NCBI RefSeq assembly: GCF_000003605.2
Contig: NW_003135827.1
Coordinates: 1 to 64,000 of the forward strand
From: Saccoglossus kowalevskii
Lineage: Eukaryota; Hemichordata; Enteropneusta; Harrimaniidae
Direction: 5' to 3'
DNA length: 64,000 nucleotides
Under the pieces are notes generated by a model, which searched no databases, was not told where the DNA came from, and saw only the letters and a program-made list of their open reading frames with translations. The first letter of the stretch is position 1. Each line of letters opens with the position of its first letter. Of the stretch, positions 1 to 64,000 are shown piece by piece. A program made the position numbers and the translations under genes.

Positions 1-3000
1 CGTTAAATGGTTATGAATTCATTTTGGATATTAAGTACGTACATAACCGACCAATCTTGGACTTTATTTCAATGTGTTGGTCAGGGTTCTGACCCTGTGT
101 ATTTTTCGGTGGGAACCGTTTAATTCACTACCCTGGCTACGCGTTAAAATGGTTATGAATTCATTTTGGATAAGTACGTACATAACCGACCAATCTTGGA
201 CTTTAATTCAATGTGTTGGTCAGGGTTCTGACCCTGTGTATTTTTCGGTGGGTACCGTTTAACTTCACTACCCTGGCTACGCGTTAAAATGGTTATGAAT
301 TCATTTTGGATAAGTACGTACACAACCGACCAATCGTGGACTTTAATTCAATGTGTTGGTCAGGGTTCTGACCCTGTGTATTTTTCAGTGGGTACCGTTT
401 AATTTCACTACCCTGGCTACGTGTTAAAATGGTTATGAATTCACTCTGGATAAGTACGTACATAACCGACGAATCTTGGACTTTAATTCAATGTGTTGGT
501 CAGGGTTCTGACCCTGTGTATTTTTCGGTGGGTACCGTTTAATTTCACTACCCTGGCTACGCGTTAAAATGGTTATGAATTCATTTTGGATAAGTACGTA
601 CATAACCGCCCAATCGTGGACTTTAATTCAATGTGTTGGTCAGGGTTCTGACCCTGTGTATTTTTCGGTGGGTACCGTTTAATTTCACTACTCCTGGCTA
701 CGTGTTAAAATGGTTATGAATTCACTCTGGATAAGTACGTACATAACCGACCAATCTTGGACTTTAATTCAATGTGTTGGTCAGGGTTCTGACCCTGTGT
801 ATTTTTCGGTGGGTACCATTTAATTTCACTATCCTGGCTATGTGTTAAAATGGTTATGAATTCACTCTGGATAAGTACGTACATAACCGACCAATATTGG
901 ACTTTAATTCAATGTGTAGGTCAGGGTTCTGACCCTGTGTATTTTTCGGTGGGTACCGTTTAATTACACTATCCTGGCTACGTGTTAAAATGGTTATGAA
1001 TTCACTCTGGATAAGTACGTACATAACCGACCAATCTTGGACTTTAATTCAATGTGATGGTCAGGGTTCTGACCCTGTGTATTTTTCGGTGGGTGCCATT
1101 TAATTTCACTATCGGGCTACGTGTTAAAATGGTTATGAATTCACTCTGGATAAGTACGTACATAACCGACCAATCTTGGACTTTAATTCAATGTGTTGGT
1201 CAGGGTTCGGACCCTGTGTATTTTTCAATAGGTACCGTTTAATTTAACTATCCTGGCTACGTGTTAAAATGGTTATGAATTCACTCTGGATAAGTACGTA
1301 CATAACCGACCAATCTTGGACTTTATTTCAATATGTTGGTCAGGGTTCTGACCCTGTGTATTTTTCGGTGGGTACCGTTTAATTTCATTACCCTGGCTAC
1401 GTGTTAAAATGGTTATGAATTCACTCTGGATAAGTACGTACATAACCGACCAATCTTGGACTTTATTTCAATATGTTGGTCAGGGTTCTGACCCTGTGTA
1501 TTTTTCGGTGGGTACCGTTTAATTTCATTACCCTGGCTACGTGTTAAAATGGTTATGAATTCATTTTGGATAAGTACGTACATAACCGACCAATCTTGGA
1601 CTTTATATTTCAATGTGTTGGTCAGGGTTCTGACCCTGTGTATTTTTCGGTGGGTACCGTTTAATTTCATTACCCTGGCTACGTGTTAAAATGGTTATGA
1701 ATTCATTTTGGATAAGTACGTACATAACCGACCAATCTTGGACTTTATTTCAATATGTTGGTCAGGGTTCTGACCCTGTGTATTTTTCGGTGGGTACCGT
1801 TTAATTTCATTACCCTGGCTACGTGTTAAAATGGTTATGAATTCATTTTGGATAAGTACGTACATAACCGACCAATCTTGGGACTTTATTTCAATGTGTT
1901 GGTCAGGTTCTGACCCTGTGTATTTTTCGGTGGGTACCGTTTAATTTCATTACTCTGGCTACGTGTTAAATGGTTATGAATTTCATTTTGGGATGAGTAC
2001 GTACATACCGACCATCTTGGACTTTATTTCATATGTTGGTCAGGTTCTGACCCTGTGTATTTTTCGGTGGGTACCGTTTAATTTCATTACCCTGGCTACG
2101 TGTTAAAATGGTTATGAATTCATTTTGGATAAGTACGTACATAACCGACCAATCTTGGACTTTATTTCAATATGTTGGTCAGGGTTCAGACCCTGTGTAT
2201 TTTTCGGTGGGTACCGTTTAATTTCATTACCCTGGCTACGTGTTAAAATGGGTCTGAAGTCACTCTGGATAAGTACGTACATAACCGACCAATCTTGGAC
2301 TTTATTTCAATATGTTGGTCAGGGTTCTGACCCTGTGTATTTTTCGGTGGGTACCGTTTAATTTCATTACCCTGGCTACGTGTTAAAATGGTTATGAATT
2401 CACTCTGGATAAGTACGTACATAACCGACCAATCTTGGACTTTATTTCAATATGTTGGTCAGGGTTCTGACCCTGTGTATTTTTCGGTGGGTACCGTTTA
2501 ATTTCATTACCCTGGCTACGTGTTAAAATGGTTATGAATTCATTTTGGATAAGTTACGTACATAACCGACCAATCTTGGACTTTATTTCAATATGTTGGT
2601 CAGGGTTCAGACCCTGTGTATTTTTCGGTGGGTACCGTTTAATTTCATTACCCTGGCTACGTGTTAAAATGGGTCTGAAGTCACTCTGGATAAGTACGTA
2701 CGTAACCGACCAATCTTGGACTTTAATTCAATGTGTTGGTCAGGGTTCTGACCCTGTGTATTTTTCGGTGGGTACCGTTTAATTTCACTACCCTGGCTAC
2801 GTGTTAAAATGGTTATGAATTCATTTTGGATAAGTTACGTACATAACCGACCAATCTTGGGACTTTATTTCAATATGTTGGTCAGGGTTCTGACCCTGTG
2901 TATTTTTCGGTGGGTACCGTTTAATTTCATTACCCTGGCTACGTGTTAAAATGGTTATGAATTCACTCTGGATAAGTACGTACATAACCGACCAATCTTG

Positions 3001-3080
3001 GACTTTAATCAATGTGTTGTCAGGGTTCTGACCCTGTGTATTTTTCGGTGGGTACCGTTTAATTTCACTATCCTGGCTAT
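1..3080. repeat. Type A-rich satellite block
   Basis: About 22 monomers, most with 'caatcttgg' instead of 'caatcgtgg'. From about 1320 most also carry 'ctttatttcaatatgttgg' and 'ttcattaccctgg'. Many have 'ttcactctgg' in place of 'ttcattttgg'. Rare markers include a 3-bp 'tta' insertion at 31-33, 'gggttcagacc' near 2185 and 2605, and 'gggtctgaagtcactctgg' near 2250 and 2670. There is no marker unit and no gene in this stretch. Confidence 0.9.
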
Positions 3081-6000
3081 GTGTTAAAATGGGTTATGAA
3101 TTCACTCTCGATAAGTACGTACATAACCGACCAATCGTGGACTTTAATTCAATGTGTTGGTCAGGGTTCTGACCCTGTGTATTTTTCGGTGGGTACCGTT
3201 TAATTTCACTACCCTGGCTACGTGTTAAAATGGTTATGAATTCATTTTGCATAAGTACGTACATAACCGACCAATCATGGACTTTAATTCAATGTGTTGG
3301 TCAGGGTTCTGACCCTGTGTATTTTTCGGTGGGTACCGTTTAATTTCACTACCCTGGCTACGTGTTAAAATGGTTATGAATTCATTTTGCATAAGTACGT
3401 ACATAACTGACCAATCGTGGACTTTAATTCAATGTGTTGGTCAGGGTTCTGACCCTGTGTATTTTTCCGTGGGTACCGTTTAATTTCACTACCCTGGCTA
3501 CATGTTAAAATGGTTATGAATTCATTTTGGATAAGTACGTACATAACTGACCAATCGTGGACTTTAATTCAATGTGTTGGTCAGGGTTCTGACCCTGTGT
3601 ATTTTTCGGTGGGTACCGTTTAATTTCACTACCCTGGCTACGTGTTAAAATGGTTATGAATTCATTTTGGATAAGTACGTACATAACCGACCAATCGTGG
3701 ACTTTAATTCAATGTGTTGGTCAGGGTTCTGACCCTGTGTATTTTTCGGTGGGTACCGTTTAATTTCACTATCCTGGCTACGTGTTAAAATGGTTATGAA
3801 TTCACTCTGGATAAGTACGTAATAACCGACCAATCGTGGACTTTAATTCAATGTGTTGGTCAGGGTTCTGACCCTGTGTATTTTTCGGTGGGTACCGTTT
3901 AATTTCACTTTCCTGGCTACGTGTTAAAATGGTTATGAATTCATTTTGGATAAGTACGTACATAACCGACCAATCGTGGACTTTAATTCAATGTGTTGGT
4001 CAGGGTTCTGACCCTGTGTATTTTTCGGTGGGTACCGTTTAATTTCACTACCCTGGCTACGCGTTAAAATGGTTATGAATTCATTTTGGATAAGTACGTA
4101 CATAACCGACCAATCGTGGACTTTAATTCAATGTGTTGGTCAGGAGTCTGACCCAGTGTATTTTTCGGTGGGTACCGTTTAATTTCACTACCCTGGCTAC
4201 GTGTTAAAATGGTTATGAATTCACTCTGGATAAGTACGTACATAACCGACCAATCGTGGACTTTAATTCAATGTGTTGGTCAGGGTTCTGACCCTGTGTA
4301 TTTTTCGGTGGGTACCGTTTAATTTCACTATCCTGGCTACGTGTTAAAATGGTTATGAATTCACTCTGGATAAGTACGTAATAACCGACCAATCGTGGAC
4401 TTTAATTCAATGTGTTGGTCAGGGTTCTGACCCTGTGTATTTTTCGGTGGGTACCGTTTAATTTCACTTTCCTGGCTACGTGTTAAAATGGTTATGAAAT
4501 TCATTTTGGATAAGTACGTACATAACCGACCAATCGTGGACTTTAATTCAATGTGTTGGTCAGGGTTCTGACCCTGTGTATTTTTCGGTGGGGTACCGTT
4601 TAATCTCACTATCCTGGCAACGCGTTAAAATGGTTATGACTTCATTTTGGATAAGTACGTACATAACCGACCAATTGTGGACTTTAATTCAATGTGTTGG
4701 TCAGGGTTCTGACCCTGTGTATTTTTCGGTGGGTACCGTTTAATTTCACTATCCTGGCTACGTGTTAAAATGGTTATGAATTCATTTTGGATAAGTACGT
4801 ACATAACCGACCAATCATGGACTTTAATTCAATATGTTGGTCAGGGTTCTGACCCTGTGTATTTTTCGGTGGGTACCGTTTAATTTCACTACCCTGGCTA
4901 CGCGTTAAAATGGTTATGAATTCATTTTGGATATTAAGTACGTACATAACCGACCAATCGTGGACTTTAATTCAATGTGTTGGTCAGGGTTCTGACCCTG
5001 TGTATTTTTCGGTGGGTACCGTTTAATTTCACTACCCTGGCTACGCGTTAAAATGGTTATGAATTCATTTTGGATAAGTACGTACATAACCGACCAATCG
5101 TGGACTTTAATTCAATGTGTTGGTCAGGATTCTGACCCTGTGTATTTTTCGGTGGGTACTGTTTAATTTCACTATCCTGGCTACGTGTTAAAATGGTTAT
5201 GAATTCATTTTGGATAAGTACGTACATAACCGACCAATCGTGGACTTTAATTCAATGTGTTGGTCAGGGTTCTGACCCTGTGTATTTTTCGGTGGGTACC
5301 GTTTAATTTCACTATCCTGGCTACGTGTTAAAATGGTTATGAATTCATTTTGGATAAGTACGTACATAACCGACCAATCGTGGACTTTAATTCAATGTGT
5401 TGGTCAGAATTCTGACCCTGTGTATTTTTCGGTGGGTACCGTTTAATTTCACTACGCTGGCTATGCGTTAAAATGGTTATGAATTCATTTTGGATAAGTA
5501 CGTACATAACCGACCAATCGTGGACTTTAATTCAATGTGTTGGTCAGGGTTCTGACCCTGTGTATTTTTCGGTGGGTACCGTTTAATTTCACTACCCTGG
5601 CTACATGTTAAAATGGTTATGAATTCATTTTGGATAAGTACGTACATAACCGACCAATCGTGGACTTTAATTCAATGTGTTGGTCAGGGTTCTGACCCTG
5701 TGTATTTTTCGGTGGGTACCGTTTAATTTCACTATCCTGGCTACGTGTTAAAATGGTTATGAATTCATTTTGGATAAGTACATACATAACCGACCAATCG
5801 TGGACTTTAATTCAATGTGTTGGTCAGGGTTCTGACCCTGTGTATTTTTCGGTGGGTACCGTTTAATTTCACTACCCTGGCTACGCGTTAAAATGGTTAT
5901 GAATTCATTTTGGATAAATACGTACATAACCGACCAATCGTGGACTTTAATTCAATATGTTGGTCAGGGTTCTGACCCTGTGTATTTTTCGGTGGGTACC

Positions 6001-6241
6001 GTTTAATTTCACTACCCTGGCTACGCGTTAAAATGGTTATGAATTCATTTTGGATAAGTATGTACATAACCGACCAATCGTGGACTTTAATTCAATGCAT
6101 TGGTCAGGGTTCTGACCCTGTGTATTTTTCGGTGGGTACCGTTTGATTTCACTACCCTGGCTACGCGTTAAAATGGTTATGAATTCATTTTGGATAAGTA
6201 CGTACATAACCGACCAATCGTGGACTTTAATTCAATGTGTT

Positions 6242-6260
6242 GGTCAGGGTTCTGACCCTG
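6242..6260. other. Overlapping short inverted repeats in every standard monomer (reference copy)
   Basis: In the reference unit, 'ggtcag' (6242-6247) pairs with 'ctgacc' (6252-6257) across a 4-base loop. 'cagggt' (6245-6250) pairs with 'accctg' (6255-6260), also across 4 bases. The two stems share bases, so only one can form at a time. A third option pairs 'gaccaa' at unit 65-70 with 'ttggtc' at 93-98. The motif is present in nearly every standard monomer and is removed in marker units. Function unknown. Confidence 0.7.
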
Positions 6261-7340
6261 TGTATTTTTCGGTGGGTACCGTTTAATTTCACTACCCTGG
6301 CTACGCGTTAAAATGGTTATGAATTCATTTTGGATAAATACGTGCATAACCGACCAATCGTGGACTTTAATTCAATATGTTGGTCAGGGTTCTGACCCTG
6401 TGTATTTTTCGGTGGGTACCGTTTAATTTCACTACCCTGGCTACGCGTTAAAATGGTTATGAATTCATTTTGGATAAGTACGTACATAACCGACCAATCG
6501 TGGACTTTAATTCAATGTGTTGGTCAGGAGTCTGACCCTGTGTATTTTTCAGTGGGTACCGTTTAATTTCACTACCCTGGCCACGCGTTAAAATGGTTAT
6601 GAATTCATTTTGGATAAGTACGTACATAACCGACCAATCGTGGACTTTAATTCAATGTGTTGGTCAGGGTTCTGACCCTGTGTATTTTTCGGTGGGTACC
6701 GTTTAATTTCACTACCCTGGCTACGCGTTAAAATGGTTATGAATTCATTTTGGATAAGTACGTACATAACCGACCAATCGTGGACTTTAATTCAATGTGT
6801 TGGTCAGGGTTCTGACCCTGTGTATTTTTCGGTGGGTACCGTTTAATTTCACTATCCTGGCTACGTGTTAAAATGGTTATGAATTCATTTTGGATAAGTA
6901 CGTACATAACCGACCAATCGTGGACTTTAATTCAATGTGTTGGTCAGGGTTCTGACCCTGTGTATTTTTCAGTGGGTACCGTTTAATCTCACTACCCTGG
7001 CTACTCGTTAATATGGTTATGAATTCATTTTGGATAAGTACGTACATAACCGACCAATCGTGGACTTTAATTCAATGTGTTGGTCAGGTTCTGACCCTGT
7101 GTATTTTCGTGGTACCGTTTATTTCACTACCCTGGCTACGTGTTAAATGGTTATGAATTCATTTGCATAGTACGTACATACCGACCATCGTGGACTTAAT
7201 TCAATGTGTTGGTCAGGGTTCTGACCTTTTGTATTTTTCGGTGGGTACCGTTTTAATTTCACTACCCTGGCTACGTGTTAAAATGGTTATGAATTCATTT
7301 TGCATAAGTACGTACATAAACCGACCAATCGTGGACTTTA

Positions 7341-7444
7341 TTTTGCATGCAGGTAAGGTATACCTACAGACATAACTGTGGACATTATGCTTAAACTTAT
7401 GTACTAAGACGTTAGTTAACATTTAATATCAGGCAATGCATTGG
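7341..7444. repeat. Marker segment 1 (104 bp in 186-bp unit)
   Basis: After 'gacttta' (unit base 82) the standard sequence is replaced by 104 bp that starts 'ttttgcatgcaggtaaggt' and ends 'caggcaatgcattgg'. Subtype 'cttaaactta', 'ctaagacg'. It is unusual in being followed by 'ttcact' and a 'ttttgg' unit rather than 'ttcatt' and 'ctctgg'. The expected 'tacaaaacc' unit comes one monomer later (about 7640). This is the first marker in the window; none occurs in the preceding 7.3 kb. Confidence 0.95.
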
Positions 7445-9049
7445 TTCACTACCCTGGCTACACGTTAAAATGGTTATGAATTCATTTTGGATAAGTACGT
7501 ACATAACCGACCAATCGTGGACTTTAATTCTATGTGTTGGTCAGGGTTCTGACCCTGTGTATTTTTCGGTGGGTACCGTTTAATTTCACTATCCTGGCTA
7601 CGTGTTAAAATGGTTATGAATTCACTCTGGATAAGTACGTACAAAACCGACCAATCGTGGACTTTAATTCAATGTGTTGGTCAGGGTTCTGACCCTGTGT
7701 ATTTTTCGGTGGGTACCGTTTAATTTCACTATCCTGGCTATGTGTTAAAATGGTTATGAATTCATTTTGGATAAGTACGTACATAACCGACCAATCGTGG
7801 ACTTTAATTCAATGTGTTGGTCAGGGTTCTGACCCTGTGTATTTTTCGGTGGGTACCGTTTAATTTCACTACCCTGGCTACGTGTTAAAATGGTTATGAA
7901 TTCACTCTGGATAAGTATGTACATAACCGACCAATCGTGGACTTTAATTCAATGTGTTGGTCAGGGTTCTGACCCTGTGTATTTTTCGGTGGGTACCGTT
8001 TAATTTCACTATCCTGGCTACGCGTTAAAATGGTTATGAATTCATTTTGGATAAGTACGTACATAACCGACCAATCGTGGACTTTAATTCAATGTGTTGG
8101 TCAGGGTTCTGACCCTGTGTATTTTTCGGTGGGTACCGTTTAATTTCACTATCCTGGCTACGTGTTAAAATGGTTATGAATTCATTTTGGATAAGTACGT
8201 ACATAACCGACCAATCGTGGACTTTAATTCAATGTGTTGGTCAGGGTTCTGACCCTGTGTATTTTTCGGGGGGTATCGTTTAATTTCACTACCGTGGCTA
8301 CGCGTTAAAATGGTTATGAATTCATTTTGGATAAGTACGTACATAACCGACCAATCGTGGACTTTAATTCAATGTGTTGGTCAGGGTTCTGACCCTGTGT
8401 ATTTTTCGGTGGGTACCGTTTAATTTCACTACCCTGGCTACGCGTTAAAATGGTTATGAATTCATTTTGGATAAGTACGTACATAACCGACTAATCTTGG
8501 ACTTTAATTCAATGTGTTGGTCAGGGTTCTGACCCTGTGTATTTTTCGGTGGGTACCGTTTAATTTCACTGTACTGGCTACGTGTTCAAATGGTTATGAA
8601 TTCATTTTGGATAAGTACGTACATAACCGACCAATCGTGGACTTTAATTCAATGTGTTGGTCAGGGTTCTGACCCTGTGTATTTTTCAGTGGGTACCGTT
8701 TAATTTCACTACCCTGGCTACGTGTTAAAATGGTTATGAATTCATTTTGCATAAGTACGTACATAACCGACCAATCGTGGACTTTAATTCAATGTGTTGG
8801 TCAGGGTTCTGACCCTGTGTATTTTTCAGTGGGTACCGTTTAATTTCACTACCCTGGCTACGCGTTAAAATGGTTATGAATTCATTTTGGATAAGTACGT
8901 ACATAACCGACCAATCGTGGACTTTAATTCAATGTGTTGGTCAGGGTTCTGACCCTGTGTATTTTTCGGTGGGTACCGTTTAATTTCACTACCCTGGCTA
9001 CGCGTTAAAATGGTTATGAATTCATTTTGGATAAGTACGTACATAACCT

Positions 9050-9835
9050 GACCAATCTTGGACTTTATTTCAATATGTTGGTCAGGGTTCAGACCCTGTG
9101 TATTTTTCGGTGGGTACCGTTTAATTTCATTACCCTGGCTACGTGTTAAAATGGTTATGAATTCATTTTGGATAAGTACGTACATAACCGACCAATCTTG
9201 GACTTTATTTCAATATGTTGGTCAGGGTTCTGACCCTGTGTATTTTTCGGTGGGTACCGTTTAATTTCATTACCCTGGCTACGTGTTAAAATGGTTATGA
9301 ATTCACTCTGGATAAGTACGTACATAACCGACCAATCTTGGACTTTATTTCAATATGTTGGTCAGGGTTCAGACCCTGTGTATTTTTCGGTGGGTACCGT
9401 TTAATTTCATTACCCTGGCTACGTGTTAAAATGGGTCTGAAGTCACTCTGGATAAGTACGTACATAACCGACCAATCTTGGACTTTATTTCAATATGTTG
9501 GTCAGGGTTCTGACCCTGTGTATTTTTCGGTGGGTACCGTTTAATTTCATTACCCTGGCTACGTGTTAAAATGGTTATGAATTCATTTTGGATAAGTACG
9601 TACATAACCGACCAATCTTGGACTTTATATTTCAATGTGTTGGTCAGGGTTCTGACCCTGTGTATTTTTCGGTGGGTACCGTTTAATTTCATTACCCTGG
9701 CTACGTGTTAAATGGTTATGAATTCATTTTGGATAAGTACGTACATAACCGACCAATCTTGGGACTTTATTTCAATATGTTGGTCAGGGTTCTGACCCTT
9801 GTGTAATTTTTCGGTGGGTACCGTTTAATTTCACT
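9050..9835. repeat. Type A satellite block
   Basis: Five to six consecutive monomers with 'caatcttgg', 'ctttatttcaatatg' and 'ttcattaccctgg', sharply bounded by type B units. It repeats rare variants of the 1-3080 block: 'gggttcagacc' at about 9088 and 9368, 'gggtctgaagtcactctgg' at about 9433, and 'ctttatatttcaatg' at 9623 (compare 1601). This looks like a segment copied from, or sharing a source with, the first block. Confidence 0.9.
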
Positions 9836-10191
9836 ATCCTGGCTACGTGTTAAAATGGTTATGAATTCATTTTGGATAAGTACGTACATAACCGACCAAT
9901 CGTGGACTTTAATTCAATGTGTTGGTCAGGGTTCTGACCCTGTGTATTTTTCGGTGGGTACCGTTTAATTTCACTACCCTGGCTACGCGTTAAAATGGTT
10001 ATGAATTCATTTTGGATAAGTACGTACATAACCGACCAATCGTGGACTTTAATTCAATGTGTTGGTCAGGGTTCTGACCCTGTGTATTTTTCGGTGGGTA
10101 CCGTTTAATTTCACTACCCTGGCTACGTGTTAAAATGGTTATGAATTCATTTTGCATAAGTACGTACATAACCGACCAATCGTGGACTTTA

Positions 10192-10295
10192 TTTTGCATG
10201 CAGGTAAGGTATACCTACAGACATAACTGTGGACATTATGCTTAAACTTATGTACTAAGACGTTAGTTAACATTTAATATCAGGCAATGCATTGG
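10192..10295. repeat. Marker segment 2 (reference copy)
   Basis: Clean 104-bp copy used as reference. Perfect palindromes: 'tgcatgca' at 10195-10202, 'aggtatacct' at 10207-10216, 'caatgcattg' at 10285-10294, plus 'gttaac'. The distance from 'atgaattca' of this unit to that of the next is 186 bp (10141 to 10327). Subtype 'cttaaactta'. It is followed by 'ctctgg', 'tgtgtaattttcgg', 'tacaaaacc' and 'ctttaatccaatg' variants that recur after the marker at 21938. Confidence 0.97.
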
Positions 10296-13200
10296 TTCAT
10301 TACCCTGGCTACGTGTTAAAATGGTTATGAATTCACTCTGGATAAGTACGTACATAACCGACCAATCGTGGACTTTAATTCAATGTGTTGGTCAGGGTTC
10401 TGACCCTGTGTAATTTTCGGTGGGTACCGTTTAATTTCACTATCCTGGCTACGTGTTAAAATGGTTATGAATTCACTCTGGATAAGTACGTACAAAACCG
10501 ACCAATCGTGGACTTTAATCCAATGTGTTGGTCAGGGTTCTGACCCTGTGTATTTTTCGGTGGGTACCGTTTAATCTCACTACCCTGGCTACGCGTTAAA
10601 ATGGTTATGACTTCATTTTGGATAAGTACGTACATAACCGACCAATCGTGGACTTTAATTCAATGTGTTGGTCAGGGTTCTGACCCTGTGTATTTTTCGG
10701 TGGGTACCGTTTAATTTCACTATCCTGGCTACGTGTTAAAATGGTTATGAATTCATTTTGGATAAGTACGTACATAACCGACCAATCATGGACTTTAATT
10801 CAATGTGTTGGTCAGGGTTCTGACCCTGTGTATTTTTCGGTGGGTACCGTTTAATTTCACTACCCTGGCTCCGCATTAAAATGGTTATGAATTCATTTTG
10901 GATAAGTACGTACATAACCGACCAATTGTGGACTTTAATTCAATGTGTTGGTCAGGGTTCTGACCCTGTGTATTTTTCGGTGGGTACCGTTTAATTTCAC
11001 TACCCTGGCTACGCGTTAAAATGGTTATGAATTCATTTTGGATAAGTACGTACATAACCGACCAATCGTGGACTTTAATTCAATGTGTTGGTCAGTGTTC
11101 TGACCCTGTGTATTTTTCGGTGGGTACCGTTTAATTTCACTACCCTGGCTACGCGTTAAAATGGTTATGAATTCATTTTGGATAAATACGTACATAACCG
11201 ACCAATCGTGGACTTTAATTCAATATGTTGGTCAGGGTTCTGACCCTGTGTATTTTTCGGTGGGTACCGTTTAATTTCACTACCCTGGCTACACGTTAAA
11301 ATGGTTATGAATTCATTTCGGATAAGTACGTACATAACCGACCAATCGTGGAATTTAATTCTATGTGTTGGTCAGGGTTCTGACCCTGTGTATTTTTCGG
11401 TGGGTACCGTTTAATTTCACTACCCTGGCCACGCGTTAAAATGGTTATGAATTCATTTTGGATAAGTACGTACATAACCGACCAATCGTGGACTTTAATT
11501 CAATGTGTTGGTCAGGGTTCTGACCCTGTGTATTTTTCGGTGGGTACCGTTTAATTTCACTACCCTGGCTACGCGTTAAAATGGTTATGAATTCATTTTG
11601 GATAAGTACGTACATAACCGACCAATCGTGGACTTTAATTCAATGTGTTGGTCAGGGTTCTGACCCTGTGTATTTTTCGGTGGGTACCGTTTAATTTCAC
11701 TATCCTGGCTACGTGTTAAAATGGTTATGAATTCATTTTGGATAAGTACGTACATAACCGACCAATCGTGGACTTTAATTCAATGTGTTGGTCAGGGTTC
11801 TGACCCTGTATATTATTCGGTGGGTACCGTTTAATCTCACTACCCTGGCTACGCGTTGAAATGGTTATGAATTCATTATGGATAAGTACGTACATAACCG
11901 ACCAATCGAGGACTTTAATTCAATGTGTTGGTCAGGGTTCTGACCCTGTGTATTTTTTGGTGGGTACTGTTTAATTTCACTATCCTGGCTACGTGTTAAA
12001 ATGGTTATGAATTCACTCTGGATAAGTACGTACATAACCGACCAATCGTGGACTTTAATTCAATGTGTTGGTCAGGGTTCTGACCCTGTGTATTTTTCGG
12101 TGGGTACCGTTTAATTTCACTATCCTGGCTACGTGTTAAAATGGTTATGAATTCACTCTGGATAAGTACGTACAAAAGCGACCAATCGTGGACTTTAATT
12201 CAATGTGTTGGTCAGGGTTCTGACCCTGTGTATTTTTCGGTGGGTACCGTTTAATTTCACTATCCTGGCTATGTGTTAAAATGGTTATGAATTCATTTTG
12301 GATAAGTACGTACATAACCGACCAATCGTGGACTTTAATTCAATGTGTTGGTCAGGGTTCTGACCCTGTGTATTTTTCGGTGGGTACCGTTTAATTTCAC
12401 TACCCTGGCTATGCGTTAAAATGGTTATGAATTCATTTTGGATAAGTACGTACATAACCGACCAATCGTGGACTTTAATTCAATGTGTTGGTCAGGGTTC
12501 TGACCCTGTGTATTTTTCGGTGGGTACCGTTTAATCTCACTACCCTGGCTACGCGTTAACATGGTTATGACTTCATTTTGGATAAGTACGTACATAACCG
12601 ACCAATCGTGGACTTTAATTCAATGTGTTGGTCAGGGTTCTGACCCTGTGTATTTTTTGGTCGCTACCGTTTAATTTCACTATCCTGGCTACGTGTTAAA
12701 ATGGTTATGAATTCATTTTGGATAAGTACGTACATAACCGACCAATCGTGGACTTTAATTCAATGTGTTGGTCAGGGTTCTGACCCTGTGTATTTTTCGG
12801 TGGGTACCGTTTAATTTCACTACCCTGGCTATGCGTTAAAATGGTTATGAATTCATTTTGGATAAGTACGTACATAACCGACCAATCGTGGACTTTAATT
12901 CAATGTGTTGGTCAGGGTTCTGACCCTGTGTATTTTTCGGTGGGTACCGTTTAATTTCACTACCCTGGCTACGCGTTAAAATGGTTATGAATTCATTTTG
13001 AATAAGTACGTACATAACCGACCAATCGTGGACTTTAATTCAGTGTGTTGGTCAGGATTCTGACCCTGTGTATTTTTTGGTGGGTACCGTTTAATTTCAC
13101 TATCCTGGCTACGTGTTAAAATGGTTATGAATTCATTTTGGATAAGTACGTACATAACCGACCAATCGTGGACTTTAATTCAATGTGTTGGTCAGGGTTC

Positions 13201-13457
13201 TGACCCTGTGTATTTTTCGATGGGTACCGTTTAATTTCACTACCCTGGCTACGTGTTAAAATGGTTATGAATTCATTTTGGATAAGTACGTACATAACCG
13301 ACCAATCGTGGACTTTAATTCAATGTGTTGGTCAGGGTTCTGACCCTGTGTATTTTTCGGTGGGTACCGTTTAATTTCACTACCCTGGCTACGTGTTAAA
13401 ATGGTTATGAATTCATTTTGCATAAGTACGTACATAACCGACCAATCGTGGACTTTA

Positions 13458-13561
13458 TTTTGCATGCAGGTAAGGTATACCTACAGACATATCTGTGGAC
13501 ATTATGCTTAAACTTATGTACTAAGACGTTAGTTAACATTTAATATCAGGCAATGCATTGG
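13458..13561. repeat. Marker segment 3
   Basis: Subtype 'cttaaactta', with one private change ('catatctg' for 'cataactg'). It is followed directly by the 'ctctgg' plus 'tacaaaacc' unit, so one monomer of the usual downstream series is missing. Then come 'tatgtg', 'tatgcg', 'taatctcac' with 'gacttcatttt', and 'caattgtgg'. It lies 23 units after the previous marker (3266 bp, an exact whole-monomer multiple). Confidence 0.95.
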
Positions 13562-16304
13562 TTCATTACCCTGGCTACGTGTTAAAATGGTTATGAATTC
13601 ACTCTGGATAAGTACGTACAAAACCGACCAATCGTGGACTTTAATTCAATGTGTTGGTCAGGGTTCTGACCCTGTGTATTTTTCGGTGGGTACCGTTTAA
13701 TTTCACTATCCTGGCTATGTGTTAAAATGGTTATGAATTCATTTTGGATAAGTACGTACATAACCGACCAATCGTGGACTTTAATTCAATGTGTTGGTCA
13801 GGGTTCTGACCCTGTGTATTTTTCGGTGGGTACCGTTTAATTTCACTACCCTGGCTATGCGTTAAAATGGTTATGAATTCATTTTGGATAAGTACGTACA
13901 TAACCGACCAATCGTGGACTTTAATTCAATGTGTTGGTCAGGGTTCTGACCCTGTGTATTTTTCGGTGGGTACCGTTTAATCTCACTATCCTGGCTACGC
14001 GTTAAAATGGTTATGACTTCATTTTGGATAAGTACGTACATAACCGACCAATTGTGGACTTTAATTCAATGTGTTGGTCAGGGTTCTGACCCTGTGTATT
14101 TTTTCGGTGGGTACCGTTTAATTTCACTATCCTGGCTACGCGTTAAAATGGTTATGAATTCATTTTGGATAAGTACGTACATAACCGACCAATCTTGGAC
14201 TTTAATTCAATGTGTTGGTCAGGGTTCTGACCCTGTGTATTTTTCGGTGGGTACCGTTTAATTTCACTACCCTGGCTACGCGTTAAAATGGTTATGAATT
14301 CATTTTGGATAAGTTCGTACATAACCGACCAATCGTGGACTTTAATTCAATGTGCTGGTCAGGGTTCTGACCCTGTGTATTTTTCGGTGGGTACTGTTTA
14401 TTTTCACTACCCTGGCTACGCGTTAAAATGGTTATGAATTCATTTTGGATAAGTACGTACATAACCGACCAATCGTGGACTTTAATTCAATGTGTTGGTC
14501 AGGGTTCTGACCCTGTGTATTTTTCGGTGGGTACCGTTTAATTTCACTACCCTGGCTACGCGTTAAAATGGTTATGAATTCATTTTGGATAAGTACGTAC
14601 ATAACCGACCAATCGTGGACTTTAATTCAATGTGTTGGTCAGGGTTCTGATCCTGTGTATTTTTCGGTGGGTACCGTTTAATTTCACTACCCTGGCTACG
14701 CGTTAAAATGGTTATGAATTCATTTTGGATAAGTACGTACATAACCGACCAATCGTGGACTTTAATTCAATGTGTTGGTCAGGGTTCTGACCCTGTGTAT
14801 TTTTCGGTGGGTACCGTTTAATTTCACTACCCTGGCTACGCGTTAAAATGGTTATGAATTCATTTTGGATAAGTACGTACATAACCGACCAATCGTGGAC
14901 TTTAATTCAATGTGTTGGTCAGGGTTCTGACCCTGTGTATTTTTCGGTGGGTACCGTTTAATTTCACTACCCTGGCTACGTGTTAAAATGGTTATGAATT
15001 CATTTTGCATAAGTACGTACATAACCGACCAATCGTGGACTTTAATTCAATGTGTTGGTCAGGGTTCTGACCCTGTGTATTTTTCGGTGGGTACCGTTTA
15101 ATTTCACTACCCTGGCTACGTGTTAAAATGGTTATGAATTCATTTTGGATAAGTACGTACATAACCGACCAATTGTGGACTTTAATTCAATGTGTTGGTC
15201 AGGGTTCTGACCCTGTGTATTTTTCGGTGGGTACCGTTTAATTTCACTATCCTGGCTACGTGTTAAAATGGTTATGAATTCATTTTGGATAAGTACGTAC
15301 ATAACCGACCAATCGTGGACTTTAATTCAATGTGTTGGTCAGGGTTCTGACCCTGTGTATTTTTCGGTGGGTACCGTTTAATTTCACTATCCTGGCCACG
15401 CGTTAAAATGGTTATGAATTCATTTTGGATAAGTTCGTACATAACCGACCAATCGTGGACTTTAATTCAATGTGTTGGTCAGGGTTCTGACCCTGTGTAT
15501 TTTTCGGTGGGTACTGTTTAATTTCACTACCCTGGCTACGCGTTAAAATGGTTATGAATTCATTTTGGATAAGTACGTACATAACCGACCAATCGTGGAC
15601 TTTAATTCAATGTGTTGGTCAGGGTTCTGACCCTGTGTATTTTTCGGTGGGTACCGTTTAATTTCACTACACTGGCTACGTGTTAAAATGGTTATGAATT
15701 CATTTTGCATAAGTACGTACATAACCGACCAATCGTGGACTTTAATTCAATGTGTTGGTCAGGGTTCTGACCCTGTGTATTTTTCGGTGGGTACCGGTTA
15801 ATTTCACTACCCTGGCTACGTGTTAAAATGGTTATGAATTCATTTTGGATAAGTACGTACATAACCGACCAATCGTGGACTTTAATTCAATGTGTTGGTC
15901 AGGGTTCTGACCCTGTGTATTTTTCGGTGGGTACCGTTTAATTTCACTACCCTGGCTATGTGTTAAAATGGTTATGAATACATTTTGCATTAGTACGTAC
16001 ATAACCGACCAATCGTGGACTTTAATTCAATGTGTTGGTCAGGGTTCTGACCCTGTATATTTTTCGGTGGGTACCGTTTAATTTCACTACCCTGGCTACG
16101 TGTTAAAATGGTTATGAATTCATTTTGGATAAGTACGTACATGACCGACCAATCGTGGACTTTAATTCAATGTGTTGGTCAGGGTTCTGACCCTGTGTAT
16201 TTTTCGGTGCGTACCGTTTAATTTCACTACCCTGGCTACAAGTTAAAATGGTTATGAATTCATTTTGCATAAGTACGTACATAACCGACCAATCGTGGGC
16301 TTTA

Positions 16305-16408
16305 TTTTGCATGCGGGTAAGGTATACCTACAGACATAACTGTGGACATTATGCTTATACTTATGTACTAAGACGTTAGTTAACATTTAATATCAGGCAA
16401 TGCATTGG
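16305..16408. repeat. Marker segment 4
   Basis: Subtype 'cttatactta', with private change 'gcatgcggg' for 'gcatgcagg'. The standard part has 'gtgggcttta' for 'gtggacttta', a change shared with the markers at 40270 and 56977. The next unit reads 'gaatacactctgg'. No 'tacaaaacc' unit follows. Confidence 0.95.
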
Positions 16409-18420
16409 TTCATTACCCTGGCTACGTGTTAAAATGGTTATGAATACACTCTGGATAAGTACGTACATAACCGACCAATCGTGGACTTTAATTCAATGTG
16501 TTGGTCAGGGTTCTGACCCTGTGTATTTTTCCGTGGGTACCGTTTAATTTCACTATCCTGGCTACGTGTTAAAATGGTTATGAATTCATTTTGGATAAGT
16601 ACGTACATAACCGACCAATCGTGGACTTTAATTCAATGTGTTGGTCAGGGTTCTGACCCTGTGTATTTTTTCGGTGGGTACCGTTTAATTTCACTATCCT
16701 GGCTACGTGTTAAAATGGTTATGAATTCATTTTGCATAAGTACGTACATAACCGACCAATCGTGGACTTTAATTCAATGTGTTGGTCAGGGTTCTGACCC
16801 TGTGTATTTTTCGGTGGGTACCGTTTAATTTCACTACCCTGGCTACGCGTTAAAATGGTTATGAATTCATTTTGGATAAGTACGTACATAACCGACCAAT
16901 CGTGGACTTTAATTCAATGTGTTGGTCAGGGTTCTGACCCTGTGTATTTTTCGGTGGGTACCATTTAATTTCACTACCCTGGCTACGTGTTAAAATGGTT
17001 ATGAATTCATTTTGGATAAGTACGTACATAACCGACCAATCGTGGACTTTAATTCAATGTGTTGGTCATGGTTCTGACCCTGTGTATTTTTCGGTGGGTA
17101 CCGTTTAATTTCACTACCCTGACTACGTGTAAAATGGTTATACATTCATTTGCATAAGTACGTACATGACGACCAATCGTGACTTTATCATGTGTTGTTC
17201 AGGTTCTGACCCTGTGTATTTTCGTGGGTACCGTTTAATTTCACTACCCTGGCTATGCGTTAAAATGGTTATGAATTCATTTTGGATAAGTACGTACATA
17301 CCGATCAATCGTGGACTTTAATTCAATGTGTTGTCAGGGTTCTGACCCTGTGTATTTTTCGGTGGGTACCGTTAATCTCACTATCCTGGCTACGCGTTAA
17401 AATGGTTATGACTTCATTTTGGATAAGTACGTACATAACCGACCAATTGTGGACTTTAATTCAATGTGTTGGTCAGGGTTCTGACCCTGTGTATTTTTTC
17501 GGTGGGTACCGTTTAATTTCACTATCCTGGCTACGCGTTAAAATGGTTATGACTTCATTTTGGATAAGTACGTACATAACCGACCAATCGTGGACTTTAA
17601 TTCAATGTGTTGGTCAGGGTTCTGACCCTGTGTATTTTTCGGTGGGTACCGTTTAATTTCACTATCCTGGCTACTTGTTAAAATGGTTATGAATTCATTT
17701 TGGATAAGTACGTACATAACCGACCAATCATGGACTTTAATTCAATGTGTTGGTCAGGGTTCTGACCCTGTGTATTTTTCGGTGGGTACCGTTTAATTTC
17801 ACTACCCTGGCTACGCGTTAAAATGGTTATGAATTCATTTTGGATAAGTACGTACATAACCGACCAATCGTGGACTTTAATTCAATGTGTTGGTCAGGGT
17901 TCTGACCCTGTGTATTTTTCGGTGGGTACCGTTTAATTTCACTACCCTGGCTATGCGTTAAAATGGTTATGAATTCATTTTGGATAAGTACGTACATAAC
18001 CGACCAATCGTGGACTTTAATTCAATGTGTTGGTCAGGGTTCTGACCCTGTGTATTTTTCGGTGGGTACCGTTTAATTTCACTACCCTGGCTACGCGTTA
18101 AAATGGTTATGAATTCATTTTGGATAAATACGTACATAACCGACCAATCGTGGACTTTAATTTAATATGTTGGTCAGGGTTCTGACCCTGTGTATTTTTC
18201 GGTGGGTACCGTTTAATTTCACTACCCTGGCTACGCGTTAAAATGGTTATGAATTCATTTTGGATAAGTACGTACATAACCGACCAATCGTGGACATTAA
18301 TTCAATGTGTTGGTCAGGGTTCTGACCCTGTGTATTTTTCGGTGGGTACCGTTTAATTTCACTACCCTGGCTACGTGTTATAATGGTTATGAATTCATTT
18401 TGGATAAGTACGTACATAAC

Positions 18421-20690
18421 CGACCAATCTTGGACTTTATTTCAATATGTTGGTCAGGGTTCTAACCCTGTGCATTTTTCAGTGGGTACCGTTTAATTTC
18501 ATTACCCTGGCTACGTGTTAAAATGGTTATGAATTCATTTTGGATAAGTACGTACATAACCGACCAATCTTGGACTTTAATTCAATGTGTTGGTCAGGGT
18601 TCTGACCCTGTGCATTTTTCGGTGGGTACCGTTTAATTTCACTACCCTGGCTACGTGTTAAAATGGTTATGAATTCATTTTGGATAAGTACGTACATAAC
18701 CGACCAATCTTGGACTTTAATTCAATGTGTTGGTCAGGGTTCTGACCCTGTGCATTTTTCAGTGGGTACCGTTTAATTTCACTACCCTGGCTACGTGTTA
18801 AAATGGTTATGAATTCATTTTGGATAAGTACGTACATAACCGACCAATCTTGGACTTTAATTCAATGTGTTGGTCAGGGTTCTGACCCTGTGTATTTTTC
18901 GTTGGGTACCGTAATTTCACTACCCTGGCTACGCGTTAAAATGGTTATGAATTCATTTTGGATAAGTACGTACATAACCGACCAATCGTGGACTTTAATT
19001 CCATGTGTTGGTCAGGGTTCTGACCCTGTGTATTTTTCGGTGGGTACCGTTTAATTTCACTACCCTGGCTACGTGTTAAAATGGTTATGAATTCATTTTG
19101 GATAAGTACGTGCATAACCGACCAATCTTGGACTTTAATTCAATGTGTTGGTCAGGGTTCTGACCCTGTGTATTTTTCGGTGGGTACCGTTTAATTTCAC
19201 TACCCTGGCTACGTGTTAAAATGGTTATGAATTCATTTTGGATAAGTACGTACATAACCGACCAATCTTGGACTTTATTTCAATGTGTTGGTCAGGGTTC
19301 TGACCCTGTGTATTTTTCGGTGGGTACCGTTTAATTTCACTACCCTGGCTACGCGTTAAAATGGTTATGAATTCATTTTGGATAAGTACGTACATAACCG
19401 ACCAATCGTGGACTTTAATTCAATGTGTTGGTCAGGGTTCTGACCCTGTGTATTTTTCGGTGGGTACCGTTTAATTTCACTACCCTGGCTACGTGTTAAA
19501 ATGGTTATGAATTCATTTTGGATAAGTACGTACATAACCGACCAATCTTGGACTTTAATTCAATGTGTTGGTCAGGGTTCTGACCCTGTGTATTTTTCGA
19601 TGGGTACCGTTTAATTTCACTACCCTGGCTACGTGTTAAAATGGTTATGAATTCATTTTGGATAAGTACGTACATAACCGACCAATCTTGGACTTTATTT
19701 CAATGTGTTGGTCAGGGTTCTGACCCTGTGTATTTTTCGGTGGGTACCGTTTAATTTCATTTCCCTGGCTACGTGTTAAAATGGGTCTGAAGTAACTCTG
19801 GATAAGTACGTACATAACCGACCAATCGTGGACTTTAATTCAATGTGTTGGTCAGGGTTCTGACCCTGTGTATTTTTCGGTGGGTACCGTTTAATTTCAC
19901 TACCCTGGCTACGTGTTAAAATGGTTATGAATTCACTCTGGATAAGTACGTACATAACCGACCAATCGTGGACTTTAATTCAATGTGTTGGTCAGGGTTC
20001 TGACCCTGTGTATTTTTCGGTGGGTACCGTTTAATTTCACTACCCTGGCTACGTGTTAAAATGGTTATGAATTCATTTTGGATAAGTACGTACATAACTG
20101 ACCAATCTTGGACTTTATTTCAATGTGTTGGTCAGGGTTCTGACCCTGTGTATTTTTCGGTGGGTACCGTTTAATTTCACTACCCTGGCTACGCGTTAAA
20201 ATGGTTATGAATTCATTTTGGATATTAAGTACGTACATAACCGACCAATCGTGGACTTTAATTCAATGTGTTGGTCAGGGTTCTGACCCTGTGTATTTTT
20301 CGGTGGGTACCGTTTAATTTCACTACCCTGGCTACGTGTTAAAATGGTTATGAATTCACTCTGGATAAGTATGTACATAACCGACCAATCTTGAACTTTA
20401 ATTCAATGTGTTGGTCAGGGTTCTGACCCTGTGTATTTTTCGGTGGGTACCGTTTAATTTCACTACCCTGGCTACGCGTTAAAATGGTTATGAATTCATT
20501 TTGGATAAGTACGTACATAACCGACCAATCGTGGACTTTAATTCAATGTGTTGGTCAGGGTTCTGACCCTGTGTATTTTTCGGTGGGTACCGTTTAATTT
20601 CACTAACCTGGCTACATGTTAAAATGTTTATGAATTTCATTTTGGATAAGTACGTACATAACCGACCAATCTTGGACTTTATTTCATGTG
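18421..20690. repeat. Mixed A/B block with 420-bp (three-monomer) higher-order period
   Basis: Type A and B monomers alternate. A unit with 'cttggactttatttcaatg' recurs at about 19261, 19681 and 20101, exactly 420 bp (three monomers) apart, with an A-type 'ctttaattc' unit and a B-type 'cgtgg' unit in the same order between the first two. The left part (18.4-18.95 kb) carries 'ctgtgcatttttc' variants and a 2-bp deletion in 'gtaccgtaatttc' that reappear together at 55.8-56.35 kb. A 3-bp 'tta' insertion occurs at about 20224. Confidence 0.85.
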
Positions 20691-21937
20691 TTGGTCAGGG
20701 TCTGACCCTGTGTATTTTTCGGTGGGTACCGTTAATTTCACTACCCTGGCTACGTGTTAAAATGGTTATGAATTCATTTGCATAAGTACGTACATAACCG
20801 ACCAATCGTGGACTTTAATTCAATGTGTTGGTCAGGGTTCTGACCCTGTGTATTTTTCGGTGGGTACCGTTTAATTTCACTACCCTGGCTACATGTTAAA
20901 ATGGTTATGAATTCATTTTGGATAAGTACGTACATAACCGACCAATCGTGGACTTTAATTCAATGTGTTGGTCAGGGTTCTGACCCTGTGTATTTTTCGG
21001 TGGGTACCGTTTAATTTCACTACCCTGGCCACGCGTTAAAATGGTTATGAATTCATTTTGGATAAGTACGTACATAACCGACCAATCGTGGACTTTAATT
21101 CAATGTGTTGGTCAGGGTTCTGACCCTGTGTATTTTTCGGTGGGTACCGTTTAATTTCACTACCCTGGCTACGCGTTAAAATGGTTATGAATTCATTTTG
21201 GATAAGTACGTACATAACCGACCAATCGTGGACTTTAATTCAATGTGTTGGTCAGGGTTCTGACCCTGTGTATTTTTCGGTGGGTACCGTTTAATTTCAC
21301 TACCCTGGCTACGTGTTAAAATGGTTATGAATTCGTTTTGCATAAGTACGTACATAACCGACCAATCGTGGTCTTTAATTCAATGTGTTGGTCAGGGTTC
21401 TGACCCTGTGTATTTTTCGGTGGGTACCGTTTAATCTCACTACCCTGGCTACACGTTAAAATGGTTATGAATTCATTTTGGATAAGTACGTACATAACCG
21501 ACCAATCGTGGACTTTAATTCAATGTGTTGGTCAGGGTTCTGACCCTGTGTATTTTTCGGTGGGTACCGTTTAATCTCACTACCCTGGCTACGTGTTAAA
21601 ATGGTTATGAATTCATTTTGGATAAGTACGTACATAACCGACCAATCGTGGACTTTAATTCAATGTGTTGGTCAGGGTTCTGAGCCTGTGTATTTTTCAG
21701 TGGGTACCGTTTAATTTCACTATCCTGGCTACGTGTTAAAATGGTTATGAATTCATTTTGGATAAGTACGTACATAACCGACCAATCGTGGACTTTAATT
21801 CAATGTGTTGGTCAGGGTTCTGACCCTGTGTATTTTTCGGTGGGTACCGTTTAATTTCACTACCCTGGCTACGCGTTAAAATGGTTATGAATTCATTTTG
21901 GATAAGTACGTACATAACCGACCAATCGTGGACTTTA

Positions 21938-22041
21938 TTTTGCATGCAGGTAAGGTATACCTACAGACATAACTGTGGACATTATGCTTAAACTTATGTA
22001 CTAAGACGTTAGTTAACATTTAATATCAGGCAATGCATTGG
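21938..22041. repeat. Marker segment 5
   Basis: Subtype 'cttaaactta'. Its unit has 'ttttggataag' in the standard part rather than the 'ttttgcataag' usual for marker units. The downstream series ('tgtgtaattttcgg', 'tacaaaacc', 'ctttaatccaatg', 'taatctcac') is the same as after 10192, at a constant offset of 11746 bp. It lies about 40 units after the previous marker, the longest gap between markers. Confidence 0.95.
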
Positions 22042-22963
22042 TTCATTACCCTGGCTACGTGTTAAAATGGTTATGAATTCACTCTGGATAAGTACGTACA
22101 TAACCGACCAATATTGGACTTTAATTCAATGTGTTGGTCAGGGTTCTGACCCTGTGTAATTTTCGGTGGGTACCGTTTAATTTCACTATCCTGGCTACGT
22201 GTTAAAATGGTTATGAATTCACTCTGGATAAGTACGTACAAAACCGACCAATCGTGGACTTTAATCCAATGTGTTGGTCAGGGTTCTGACCCTGTGTATT
22301 TTTCGGTGGGTACCGTTTAATCTCACTACCCTGGCTACGCGTTAAAATGGTTATGAATTCATTTTGGATAAGTACGTACATAACCGACCAATCGTGGACT
22401 TTAATTCAATGTGTTGTTCAGGGTTCTGACCCTGTGTATTTTTCGGTGGGTACCGTTTAATTTCACTATCCTGGCTACGTGTTAAAATGGTTATGAATTC
22501 ATTTTGGATAAGTACGTACATAACCGAGCAATCGTGGACTTTAATTCAATGTGTTGGTCAGGGTTCTGACCCTGTGTATTTTTCGGTGGGTACCGTTTAA
22601 TTTCACTACCCTGGCTACGCGTTAAAATGGTTATGAATTCATTTTGGATAAGTACGTACATAACCGACCAATCGTGGACTTTAATTCAATGTGTTGGTCA
22701 GGGTTCTGACCCTGTGTATTTTTCGGTATGTACTGTTTAATTTCACTACCCTGGCTACGTGTTAAAATGGTTATGAATTCATTTTGGATAAGTACGTACA
22801 TAACCGACCAATCGTGGACTTTAATTCAATGTGTTGGTCAGGGTTCTGACCCTGTGTATTTTTCGGTGGGTACCGTTTAATTTCACTACCCTGGCTACGT
22901 GTTAAAATGGTTATGAATTCATTTTGCATAAGTACGTACATAACCGACCAATCGTGGACTTTA

Positions 22964-23067
22964 TTTTGCATGCAGGTAAGGTATACCTACAGACATAACT
23001 GTGGACATTATGCTTAAACTTATGTACTAAGACGTTAGTTAACATTTAATATCAGGCAATGCATTGG
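22964..23067. repeat. Marker segment 6
   Basis: Subtype 'cttaaactta'. It lies exactly 1026 bp (7 units) after the previous marker, the shortest spacing seen. It is followed by 'ctctgaataag', then 'ctctgg' with 'tacaaaacc', 'tatgtg', 'tatgcg', and 'taatctcac' with 'gacttcatttt', the full downstream haplotype. Confidence 0.95.
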
Positions 23068-24130
23068 TTCATTACCCTGGCTACGTGTTAAAATGGTTAT
23101 GAATTCACTCTGAATAAGTACGTACATAACCGACCAATCGTGGACTTTAATTCAATGTGTTGGTCAGGGTTCTGACCCTGTGTATTTTTCGGTGGGTACC
23201 GTTTAATTTCACTATCCTGGCTACGTGTTAAAATGGTTATGAATTCACTCTGGATAAGTACGTACAAAACCGACCAATCGTGGACTTTAATTCAATGTGT
23301 TGGTCAGGGTTCTGACCCTGTGTATTTTTTGGTGGGTACCGTTTAATTTCACTATCCTGGCTATGTGTTAAAATGGTTATGAATTCATTTTGGATAAGTA
23401 CGTACATAACCGACCAATCGTGGACTTTAATTCAATGTGTTGGTCAGGGTTCTGACCCTGTGTATTTTTCGGTGGGTACCGTTTAATTTCACTACCCTGG
23501 CTATGCGTTAAAATGGTTATGAATTCATTTTGGATAAGTACGTACATAACCGACCAATCGTGGACTTTAATTCAATGTGTTGGTCAGGGTTCTGACCCTG
23601 TGTATTTTTCGGTGGGTACCGTTTAATCTCACTACCCTGGCTACGCGTTAAAATGGTTATGACTTCATTTTGGATAAGTACGTACATAACCGACCAATCG
23701 TGGACTTTAATTCAATGTGTTGGTCAGGGTTCTGACCCTGTGTATTTTTCGGTGGGTACCGTTTAATTTCACTATCCTGGCTACGTGTTAAAATGGTTAT
23801 GAATTCATTTTGGATAAGTACGTACATAACCGACCAATCGTGGACTTTAATTCAATGTGTTGGTCAGGGTTCTGACCCTGTGTATTTTTCGGTGGGTACC
23901 GTTTAATTTCACTACCCTGGCTACATGTTAAAATGGTTATGAAATCATTTTGGGATAAGTACGTACATAACCGACCAATCGTGGACTTTAATTCAATGTG
24001 TTGGTCAGGGTTCTGACCCTGTGTATTTTTCGGTGGGTACCGTTTAATTTCACTACCCTGGCTACGTGTTAAAATGGTTATGAATTCATTTTGCATAAGT
24101 ACGTACATAACCGACCAATCGTGGACTTTA

Positions 24131-24234
24131 TTTTGCATGCAGGTAAGGTATACCTACAGACATAACTGTGGACATTATGCTTATACTTATGTACTATGAC
24201 GTTAGTTAACATTTAATATCAGGCAATGCATTGG
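24131..24234. repeat. Marker segment 7
   Basis: Subtype 'cttatactta' with 'ctatgacg', a change shared only with the markers at 28377 and 54701. The next unit reads 'ctctggaaaagtacg'. No 'tacaaaacc' unit follows. Spacing to the previous marker is 1167 bp (8 units plus one inserted base). Confidence 0.95.
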
Positions 24235-27200
24235 TTCATTACCCTGGCTACGTGTTAAAATGGTTATGAATTCACTCTGGAAAAGTACGTACATAACCGA
24301 CCAATCGTGGACTTTAATTCAATGTGTTGGTCAGGGTTCTGACCCTGTGTATTTTTCGGTGGGTACCGTTTAATTTCACTACCCTGGCTACGCGTTAAAA
24401 TGGTTATGAATTCATTTTGGATAAGTACGTACATAACCGACCAATCGTGGACTTTAATTCAATGTGTTGGTCAGGGTTCTGACCCTGTGTATTTTTCGGT
24501 GGGTACCGTTTAATTTCACTACCCTGGCTACATGTTAAAATGGTTATGAATTCATTTTGGATAAGTACGTACATAACCGACCAATCGTGGGCTTTAATTC
24601 AATGTGTTGGTCAGGGTTCTGACCCTGTGTATTTTTCGGTGGGTACCGTTTAATTTCACTACCCTGGCTACGTGTTAAAATGGTTATGAATTCATTTTGG
24701 ATAAATACGTACATAACCGACCAATCGTGGACTTTAATTCAATGTGTTGGTCAGGGTTCTGACCCTGTGTATTTTTCGGTGGGTACCGTTTAATTTCACT
24801 ACCCTGGCTACGCGTTAAAATGGTTATGAATTCATTTTGGATAAGTACGTACATAACCGACCAATCATGGACTTTAATTCAATGTGTTGGTCAGGGTTCT
24901 GACCCCGTGTATTTTTCGGTGGGTACCGTTTAATTTCACTACCCTGGCTACGTGTTAAAATGGTTATGAATTCATTTTGGATAAGTACGTACATAACCGA
25001 CCAATCGTGGACTTTAATTCAATGTGTTGGTCAGGGTTCTGACCCTGTGTATTTTTCGGTGGGTACCGTTTAATTTCACTATCCTGGCTACGCGTTAAAA
25101 TGGTTATGAATTCATTTTGGATAAGTATGTACATAACTGACCAATCGTGGACTTTAATTCAATGTGTTGGTCAGGGTTCTGACCTTGTGTATTTTTCGGT
25201 GGGTACCGTTTAATTTCCCTACCCTGGCTACGCGTTAAAATGGTTATGAATTCATTTTGGATAAGTACGTACATAACCGACCAATCGTGGACTTTAATTC
25301 AATGTGTTGGTCAGGGTTCTGACCCTGTGTATTTTTCGGTGGGTACCGTTTAATTTCACTACCCTGGCTACGCGTTAAAATGGTTATGAATTCATTTTGG
25401 ATAAGTACGTACATAACCGACCAATCGTGGACTTTAATTCAATGTGTTGGTCAGGGTTCTGACCCTGTGTATTTTTCGGTGGGTACCGTTTAATTTCACT
25501 ATCCTGGCTACGTGTTAAAATGGTTATGAATTCATTTTGGATAAGTACGTACATAACCGACCAATCGTGGACTTTAATTCAGTGTGTTGGTCAGGGTTCT
25601 GACCCTGTGTATTTTTCGGTGGGTACTGTTTAATTTCACTACCCTGGCTACGCGTTAAAATGGTTATGAATTCATTTTGGATAAGTACGTACATAACCGA
25701 CCAATCGTGGACTTTAATTCAATGTGTTGGTCAGGGTTCTGACCCTGTGTATTTTTCGGTGGGTACCGTTTAATTTCACTACCCTGGCTACGTGTTAAAA
25801 TGGTTATGAATTCATTTTGCATAAGTACGTACATAACCGACCAATCGTGGTCTTTAATTCAATGTGTTGGTCAGGGTTCTGACCCTGTGTATTTTTCGGT
25901 GGGTACCGTTTAATCTCACTACCCTGGCTACACGTTAAAATGGTTATGAATTCATTTTGGATAAGTACGTACATAACCGACCAATCGTGGACTTTAATTC
26001 AATGTGTTGGTCAGGGTTCTGACCCTGTGTATTTTTCGGTGGGTACCGTTTAATTTCACTATCCTGGCTACGTGTTAAAATGGTTATGAATTCATTTTGG
26101 ATAAGTACGTACATAACCGACCAATCGTGGACTTTAATTCAATGTGTTGGTCAGGGTTCTGACCCTGTGTATTTTTCGGTGGGTACCGTTTAATTTCACT
26201 ACCCTGGCTACGCGTTAAAATGGTTATGAATTCATTTTGGATAAGTACGTACATAACCGACCAATCGTGGACTTTAATTCAATGTGTTGGTCAGGGTTCT
26301 GACCCTGTGTATTTTTCGGTGGGTACCGTTTAATTTCACTACCCTGGCTACGTGTTAAAATGGTTATGAATTCATTTTGCATAAGTACGTACATAACCGA
26401 CCAATCATGGACTTTAATTCAATGTGTTGGTCAGGGTTCTGACCCTGTGTATTTTTCGGTGGGTACCGTTTAATTTCACTACCCTGGCTACGCGCTAAAA
26501 TGGTTATGAATTCATTTTGGATAAGTACGTACATAACCGACCAATCGTGAACTTTAATTCAATGTGTTGGTCAGGGTTCTGACCCTGTGTATTTTTCGGT
26601 GGGTACCGTTTAATTTCACTACCCTGGCTACGCGTTAAAATGGTTATGAATTCATTTTGGATAAGTACGTACATAACCGACCAATCGTGGACTTTAATTC
26701 AATGTGTTGGTCAGGGTTCTGACCCTGTGTATTTTTCGGTGGGTACCGTTTAATTTCACTACCCTGGCTACGCGTTAAAATGGTTATGAATTCATTTTGG
26801 ATAAATACGTACATAACCGACCAATCGTGGACTTTAATTCAATATGTTGGTCAGGGTTCTGACCCTGTGTATTTTTCGGTGGGTACCGTTTAATTTCACT
26901 ACCCTGGCTACACGTTAAAATGGTTATGAATTCATTTTGGATAAGTACGTACATAACCGACCAATCGTGGACTTTAATTCTATGTGTTGGTCAGGGTTCT
27001 GATCCTGTGTATTTTTCGGTGGGTACCGTTTAATTTCACTATCCTGGCTACGTGTTAAAATGGTTATGAATTCATTTTGGATAAGTACGTACATAACCGA
27101 CCAATCGTAGACTTTAATTCAATGTGTTGGTCAGGTTCTGACCCTGTGTATTTTTCGGTGGGTACCATTTAATTTCACTACCCTGGGTACGCGTTAAAAT

Positions 27201-28376
27201 GGTTATGAATTCATTTTGGATAAGTACGTACATAACCGACCAATCGTGGACTTTAATTCAATGTGTTGGTCAGGGTTCTGACCCTGTGTATTTTTCGGTG
27301 GGTACCGTTTAATTTCACTACCCTGGCTACGTGTTAAAATGGTTATGAATTCATTTTGGATAAGTACGTACATAACCGACCAATCGTGGGCTTTAATTCA
27401 ATGTGTTGGTCAGGGTTCTGACCCTGTGTATTTTTCGGTGGGTACCGTTTAATTTCACTACCCTGGCTACGTGTTAAAATGGTTATGAATTCATTTTGCA
27501 TAAGTACGTACATAACCCACCAATCGTGGACTTTAATTCAATGTGTTGGTCAGGGTTCTGACCCTGTGTATTTTTCGGTGGGTACCGTTTAATTTCACTA
27601 TCCTGGCTACGTGTTAACATGGTTATGAATTCATTTTGGATAAGTACGTACATAACCGACCAATCGTGGACTTTAATTCAATGTGTTGGTCAGGGTTCTG
27701 ACCCTGTGTATTTTTCGGTGGGTACCGTTTAATTTCACTATCCTGGCTACGTGTTAAAATGGTTATGAATTCATTTTGGATAAGTACGTACATAACCGAC
27801 CAATCGTGGGCTTTAATTCAATGTGTTGGTCAGGGTTCTGACCCTGTGTATTTTTCGGTGGGTACCGTTTAATTTCACTACCCTGGCTACGTGTTAAAAT
27901 GGTTATGAATTCATTTTGGATAAGTACGTACATAACCGACCAATCGTGGGCTTTAATTCAATGTGTTGGTCAGGGTTCTGACCCTGTGTATTTTTCGGTG
28001 GGTACCGTTTAAATTCACTACCCTGGCTACGTGTTAAAATGGTTATGAATTCATTTTGCATAAGTACGTACATAACCGACCAATCGTGGACTTTAATTCA
28101 ATGTGTTGGTCAGGGTAACTGACCCTGTGTATTTTTCGGTGGGTACCGTTTAATTTCACTATCCTGGCTACGTGTTAAAATGGTTATGAATCATTTTGGA
28201 TAAGTACGTACATAACCGACCAATCGTGGACTTTAAATTCAATGTGTTGGTCAGGGTTCTGACCCTGTGTATTTTTCGGTGGGTACCGTTTAATTTCACT
28301 ACCCTGGCTACGTGTTAAAATGGTTATGAATTCATTTTGCATAAGTACGTACATAACCGACTAATCGTGGACTTTA

Positions 28377-28480
28377 TTTTGCATGCAGGTAAGGTATACC
28401 TACAGACATAACTGTGGACATTATGCTTATACTTATGTACTATGACGTTAGTTAACATTTAATATCAGGCAATGCATTGG
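28377..28480. repeat. Marker segment 8
   Basis: Subtype 'cttatactta' with 'ctatgacg'. Followed by two 'ctctgg' units, then 'tttgcataag' with 'caatcatgg', then another 'tttgcataag', a series also seen after the marker at 56977. Spacing from the previous marker is 4246 bp, exactly 30 units. Confidence 0.95.
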
Positions 28481-31361
28481 TTCATTACCCTGGCTACGTG
28501 TTAAAATGGTTATGAATTCACTCTGGATAAGTACGTACATAACCGACCAATCGTGGACTTTAATTCAATGTGTTGGTCAGGGTTCTGACCCTGTGTATTT
28601 TTCGGTGGGTACCGTTTAATTTCACTATCCTGGCTACGTGTTAAAATGGTTATGAATTCACTCTGGATAAGTACGTACATAACCGACCAATCGTGGACTT
28701 TAATTCAATGTGTTGGTCAGGGTTCTGACCCTGTGTATTTTTCGGTGGGTACCGTTTAATTTCACTACCCTGGCTACGTGTTAAAATGGTTATGAATTCA
28801 TTTTGCATAAGTACGTACATAACCGACCAATCATGGACTTTAATTCAATGTGTTGGTCAGGGTTCTGACCCTGTGTATTTTTCGGTGGGTACCGTTTAAT
28901 TTCACTACCCTGGCTACGTGTTAAAATGGTTATGAATTCATTTTGCATAAGTACGTACATAACCGACCAATCGTGGACTTTAATTCAATGTGTTGGTCAG
29001 GGTTCTGACCCTGTGTATTTTTCGGTGGGTACCGTTTAATTTCACTACCCTGGCTACATGTTAAAATGGTTATGAATTCATTTTGGGTAAGTACGTACAT
29101 AACCGACCAATCGTGGACTTTAATTCAATGTGTTGGTCAGGGTTCTGACCCTGTGTATTTTTCGGTGGGTACCGTTTAATTTCACTACCCTGGCTACGTG
29201 TTAAAATGGTTATGAATTCATTTTGGATAAGTACGTACATAACCGACCAATCGTGGACTTTAATTCAATGTGTTGGTCAGGGTTCTGACCCTGTGTATTT
29301 TTCGGTGGGTACCGTTTAATTTCACTATCCTGGCTACGTGTTAAAATGGTTATGAATTCATTTTGGATAAGTACGTACATAACCGACCAATCGTGGACTT
29401 TAATTCAATGTGTTGGTCAGGGTTCTGACCCTGTGTATTTTTCGGTGGGTACCGTTTAATTTCACTATCCTGGCTACGTGTTAAAATGGTTATGAATTCA
29501 TTTTGGATAAGTACGTACATAACCGACCAATCGTGGACTTTAATTCAATGTGTTGGTCAGGGTTCTGACCCTGTGTATTTTTCGGTGGGTACCGTTTAAT
29601 TTCACTACCCTGGCTACGTGTTAAAATGGTTATGAATTCATTTTGGATAAGTACGTACATAACTGACCAATCGTGGACTTTAATTCAATGTGTTGGTCAG
29701 GGTTCTGACCCTGTGTATTTTTCGGTGGGTACCGTTTAATTTCACTACCCTGGCTACACGTTAAAATGGTTATGAATTCATTTTGGATAAGTACGTACAT
29801 AACCGACCAATCGTGGACTTTAATTCAATGTGTTGGTCAGGGTTCTGACCCTGTGTATTTTTCGGTGGGTACCGTTTAATTTCACTATCCTGGCTACGTG
29901 TTAAAATGGTTATGAATTCATTTTGGATAAGTACGTACATAACCGACCAATCGTGGACTTTAATTCAATGTGTTGGTCAGGGTTCTGACCCTGTGTATTT
30001 TTCGGTGGGTACCGTTTAATTTCACTACCCTGGCTACGCGTTAAAATGGTTATGAATTCATTTTGGATAAGTACGTACATAACCGACCAATCGTGGACTT
30101 TAATTCAATGTGTTGGTCAGGGTTCTGACCCTGTGTATTTTTCGGTGGGTACCGTTTAATTTCACTACCCTGGCTACGCGTTAAAATGGTTATGAATTCA
30201 TTTTGGATAAGTACGTACATAACCGACCAATCGTGGACTTTAATTCAATGTGTTGGTCAGGGTTCTGACCCTGTGTATTTTTTGGTGGGTACCGTTTAAT
30301 TTCACTATCCTGGCTACGTGTTCAAATGGTTATGAATTCATTTTGGATAAGTACGTACATAACCGACCAATCGTGGACTTTAATTCAATGTGTTGGTCAG
30401 GGTTCTGACCCTGTGTATTTTTCGGTGGGTACCGTTTAATTTCACTACCCTGGCTACGCGTTAAAATGGTTATGAATTCATTTTGATAAGTACGTACATA
30501 ACCGACCAATCGTGGACTTTAATTCAATGTGTTGGTCAGGGTTCTGACCCTGTGTATTTTTCGGTGGGTACCGTTTAATTTCACTATCCTGGCTATGTGT
30601 TAAAATGGTTATGAATTCATTTTGGATAAGTACGTACATAACCGACCAATCGTGGACTTTAATTCAATGTGATGGTCAGGGTTCTGACCCTGTGTATTTT
30701 TCGGTGGGTACCGTTTAATTTCACTACCCTGGCTACGCGTTAAAATGGTTATGAATTCATTTTGGATAAGTACGTACATAACCGACCAATCGTGGACTTT
30801 AATTCAATGTGTTGGTCAGGGTTCTGACCCTGTGTATTTTTCGGTGGGTACCGTTTAATTTCACTACCCTGGCTACGCGTTAAAATGGTTATGAATTCAT
30901 TTTGGATAAGTACGTACATAACCGACCAATCGTGGACTTTAATTCAATGTGTTGGTCAGGGTTCTGACCCTGTGTATTTTTTGGTGGGTACCGTTTAATT
31001 TCACTATCCTGGCTACGTGTTCAAATGGTTATGAATTCATTTTGGATAAGTACGTACATAACCGACCAATCGTGGACTTTAATTCAATGTGTTGGTCAGG
31101 GTTCTGACCCTGTGTATTTTTCGGTGGGTACCGTTTAATTTCACTACCCTGGCTACGTGTTAAAATGGTTATGAATTCATTTTGGATAAGTACGTACATA
31201 ACCGACCAATCGTGGACTTTAATTCAATGTGTTGGTCAGGGTTCTGACCCTGTGTATTTTTCGGTGGGTACCGTTTAATTTCACTACCCTGGCTACGTGT
31301 TAAAATGGTTATGAATTCATTTTGCATAAGTACGTGCATAACCGACCAATCGTGGACTTTA

Positions 31362-31465
31362 TTTTGCATGCAGGTAAGGTATACCTACAGACATAACTGT
31401 GGACATTATGCTTAAACTTATGTACTAAGACGTTAGTTAACATTTAATATCAGGCAATGCATTGG
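31362..31465. repeat. Marker segment 9
   Basis: Subtype 'cttaaactta'. The standard part of the unit has 'gtacgtgcata', shared with the marker unit at 36953. Followed by the full series: 'ctctgg', 'ctctgg' with 'tacaaaacc', 'tatgtg', 'tatgcg', then 'taatctcac' with 'gacttcatttt'. Confidence 0.95.
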
Positions 31466-33087
31466 TTCATTACCCTGGCTACGTGTTAAAATGGTTATGA
31501 ATTCACTCTGGATAAGTACGTACATAACCGACCAATCGTGGACTTTAATTCAATGTGTTGGTCAGGGTTCTGACCCTGTGTATTTTTCGGTGGGTACCGT
31601 TTAATTTCACTATCCTGGCTACGTGTTAAAATGGTTATAAATTCACTCTGGATAAGTACGTACAAAACCGACCAATCGTGGACTTTAATTCAATGTGTTG
31701 GTCAGGGTTCTGACCCTGTGTATTTTTCGGTGGGTACCGTTTAATTTCACTATCCTGGCTATGTGTTAAAATGGTTATGAATTCATTTTGGATAAGTACG
31801 TACATAACCGACCAATCGTGGACTTTAATTCAATGTGTTGGTCAGGGTTCTGACCCTGTGTATTTTTCGATGGGTACCGTTTAATTTCACTACCCTGGCT
31901 ATGCGTTAAAATGGTTATGAATTCATTTTGGATAAGTACGTACATAACCGACCAATCGTGGACTTTAATTCAATGTGTTGGTCAGGGTTCTGACCCTGTG
32001 TATTTTTCGGTGGGTACCATTTAATCTCACTACCCTGGCTACGCGTTAAAATGGTTATGACTTCATTTTGGATAAGTACGTACATAACCGACCAATCGTG
32101 GACTTTAATTCAATGTGTTGGTCAGGGTTCTGACCCTGTGTATTTTTCGGTGGGTACCGTTTAATTTCACTACCCTGGCTACGCGTTAAAATGGTTATGA
32201 ATTCATTTTGGATAAGTACGTACATAACCGACCAATCGTGGACTTTAATTCAATGTGTTGGTCAGGGTTCTGACCCTGTGTATTTTTCGGTGGGTACCGT
32301 TTAATTTCACTACCCTGGCTACGCGTTAAAATGGTTATGAATTCATTTTGGATAAGTACGTACATAACCGACCAATCGTGGACTTTAATTCAATGTGTTG
32401 GTCAGGGTTCTGACCCTGTGTATTTTTCGGTGGGTACCGTTTAATTTCACTACCCTGGCTACGCGTTAAAATGGTTATGAATTCATTTTGGATAAGTACG
32501 TACATAACCGACCAATCGTGGACTTTAATTCAATGTGTTGGTCAGGGTTCTGACCCTGTGTATTTTTCGGTGGGTACCGTTTAATTTCACTACCCTGGCT
32601 ACGTGTTAAAATGGTTATGAATTCATTTTGGATAAGTACGTACATAACCGACCAATCGTGGACTTTAATTCAATGTGTTGGTCAGGGTTCTGACCCTGTG
32701 TATTTTTCGGTGGGTACCGTTTAATTTCACTACCCTGGCTACGTGTTAAAATGGTTATGAATTCATTTTGGATAAGTACGTACATAACCGACCAATCGTG
32801 GACTTTAATTCAATGTGTTGGTCAGGGTTCTGACCCTGTGTATTTTTCGGTGGGTACCGTTTAATTTCACTACCCTGGCTACGCGTTAAAATGGTTATGA
32901 ATTCATTTTGGATAAGTACGTACATAACCGACCAATCTTGGACTTTATTTCAATATGTTGGTCAGGGTTCTGACCCTGTGTATTTTTCGGTGGGTACCGT
33001 TTAATTTCACTACCCTGGCTACGTGTTAAAATGGTTATGAATTCATTTTGCATAAGTACGTACATAACCGACCAATCTTGGGCTTTA

Positions 33088-33191
33088 TTTTGCATGCAGG
33101 TAAGGTATACCTACAGACATAACTGTGGACATTATGCTCATACTTATGTACTAAGACGTTAGTTAACATTTAATATCAGGCAATGCATTGG
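33088..33191. repeat. Marker segment 10
   Basis: Subtype 'gctcatactta' (private C). Both its own standard part and the unit before it carry type A 'caatcttgg', unlike all other markers, which suggests exchange with a type A monomer. It also has 'gggcttta'. Spacing from the previous marker is 1726 bp, exactly 12 units. Confidence 0.95.
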
Positions 33192-35086
33192 TTCATTACC
33201 CTGGCTACGTGTTAAAATGGTTATGAATTCACTCTGGATAAGTACGTACATAACCGACCAATCGTGGACTTTAATTCAATGTGTTGGTCAGGGTTCTGAC
33301 CCTGTGTATTTTTTGGTGGGTACCGTTTAATTTCACTACCCTGGCTACGTGTTAAAATGGTTATGAATTCATTTTGGATAAGTACGTACATAACCGACCA
33401 ATCGTGGACTTTAATTCAATGTGTTGGTCAGGGTTCTGACCCTGTGTATTTTTCGGTGGGTACCGTTTAATTTCACTACCCTGGCTACGTGTTAAAATGG
33501 TTATGAATTCATTTTGGATAAGTACGTACATAACCGACCAATCGTGGACTTTAATTCAATGTGTTGGTCAGGGTTCTGACCCTGTGTATTTTTCGGTGGG
33601 TACCGTTTAATTTCACTACCCTGGATACGTGTTAAAATGGTTATGAATTCATTTTGGATAAGTACGTACATAACCGACCTATCGTGGACTTTAATTCAAT
33701 GTGTTGGTCAGGGTTCTGACCCTGTGTATTTTTCGGTGGGTACCGTTTAATTTCACTATCCTGGCTACGTGTTAAAATGGTTATGAATTCACTCTGGATA
33801 AGTACGTACATAACCGACCAATCGTGGACTTTAATTCAATGTGTTGGTCAGGGTTCTGACCCTGTGTATTTTTCGGTGGGTACCGTTTAATTTCACTACC
33901 CTGGCTACGTGTTTAAATGGTTATGAATTCATTTTGGATAAGTACGTACATAACCGACCAAATCGTGGACTTAATTCAGTGTGTTGGTCAGGGTTCTGAC
34001 CCTGTGTATTTTCGGTGGGTCACGTTAATTCACTATCCTGGCTACGCGTAAAATGGGTATGAATTCATTTTGGATAAGTACGTACATAACCGACCATCGT
34101 GGACTTTAATTCAATGTGTGGTCAGGGTTCTGACCCTGTGTATTTTTCGGTGGGTACCGTTTAAATTTCACTACCCTGGCTACGCGTTAAAATGGTTATG
34201 AATTCATTTGGATAAGTACGTACATAACCGACCAATCGTGGACTTTAATTCAATGTGTTGGTCAGGGTTCTGACCCTGTGTATTTTTCGGTGGGTACCGT
34301 TTAATTTCACTACCCTGGCTACGTGTTAAAATGGTTATGAATTCATTTTGGATAAGTACGTACATAACCGACCAATCGTGGACTTTAATTCAATGTGTTG
34401 GTCAGGGTTCTGACCCTGTGTATTTTCGGTGTGTACCGTTTAATTTCACTACCCTGGCTACGTGTTAAAATGGTTATGAATTCATTTTGCATGAGAACGT
34501 ACATAACCGACCAATCGTGGACTTTAATTCAATGTGTTGGTCAGGGTTCTGACCCTGTGTATTTTTCGGTGGGTACTGTTTAATTTCACTACCCTGGCTA
34601 CGCGTTAAAATGGTTATGAATTCATTTTGGATAAGTACGTACATAACCGACCAATTGTGGACTTTAATTCAATGTGTTGGTCAGGGTTCTGACCCTGTGT
34701 ATTTTTCGGTGGGTACCGTTTAATTTCACTATCCTGGCTACGTGTTAAAATGGTTATGAATTCATTTTGGATAAGTACGTACATAACCGACCAATTGTGG
34801 ACTTTAATTCAATGTGTTGGTCAGGATTCTGACCCTGTGTATTTTTCGGTGGGTACCGTTTAATTTCACTACCCTGGCTACGTGTTAAAATGGTTATGAA
34901 TTCATTTTGGATAAGTACGTACATAACCGACCAATCGTGGACTTTAATTCAATGTGTTGGTCAGCGTTCTGACCCTGTGTATTTTTCGGTGGGTACCGTT
35001 TAATTTCACTACCCTGGCTACGTGTTAAAATGGTTATGAATTCATTTTGGATAAGTACGTACATAACCGACCAATCGTGGACTTTA

Positions 35087-35190
35087 TTTTGCATGCAGGT
35101 AAGGTATACCTACAGACATAACTGTGGACATTATGCTTATACTTATGTACTAAGACGTTAGTTAACAATTAATATCAGGCAATGCATTGG
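35087..35190. repeat. Marker segment 11
   Basis: Subtype 'cttatactta' with private 'gttaacaatt' for 'gttaacattt'. The unit has 'ttttggataag'. It is followed by 'tggctatgtg' and 'ctctgg'. No 'tacaaaacc' unit follows. Confidence 0.95.
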
Positions 35191-36952
35191 TTCATTACCC
35201 TGGCTATGTGTTAAAATGGTTATGAATTCACTCTGGATAAGTACGTACATAACCGACCAATCGTGGACTTTAATTCAATGTGTTGGTCAGGGTTCTGACC
35301 CTGTGTATTTTTCGGTGGGTACCGTTTAATTTCACTACCCTGGCTACGCGTTAAAATGGTTATGAATTCATTTTGGATAAGTACGTACATAACCGACCAA
35401 TCGTGGACTTTAATTCAATGTGTTGGTCAGGGTTCTGACCCTGTGTATTTTTCGGTGGGTACCGTTTAATTTCACTACCCTGGCTACGCGTTAAAATGGT
35501 TATGAATTCGTTTTGGATAAGTACGTACATAACCGACCAATCGTGGACTTTAATTCAATGTGTTGGTCAGGGTTCTGACCCTGTGTATTTTTCGGTGGGT
35601 ACCGTTTAATTTCACTACCCTGGCTACGTGTTAAAATGGTTATGAATTCATTTTGCATAAGTACGTACATAACCGACCAATCGTGGACTTTAATTCAATG
35701 TGTTGGTCAGGGTTCTGACCCTGTGTATTTTTCGGTGGGTACCGTTTAATTTCACTACCCTGGCTACGTGTTAAAATGGTTATGAATTCATTTTGGATAA
35801 GTACGTACATAACCGACCAATCGTGGACTTTAATTCAATGTGTTGGTCAGGGTTCTGACCCTGTGTATTTTTCGGTGGGTACCGTTTAATTTCACTACCC
35901 TGGCTACGTGTTAAAATGGTTATGAATTCATTTTGGATAAGTACGTACATAACCGACCAATCGTGGACTTTAATTCAATGTGTTGGTCAGGGTTCTGACC
36001 CTGTGTATTTTTCGGTGGGTACCGTTTAATTTCACTACCCTGGCTACGTGTTAAAATGGTTATGAATTCATTTTGGATAAGTACGTACATAACCGACCAA
36101 TCGTGGACTTTAATTCAATGTGTTGGTCAGGGTTCTGACCCTGTGTATTTTTCGGTGGGTACCGTTTAATTTCACTACCCTGGCTACGCGTTAAAATGGT
36201 TATGAATTCATTTTGGATAAGTACGTACATAACCGACCAATCGTGGACTTTAATTCAATGTGTTGGTCAGGGTTCTGACCCTGTGTATTTTTCGGTGGGT
36301 ACCGTTTAATTTCACTACCCTGGCTACGCGTTAAAATGGTTATGAATTCATTTTGGATAAGTACATACATAACCGACCAATCGTGGACTTTAATTCAATG
36401 TGTTGGTCAGGGTTCTGACCCTGTGTATTTTTCGGTGGGTACCGTTTAATTTCACTACCCTGGCTACGCGTTAAAATGGTTATGAATTCATTTTGGATAA
36501 GTACGTACATAACCGACCAATCGTGGACTTTAATTCAATGTGTTGGTCAGGGTTCTGACCCTGTGTATTTTTCGGTGGGTACCATTTAATTTCACTACCC
36601 TGGCTACGTGTTAAAATGGTTATGAATTCATTTTGCATAAGTACGTACATAACCGACCAATCGTGGACTTTAATTCAATGTGTTGGTCAGGGTTCTGACC
36701 CTGTGTATTTTTCGGTGGGTACCGTTTAATTTCACTACCCTGGCTACGCGTTAAAATGGTTATGAATTCATTTTGGATAAGTACGTACATAACCGACCAA
36801 TCGTGGACTTTAATTCAATGTGTTGGTCAGGGTTCTGACCCTGTGTATTTTTCGGTGGGTACCGTTTAATTTCACTGCCCTGGCTACGTGTTAAAATGGT
36901 TATGAATTCATTTTGGATAAGTACGTGCATAACCGACCAATCGTGGACTTTA

Positions 36953-37056
36953 TTTTGCATGCAGGTAAGGTATACCTACAGACATAACTGTGAACATTAT
37001 GCTTATACTTATGTACTAAGACGTTAGTTAACATTTAATATCAGGCAATGCATTGG
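36953..37056. repeat. Marker segment 12
   Basis: Subtype 'cttatactta' with private 'gtgaacatt'. Spacing from the previous marker is 1866 bp, exactly 13 units. It starts a block (variants 'ctgatgctgtg', 'ggccatgcg', 'gcgtttaaatgg', 'ctttaaatcaatg', 'caattgtgg', 'gtacggttt') repeated after the next marker at a 1166-bp offset. Confidence 0.95.
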
Positions 37057-38118
37057 TTCATTACCCTGGCTACGTGTTAAAATGGTTATGAATTCACTCT
37101 GGATAAGTACGTACATAACCGACCAATCGTGGACTTTAATTCAATGTGTTGGTCAGGGTTCTGATGCTGTGTATTTTTCGGTGGGTACCGTTTAATTTCA
37201 CTATCCTGGCCATGCGTTAAAATGGTTATGAATTCATTTTGGATAAGTACGTACATAACCGACCAATCGTGGACTTTAATTCAATGTGTTGGTCAGGGTT
37301 CTGACCCTGTGTATTTTTCGGTGGGTACCGTTTAATTTCACTACCCTGGCTACGCGTTTAAATGGTTATGAATTCATTTTGGATAAGTACGTACATAACC
37401 GACCAATCGTGGACTTTAAATCAATGTGTTGGTCAGGGTTCTGACCCTGTGTATTTTTCGGTGGGTACCGTTTAATTTCACTACCCTGGCTACACGTTAA
37501 AATGGTTATGAATTCATTTTGGATAAGTACGTACATAACCGACCAATTGTGGACTTTAATTCAATGTGTTGGTCAGGGTTCTGACCCTGTGTATTTTTCG
37601 GTGGGTACGGTTTAATTTCACTACCCTGGCTACGCGTTAAAATGGTTATGAATTCATTTTGGATAAGTACGTACATAACCGACCAATCGTGGACTTTAAT
37701 TCAATGTGTTGGTCAGGGTTCTGACCCTGTGTATTTTTCGGTGGGTACCGTTTAATTTCACTATCCTGGCTACGCGTTAAAATGGTTATGAATTCATTTT
37801 GGATAAGTACGTACATAACCGACCAATCGTGGACTTTAATTCAATGTGTTGGTCAGGGTTCTGACCCTGTGTATTTTTCGGTGGGTACCGTTTAATTTCA
37901 CTACCCTGGCTACGCGTTAAAATGGGTATGAATTCATTTTGGATAAGTATGTACATAACCGACCAAACGTGGACTTTAATTCAATGTGTTGGTCAGGGTT
38001 CTGACCCTGTGTATTTTTCGGTGGGTACCGTTTAATTTCACTGCCCTGGCTACGTGTTAAAATGGTTATGAATTCATTTTGGATAAGTACGTACATAACC
38101 GACCAATCGTGGACTTTA

Positions 38119-38222
38119 TTTTGCATGCAGGTAAGGTATACCTACAGACATAACTGTGGACATTATGCTTATACTTATGTACTAAGACGTTAGTTAACAT
38201 TTAATATCAGGCAATGCATTGG
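38119..38222. repeat. Marker segment 13
   Basis: Subtype 'cttatactta'. Exactly 1166 bp (8 units) after the previous marker and followed by the same series of rare variants up to about 38806, so this marker plus about four downstream monomers is a tandem duplicate of 36953-37640. Confidence 0.95.
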
Positions 38223-40269
38223 TTCATTACCCTGGCTACGTGTTAAAATGGTTATGAATTCACTCTGGATCAGTACGTACATAACCGACCAATCGTGGAC
38301 TTTAATTCAATGTATTGGTCAGGGTTCTGATGCTGTGTATTTTTCGGTGGGTACCGTTTAATTTCACTATCCTGGCCATGCGTTAAAATGGTTATGAATT
38401 CATTTTGGATAAGTACGTACATAACCGACCAATCGTGGACTTTAATTCAATGTGTTGGTCAGGGTTCTGACCCTGTGTATTTTTCGGTGGGTACCGTTTA
38501 ATTTCACTACCCTGGCTACGCGTTTAAATGGTTATGAATTCATTTTGGATAAGTACGTACATAACCGACCAATCGTGGACTTTAAATCAATGTGTTGGTC
38601 AGGGTTCTGACCCTGTGTATTTTTCGGTGGGTACCGTTTAATTTCACTACCCTGGCTACGCGTTAAAATGGTTATGAATTCATTTTGGATAAGTACGTAC
38701 ATAACCGACCAATTGTGGACTTTAATTCAATGTGTTGGTCAGGGTTCTGACCCTGTGTATTTTTCGGTGGGTACGGTTTAATTTCACTACCCTGGCTACG
38801 TGTTAAAATGGTTATGAATTCATTTTGGATAAATACGTTCATAACCGACCAATCGTGGACTTTAATTCAATGTGTTGGTCAGGGTTCTGACCCTGTGTAT
38901 TTTTCGGTGGGTACCGTTTAATTTCACTACCCTGGCTACGCGTTAAAATGGTTATGAATTCATTTTGGATAAGTACGTACATAACCGACCAATCGTGGAC
39001 TTTAATTCAATGTGTTGGTCAGGGTTCTGACCCTGTGTATTTTTCGGTGGGTACCGTTTAATTTCACTACCCTGGCTACGTGTTAAAATGGTTATGAATT
39101 CATTTTGGATAAGTACGTACATAACCGACCAATCGTGGACTTTAATTCAATGTGTTGGTCAGGGTTCTGACCCTGTGTATTTTTCGGTGGGTACCGTTTA
39201 ATTTCACTACCCTGGCTACGCGTTAAAATGGTTATGAATTCATTTAGGATAAGTACGTACATAACCGACCAATCGTGGACTTTAATTCAATGTGTTGGTC
39301 AGGGTTCTGACCCTGTGTATTTTTCGGTGGGTACCGTTTAATTTCACTATCCTGGCTACGTGTTAAAATGGTTATGAATTCATTTTGGATAAGTACGTAC
39401 ATAACCGACCAATCGTGGACTTTAATTCAATGTGTTGGTCAGGGTTCTGACCCTGTGTATTTTTCGGTGGGTACCGTTTAATTTCACTATCCTGGCTACG
39501 TGTTAAAATGGTTATGAATTCATTTTGGATAAGTACATGTACGTACATAACCGACCAATCGTGGACTTTAATTCAATGTGTTGGTCAGGGTTCTGACCCT
39601 GTGTATTTTCGGTGGGTACCGTTTAATTTCACTATCCTGGCTACGTGTTAAAATGGTTATGAATTCATTTTGCATAAGTACGTACATAACCGACCAATCG
39701 TGGACTTTAATTCAATGTGTTGGTCAGGGTTCTGACCCTGTGTATTTTTCGGTGGGTACCGTTTAATTTCACTATCCTGGCTACGTGTTAAAATGGTTAT
39801 GAATTCATTTTGCATAAGTACGTACATAACCGACCAATCGTGGACTTTAATTCAATGTGTTGGTCAGGGTTCTGACCCTGTGTATTTTTCGGTGGGTACC
39901 GTTTAATTTCACTACCCTGGCTACGCGTTAAAATGGTTATGAATTCATTTTGGATAAGTACGTACATAACCGACCAATCGTGGACTTTAATTCAATGTGT
40001 TGGTCAGGGTTCTGACCTTGTGTATTTTTTGGTGGGTACCGTTTAATTTCACTACCCTGGCTACGTGTTAAAATGGTTATGAATTCATTTTGGATAAGTA
40101 CGTACATAACCGACCAATCGTGGGCTTTAATTCAATGTGTTGGTCAGGGTTCTGACCCTGTGTATTTTTCGGTGCGTACCGTTTAATTTCACTACCCTGG
40201 CTACAAGTTAAAATGGTTATGAATTCATTTTGCATAAGTACGTACATAACCGACCAATCGTGGGCTTTA

Positions 40270-40373
40270 TTTTGCATGCAGGTAAGGTATACCTACAGAC
40301 ATAACTGTGGACATTATGCTTATACTTATGTACTAAGACGTTAGTTAACATTTAATATCAGGCAATGCATTGG
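40270..40373. repeat. Marker segment 14
   Basis: Subtype 'cttatactta'. The unit carries 'gggcttta' and 'ctacaagtt', shared with the marker unit at 16305. The preceding monomer has 'tcggtgcgtacc', also as before 16305. The next unit has 'ctctgaataag'. Confidence 0.95.
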
Positions 40374-43300
40374 TTCATTACCCTGGCTACGTGTTAAAAT
40401 GGTTATGAATTCACTCTGAATAAGTACGTACATAACCGACCAATCGTGGACTTTAATTCAATGTGTTGGTCAGGGTTCTGACCCTGTGTATTTTTCGGTG
40501 GGTACCGTTTAATTTCACTATCCTGGCTACGTGTTAAAATGGTTATGAATTCATTTTGGATAAGTACGTACATAACCGACCAATCGTGGACTTTAATTCA
40601 ATGTGTTGGTCAGGGTTCTGACCCTGTGTATTTTTCAGTGGGTACCGTTTAATTTCACTACCCTGGCCACGCGTTAAAATGGTTATGAATTCATTTTGGA
40701 TAAGTACGTACATAACCGACCAATCGTGGACTTTAATTCAATATGTTGGTCAGGGTTCTGACCCTGTGTATTTTTCGGTGGGTACCGTTTAATTTCACTA
40801 CCCTGGCTACGTGTTAAAATGGTTATGAATTCATTTTGCATAAGTACGTACATAACCGACCAATCGTGGACTTTAATTCAATGTGTTGGTCAGGGTTCTG
40901 ACCCTGTGTATTTTTCGGTGGGTACCGTTTAATTTCACTACCCTGGCTACGTGTTAAAATGGTTATGAATTCATTTTGCATGAGTACGTACATAACCGAC
41001 CAATCGTGGACTTTAATTCAATGTGTTGGTCAGGGTTCTGACCCTGTGTATTTTTCGGTGGGTACCGTTTAATTTCACTATCCTGGCTACGTGTTAAAAT
41101 GGTTATGAATTCATTTTGGATAAGTACGTACATAACCGACCAATCGTGGACTTTAATTCAATGTGTTGGTCAGGGTTCTGACCCTGTGTATTTTTCGGTG
41201 GGTACCGTTTAATTTCACTACCCTGGCTACGCGTTAAAATGGTTATGAATTCATTTTGGATAAGTACGTACATAACCGACCAATCATGGACTTTAATTCA
41301 ATGTGTTGGTCAGGGTTCTGACCCCGTGTATTTTTCGGTGGGTACCGTTTAATTTCACTACCCTGGCTACGTGTTAAAATGGTTATGAATTCATTTTGGA
41401 TAAGTACGTACATAACCGACCAATCGTGGACTTTAATTCAATGTGTTGGTCAGGGTTCTGACCCTGTGTATTTTTCGGTGGGTACCGTTTAATTTCACTA
41501 CCCTGGCTACGCGTTAAAATGGTTATGAATTCATTTAGGATAAGTACGTACACAACCGACCAATCGTGGACTTTAATTCAATGTGTTGGTCAGGGTTCTG
41601 ACCCTGTGTATTTTTCGGTGGGTACCGTTTAATTTCACTATCCTGGCTACGTGTTAAAATGGTTATGAATTCATTTTGGATAAGTACGTACATAACCGAC
41701 CAATCGTGGACTTTAATTCAATGTGTTGGTCAGGGTTCTGACCCTGTGTATTTTTCGGTGGGTACCGTTTAATTTCACTATCCTGGCTACGTGTTAAAAT
41801 GGTTATGAATTCATTTTGGATAAGTACGTACATAACCGACCAATCGTGGACTTTAATTCAATGTGTTGGTCAGGGTTCTGACCCTGTGTATTTTTCGGTG
41901 GGTACCATTTAATTTCACTATCCTGGCTACGTGTTAAAATGGTTATGAATTCATTTTGGATAAGTACCTACATAACCGACCAATCGTGGACTTTAATTCA
42001 ATGTGTTGGTCAGGGTTCTGACCCTGTGTATTTTTCGGTGGGTACCGTTTAATTTCACTATCCTGGCTACGTGTTAAAATGGTTATGAATTCATTTTGGA
42101 TAAGTACGTACATAACCGACCAATCGTGGACTTTAATTCAATGTGTTGGTCAGGGTTCTGACCCTGTGTATTTTTCGGTGGGTACCGTTTAATTTCACTA
42201 TCCTGGCTACGTGTTAAAATGGTTATGAATTCATTTTGCATAAGTACGTACATAACCGACCAATCGTGGACTTTAATTCAATGTGTTGGTCAGGGTTCTG
42301 ACCCTGTGTATTTTTCGGTGGGTACCGTTTAATTTCACTACCCTGGCTACGCGTTAAATGGTATGAATTCATTTTGGATAAGTACGTACATAACCCGACC
42401 AATCGTGGACTTTAATTCAATGTGTGGTCAGGGTCTGACCCTGTGTATTTTTCGGTGGGTACCGTTTAATTTCACTACCCTGGCTACATGTTAAAATGGT
42501 TATGAATTCATTTGCATAAGTACGTACATAACCGACCAATCGTGGTCTTTAATTCAATGTGTTGGTCAGGGGTCTGACCCTGTGTATTTTTCGGTGGGTA
42601 CCGTTTAATCTCACTACCCTGGCTACGCGTTAAAATGGTTATGAATTCATTTTGGATAAGTACGTACATAACCGACCAATCGTGGACTTTAATTCAATGT
42701 GTTGGTCAGGGTTCTGACCCTGTGTATTTTTCGGTGGGTACCGTTTAATTTCACTATCCTGGCTACGTGTTAAAATGGTTATGAATTCATTTTGGATAAG
42801 TACGTACATAACCGACCAATCGTGGACTTTAATTCAATGTGTTGGTCAGGGTTCTGACCCTGTGTATTTTTCGGTGGGTACCGTTTAATTTCACTACCCT
42901 GGCTACGCGTTAAAATGGTTATGAATTCATTTTGGATAAGTACGTACATAACCGACCAATCGTGGACTTTAATTCAATGTGTTGGTCAGGATTCTGACCC
43001 TGTGTATTTTTCGGTGGGTACCGTTTAATTTCACTATCTTGGCTACGTGTTAAAATGGTTATGAATTCATTTTGGATAAGTACGTACATAACCGACCAAT
43101 CGTGGACTTTAATTCAATGTGTTGGTCAGGGTTCTGACCCTGTGTATTTTTCGGTGGGTACCGTTTAATTTCACTACCCTGGCTACGTGTTAAAATGGTT
43201 ATGAATTCATTTTGGATAAGTACGTACATAACCGACCAATCGTGGACTTTAATTCAATGTGTTGGTCAGGGTTCTGACCCTGTGTATTTTTCGGTGGGTA

Positions 43301-43391
43301 CCGTTTAATTTCACTACCCTGGCTACGTGTTAAAATGGTTATGAATTCATTTTGCATAAGTACGTACATAACCGACCAATCGTGGACTTTA

Positions 43392-43495
43392 TTTTGCATG
43401 CAGGTAAGGTATACCTACAGACATAACTGTGGACATTATGCTTAAACTTATGTACTAAGACGTTAGTTAACATTTAATATCAGGCAATGCATTGG
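43392..43495. repeat. Marker segment 15
   Basis: Subtype 'cttaaactta'. Followed by 'ctctgg' (with 'gatcctgtg'), 'ctctgg' with 'tacaaaacc', 'tatgtg' and 'tatgcg'. The 'taatctcac'/'gacttcatttt' member of the series is absent here. Confidence 0.95.
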
Positions 43496-45667
43496 TTCAT
43501 TACCCTGGCTACGTGTTAAAATGGTTATGAATTCACTCTGGATAAGTACGTACATAACCGACCAATCGTGGACTTTAATTCAATGTGTTGGTCAGGGTTC
43601 TGATCCTGTGTATTTTTCGGTGGGTACTGTTTAATTTCACTATCCTGGCTACGTGTTAAAATGGTTATGAATTCACTCTGGATAAGTACGTACAAAACCG
43701 ACCAATCGTGGACTTTAATTCAATGTGTTGGTCAGGGTTCTGACCCTGTGTATTTTTCGGTGGGTACCGTTTAATTTCACTATCCTGGCTATGTGTTAAA
43801 ATGGTTATGAATTCATTTTGGATAAGTACGTACATAACCGACCAATCGTGGACTTTAATTCAATGTGTTGGTCAGGTTCTGACCCTGTGTATTTTTCGGT
43901 GGGTACGTTTATTTCACTACCCTGGCTATGCGTTAAAATGGTTATGATTTCATTTTGGATAAGTACGTACATAACCGACCAATCGTGGACTTTAATTCAA
44001 TGTGTTGGTCAGGGTTCTGACCCTGTGTATTTTTCGGTGGGTACCGTTTAATTTCACTACCCTGGCTACGTGTTAAAATGGTTATGAATTCACTCTGAAT
44101 AAGTACGTACATAACCGACCAATCGTGGACTTTAATTCAATGTGTTGGTCAGGGTTCTGACCCTGTGTATTTTTCGGTGGGTACTGTTTAATTTCACTAT
44201 CCTGGCTACGTGTTAAAATGGTTATGAATTCATTTTGGATAAGTACGTACATAACCGACCAATCGTGGACTTTAATTCAGTGTGTTGGTCAGGGTTCTGA
44301 CCCTGTGTATTTTTCGGTGGGTACCGTTTAATTTCACTACCCTGGCTACGCGTTAAAATGGTTATGAATTCATTTTGGATAAGTACGTACATAACCGACC
44401 AATCGTGGACTTTAATTCAATGTGTTGGTCAGGGTTCTGACCCTGTGTATTTTTCGGTGGGTACCGTTTAATTTCACTACCCTGGCTACGCGTTAAAATG
44501 GTTATGAATTCATTTTGGACAAGTACGTACATAACCGACCAATCGTGGACTTTAATTCAATGTGTTGGTCAGGGTTCTGACCCTGTGTATTTTTCGGTGG
44601 GTACCGTTTAATTTCACTACCCTGGCTACGCGTTAAAATGGTTATGAATTCATTTTGGATAAGTACGTACATAACCGACCAATCGTGGACTTTAATTCAA
44701 TGTGTTGGTCAGGGTTCTGACCCTGTGTATTTTTCGGTGGGTACCGTTTAATTTCAGGCTACGTGTAAAAATGGTTATGAATTCATTTTGGATAAGTACG
44801 TACATAATCGACCAATCGTGGACTTTAATTCAATGTGTTGGTCAGGGTTCTGACCCTGTGTATTTTTCGGTGGGTACCGTTTAATTTCACTACCCTGGCT
44901 ACGTGTTAAAATGGTTATGAATTCATTTTGCATAAGTACGTACATAACCGACCAATCGTGGACTTTAATTCAATGTGTTGGTCAGGGTTCTGACCCTGTG
45001 TATTTTTCGGTGGGTACCGTTTAATTTCACTATCCTGGCTACGTGTTAAAATGGTTATGAATTCATTTTGGATAAGTACGTACATAACCGACCAATCGTG
45101 GACTTTAATTCAATGTGTTGGTCAGGGTTCTGACCCTGTGTATTTTTCGGTGGGTACCGTTTAATTTCACTACCCTGGCTACGCGTTAAAATGGTTATGA
45201 ATTCATTTTGGATAAGTACGTACATAACCGACCAATCGTGGACTTTAATTCAATGTGTTGGTCAGGGTTCTGACCCTGTGTATTTTTCGGTGGGTACCGT
45301 TTAATTTCACTATCCTGGCTACGTGTTAAAATGGTTATGAATTTATTTTGGATAAGTACGTACATAACCGACCAATCGTGGACTTTAATTCAATGTGTTG
45401 GTCAGGGTTCTGACCCTGTGTATTTTTCGGTGGGTACCGTTTAATTTCACTACCCTGGCTACGTGTTAAAATGGTTATGAATTCATTTTGGATAAGTACG
45501 TACATAACCGACCAATCGTGGACTTTAATTCAATGTGTTGGTCAGAGTTCTGACCCTGTGTATTTTTCGGTGGGTACCGTTTAATTTCACTACCTTGGCT
45601 ATGTGTTAAAATGGTTATGAATTCATTTTGCATAAGTACGTACATAACCGACCAATCGTGGACTTTA

Positions 45668-45771
45668 TTTTGCATGCAGGTAAGGTATACCTACAGACAT
45701 AACTGTGGACATTATGCTTATACTTATGTACTAGGATGTTAGTTAACATTTAATATCAGGCAATGCATTGG
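45668..45771. repeat. Marker segment 16
   Basis: Subtype 'cttatactta' with private 'gtactaggatg' for 'gtactaagacg'. The unit reads 'taccttggctatgtg'. The next unit has 'ctctgg'. No 'tacaaaacc' unit follows. Confidence 0.95.
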
Positions 45772-47160
45772 TTCATTACCCTGGCTACGTGTTAAAATGG
45801 TTATGAATTCACTCTGGATAAGTACGTACATAACCGACCAATCGTGGACTTTAATTCAATGTGTTGGTCAGGGTTCTGACCCTGTGTATTTTTCGGTGGG
45901 TACCGTTTAATTTCACTACCCTGGCTACGCGTTAAAATGGTTATGAATTCATTTTGGATAAGTACGTACATAACCGACCAATCGTGGACTTTAATTCAAT
46001 GTGTTGGTCAGGGTTCTGACCCTGTGTATTTTTCGGTGGGTACCGTTTAATTTCACTACCCTGGCTACGCGTTAAAATGGTTATGAATTCATTTTGGATA
46101 AGTACGTACATAACCGACCAATCGTGGACTTTAATTCAATGTGTTGGTCAGGGTTCTGACCCTGTGTATTTTTCGGTGGGTACCGTTTAATTTCACTACC
46201 CTGGCTACGCATTAAAATGGTTATGAATTCATTTTGGATAAGTACGTACATAACCGACCAATCGTGGACTTTAATTCAATGTGTTGGTCAGGGTTCTGAC
46301 CCTGTGTATTTTTCGATGGGTACCGTTTAATTTCACTACCCTGGCTACGTGTTAAAATGGTTATGAATTCATTTTGGATAAGTACGTACATAACCGACCA
46401 ATCGTGGACTTTAATTCAATGTGTTGGTCAGGGTTCTGACCCTGTGTATTTTTCGGTGGGTACCGTTTAATTTCACTACCCTGGCTACGCGTTAAAATGG
46501 TTATGAATTCATTTTGGATAAGTACGTACATAACCGACCAATCGTGGACTTTAATTCAATGTGTTGGTCAGGGTTTTGACCCTGTGTATTTTTCGGTGGG
46601 TACCGTTTAATTTCACTACCCTGGCTACGCGTTAAAATGGTTATGAATTCATTTTGGATAAGTACGTACATAACCGACCAATCGTGGACTTTAATTCAAT
46701 GTGTTGGTCAGGGTTCTGACCCTGTGTATTTTTCGGTGGGTACCGTTTAATTTCACTATCCTGGCTACGTGTTAAAATGGTTATGAATTCATTTTGGATA
46801 AGTACGTACATAACCGACCAATCGTGGACTTTAATTCAATGTGTTGGTCAGGGTTCTGACCCTGTGTATTTTTCGGTGGGTACCGTTTAATTTCACTACC
46901 CTGGCTACGCGTTAAAATGGTTATGAATTCATTTTGGATAAGTACGTACATAACCGACCAATCGTGGACTTTAATTCAATGTGTTGGTCAGGGTTCTGAC
47001 CCTGTGTATTTTTCGGTGGGTACCGTTTAATTTCACTATCCTGGCTACGTGTTAAAATGGTTATGAATTCATTTTGGATAAGTTTCTACATAACCGACCA
47101 ATCGTGGACTTTAATTCAATGTGTTGGTCAGGGTTCTGACCCTGTGTATTTTTCGGTGGG

Positions 47161-47950
47161 TACTGTTTAATTTCACTACCGTGGCTACGCGTTAAAATGC
47201 TTATGAATTCATTTTGGATAAGTACGTACATAACAGACCAATCGTGGACTTTAATTCAATGTGTTGGTCAGGGTTCTGACCCTGTGTATTTTTCGGTGGG
47301 TACCGTTTAATTTCACTATCCTGGCTACGTGTTAAAATGGTTATGAATTCATTTTGCATAAGTACGTACATGACCGACCAATCGTGGACTTTAATTCAAT
47401 GTGTTGGTCAGGGTTCTGACCCTGTGTATTTTTCGGTGGGTACCGTTTAATTTCACTACCCTGGCTACGCGTTAAAATGGTTATGAATTCATTTTGGATA
47501 AGTACGTACATAACCGACCAATCGTGGACTTTAATTCAATGTGTTGGTCAGGGTTCTGACCCTGTGTATTTTTCGGTGGGTACAGTTTAATTTCACTACC
47601 CTGGCTACGCGTTAAAATGGTTATGAATTCATTTTGGATAAGTACGTACATAACCGACCAATCGTGGACTTTAATTCAATGTGTTGGTCAGGGTTCTGAC
47701 CCTGTGTATTTTTCGGTGGGTACCGTTTAATTTCACTACCGTGGCTACGCGTTAAAATGCTTATGAATTCATTTTGGATAAGTACGTACATAACAGACCA
47801 ATCGTGGACTTTAATTCAATGTGTTGGTCAGGGTTCTGACCCTGTGTATTTTTCGGTGGGTACCGTTTAATTTCACTATCCTGGCTACGTGTTAAAATGG
47901 TTATGAATTCATTTTGCATAGTACGTACATGACCGACCAATCGTGGACTT
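47161..47950. repeat. 560-bp four-monomer duplication
   Basis: 'gtggctacgcgttaaaatgc' at 47181 and 47741, 'taacagacc' in the same units, and the next-unit variant 'ttttgcata' with 'acatgaccgacc' all recur 560 bp apart. These variants are rare elsewhere in the window. Confidence 0.88.
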
Positions 47951-50471
47951 TAATTCAATGTGTTGGTCAGGGTTCTGACCCTGTGTATTTTCGGTGGGGT
48001 ACCGTTTAATTTCACTACCCTGCTACACGTTAAAATGCTTATGAATTCATTTTGGATAAGTACGTACATAACCGACCAATCATGGACTTTAATTCTATGT
48101 GTTGGTCAGGGTTCTGACCCTGTGTATTTTTCGGTGGGTACCGTTTAATTTCACTACCCTGGCTACGCGTTAAAATGGTTATGAATTCATTTTGGATAAA
48201 TACGTACATAACCGACCAAGCGTGGACTTTAATTCAATGTGTTGGTCAGGGTTCTGACCCTGTGTATTTTTCGGTGGGTACCGTTTAATTTCATTACCCT
48301 GGCTACGCGTTAAAATGGTTATGAATTCATTTAGGATAAGTACGTACATAACCGACCAATCGTGGACTTTAATTCAATGTGTTGGTCAGGGTTCTGATCC
48401 TGTGAATTTTTCGGTGGGTACCGTTTAATTTCACTATCCTGGCTACGTGTTAAAATGGTTATGAATTCATTTTGGATAAGTACGTACATAACCGACCAAT
48501 CGTGGACTTTAATTCAATGTGTTGGTCAGGGTTCTGACCCTGTGTATTTTTTGGTGGGTACCGTTTAATTTCACTATCCTGGCTACGTGTTAAAATGGTT
48601 ATGAATTCATTTTGGATAAGTACGTACATAACCGACCAATCGTGGACTTTAATTCAATGTGTTGGTCAGGGTTCTGACCCTGTGTATTTTTCGGTGGGTA
48701 CCGTTTAATTTCACTACCCTGGCTATGCGTTAAAATGGTTATGAATTCATTTTGGATAAGTACGTACATAACCGACCAATCGTGGACTTTAATTCAATGT
48801 GTTGGTCAGGGTTCTGACCCTGTGTATTTTTCGGTGGGTACCGTTTAATTTCACTATCCTGGCTATGTGTTAAAATGGTTATGAATTCATTTTGGATAAG
48901 TACGTACATAACCGACCAATCGTGGACTTTAATTCAATGTGCTGGTCAGGGTTCTGACCCTGTGTATTTTTCGGTGGGTACCGTTTAATTTCACTATCCT
49001 GGCTACGTGTTAAAATGGTTATGAATTCATTTTGGATAAGTACGTACATAACCGACCAATCATGGACTTTAATTCAATGTGTTGGTCAGGGTTCTGACCC
49101 TGTGTATTTTTCGGTGGGTACCGTTTAATTTCACTATCCTGGCTACGTGTTAAAATGGTTATGAATTCATTTTGGATAAGTACGTACATAACCGACCAAT
49201 CGTGGACTTTAATTCAATGTGTTGGTCAGGGTTCTGACCCTGTGTATTTTTCGGTGGGTACCGTTTAATTTCACTACCCTGGCCACGCGTTAAAATGGTT
49301 ATGAATTCATTTTGGATAAGTACGTACATAACCGACCAATCGTGGACTTTAATTCAATGTGTTGGTCAGGGTTCTGACCCTGTGTATTTTTTGGTGGGTA
49401 CCGTTTAATTTCACTACCCTGGCTACGCGTTAAAATGGTTATGAATTCATTTTGGATAAGTACGTACATAACCGACCAATCGTGGACTTTAATTAAATGT
49501 GTTGGTCAGGGTTCTGACCCTGTGTATTTTTCGGTGGGTACCGTTTAATTTCACTACCCTGGCTACATGTTAAAATGGTTATGAATTCATTTTGCATAAG
49601 TACGTACATAACCGACCAATCGTGGTCTTTAATTCAATGTGTTGGTCAGGGTTCTGACCCTGTGTATTTTTCGGTGGGTACCGTTTAATCTCACTACCCT
49701 GGCTACACGTTAAAATGGTTATGAATTCATTTTGGATAAGTACGTACATAACCGACCAATCGTGGACTTTAATTCAATGTGTTGGTCAGGGTTCTGACCC
49801 TGTGTATTTTTCGGTGGGTACCGTTTAATTTCACTATCCTGGCTACGTGTTAAAATGGTTATGAATTCATTTTGGATAAGTACGTACATAACCGACCAAT
49901 CGTGGACTTTAATTCAATGTGTTGGTCAGGGTTCTGACCCTGTGTATTTTTCGGTGGGTACCGTTTAATTTCACTACCCTGGCTACGTGTTAAAATGGTT
50001 ATGAATTCATTTTGGATAAGTACGTACATAACCGACCAATCGTGGACTTTAATTCAATGTGTTGGTCAGGATTCTGACCCTGTGTATTTTTCGGTGGGTA
50101 CCGTTTAATTTCACTATCCTGGCTACGTGTTAAAATGGTTATGAATTCATTTTGGATAAGTACGTACATAATCGACCAATCGTGGACTTTAATTCAATGT
50201 GTTGGTCAGGGTTCTGAACCTGTGTATTTTTCGGTGGGTACCGTTTAATTTCACTACCCTGGCTACGTGTTAAAATGGTTATGAATTCATTATGGATAAG
50301 TACGTACATAACCGACCAATCGTGGACTTTAATTCAATGTGTTGGTCAGGGTTCTGACCCTGTGTATTTTTCGGTGGGTACCGTTTAATTTCACTACCCT
50401 GGCTACGTGTTAAAATGGTTATGAATTCATTTTGCATAAGTACGTACATAACCGACCAATCGTGGACTTTA

Positions 50472-50571
50472 TTTTGCATGCAGTAAGTATACCTACAGAC
50501 ATAACTGTGGACATTATGCTTAAACTTATGTACTAAGACGTTAGTTAACATTTATATCAGCTATGCATTGG
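50472..50571. repeat. Marker segment 17, shortened by small deletions
   Basis: Subtype 'cttaaactta'. Several bases are missing ('cagtaagtatacc' for 'caggtaaggtatacc', and losses near the right end), leaving 100 bp and breaking two of the palindromes. The following 200 bp is also full of one-base losses, so sequencing error is likely. It is the only 'aaac' subtype copy without a 'tacaaaacc' unit downstream. Confidence 0.9.
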
Positions 50572-51430
50572 TTCTTTACCCTGGCTACGTGTAAAATGGT
50601 ATGAATCATTTGCATAAGTACGTACATAACGACAATCGTGGACTTTAATTCAATGTGTTGGTCAGGGTCTGACCTGTGTATTTTTTGGTGGGTACCGTTT
50701 AATTTCACTACCTGGCTACGCGTTAAAATGGTTATGAATTCGTTTTGGATAAGTACGTACATAACCGACCAATCGTGGACTTTAATTCAATGTGTTGGTC
50801 AGGGTTCTGACCCTGTGTATTTTTTGGTTTAATTTCACTATCCTGGCTACGTGTTAAAATGGTTATGAATTCATTTTGGATAAGTACGTACATAACCGAC
50901 CAATCGTGGACTTTAATTCAATGTGTTGGTCAGGGTTCTGACCCTGTGTATTTTTCGGTGGGTACCGTTTAATTTCACTACCCTGGCTACGCGTTAAAAT
51001 GGTTATGAATTCATTTTGGATAAGTACGTACATAACCGACCAATCGTGGACTTTAATTCAATGTGTTGGTCAGGGTTCAGACCCTGTGTATTTTTCGGTG
51101 GGTACCGTTTAATTTCACTACCCTGGCTACGTGTTAAAATGGTTATGAATTCATTTTGGATAAGTACGTACATAACCGACCAATCGTGGACTTTAATTCA
51201 ATGTGTTGGTCAGGGTTCTGACCCTGTGTATTTTTCGGTGGGTACCGTTTAATTTCACTACCCTGGCTACGTGTTAAAATGGTTATGAATTCATTTTGGA
51301 TAAGTACGTACATAACCGACCAATTGTGGACTTTAATTCAATGTGTTGGTCAGGGTTCTGACCCTGTGTATTTTTCGGTGGGTACCGTTTAATTTCACTA
51401 CCCTGGCTACGTGTTAAAATGGTTATGAAT

Positions 51431-52240
51431 TCATTTTGGATATTAAGTACGTACATAACCGACCAATCTTGGACTTTATTTCAATGTGTTGGTCAGGGTT
51501 CTGACCCTGTGTATTTTTCGGTGGGTACCGTTTAATTTCACTACCCTGGCTACGCGTTAAAATGGTTATGAATTCATTTTGGATAAGTACGTACATAACC
51601 GACCAATCTTGGACTTTAATTCAATGTGTTGGTCAGGGTTCTGACCCTGTGTATTTTTCGGTGGGTACCGTTTAATTTCACTACCCTGGCTACGTGTTAA
51701 AATGGCTATGAATTCACTCTGGATAAGTACGTACATAACCGACCAATCGTGGACTTTAATTCAATGTGTTGGTCAGGGTTCTGACCCTGTGTATTTTTCG
51801 GTGGGTACCGTTTAATTTCACTACCCTGGCTACGTGTTAAAATGGTTATGAATTCATTTTGGATAAGTACGTACATAACCGACCAATCTTGGACTTTATT
51901 TCAATGTGTTGGTCAGGGTTCTGACCCTGTGTATTTTTCGGTGGGTACCGTTTAATTTCACTACCCTGGCTACGCGTTAAAATGGTTATGAATTCATTTT
52001 GGATATTAAGTACGTACATAACCGACCAATCTTGGACTTTATTTCAATGTGTTGGTCAGGGTTCTGACCCTGTGTATTTTTCGGTGGGTACCGTTTAATT
52101 TCACTACCCTGGCTACGCGTTAAAATGGTTATGAATTCATTTTGGATAAGTACGTACATAACCGACCAATCTTGGACTTTAATTCAATGTGTTGGTCAGG
52201 GTTCTGACCCTGTGTATTTTTCGGTGGGTACCGTTTAACT
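51431..52240. repeat. Mixed A/B satellite block
   Basis: About six monomers in which 'cttggactttatttcaatg' recurs 420 bp apart (about 51470 and 51890), the same three-monomer rhythm as 18.4-20.7 kb. Two units have the 3-bp insertion giving 'ggatattaagtacg' (about 51440 and 52001). The right end, including the rare 'gtttaacttcac' at about 52233, matches the first 330 bp of the window. Confidence 0.85.
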
Positions 52241-53329
52241 TCACTACCCTGGCTACGCGTTAAAATGGTTATGAATTCATTTTGGATAGTACGTACATAA
52301 CCGACCAATCGTGGACTTTAATTCATGTGTTGGTCAGGGTTCTGACCCTGTGTATTTTTCGGTGGGTACCGTTTAATTTCACTACCCTGGCTAAGCGTTA
52401 AAATGGTTATGAATTCATTTTGGATAAGTACGTACATAACCGACCAATCGTGGACATTAATTCAATGTGTTGGTCAGGGTTCTGACCCTGTGTATTTTTC
52501 GGTGGGTACCGTTTAATTTCACTATCCTGGCTACGTGTTAAAATGGTTATGAATTCATTTTGGATAAGTACGTACATAACCGACCAATAGTGGACTTTAA
52601 TTCAATGTGTTGGTCAGGGTTCTGACCCTGTGTATTTTTCGGTGGGTACCGTTTAATTTCACTATCCTGGCTACGTGTTAAAATGGTTATGAATTCATTT
52701 TGGATAAGTATGTACATAACCGACCAATCGTGGACTTTAATTCAATGTGTTGGTCAGGGTTCTGACCCTGTGTATTTTTCGGTGGGTACCGTTTAATTTC
52801 ACTATCCTGGCTACGTGTTAAAATGGTTATGAATTCATTTTGGATAAGTACGTACATAACCGACCAATCGTGGACTTTAATTCAATGTGTTGGTCAGGGT
52901 TCTGACCCTGTGTATTTTTCGGTGGGTACCGTTTAATTTCACTACCCTGGCTATGCGTTAAAATGGTTATGAATTCATTTTGGATAAGTACGTACATAAC
53001 CGACCAATCGTGGACTTTAATTCAATGTGTTGGTCAGGGTTCTGACCCTGTGTATTTTTCGGTGGGTACCGTTTAATTTCACTATCCTGGCTACGTGTTA
53101 AAATGGTTATGAATTCATTTTGGATAAGTACGTACATAACCGACCAATCGTGGACTTTAATTCAATGTGTTGGTCAGGGTTCTGACCCTGTGTATTTTTC
53201 GGTGGGTACCGTTTAATTTCACTACCCTGGCTACGCGTTAAAATGGTTATGAATTCATTTTGGATAAGTACGTACATAACCGACCAATCGTGGACTTTAA
53301 TTCAATGTGTTGGTCAGGGTTCTGACCCA

Positions 53330-54084
53330 GTGTATTTTTCGGTGGGTACCGTTTAATTTCACTACCCTGGCTACGTGTTAAAATGGTTATGAATTCATTT
53401 TGCATAAGTACGTACATAACCGACCAATCGTGGACTTTATTTCAATGTGTTGGTCAGGGTTCTGACCCTGTGTATTTTTCGGTGGGTACCGTTTAATTTC
53501 ACTACCCTGGCTACGCGTTAAAATGGTTATGAATTCATTTTGGATAAGTACGTACATAACCGACCAATCGTGGACTTTAATTCAATGTGTTGGTCAGGGT
53601 TCTGACCCTGTGTATTTTTCGGTGGGTACCGTTTAATTTCACTACCCTGGCTACGCGTTAAAATGGTTATGAATTCATTTTGGATAAGTACGTACATAAC
53701 CGACCAATCGTGGACTTTAATTCAATGTGTTGGTCAGGGTTCTGACCCTGTGTATTTTTCGGTGGGTACCGTTTAATTTCACTACCCTGGCTACGTGTTA
53801 AAATGGTTATGAATTCATTTTGCATAAGTACGTACATAACCGACCAATCGTGGACTTTATTTCAATGTGTTGGTCAGGGTTCTGACCCTGTGTATTTTTC
53901 GGTGGGTACCGTTTAATTTCACTACCCTGGCTACGCGTTAAAATGGTTATGAATTCATTTTGGATAAGTACGTACATAACCGACCAATCGTGGACTTTAA
54001 TTCAATGTGTTGGTCAGGGTTCTGACCCTGTGTATTTTTCGGTGGGTACCGTTTAATTTCACTACCCTGGCTACGCGTTAAAAT
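53330..54084. repeat. 420-bp three-monomer duplication
   Basis: The bases from about 53331 to 53664 are repeated without a difference I can see 420 bp downstream, including the unusual combination 'cgtggactttatttcaatg' with 'ttttgcataag'. A single added G near 54085 marks the end of exact identity. Confidence 0.9.
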
Positions 54085-54700
54085 GGGTTATGAATTCATT
54101 TTGGATAAGTACGTACATAACCGACCAATCGTGGACTTTAATTCAATGTGTTGGTCAGGGTTCTGACCCTGTGTATTTTTCGGTGTGTACCGTTTAATTT
54201 CACTATCCTGGCTACGCGTTAAAATGGTTATGAATTCATTTTGGATAAGTACGTACATAACCGACCAATCGTGGACTTTAATTCAATGTGTTGGTCAGGG
54301 TTCTGACCCTGTGTATTTTTCGGTGGGTACCGTTTAATTTCACTATCCTGGCTACGTGTAAAAATGGTTATGAATTCATTTTGGATAAGTACGTACATAA
54401 CCGACCAATCGTGGACTTTAATTCAATGTGTTGGTCAGGGTTCTGACCCTGTGTATTTTTCGGTGGGTACCGTTTAATTTCACTACCCTGGCTACATGTT
54501 AAAATGGTTATGAATTCATTTTGGATAAGTACGTACATAACCGACCAATCGTGGACTTTAATTCAATGTGTTGGTCAGGGTTCTGACCCTGTGTATTTTT
54601 CGGTGGGTACCGTTTAATTTCACTACCCTGGCTACGTGTTAAAATGGTTATGAATTCATTTTGCATAAGTACGTACATAACCGACCAATCGTGGACTTTA

Positions 54701-54804
54701 TTTTGCATGCAGGTAAGGTATACCTAAAGAAATAACTGTGGACATTATGCTTATACTTATGTACTATGACGTTAGTTAACATTTAATATCAGGCAATGCA
54801 TTGG
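54701..54804. repeat. Marker segment 18
   Basis: Subtype 'cttatactta' with 'ctatgacg' and private 'ctaaagaaataactg'. Followed by 'taccctagctacttg' and 'ctctgaataag'. Confidence 0.95.
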
Positions 54805-55840
54805 TTCATTACCCTAGCTACTTGTTAAAATGGTTATGAATTCACTCTGAATAAGTACGTACATAACCGACCAATCGTGGACTTTAATTCAATGTGTTGG
54901 TCAGGGTTCTGACCCTGTGTATTTTTCGGTGGGTACCGTTTAATTTCACTATCCTGGCTACGTGTTAAAATGGTTATGAATTCATTTTGGATAAGTACGT
55001 ACATAACCGACCAATCGTGGACTTTAATTCAATGTGTTGGTCAGGGTTCTGACCCTGTGTATTTTTCGGTGGGTACCGTTTAATTTCACTACCCTGGCTA
55101 TGCGTTAAAATGGTTATGAATTCATTTTGGATAAGTACGTACATAACCGACCAATCGTGGACTTTAATTCAATGTGTTGGTCAGGGTTCTGACCCTGTGT
55201 ATTTTTCGGTGGGTACCGTTTAATTTCACTATCCTGGCTACGTGTTAAAATGGTTATGAATTCATTTTGGATAAGTACGTACATAACCGACCAATCGTGG
55301 ACTTTAATTCAGTGTGTTGGTCAGGGTTCTGACCCTGTGTATTTTTCGGTGGGTACCGTTTAATCTCACTACCCTGGCTACTCGTTAAAATGGTTATGAA
55401 TTCATTTTGGATAAGTACGTACATAACCGACCAATCATGGACTTTAATTCAATGTGTTGGTCAGGGTTCTGACCCTGTGTATTTTTCGGTGGGTACCATT
55501 TAATTTCACTACCCTGGCTACGCGTTAAAATGGTTATGAATTCATTTTGGATAAGTACGTACATAACCGACCAATCGTGGACTTTAATTCAATGTGTTGG
55601 TCAGGATTCTGACCCTGTGTATTTTTCGGTGGGTACCGTTTAATTTCACTACCCTGGCCACGCGTTAAAATGGTTATGAATTCATTTTGGATAAGTACGT
55701 ACATAACCGACCAATCGTGGACTTTAATTCAATGTGTTGGTCAGGTTCTGACCCTGTGTATTTTCGTGGGTACCGTTTATTTCACTACCCTGGCTACGCG
55801 TTAAAATGGTTATGATTCATTTTGGATAAGTACGTACATA

Positions 55841-56300
55841 ACCGACCAATCATGGACTTTATTTCAATATGTTGGTCAGGGTCTAACCCTGTGCATTTTT
55901 CAGTGGGTACCGTTTAATTTCATTACCCTGGCTACGTGTTAAAATGGTTATGAATTCATTTTGGATAAGTACGTACATAACCGACCAATCTTGGACTTTA
56001 ATTCAATGTGTTGGTCAGGGTTCTGACCCTGTGCATTTTTCGGTGGGTACCGTTTAATTTCACTACCCTGGCTACGTGTTAAAATGGTTATGAATTCATT
56101 TTGGATAAGTACGTACATAACCGACCAATCTTGGACTTTAATTCAATGTGTTGGTCAGGGTTCTGACCCTGTGCATTTTTCAGTGGGTACCGTTTAATTT
56201 CACTACCCTGGCTACGTGTTAAAATGGTTATGAATTCATTTTGGATAAGTACGTACATAACCGACCAATCTTGGACTTTAATTCAATGTGTTGGTCAGGG
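55841..56300. repeat. Type A block duplicated from the 18.4 kb region
   Basis: Monomers with 'caatcttgg' and with 'ctaaccctgtgcattttt', 'ctgtgcatttttcgg' and 'ctgtgcatttttcagtgg' in the same order as 18.42-18.80 kb. The last three landmarks compared lie at a constant offset of 37421 bp. The block is followed by a 278-bp two-monomer tandem duplication. Confidence 0.88.
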
Positions 56301-56760
56301 TTCTGACCCTGTGTATTTTTCGGTGGGTACCGTAATTTCACTACCCTGGCTACGCATTAAAATGGTTATGAATTCATTTTGGATAAGTACGTACATAACC
56401 GACCAATCGTGGACTTTAATTCAATGTGTTGGTCAGGGTTCTGACCCTGTGTATTTTTCAGTGGGTACCGTTTAATTTCACTACCCTGGCTACGTGTTAA
56501 AATGGTTATGAATTCATTTTGGATAAGTACGTACATAACCGACCAATCGTGGACTTTAATTCAATGTGTTGGTCAGGGTTCTGACCCTGTGTATTTTTCG
56601 GTGGGTACCGTAATTTCACTACCCTGGCTACGCATTAAAATGGTTATGAATTCATTTTGGATAAGTACGTACATAACCGACCAATCGTGGACTTTAATTC
56701 AATGTGTTGGTCAGGGTTCTGACCCTGTGTATTTTTCAGTGGGTACCGTTTAATTTCACT
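56224..56760. repeat. 278-bp two-monomer duplication
   Basis: A dimer carrying a 2-bp deletion ('gtaccgtaatttc'), 'ctacgcattaaaa' and 'tttttcagtggg' is present twice in tandem, 278 bp apart. The shared private deletion makes independent origin unlikely. The first monomer of copy one is type A ('cttgg') while that of copy two is type B ('cgtgg'). Confidence 0.88.
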
Positions 56761-56976
56761 ACCCTCGCTACGTGTTAAAATGGTTATGAATTCATTTTGG
56801 ATAAGTATGTACATAACCGACCAATCGTGGGCTTTAATTCAATGTGTTGGTCAGGGTTCTGACCCTGTGTATTTTTCAGTGGGTACCGTTTAATTTCACT
56901 ACCCTGGCTACGTGTTAAAATGGTTATGAATTCATTTTGCATAAGTACGTACATAACCGACCAATCGTGGGCTTTA

Positions 56977-57080
56977 TTTTGCATGCAGGTAAGGTATACC
57001 TACAGACATAACTGTGGACATTATGCTTATACTTATGTACTAAGACGTTAGTTAACATTTAATATCAGGCAATGCATTGG
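56977..57080. repeat. Marker segment 19
   Basis: Subtype 'cttatactta', standard part with 'gggcttta'. Followed by 'ctctgaataag', 'ctctgg', 'tttgcataag' with 'caatcatgg', 'tttgcataag', then 'tttgcatgag', close to the series after 28377. Confidence 0.95.
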
Positions 57081-59960
57081 TTCATTACCCTGGCTACGTG
57101 TTAAAATGGTTATGAATTCACTCTGAATAAGTACGTACATAACCGACCAATCGTGGACTTTAATTCAATGTGTTGGTCAGGGTTCTGACCCTGTGTATTT
57201 TTCGGTGGGTACCGTTTAATTTCACTATCCTGGCTACGTGTTAAAATGGTTATGAATTCACTCTGGATAAGTACGTACATAACCGACCAATCGTGGACTT
57301 TAATTCAATGTGTTGGTCAGGGTTCTGACCCTGTGTATTTTTCGGTGGGTACCGTTTAATTTCACTACCCTGGCTACGTGTTAAAATGGTTATGAATTCA
57401 TTTTGCATAAGTACGTACATAACCGACCAATCATGGACTTTAATTCAATGTGTTGGTCAGGGTTCTGACCCTGTGTATTTTTCGGTGGGTACCGTTTAAT
57501 TTCACTACCCTGGCTACGTGTTAAAATGGTTATGAATTCATTTTGCATAAGTACGTACATAACCGACCAATCGTGGACTTTAATTCAATGTGTTGGTCAG
57601 GGTTCTGACCCTGTGTATTTTTCGGTGGGTACCGTTTAATTTCACTACCCTGGCTACGTGTTAAAATGGTTATGAATTCATTTTGCATGAGTACGTACAT
57701 AACCGACCAATCGTGGACTTTAATTCAATGTGTTGGTCAGGGTTCTGACCCTGTGTATTTTTCGGTGGGTACCGTTTAATTTCACTATCCTGGCTACGTG
57801 TTAAAATGGTTATGAATTCATTTTGGATAAGTACGTACATAACCGACCAATCGTGAACTTTAATTCAATGTGTTGGTCAGGGTTCTGACCCTGTGTATTT
57901 TTCGGTGGGTACCGTTTAATTTCACTACCCTGGCTACGCGTTAAAATGGTTATGAATTCATTTTGGATAAGTACGTACATAACCGACCAATCGTGGACTT
58001 TAATTCAATGTGATGGTCAGGGTTCTGACCCTGTGTATTTTTCGGTGGGTACCGTTTAATTTCACTACCCTGGCTACGCGTTAAAATGGTTATGAATTCA
58101 TTTTGGATAAGTACGTACATAACCGACCAATCGTGGACTTTAATTCAATGTGTTGGTCAGGGTTCTGACCCTGTGTATTTTTCGGTGGGTACCGTTTAAT
58201 TTCACTATCCTGGCTACGTGTTAAAATGGTTATGAATTCATTTTGGATAAGTACGTACATAACCGACCAATCGTGGACTTTAATTCAATTAGTTGGTCAG
58301 GGTTCTGACCCTGTGTATTTTTCGGTGGGTACCGTTTAATTTCACTATCCTGGCTACGTGTTAAAATGGTTATGAATTCATTTTGGATAAGTACGTACAT
58401 AACCGACCAATCGTGGACTTTAATTCAATGTGTTGGTCAGGGTTCTGACCCTGTGTATTTTTCGGTGGGTACCGTTTAATTTCACTACCCTGGCTACGCG
58501 TTAAAATGGTTATGAATTCATTTTGGATAAGTACGTACATAACCGACCAATCGTGGACTTTAATTCAATGTGTTGGTCAGGGTTCTGACCCTGTGTATTT
58601 TTCGGTGGGTACCGTTTAATTTCACTATCCTGGCTATGTGTTAAAATGGTTATGAATTCATTTTGGATAAGTACGTACATAACCGACCAATCGTGGACTT
58701 TAATTCAATGTGTTGGTCTGGGTTCTGACCCTGTGTATTTTTCGGTGGGTACCGTTTAATTTCACTACCCTGGCTACGTGTTAAAATGGTTATGAATTCA
58801 TTTTGGATAAGTACGTACATAACCGACCAATCGTGGACTTTAATTCAATGTGTTGGTCAGGGTTCTGACCCTGTGTATTTTTCGGTGGGTACCGTTTAAT
58901 TTCACTACCCTGGCTACGCGTTAAAATGGTTATGAATTCATTTTGGATAAATACGTTCATAACCGACCAATCGTGGACTTTAATTCAATGTGTTGGTCAG
59001 GGTTCTGACCCTGTGTATTTTTCGGTGGGTACCGTTTAATTTCACTACCCTGGCTACGCGTTAAAATGGTTATGAATTCATTTTGGATAAGTACGTACAT
59101 AACCGACCAATCGTGGACTTTAATTCAATGTGTTGGTCAGGGTCTGACCCTGTGTATTTTCGGTGAGTACCGTTTAATTTCACTACCCTGGCTACACGTT
59201 AAAATGGTTATGAATTCATTTTGGATAAGTACGTACATAACCGACCAATCGTGGACTTTAATTCAATGTGTTGGTCAGGGTTCTGACCCTGTGTAATTTT
59301 CGGTGGGTACTGTTTAATTTCACTACCCTGGCTACGCGTTAAAATGGTTATGAATTCATTTTGGATAAGTACGTACATAACCGACCAATCGTGGACTTTA
59401 ATTCAATGTGTTGGTCAGGATTCTGACCCTGTGTATTTTTCGGTGGGTACCGTTTAATTTCACTACCCTGGCTACGTGTTAAAATGGTTATGAATTCATT
59501 TTGGATAAGTACGTACATAACCGACCAATCGTGGACTTTAATTCAATGTGTTGGTCAGGGTTCTGACCCTGTGTATTTTTCGGTGGGTACCGTTTAATTT
59601 CACTACCCTGGCTACGCGTTAAAATGGTTATGTATTCATTTTGGATAAGTACGTACATAACCGACCAATCGTGGACTTTAATTCAATGTGTTGGTCAGGG
59701 TTCTGACCCTGTGTATTTTTTGGTGGGTACCGTTTAATTTCACTATCCTGGCTACGTGTTAAAATGGTTATGAATTCATTTTGGATAAGTACGTACATAA
59801 CCGACCAATCGTGGACTTTAATTCAATGTGTTGGTCAGGGTTCTGACCCTGTGTATTTTTCGGTGGGTACCGTTTAATTTCACTATCCTGGCTACGTGTT
59901 AAAATGGTTATGAATTCATTTTGCATAAGTACGTACATAACCGACCAATCGTGGACTTTA

Positions 59961-60064
59961 TTTTGCATGCAGGTAAGGTATACCTACAGACATAACTGTG
60001 GACATTATGCTTATACTTATGTACTAAGACGTTAGTTAACATTTAATATCAGGCAATGCATTGG
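59961..60064. repeat. Marker segment 20
   Basis: Subtype 'cttatactta'. The next unit has 'tggctaagtg', 'ctctgaataag' and 'accgcccaatcg'. About 21 units after the previous marker. Confidence 0.95.
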
Positions 60065-60514
60065 TTCATTACCCTGGCTAAGTGTTAAAATGGTTATGAA
60101 TTCACTCTGAATAAGTACGTACATAACCGCCCAATCGTGGACTTTAATTTAATGTGTTGGTCAGGGTTCTGACCCTGTGTATTTTTCGGTGGGTACTGTT
60201 TAATTTCACTATCCTGGCTACGTGTTAAAATGGTTATGAATTCATTTTGGATAAGTACGTACATAACCGACCAATCGTGGACTTTAATTCAATGTGTTGG
60301 TCAGGGTTCTGACCCTGTGTATTTTTCGGTGGGTACTGTTTAATTTCACTACCCTGGCTACGCGTTAAAATGGTTATGAATTCATTTTGGATAAGTACGT
60401 ACATAACCGACCAATCGTGGACTTTAATTCAATGTGTTGGTCAGGGTTCTGACCCTGTGTATTTTTCGTGGGTACCGTTTAATTTCACTACCTGGCTACG
60501 TGTTAAAATGGTTA

Positions 60515-61830
60515 TGAATTCACTCTGGATAAGTACGTACATAACCGACCAATCTTGGACTTTCAATTCAATGTGTTGGTCAGGGTTCTGACCCTGTGTA
60601 TTTTTCGGTGGGTACCGTTTAATTTCACTATCCTGGCTACGTGTTAAAATGGTTATGAATTCACTCTGGATAAGTACGTACATAACCGACCAATCTTGGA
60701 CTTTCATTCAATGTGTTGGTCAGGGTTCTGACCCTGTGTATTTTTCGGTGGGTACCGTTGAATTTCACTATCCTGGCTACGTGTTAAAATGGTTATGAAT
60801 TCACTCTGGATAAGTACGTACATAACCGACCAATCTTGGACTTTAATTCAATGTGTTGGTCAGGGTTCTGACCCTGTGTATTTTTCGATGGGTACCGTTT
60901 AATTTCACTATCCTGGCTATGTGTTAAAATGGTTATGAATTCACTCTGGATAAGTACGTACATAACCGACCAATCTTGGACTTTAATTCAATGTGTTGGT
61001 CAGGGTTCTGACCTTGTGTATTTTTTGGTGGGTACCGTTTAATTTCACTATCCTGGCTACGTGTTAAAATGGTTATGAATTCACTCTGGATAAGTACGTA
61101 CATAACCGACCAATCTTGGATTTTCATTCAATGTGTTGGTCAGGGTTCTGACCCTGTGTATTTTTCGGTGGGTACCATTTAATTTCACTATCCTGGCTAC
61201 GTGTTAAAATGGTTATGAATTCACTCTGGATAAGTACGTACATAACCGACCAATCTTGGACTTTAATTCAATGTGTTGGTCAGGGTTCTGACCTTGTGTA
61301 TTTTTCGGTGGGTACCGTTTAATTTCACTATCCTGGCTACGTGTTAAAATGGTTATGAATTCACTCTGGATAAGTACGTACATAACCGACCAATCTTGGA
61401 CTTTAATTCAATGTGTTGGTCAGGGTTCTGACCCTGTGTATTTTTCGGTGGGTACCGTTTAATTTCACTATCCTGGCTACGTGTTAAAATGGTTATGAAT
61501 TCACTCTGGATAAGTACGTACATAACCGACCAATCTTGGACTTTCATTCAATGTGTTGGTCAGGGTTCTGACCCTGTGTAATTTTCGATGGGTACCGTTT
61601 AATTTCACTATCCTGGCTATGTGTTAAAATGGTTATGAATTCACTCTGGATAAGTACGTACATAACCGACCAATCTTGGACTTTAATTCAATGTGTTGGT
61701 CAGGGTTCTGACCTTGTGTATTTTTTGGTGGGTACCGTTTAATTTCACTATCCTGGCTACGTGTTAAAATGGTTATGAATTCACTCTGGATAAATACGTA
61801 CATAACCGACCAATCTTGTATTTTCATTCA
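60515..61830. repeat. A-like 'cactctgg' block with 700-bp (five-monomer) period
   Basis: A homogeneous run of about nine monomers with 'ttcactctgg' and 'caatcttgg', many with 'ctttcattcaatg', a form not seen elsewhere in the window. Variants 'tcgatggg' (60887, 61587), 'tggctatgtg' (60914, 61614), 'cttgtgtattttttgg' (about 61012, 61712) and 'gtaccattt' (about 61170, 61870) recur 700 bp apart, showing a recent five-monomer tandem duplication. Confidence 0.88.
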
Positions 61831-64000
61831 ATGTGTTGGTCAGGGTTATGACCCTGCGTATTTTTCGGTGGGTACCATTTAATTTCACTATCCTGGCTAC
61901 GTGTTAAAATGGTTATGAATTCACTCTGAATAAGTACGTACATAACCGACCAATCGTGGACTTTAATTCAATGTGTTGGTCAGGGTTCTGACCCTGTGTA
62001 TTTTTCGGTGGGTACCATTTAATTTCACTACCCTGGCTACGTGTTAAAATGGTTATGAATTCATTTTGGATAAGTACGTACATAACCGACCAATCGTGGA
62101 CTTTAATTCAATGTGTTGGTCAGGGTTCTGACCCTGTGTATTTTTCGGTGGGTACCGTTTAATTTCACTACCCTGGCTACGTGTTAAAATGGTTATGAAT
62201 TCATTTTGCATAAGTACGTACATAACCGACCAATCGTGGACTTTATTTTGCATGCAGGTAAGGTATACCTACAGACATAACTGTGGACATTATGCTTAAA
62301 CTTATGTACTAAGACGTTAGTTAACATTTAATATCAGGCAATGCATTGGTTCATTACCCTGGCTACGTGTTAAAATGGTTATGAATTCACTCTGGATAAG
62401 TACGTACATAACCGACCAATCGTGGACTTTAATTCAATGTGTTGGTCAGGGTTCTGACCCTGTGTATTTTTCGGTGGGTACTGTTTAATTTCACTATCCT
62501 GGCTACGTGTTAAAATGGTTATGAATTCACTCTGGATAAGTACGTACAAAACCGACCAATCATGGACTTTAATTCAATGTGTTGGTCAGGGTTCTGACCC
62601 TGTGTATTTTTCGGTGGGTACCGTTTAATTTCACTATCCTGGCTATGTGTTAAAATGGTTATGAATTCATTTTGGATAAGTACGTACATAACCGACCAAT
62701 CGTGGACTTTAATTCAATGTGTTGGTCAGGGTTCTGACCCTGTGTATTTTTCGGTGGGTACCGTTTAATTTCACTACCCTGGCTATGCGTTAAAATGGTT
62801 ATGAATTCATTTTGGATAAGTACGTACATAACCGACCAATCGTGGACTTTAATTCAATGTGTTGGTCAGGGTTCTGACCCTGTGTATTTTTCGGTGGGTA
62901 CCGTTTAATCTCACTATCCTGGCTACGCGTTAAAATGGTTATGACTTCATTTTGGATAAGTACGTACATAACCGACCAATTGTGGACTTTAATTCAATGT
63001 GTTGGTCAGGGTTCTGACCCTGTGTATTTTTCGGTGGGTACCATTTAATTTCACTATCCTGGCTACGTGTTAAAATGGTTATGAATTCATTTTGGATAAG
63101 TACGTACATAACCGACCAATCATGGACTTTAATTCAATGTGTTGGTCAGGATTCTGACCCTGTGTATTTTTCGGTGGGTACCGTTTAATTTCACTATCCT
63201 GGCTACGTGTTAAAATGGTTATGAATTCATTTTGGATAAGTACGTACATAACCGACCAATCGTGGACTTTAATTCAATGTGTTGGTCAGGGTTCTGACCC
63301 TGTGTATTTTTCGGTGGGTACCGTTTAATTTCACTACCCTGGCTACGTGTTAAAATGGTTATGAATTCATTTTGGATAAGTACGTACATAACCGACCAAT
63401 CGTGGACTTTAATTCAATGTGTTGGTCAGGGTTCTGACCCTGTGTATTTTTCGGTGGGTACCGTTTAATTTCACTATCCTGGCTATGTGTTAAAATGGTT
63501 ATGAATTCACTCTGGATAAGTACGTACATAACCGACCAATCGTGGACTTTAATTCAATGTGTTGGTCAGGGTTCTGACCCTGTGTATTTTTCGGTGGGTA
63601 CCGTTTAATTTCACTATCCTGGCTACGTGTTAAAATGGTTATGAATTCATTTTGGATAAGTACATACATAACCGACCAATCGTTGACTTTAATTCAATGT
63701 GTTGGTCAGGGTTCTGACCCTGTGTATTTTTCGGTGGGTACCGTTTAATTTCACTACCCTGGCTACGCGTTAAAATGGTTATGAATTCATTTTGGATAAG
63801 TACGTACATAACCGACCAATCGTGGACTTTAATTCAATGTGTTGGTCAGGGTTCTGACCCTGTGTATTTTTCGGTGGGTACCGTTTAATTTCACTACCCT
63901 GGCTACGCGTTAAAATGGTTATGAATTCATTTTGGATAAGTACGTACATAACCGACCAATCATGGACTTTAATTCAATGTGTTGGTCAGGGTTCTGACCC
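61831..64000. repeat. Type B satellite block at the right edge
   Basis: About 15 units of type B with one marker segment at 62246-62349. It is followed by the full post-marker haplotype ('ctctgg', 'ctctgg' plus 'tacaaaacc', 'tatgtg', 'tatgcg', 'taatctcac' with 'gacttcatttt', 'caattgtgg'). The window ends inside a monomer at unit base 111. Confidence 0.9.
62246..62349. repeat. Marker segment 21
   Basis: Subtype 'cttaaactta', last marker in the window. Followed by the full downstream haplotype with 'tacaaaacc', 'tatgtg', 'tatgcg', 'taatctcac', 'gacttcatttt' and 'caattgtgg'. About 16 units after the previous marker. Confidence 0.95.

Follow-up and report, generated by a model that had tools for sequence, protein, structure and literature searches.

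The 104-bp segment that recurs within a 140-bp satellite array on contig C2783 is best explained, with a probability of roughly 60%, as the fused boundary of two satellite blocks, that is, as the scar of a rearrangement. Elsewhere in the genome this segment splits in two, and its parts, R (45 bp, with one junction base beyond it) and L (58 bp), form the ends of a block, E, which comprises L, a variable number of 140-bp repeats, the last of which ends at base 82, and R of about 45 bp. In the window, i.e. the whole 64,000-bp stretch of DNA analysed here, R and L are joined directly. On other contigs S, a 1.18-kb dispersed repeat found mostly in TA runs, lies between E blocks, and it meets E only at the point equivalent to the middle of the window's 104-bp segment. 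Comparison of these sequences suggests, at the same level of confidence, that neighboring E blocks probably lost the S between them, whether it was excised or deleted, and that this happened separately in several array lineages, with 1-4 A/T bases remaining as a scar.

The features of the window are listed below; the array was established by unit delimitation, the junction base by comparison of junctions across contigs, and the fusion segments by BLAST.

1..64000 (+) 140-bp satellite array, part of C2783
7258..7340 (+) standard part before the segment, example (monomer bases 1-82; one extra base, 46C variant)
7341..7385 (+) R end of block E, core 45 bp, ..GTGGACAT, first copy
7386..7386 (+) junction base T, the putative scar position
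7387..7444 (+) L end of block E, 58 bp, ATGCTT..CATTGG, first copy
7445..7584 (+) first monomer after L; C5T, T41C and T43C are absent from this copy
7341..7444 (+) R-L fusion segment 1
10192..10295 (+) R-L fusion segment 2
13458..13561 (+) R-L fusion segment 3
16305..16408 (+) R-L fusion segment 4
21938..22041 (+) R-L fusion segment 5
22964..23067 (+) R-L fusion segment 6
24131..24234 (+) R-L fusion segment 7
28377..28480 (+) R-L fusion segment 8
31362..31465 (+) R-L fusion segment 9
33088..33191 (+) R-L fusion segment 10
35087..35190 (+) R-L fusion segment 11
36953..37056 (+) R-L fusion segment 12
38119..38222 (+) R-L fusion segment 13
40270..40373 (+) R-L fusion segment 14
43392..43495 (+) R-L fusion segment 15
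45668..45771 (+) R-L fusion segment 16
50472..50571 (+) R-L fusion segment 17 (100 bp, indel-rich patch)
54701..54804 (+) R-L fusion segment 18
56977..57080 (+) R-L fusion segment 19
59961..60064 (+) R-L fusion segment 20
62246..62349 (+) R-L fusion segment 21

The satellite array and its long units

The window belongs to a contig of 140,959 bp in a 572-Mb genome, and monomer or segment covers 99.9% of that contig. Tandem 140-bp units run throughout the window: 450 unit starts were located, delimiting 428 standard units (mean identity to the consensus 0.979, n=428) and 21 long ones. The window is thus satellite DNA in the strict sense, a long head-to-tail array of near-identical, non-coding units; the 21 ORFs of at least 70 aa in it (longest 124 aa) are all reading frames of the repeat. 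No higher-order repeat, i.e. a fixed multi-monomer unit with identity above that of its monomers, was found in the array, and divergence plotted against lag across the window has no marked dip at one long lag. There are some duplicated blocks at other lags, residual order among intervals, and a weak similarity of units at +3 to +12 units (P 0.023).

With the first copy as query, BLAST recovered 21 full-length segments in the window, between 7341 and 62349, all on the + strand and each with an E value of 2e-39 or better, so that their recurrence is not a chance matter. They are 95.2-100% identical to the first copy (7/21 are identical) and 104 bp long in 20/21 cases, the exception being the 100-bp copy at 50472. 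Each is preceded by monomer base 82 (..CTTTA, 21/21) and followed by monomer base 1 (TTCA in 20/21, TTCT once), giving long units of 186 (19), 187 (1) and 182 bp (1); the segments are 7-40 units apart. BLAST and unit delimitation thus bear out the first-pass annotation in describing 21 same-phase, same-strand copies after base 82 and a 186-bp composite unit, and the arrangement is not that of a transposon fragment inserted at different phases, a case it had allowed for. Its count of 21 copies holds for the window, but the remainder of C2783 contains 25 further copies (one truncated) and C3588 has 16 matches (one partial). A 25-mer taken from the segment matches at 152 places genome-wide with up to 3 mismatches, and the reversed control at none. 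No lead emerged from comparing segment and monomer with IMG/VR, from scans of phages, plasmids and GTDB contigs, from Rfam and tRNA scans, or from a literature text search for sequence strings.

Block E and the dispersed repeat S

On C3203 the order is (TA)n-S-(E-S)9-(TA)n-host DNA. S is thus present 10 times and E nine times, each E block having 2-5 full repeats, and S sits within TA runs at both termini of this unit array; on C2783, 5-56 repeats lie between fused segments. C2783 itself terminates in an R-S contact: past segment base 46, its final 79 bp match the start of S at 98.7%. C1205 has S-L at one terminus and R-S at the other and, from the ends read, looks like one long block between two S copies. 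Each unfused R that was found leads into the start of S (12/12; 11/11 by pattern and one more on C3203), the contacts being on C3203, C1205, C2164 and the terminus of C2783; on C2164, the S that follows R breaks off after about 17 bp and gives way to another repeat. Likewise, the end of S precedes every unfused L found (10/10, on C3203 and C1205). The patterns for unfused R and L allowed 3 mismatches in all and every match used all 3, so more diverged ends would escape them. A pattern that also excluded S-L contacts gave 0 exact matches for L away from R or S. C2164, C3133, C3197, C865, C971 and C1205 were read in part.

Among 164 candidates for S, the 40 that were scored gave 43 matches, distributed over C3203 and 29 other contigs. 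Neither R, L nor monomer lies beside dispersed S in 20 flanks at 13 sites, nor in both flanks of one more. TA runs are clear in 7/10 left and 8/10 right flanks of S, and also in both flanks of the copy on C3696. With its dispersed copies, precise ends and TA-run flanks, S has the features of a TA-run-targeting transposon; it has no ORF above 105 aa, and its inverted ends are weak, so that excision is no more than a candidate mechanism for its loss. No target duplication of S stands out within the TA runs. All occurrences of E that were seen are in arrays or flanked by S copies, and its ends L and R are imperfect inverted repeats (11/16 match, P 0.006 versus shuffled arms).

Fusion junctions, alleles and end monomers

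At least five contigs besides C2783 also have fused units (C3588, C865, C971, C3133 and C3197), and outside the junction just a few base changes distinguish the segments of the contigs read. The fusion bases, in contrast, vary by contig and take five forms: T, TT, A, AA and AATT. Among the matches listed, T is found on C2783 (25/25), TT on C865 (32/32) and C3133 (15/15), and A on C3197 (6/6), and C971 holds both AA (12) and AATT (10). The tally covers the 100 of 114 matches listed and demanded exact arms, so further junction forms may exist; an exact S-free joint (..ACATTAATGC..) is absent among these 100 of 114. All 43 segments of C2783 caught by the junction pattern (45 are complete) have the same junction base. 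This supports one origin of the segment within the C2783 array and its spread there by array recombination, as the annotation supposed and as linked variants in the flanking monomers also indicate, but the five junction forms on different contigs speak against a single origin overall. Nor do the data support a single embedded element: the segment consists of two block ends, which meet at the point that S occupies on other contigs.

On C2783 the allele GGTATACC is shared by the S-bearing R end and the 43 fused units; this allele is otherwise found only on C3588, and GGTACACC is present at the remaining S-bearing R ends that were read. On this distribution, S contacts and fusions are both present in both allele classes. 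The monomer after the segment carries C5T in 20/21 cases, versus 9% of standard units, and T41C and T43C in 19/21. Its start, TTCATTACC (C5T), also begins the first monomer after an S-adjoining L, in 7/7 cases on C3203 and 1/1 on C1205. Two points count against a loss of S: TTCATTACC monomers are also present in the window away from L, and the short A/T run at the fusion site, of which C971 has two forms, could have been altered by slippage.

Sequence properties of the segment

The description of the segment as palindrome-rich stands in part: perfect palindromes show a modest excess at 10 bp or longer (2 versus 0.18 expected, P 0.01) and at 8 bp or longer (3 versus 0.68, P 0.033), but no clear one at 6 bp or longer (4 versus 2.5, P 0.24). 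Of the two longest, one (AGGTATACCT) is lost through a T-to-C change on 7/8 other contigs read, C3588 being the one on which it is intact. No folding signal for a stable secondary structure of the segment was detected. The CENP-B box has the motif TTCGNNNNANNCGGG; with up to 3 mismatches it has 810 matches versus 1022 expected, i.e. no excess. The reported want of resemblance to the monomer is true of the whole segment, for which 163, 372 and 560 of 1000 shuffles align equally well on the + strand under three scorings and nhmmer finds no match, but each half is weakly like monomer bases 39-87 (P 0.0007 to 0.32 over tests chosen post hoc). This comparison no more than suggests that the segment is a diverged tandem copy of those bases. 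No self-similarity between the two halves was found.

A model for the origin of the fused arrays

We propose that S would have been excised or deleted from between adjacent E blocks, whereupon R and L would meet, each departure leaving its short A/T scar independently in several array lineages. The scarred unit and its neighboring end monomers may then have been copied through the array by ordinary homologous recombination, be it conversion, unequal exchange or the reintegration of circles; the blocks would meanwhile have grown from the 2-5 full repeats of C3203 to the 5-56 between scars of C2783. If S was lost in this manner, the segment itself requires no function, which removes a tempting, poorly supported functional reading of it. 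A more tentative extension is that a composite mobile unit, S-E-S, carries the 140-bp satellite as its internal repeat and landed in (TA)n as [S-E]n-S; if S was shed from between E blocks on at least 5 separate occasions, always at the same fixed point, this might have freed E to expand into long arrays, each keeping its own release scar. The passage of element-borne repeats into free satellite arrays has so far mostly been inferred from sequence kinship. Here one genome holds S-separated blocks (C3203), an apparent long block between S copies (C1205) and large fused arrays (C2783, C865 and C971), and the readable fusion scar makes the order of events testable across haplotypes or sister species.

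Alternative explanations

The reverse order of events is possible, though we consider it rather unlikely: the segment could have belonged, uninterrupted, to a rare long monomer from the outset, and S could have inserted later into the TA-rich center of the segment, followed by amplification of the S-bearing units (C3203). S is indeed dispersed, with precise ends mostly in TA runs, the center of the segment (CATTATG) is A/T-rich, and all the S-E boundaries read are alike, just as one entry of S into a pre-existing R-L joint would yield; the confinement of E to arrays or S-flanked positions also agrees with it. Against it, five fusion sequences occur contig by contig at exactly the insertion point while the rest of the segment is nearly constant, the S-bearing R ends fall in two allele classes, and S stands on both sides of C3203, inside TA runs. 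It is improbable that E is itself mobile, L and R being its terminal inverted repeats and the R-L joint a head-to-tail junction of tandem copies or circles. Its ends are imperfect inverted repeats, as noted above, the AATT form of C971 reads CATAA-TTATG across the joint, and a repeat array inside two specific flanks is also described for Cg_HINE (PMC7492417) and Tetris (PMC4079207); however, L was not found away from R or S by the patterns used, the 10/10 unfused L ends adjoin S, and neither a target duplication nor a solitary copy was found.

The suggestion of a binding or nucleation site, in the form of a landmark selected for its spacing, draws on the distribution of the segments but appears very unlikely. 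In the window they are more evenly spaced than random (CV 0.457, P 0.00012), no two being within 6 units (P 0.0012); the rest of C2783 is also even (CV 0.66, P 0.029), and C971 strongly so (23 copies, CV 0.357, reached by 0 of 20,000 random sets). None of 23 satellite variants is equally sparse at short range, 7 clustering beyond 1000 random placements, and simple simulations of conversion and unequal exchange (two exchange settings) rarely or never reproduced the spacing. Yet regularity is seen on only two of five arrays: C3588 (CV 1.0, P 0.73), C865 (33 copies, CV 0.91, P 0.48) and C3133 (CV 0.81, P 0.34; 15 exact copies among the matches listed) lack it, with some copies on C865 and C3133 separated by a single unit. 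Local evenness could stem from block lengths passed on through amplification, and simulations that begin with even spacing and protect the long units readily reach the observed spacing; conversion, unequal exchange and a relic of a higher-order unit are other possible sources of it. The non-conserved main palindrome, the lack of a stable fold and the absence of a CENP-B box excess likewise tell against such a site. That the long units are plain assembly artefacts, another case that had been raised, is scarcely credible, since fused units recur, with contig-specific differences, on C3588, C865, C971, C3133 and C3197. Dense indels of the unpolished-long-read type do affect some window units, including the one with copy 17, but the indel load near segments equals the background (0.365 versus 0.360 per unit).

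Comparison with known systems

Helentrons and HINEs have a hairpin near the 3' end; S is without a stable fold at its 3' end, its last 70 nt folding no better than shuffles. Neither this hairpin nor oligo-T insertion was found for S, and no L was found away from R or S by the patterns used, so neither S nor E is assigned to these elements. Satellite-carrying non-autonomous Helentrons of the oyster (Cg_HINE; PMC7492417) resemble E in having 140-180 bp repeats between two specific flanks and a constant orientation, with some of the repeats also known as classical satellites. They differ in that E is not found dispersed and the dispersed S lies outside the repeats, and in that Cg_HINE inserts at oligo-T, whereas most of the S flanks that were read are TA runs. 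In Tetris, a foldback transposon of Drosophila virilis with 220-bp repeats (PMC4079207), element-borne repeats expand into long arrays with element ends interspersed, as here; its flank shares a stretch with the repeat, a resemblance that is weak and post hoc in our case, and it has long inverted repeats in place of the short imperfect ones and separate S.

Composite satellites of Meloidogyne (PMC3694981) likewise have part of the monomer swapped for apparently unrelated sequence at fixed junctions. Conserved CENP-B-box-like motifs are described at those junctions, unlike here, where the foreign part is accounted for by block ends around S. S has most of its copies inside TA runs, like the transposons that target TA microsatellites, MuTAnT (PMC4486113) among them; it differs in having no ORF above 105 aa. 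The network of satellite-TE junctions described in molluscs (PMC5139131) has similarly abrupt satellite-to-TE transitions, with monomer parts excised and replaced, whereas the transition point here is fixed in the copies read, which are many on both kinds of contig. Finally, in rye (PMC4857426) tandem arrays and neighboring elements are co-amplified, implying recombination between element copies; here one repeat is concerned, at one fixed site, and the fused sites carry contig-specific scars.

Structure of the long units

The 140-bp satellite fills the window, which lies at bases 1-64000 of contig C2783 (140,959 bp), from end to end. Its 449 delimited units comprise 428 standard units and 21 long ones, in which a 104-bp segment stands in place of monomer bases 83-140. 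The first-pass annotation had claimed 21 segment copies at one phase and in one orientation; we recovered all 21 at exactly its coordinates, each starting after monomer base 82 on the + strand and 95.2-100% identical to the first copy. The long-unit pattern is real and well seen. Pairwise identity among the segments (0.980) is close to that among the monomers (0.960-0.976), so the segment is not a fresh insertion. Across the assembly (572 Mb, 4830 contigs) a 25-mer from its first half and a 33-mer from its second half each give 152 matches with at most three mismatches, versus none for reversed controls of both at that threshold.

The segment consists of two halves, each of which elsewhere meets a repeat of ~1.18 kb, S. 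C2783 exits the satellite at segment base 46, where 79 bp match the start of S at 98.7%; C1205 enters it at base 47 from DNA matching the end of S (99.8% over 423 bp). Both contacts occur on C3203, where the order S (1176 bp), left end L (58 bp), monomers, an 82-bp partial monomer, right end R and S recurs nine times, with 2-5 full monomers per block before the partial and R (46 bp including its last base); TA runs enclose S at both ends of this contig, with host DNA beyond on the right. With search patterns designed to exclude the fused joint (R directly against L), the start of S follows unfused R ends in 11/11 matches, and S precedes unfused L ends in 10/10; direct reading of C3203 added a twelfth, more diverged R-S contact. 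The satellite block has the structure L-(140)n-R, with S at a single joint in the copies examined. At the R end on C2164 only the first bases of S are present, followed by another repeat, apparently a different nested element, with ends GTCCCCGTTCGGAC.. and ..GAACGGGGAC and internal tandem repeats.

The dispersed repeat S

Scoring 40 of the 164 candidate contigs for S gave 43 matches, spread over C3203 and 29 further contigs; on three of them S appears as two adjacent pieces, as expected from internal deletions. Clear TA runs adjoin it in 7/10 left and 8/10 right flanks, and one further full copy lies between TA runs; L, R and the monomer are absent from the 20 S flanks examined at 13 sites. 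It contains no ORF longer than 105 aa, has no match in Rfam or tRNA scans, and its 3' end has no stable fold. Together these results make S a non-coding, dispersed repeat that shows features of mobile elements.

Origin of the fused joint

The fused joint lies between ..GTGGACAT and ATGCTT.., with bases specific to the contig and linked end monomers; the tally for C2783, C865, C3133, C971 and C3197 covers 100 of 114 matches.

Bases at the fused joint
C2783; also C3588: T
C865 and C3133: TT
C971: AA or AATT
C3197: A

The S-bearing end of C2783 carries the allele of that contig's own 43 fused units, and S-bearing ends on other contigs carry the other allele. Independent losses of S would account for these joint bases and alleles with the fewest assumptions. 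That S was instead inserted once, into an R-L joint already in place, is a less likely alternative. Under independent loss, S would have been lost between blocks by excision or deletion, the fused joint may have spread through the array by homologous exchange, and the blocks would have grown. Recombination between circles bearing S plus a satellite block and a dispersed S copy in (TA)n could account for C3203 as well.

Spread within the array

Variants linked to the long units are concentrated in them and just downstream: 46C in their own monomer (17/21 versus 36/428), C5T (20/21 versus 9%) and T41C/T43C (19/21 versus 15%) in the next unit, and C8T two units past (76% versus 30%). Linkage is weak upstream and farther away and looks random at most offsets, with a small excess at +6 (7/300 random sets equally high) and for +3 to +12 pooled (P 0.023). 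Exact flanks common to segment copies do not exceed 237 bp to the left or 199 bp to the right, and the segment has two haplotypes that alternate irregularly through the window. Given these short flanks and interleaved haplotypes, long-distance copying of short tracts fits better than local tandem duplication.

Copies are more evenly spaced than random in the window; the same holds for the remainder of C2783 (P 0.029) and for C971 (0/20,000 random sets as even), where evenness emerged with the larger count of 23 copies. Spacing is not even on C3588 (P 0.73), C865 (P 0.48) or C3133 (P 0.34, among the matches listed). The binding or nucleation role suggested earlier for the segment is poorly supported; with three of five arrays not even, the regularity of C971 leaves that assessment unchanged.

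Relation to known systems

The set-up is similar to Cg_HINE (PMC7492417) and Tetris (PMC4079207), in which element-borne repeats turn into satellites, and to rye (PMC4857426), where element-satellite blocks are amplified together. By the HINE criteria applied, this system does not fit a HINE. Six strings of the satellite were not found in the paper texts searched, nor is it named in the titles or abstract openings of the papers listed; an earlier description is possible. The array offers a readable case of a satellite with probable scars left by a repeat partner that was once, or is intermittently, present.

Other features of the arrays

The C971 array is far denser and very evenly spaced, with a fused joint every 2-9 units and the AA and AATT forms interleaved. 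C865 and C3133, possibly duplicated or allelic contigs, are 98.2% identical over 821 bp, and on each of them two long units stand directly side by side. In the window, short patches dense in small indels resemble unpolished long-read consensus, and segment 17 lies inside one.

Dense small-indel patches (window)
1946
6988-7260
17110-17370
33892-34170
39483
42334
44613
50390-50830

Runs of units sharing 73T mark separately amplified sub-arrays; long units occur in 0/5 of them, and 83T and 90A accompany 73T in the first two.

73T runs (window)
124-3063
8985-9829
18358-20736
51394-52239
60484-61883
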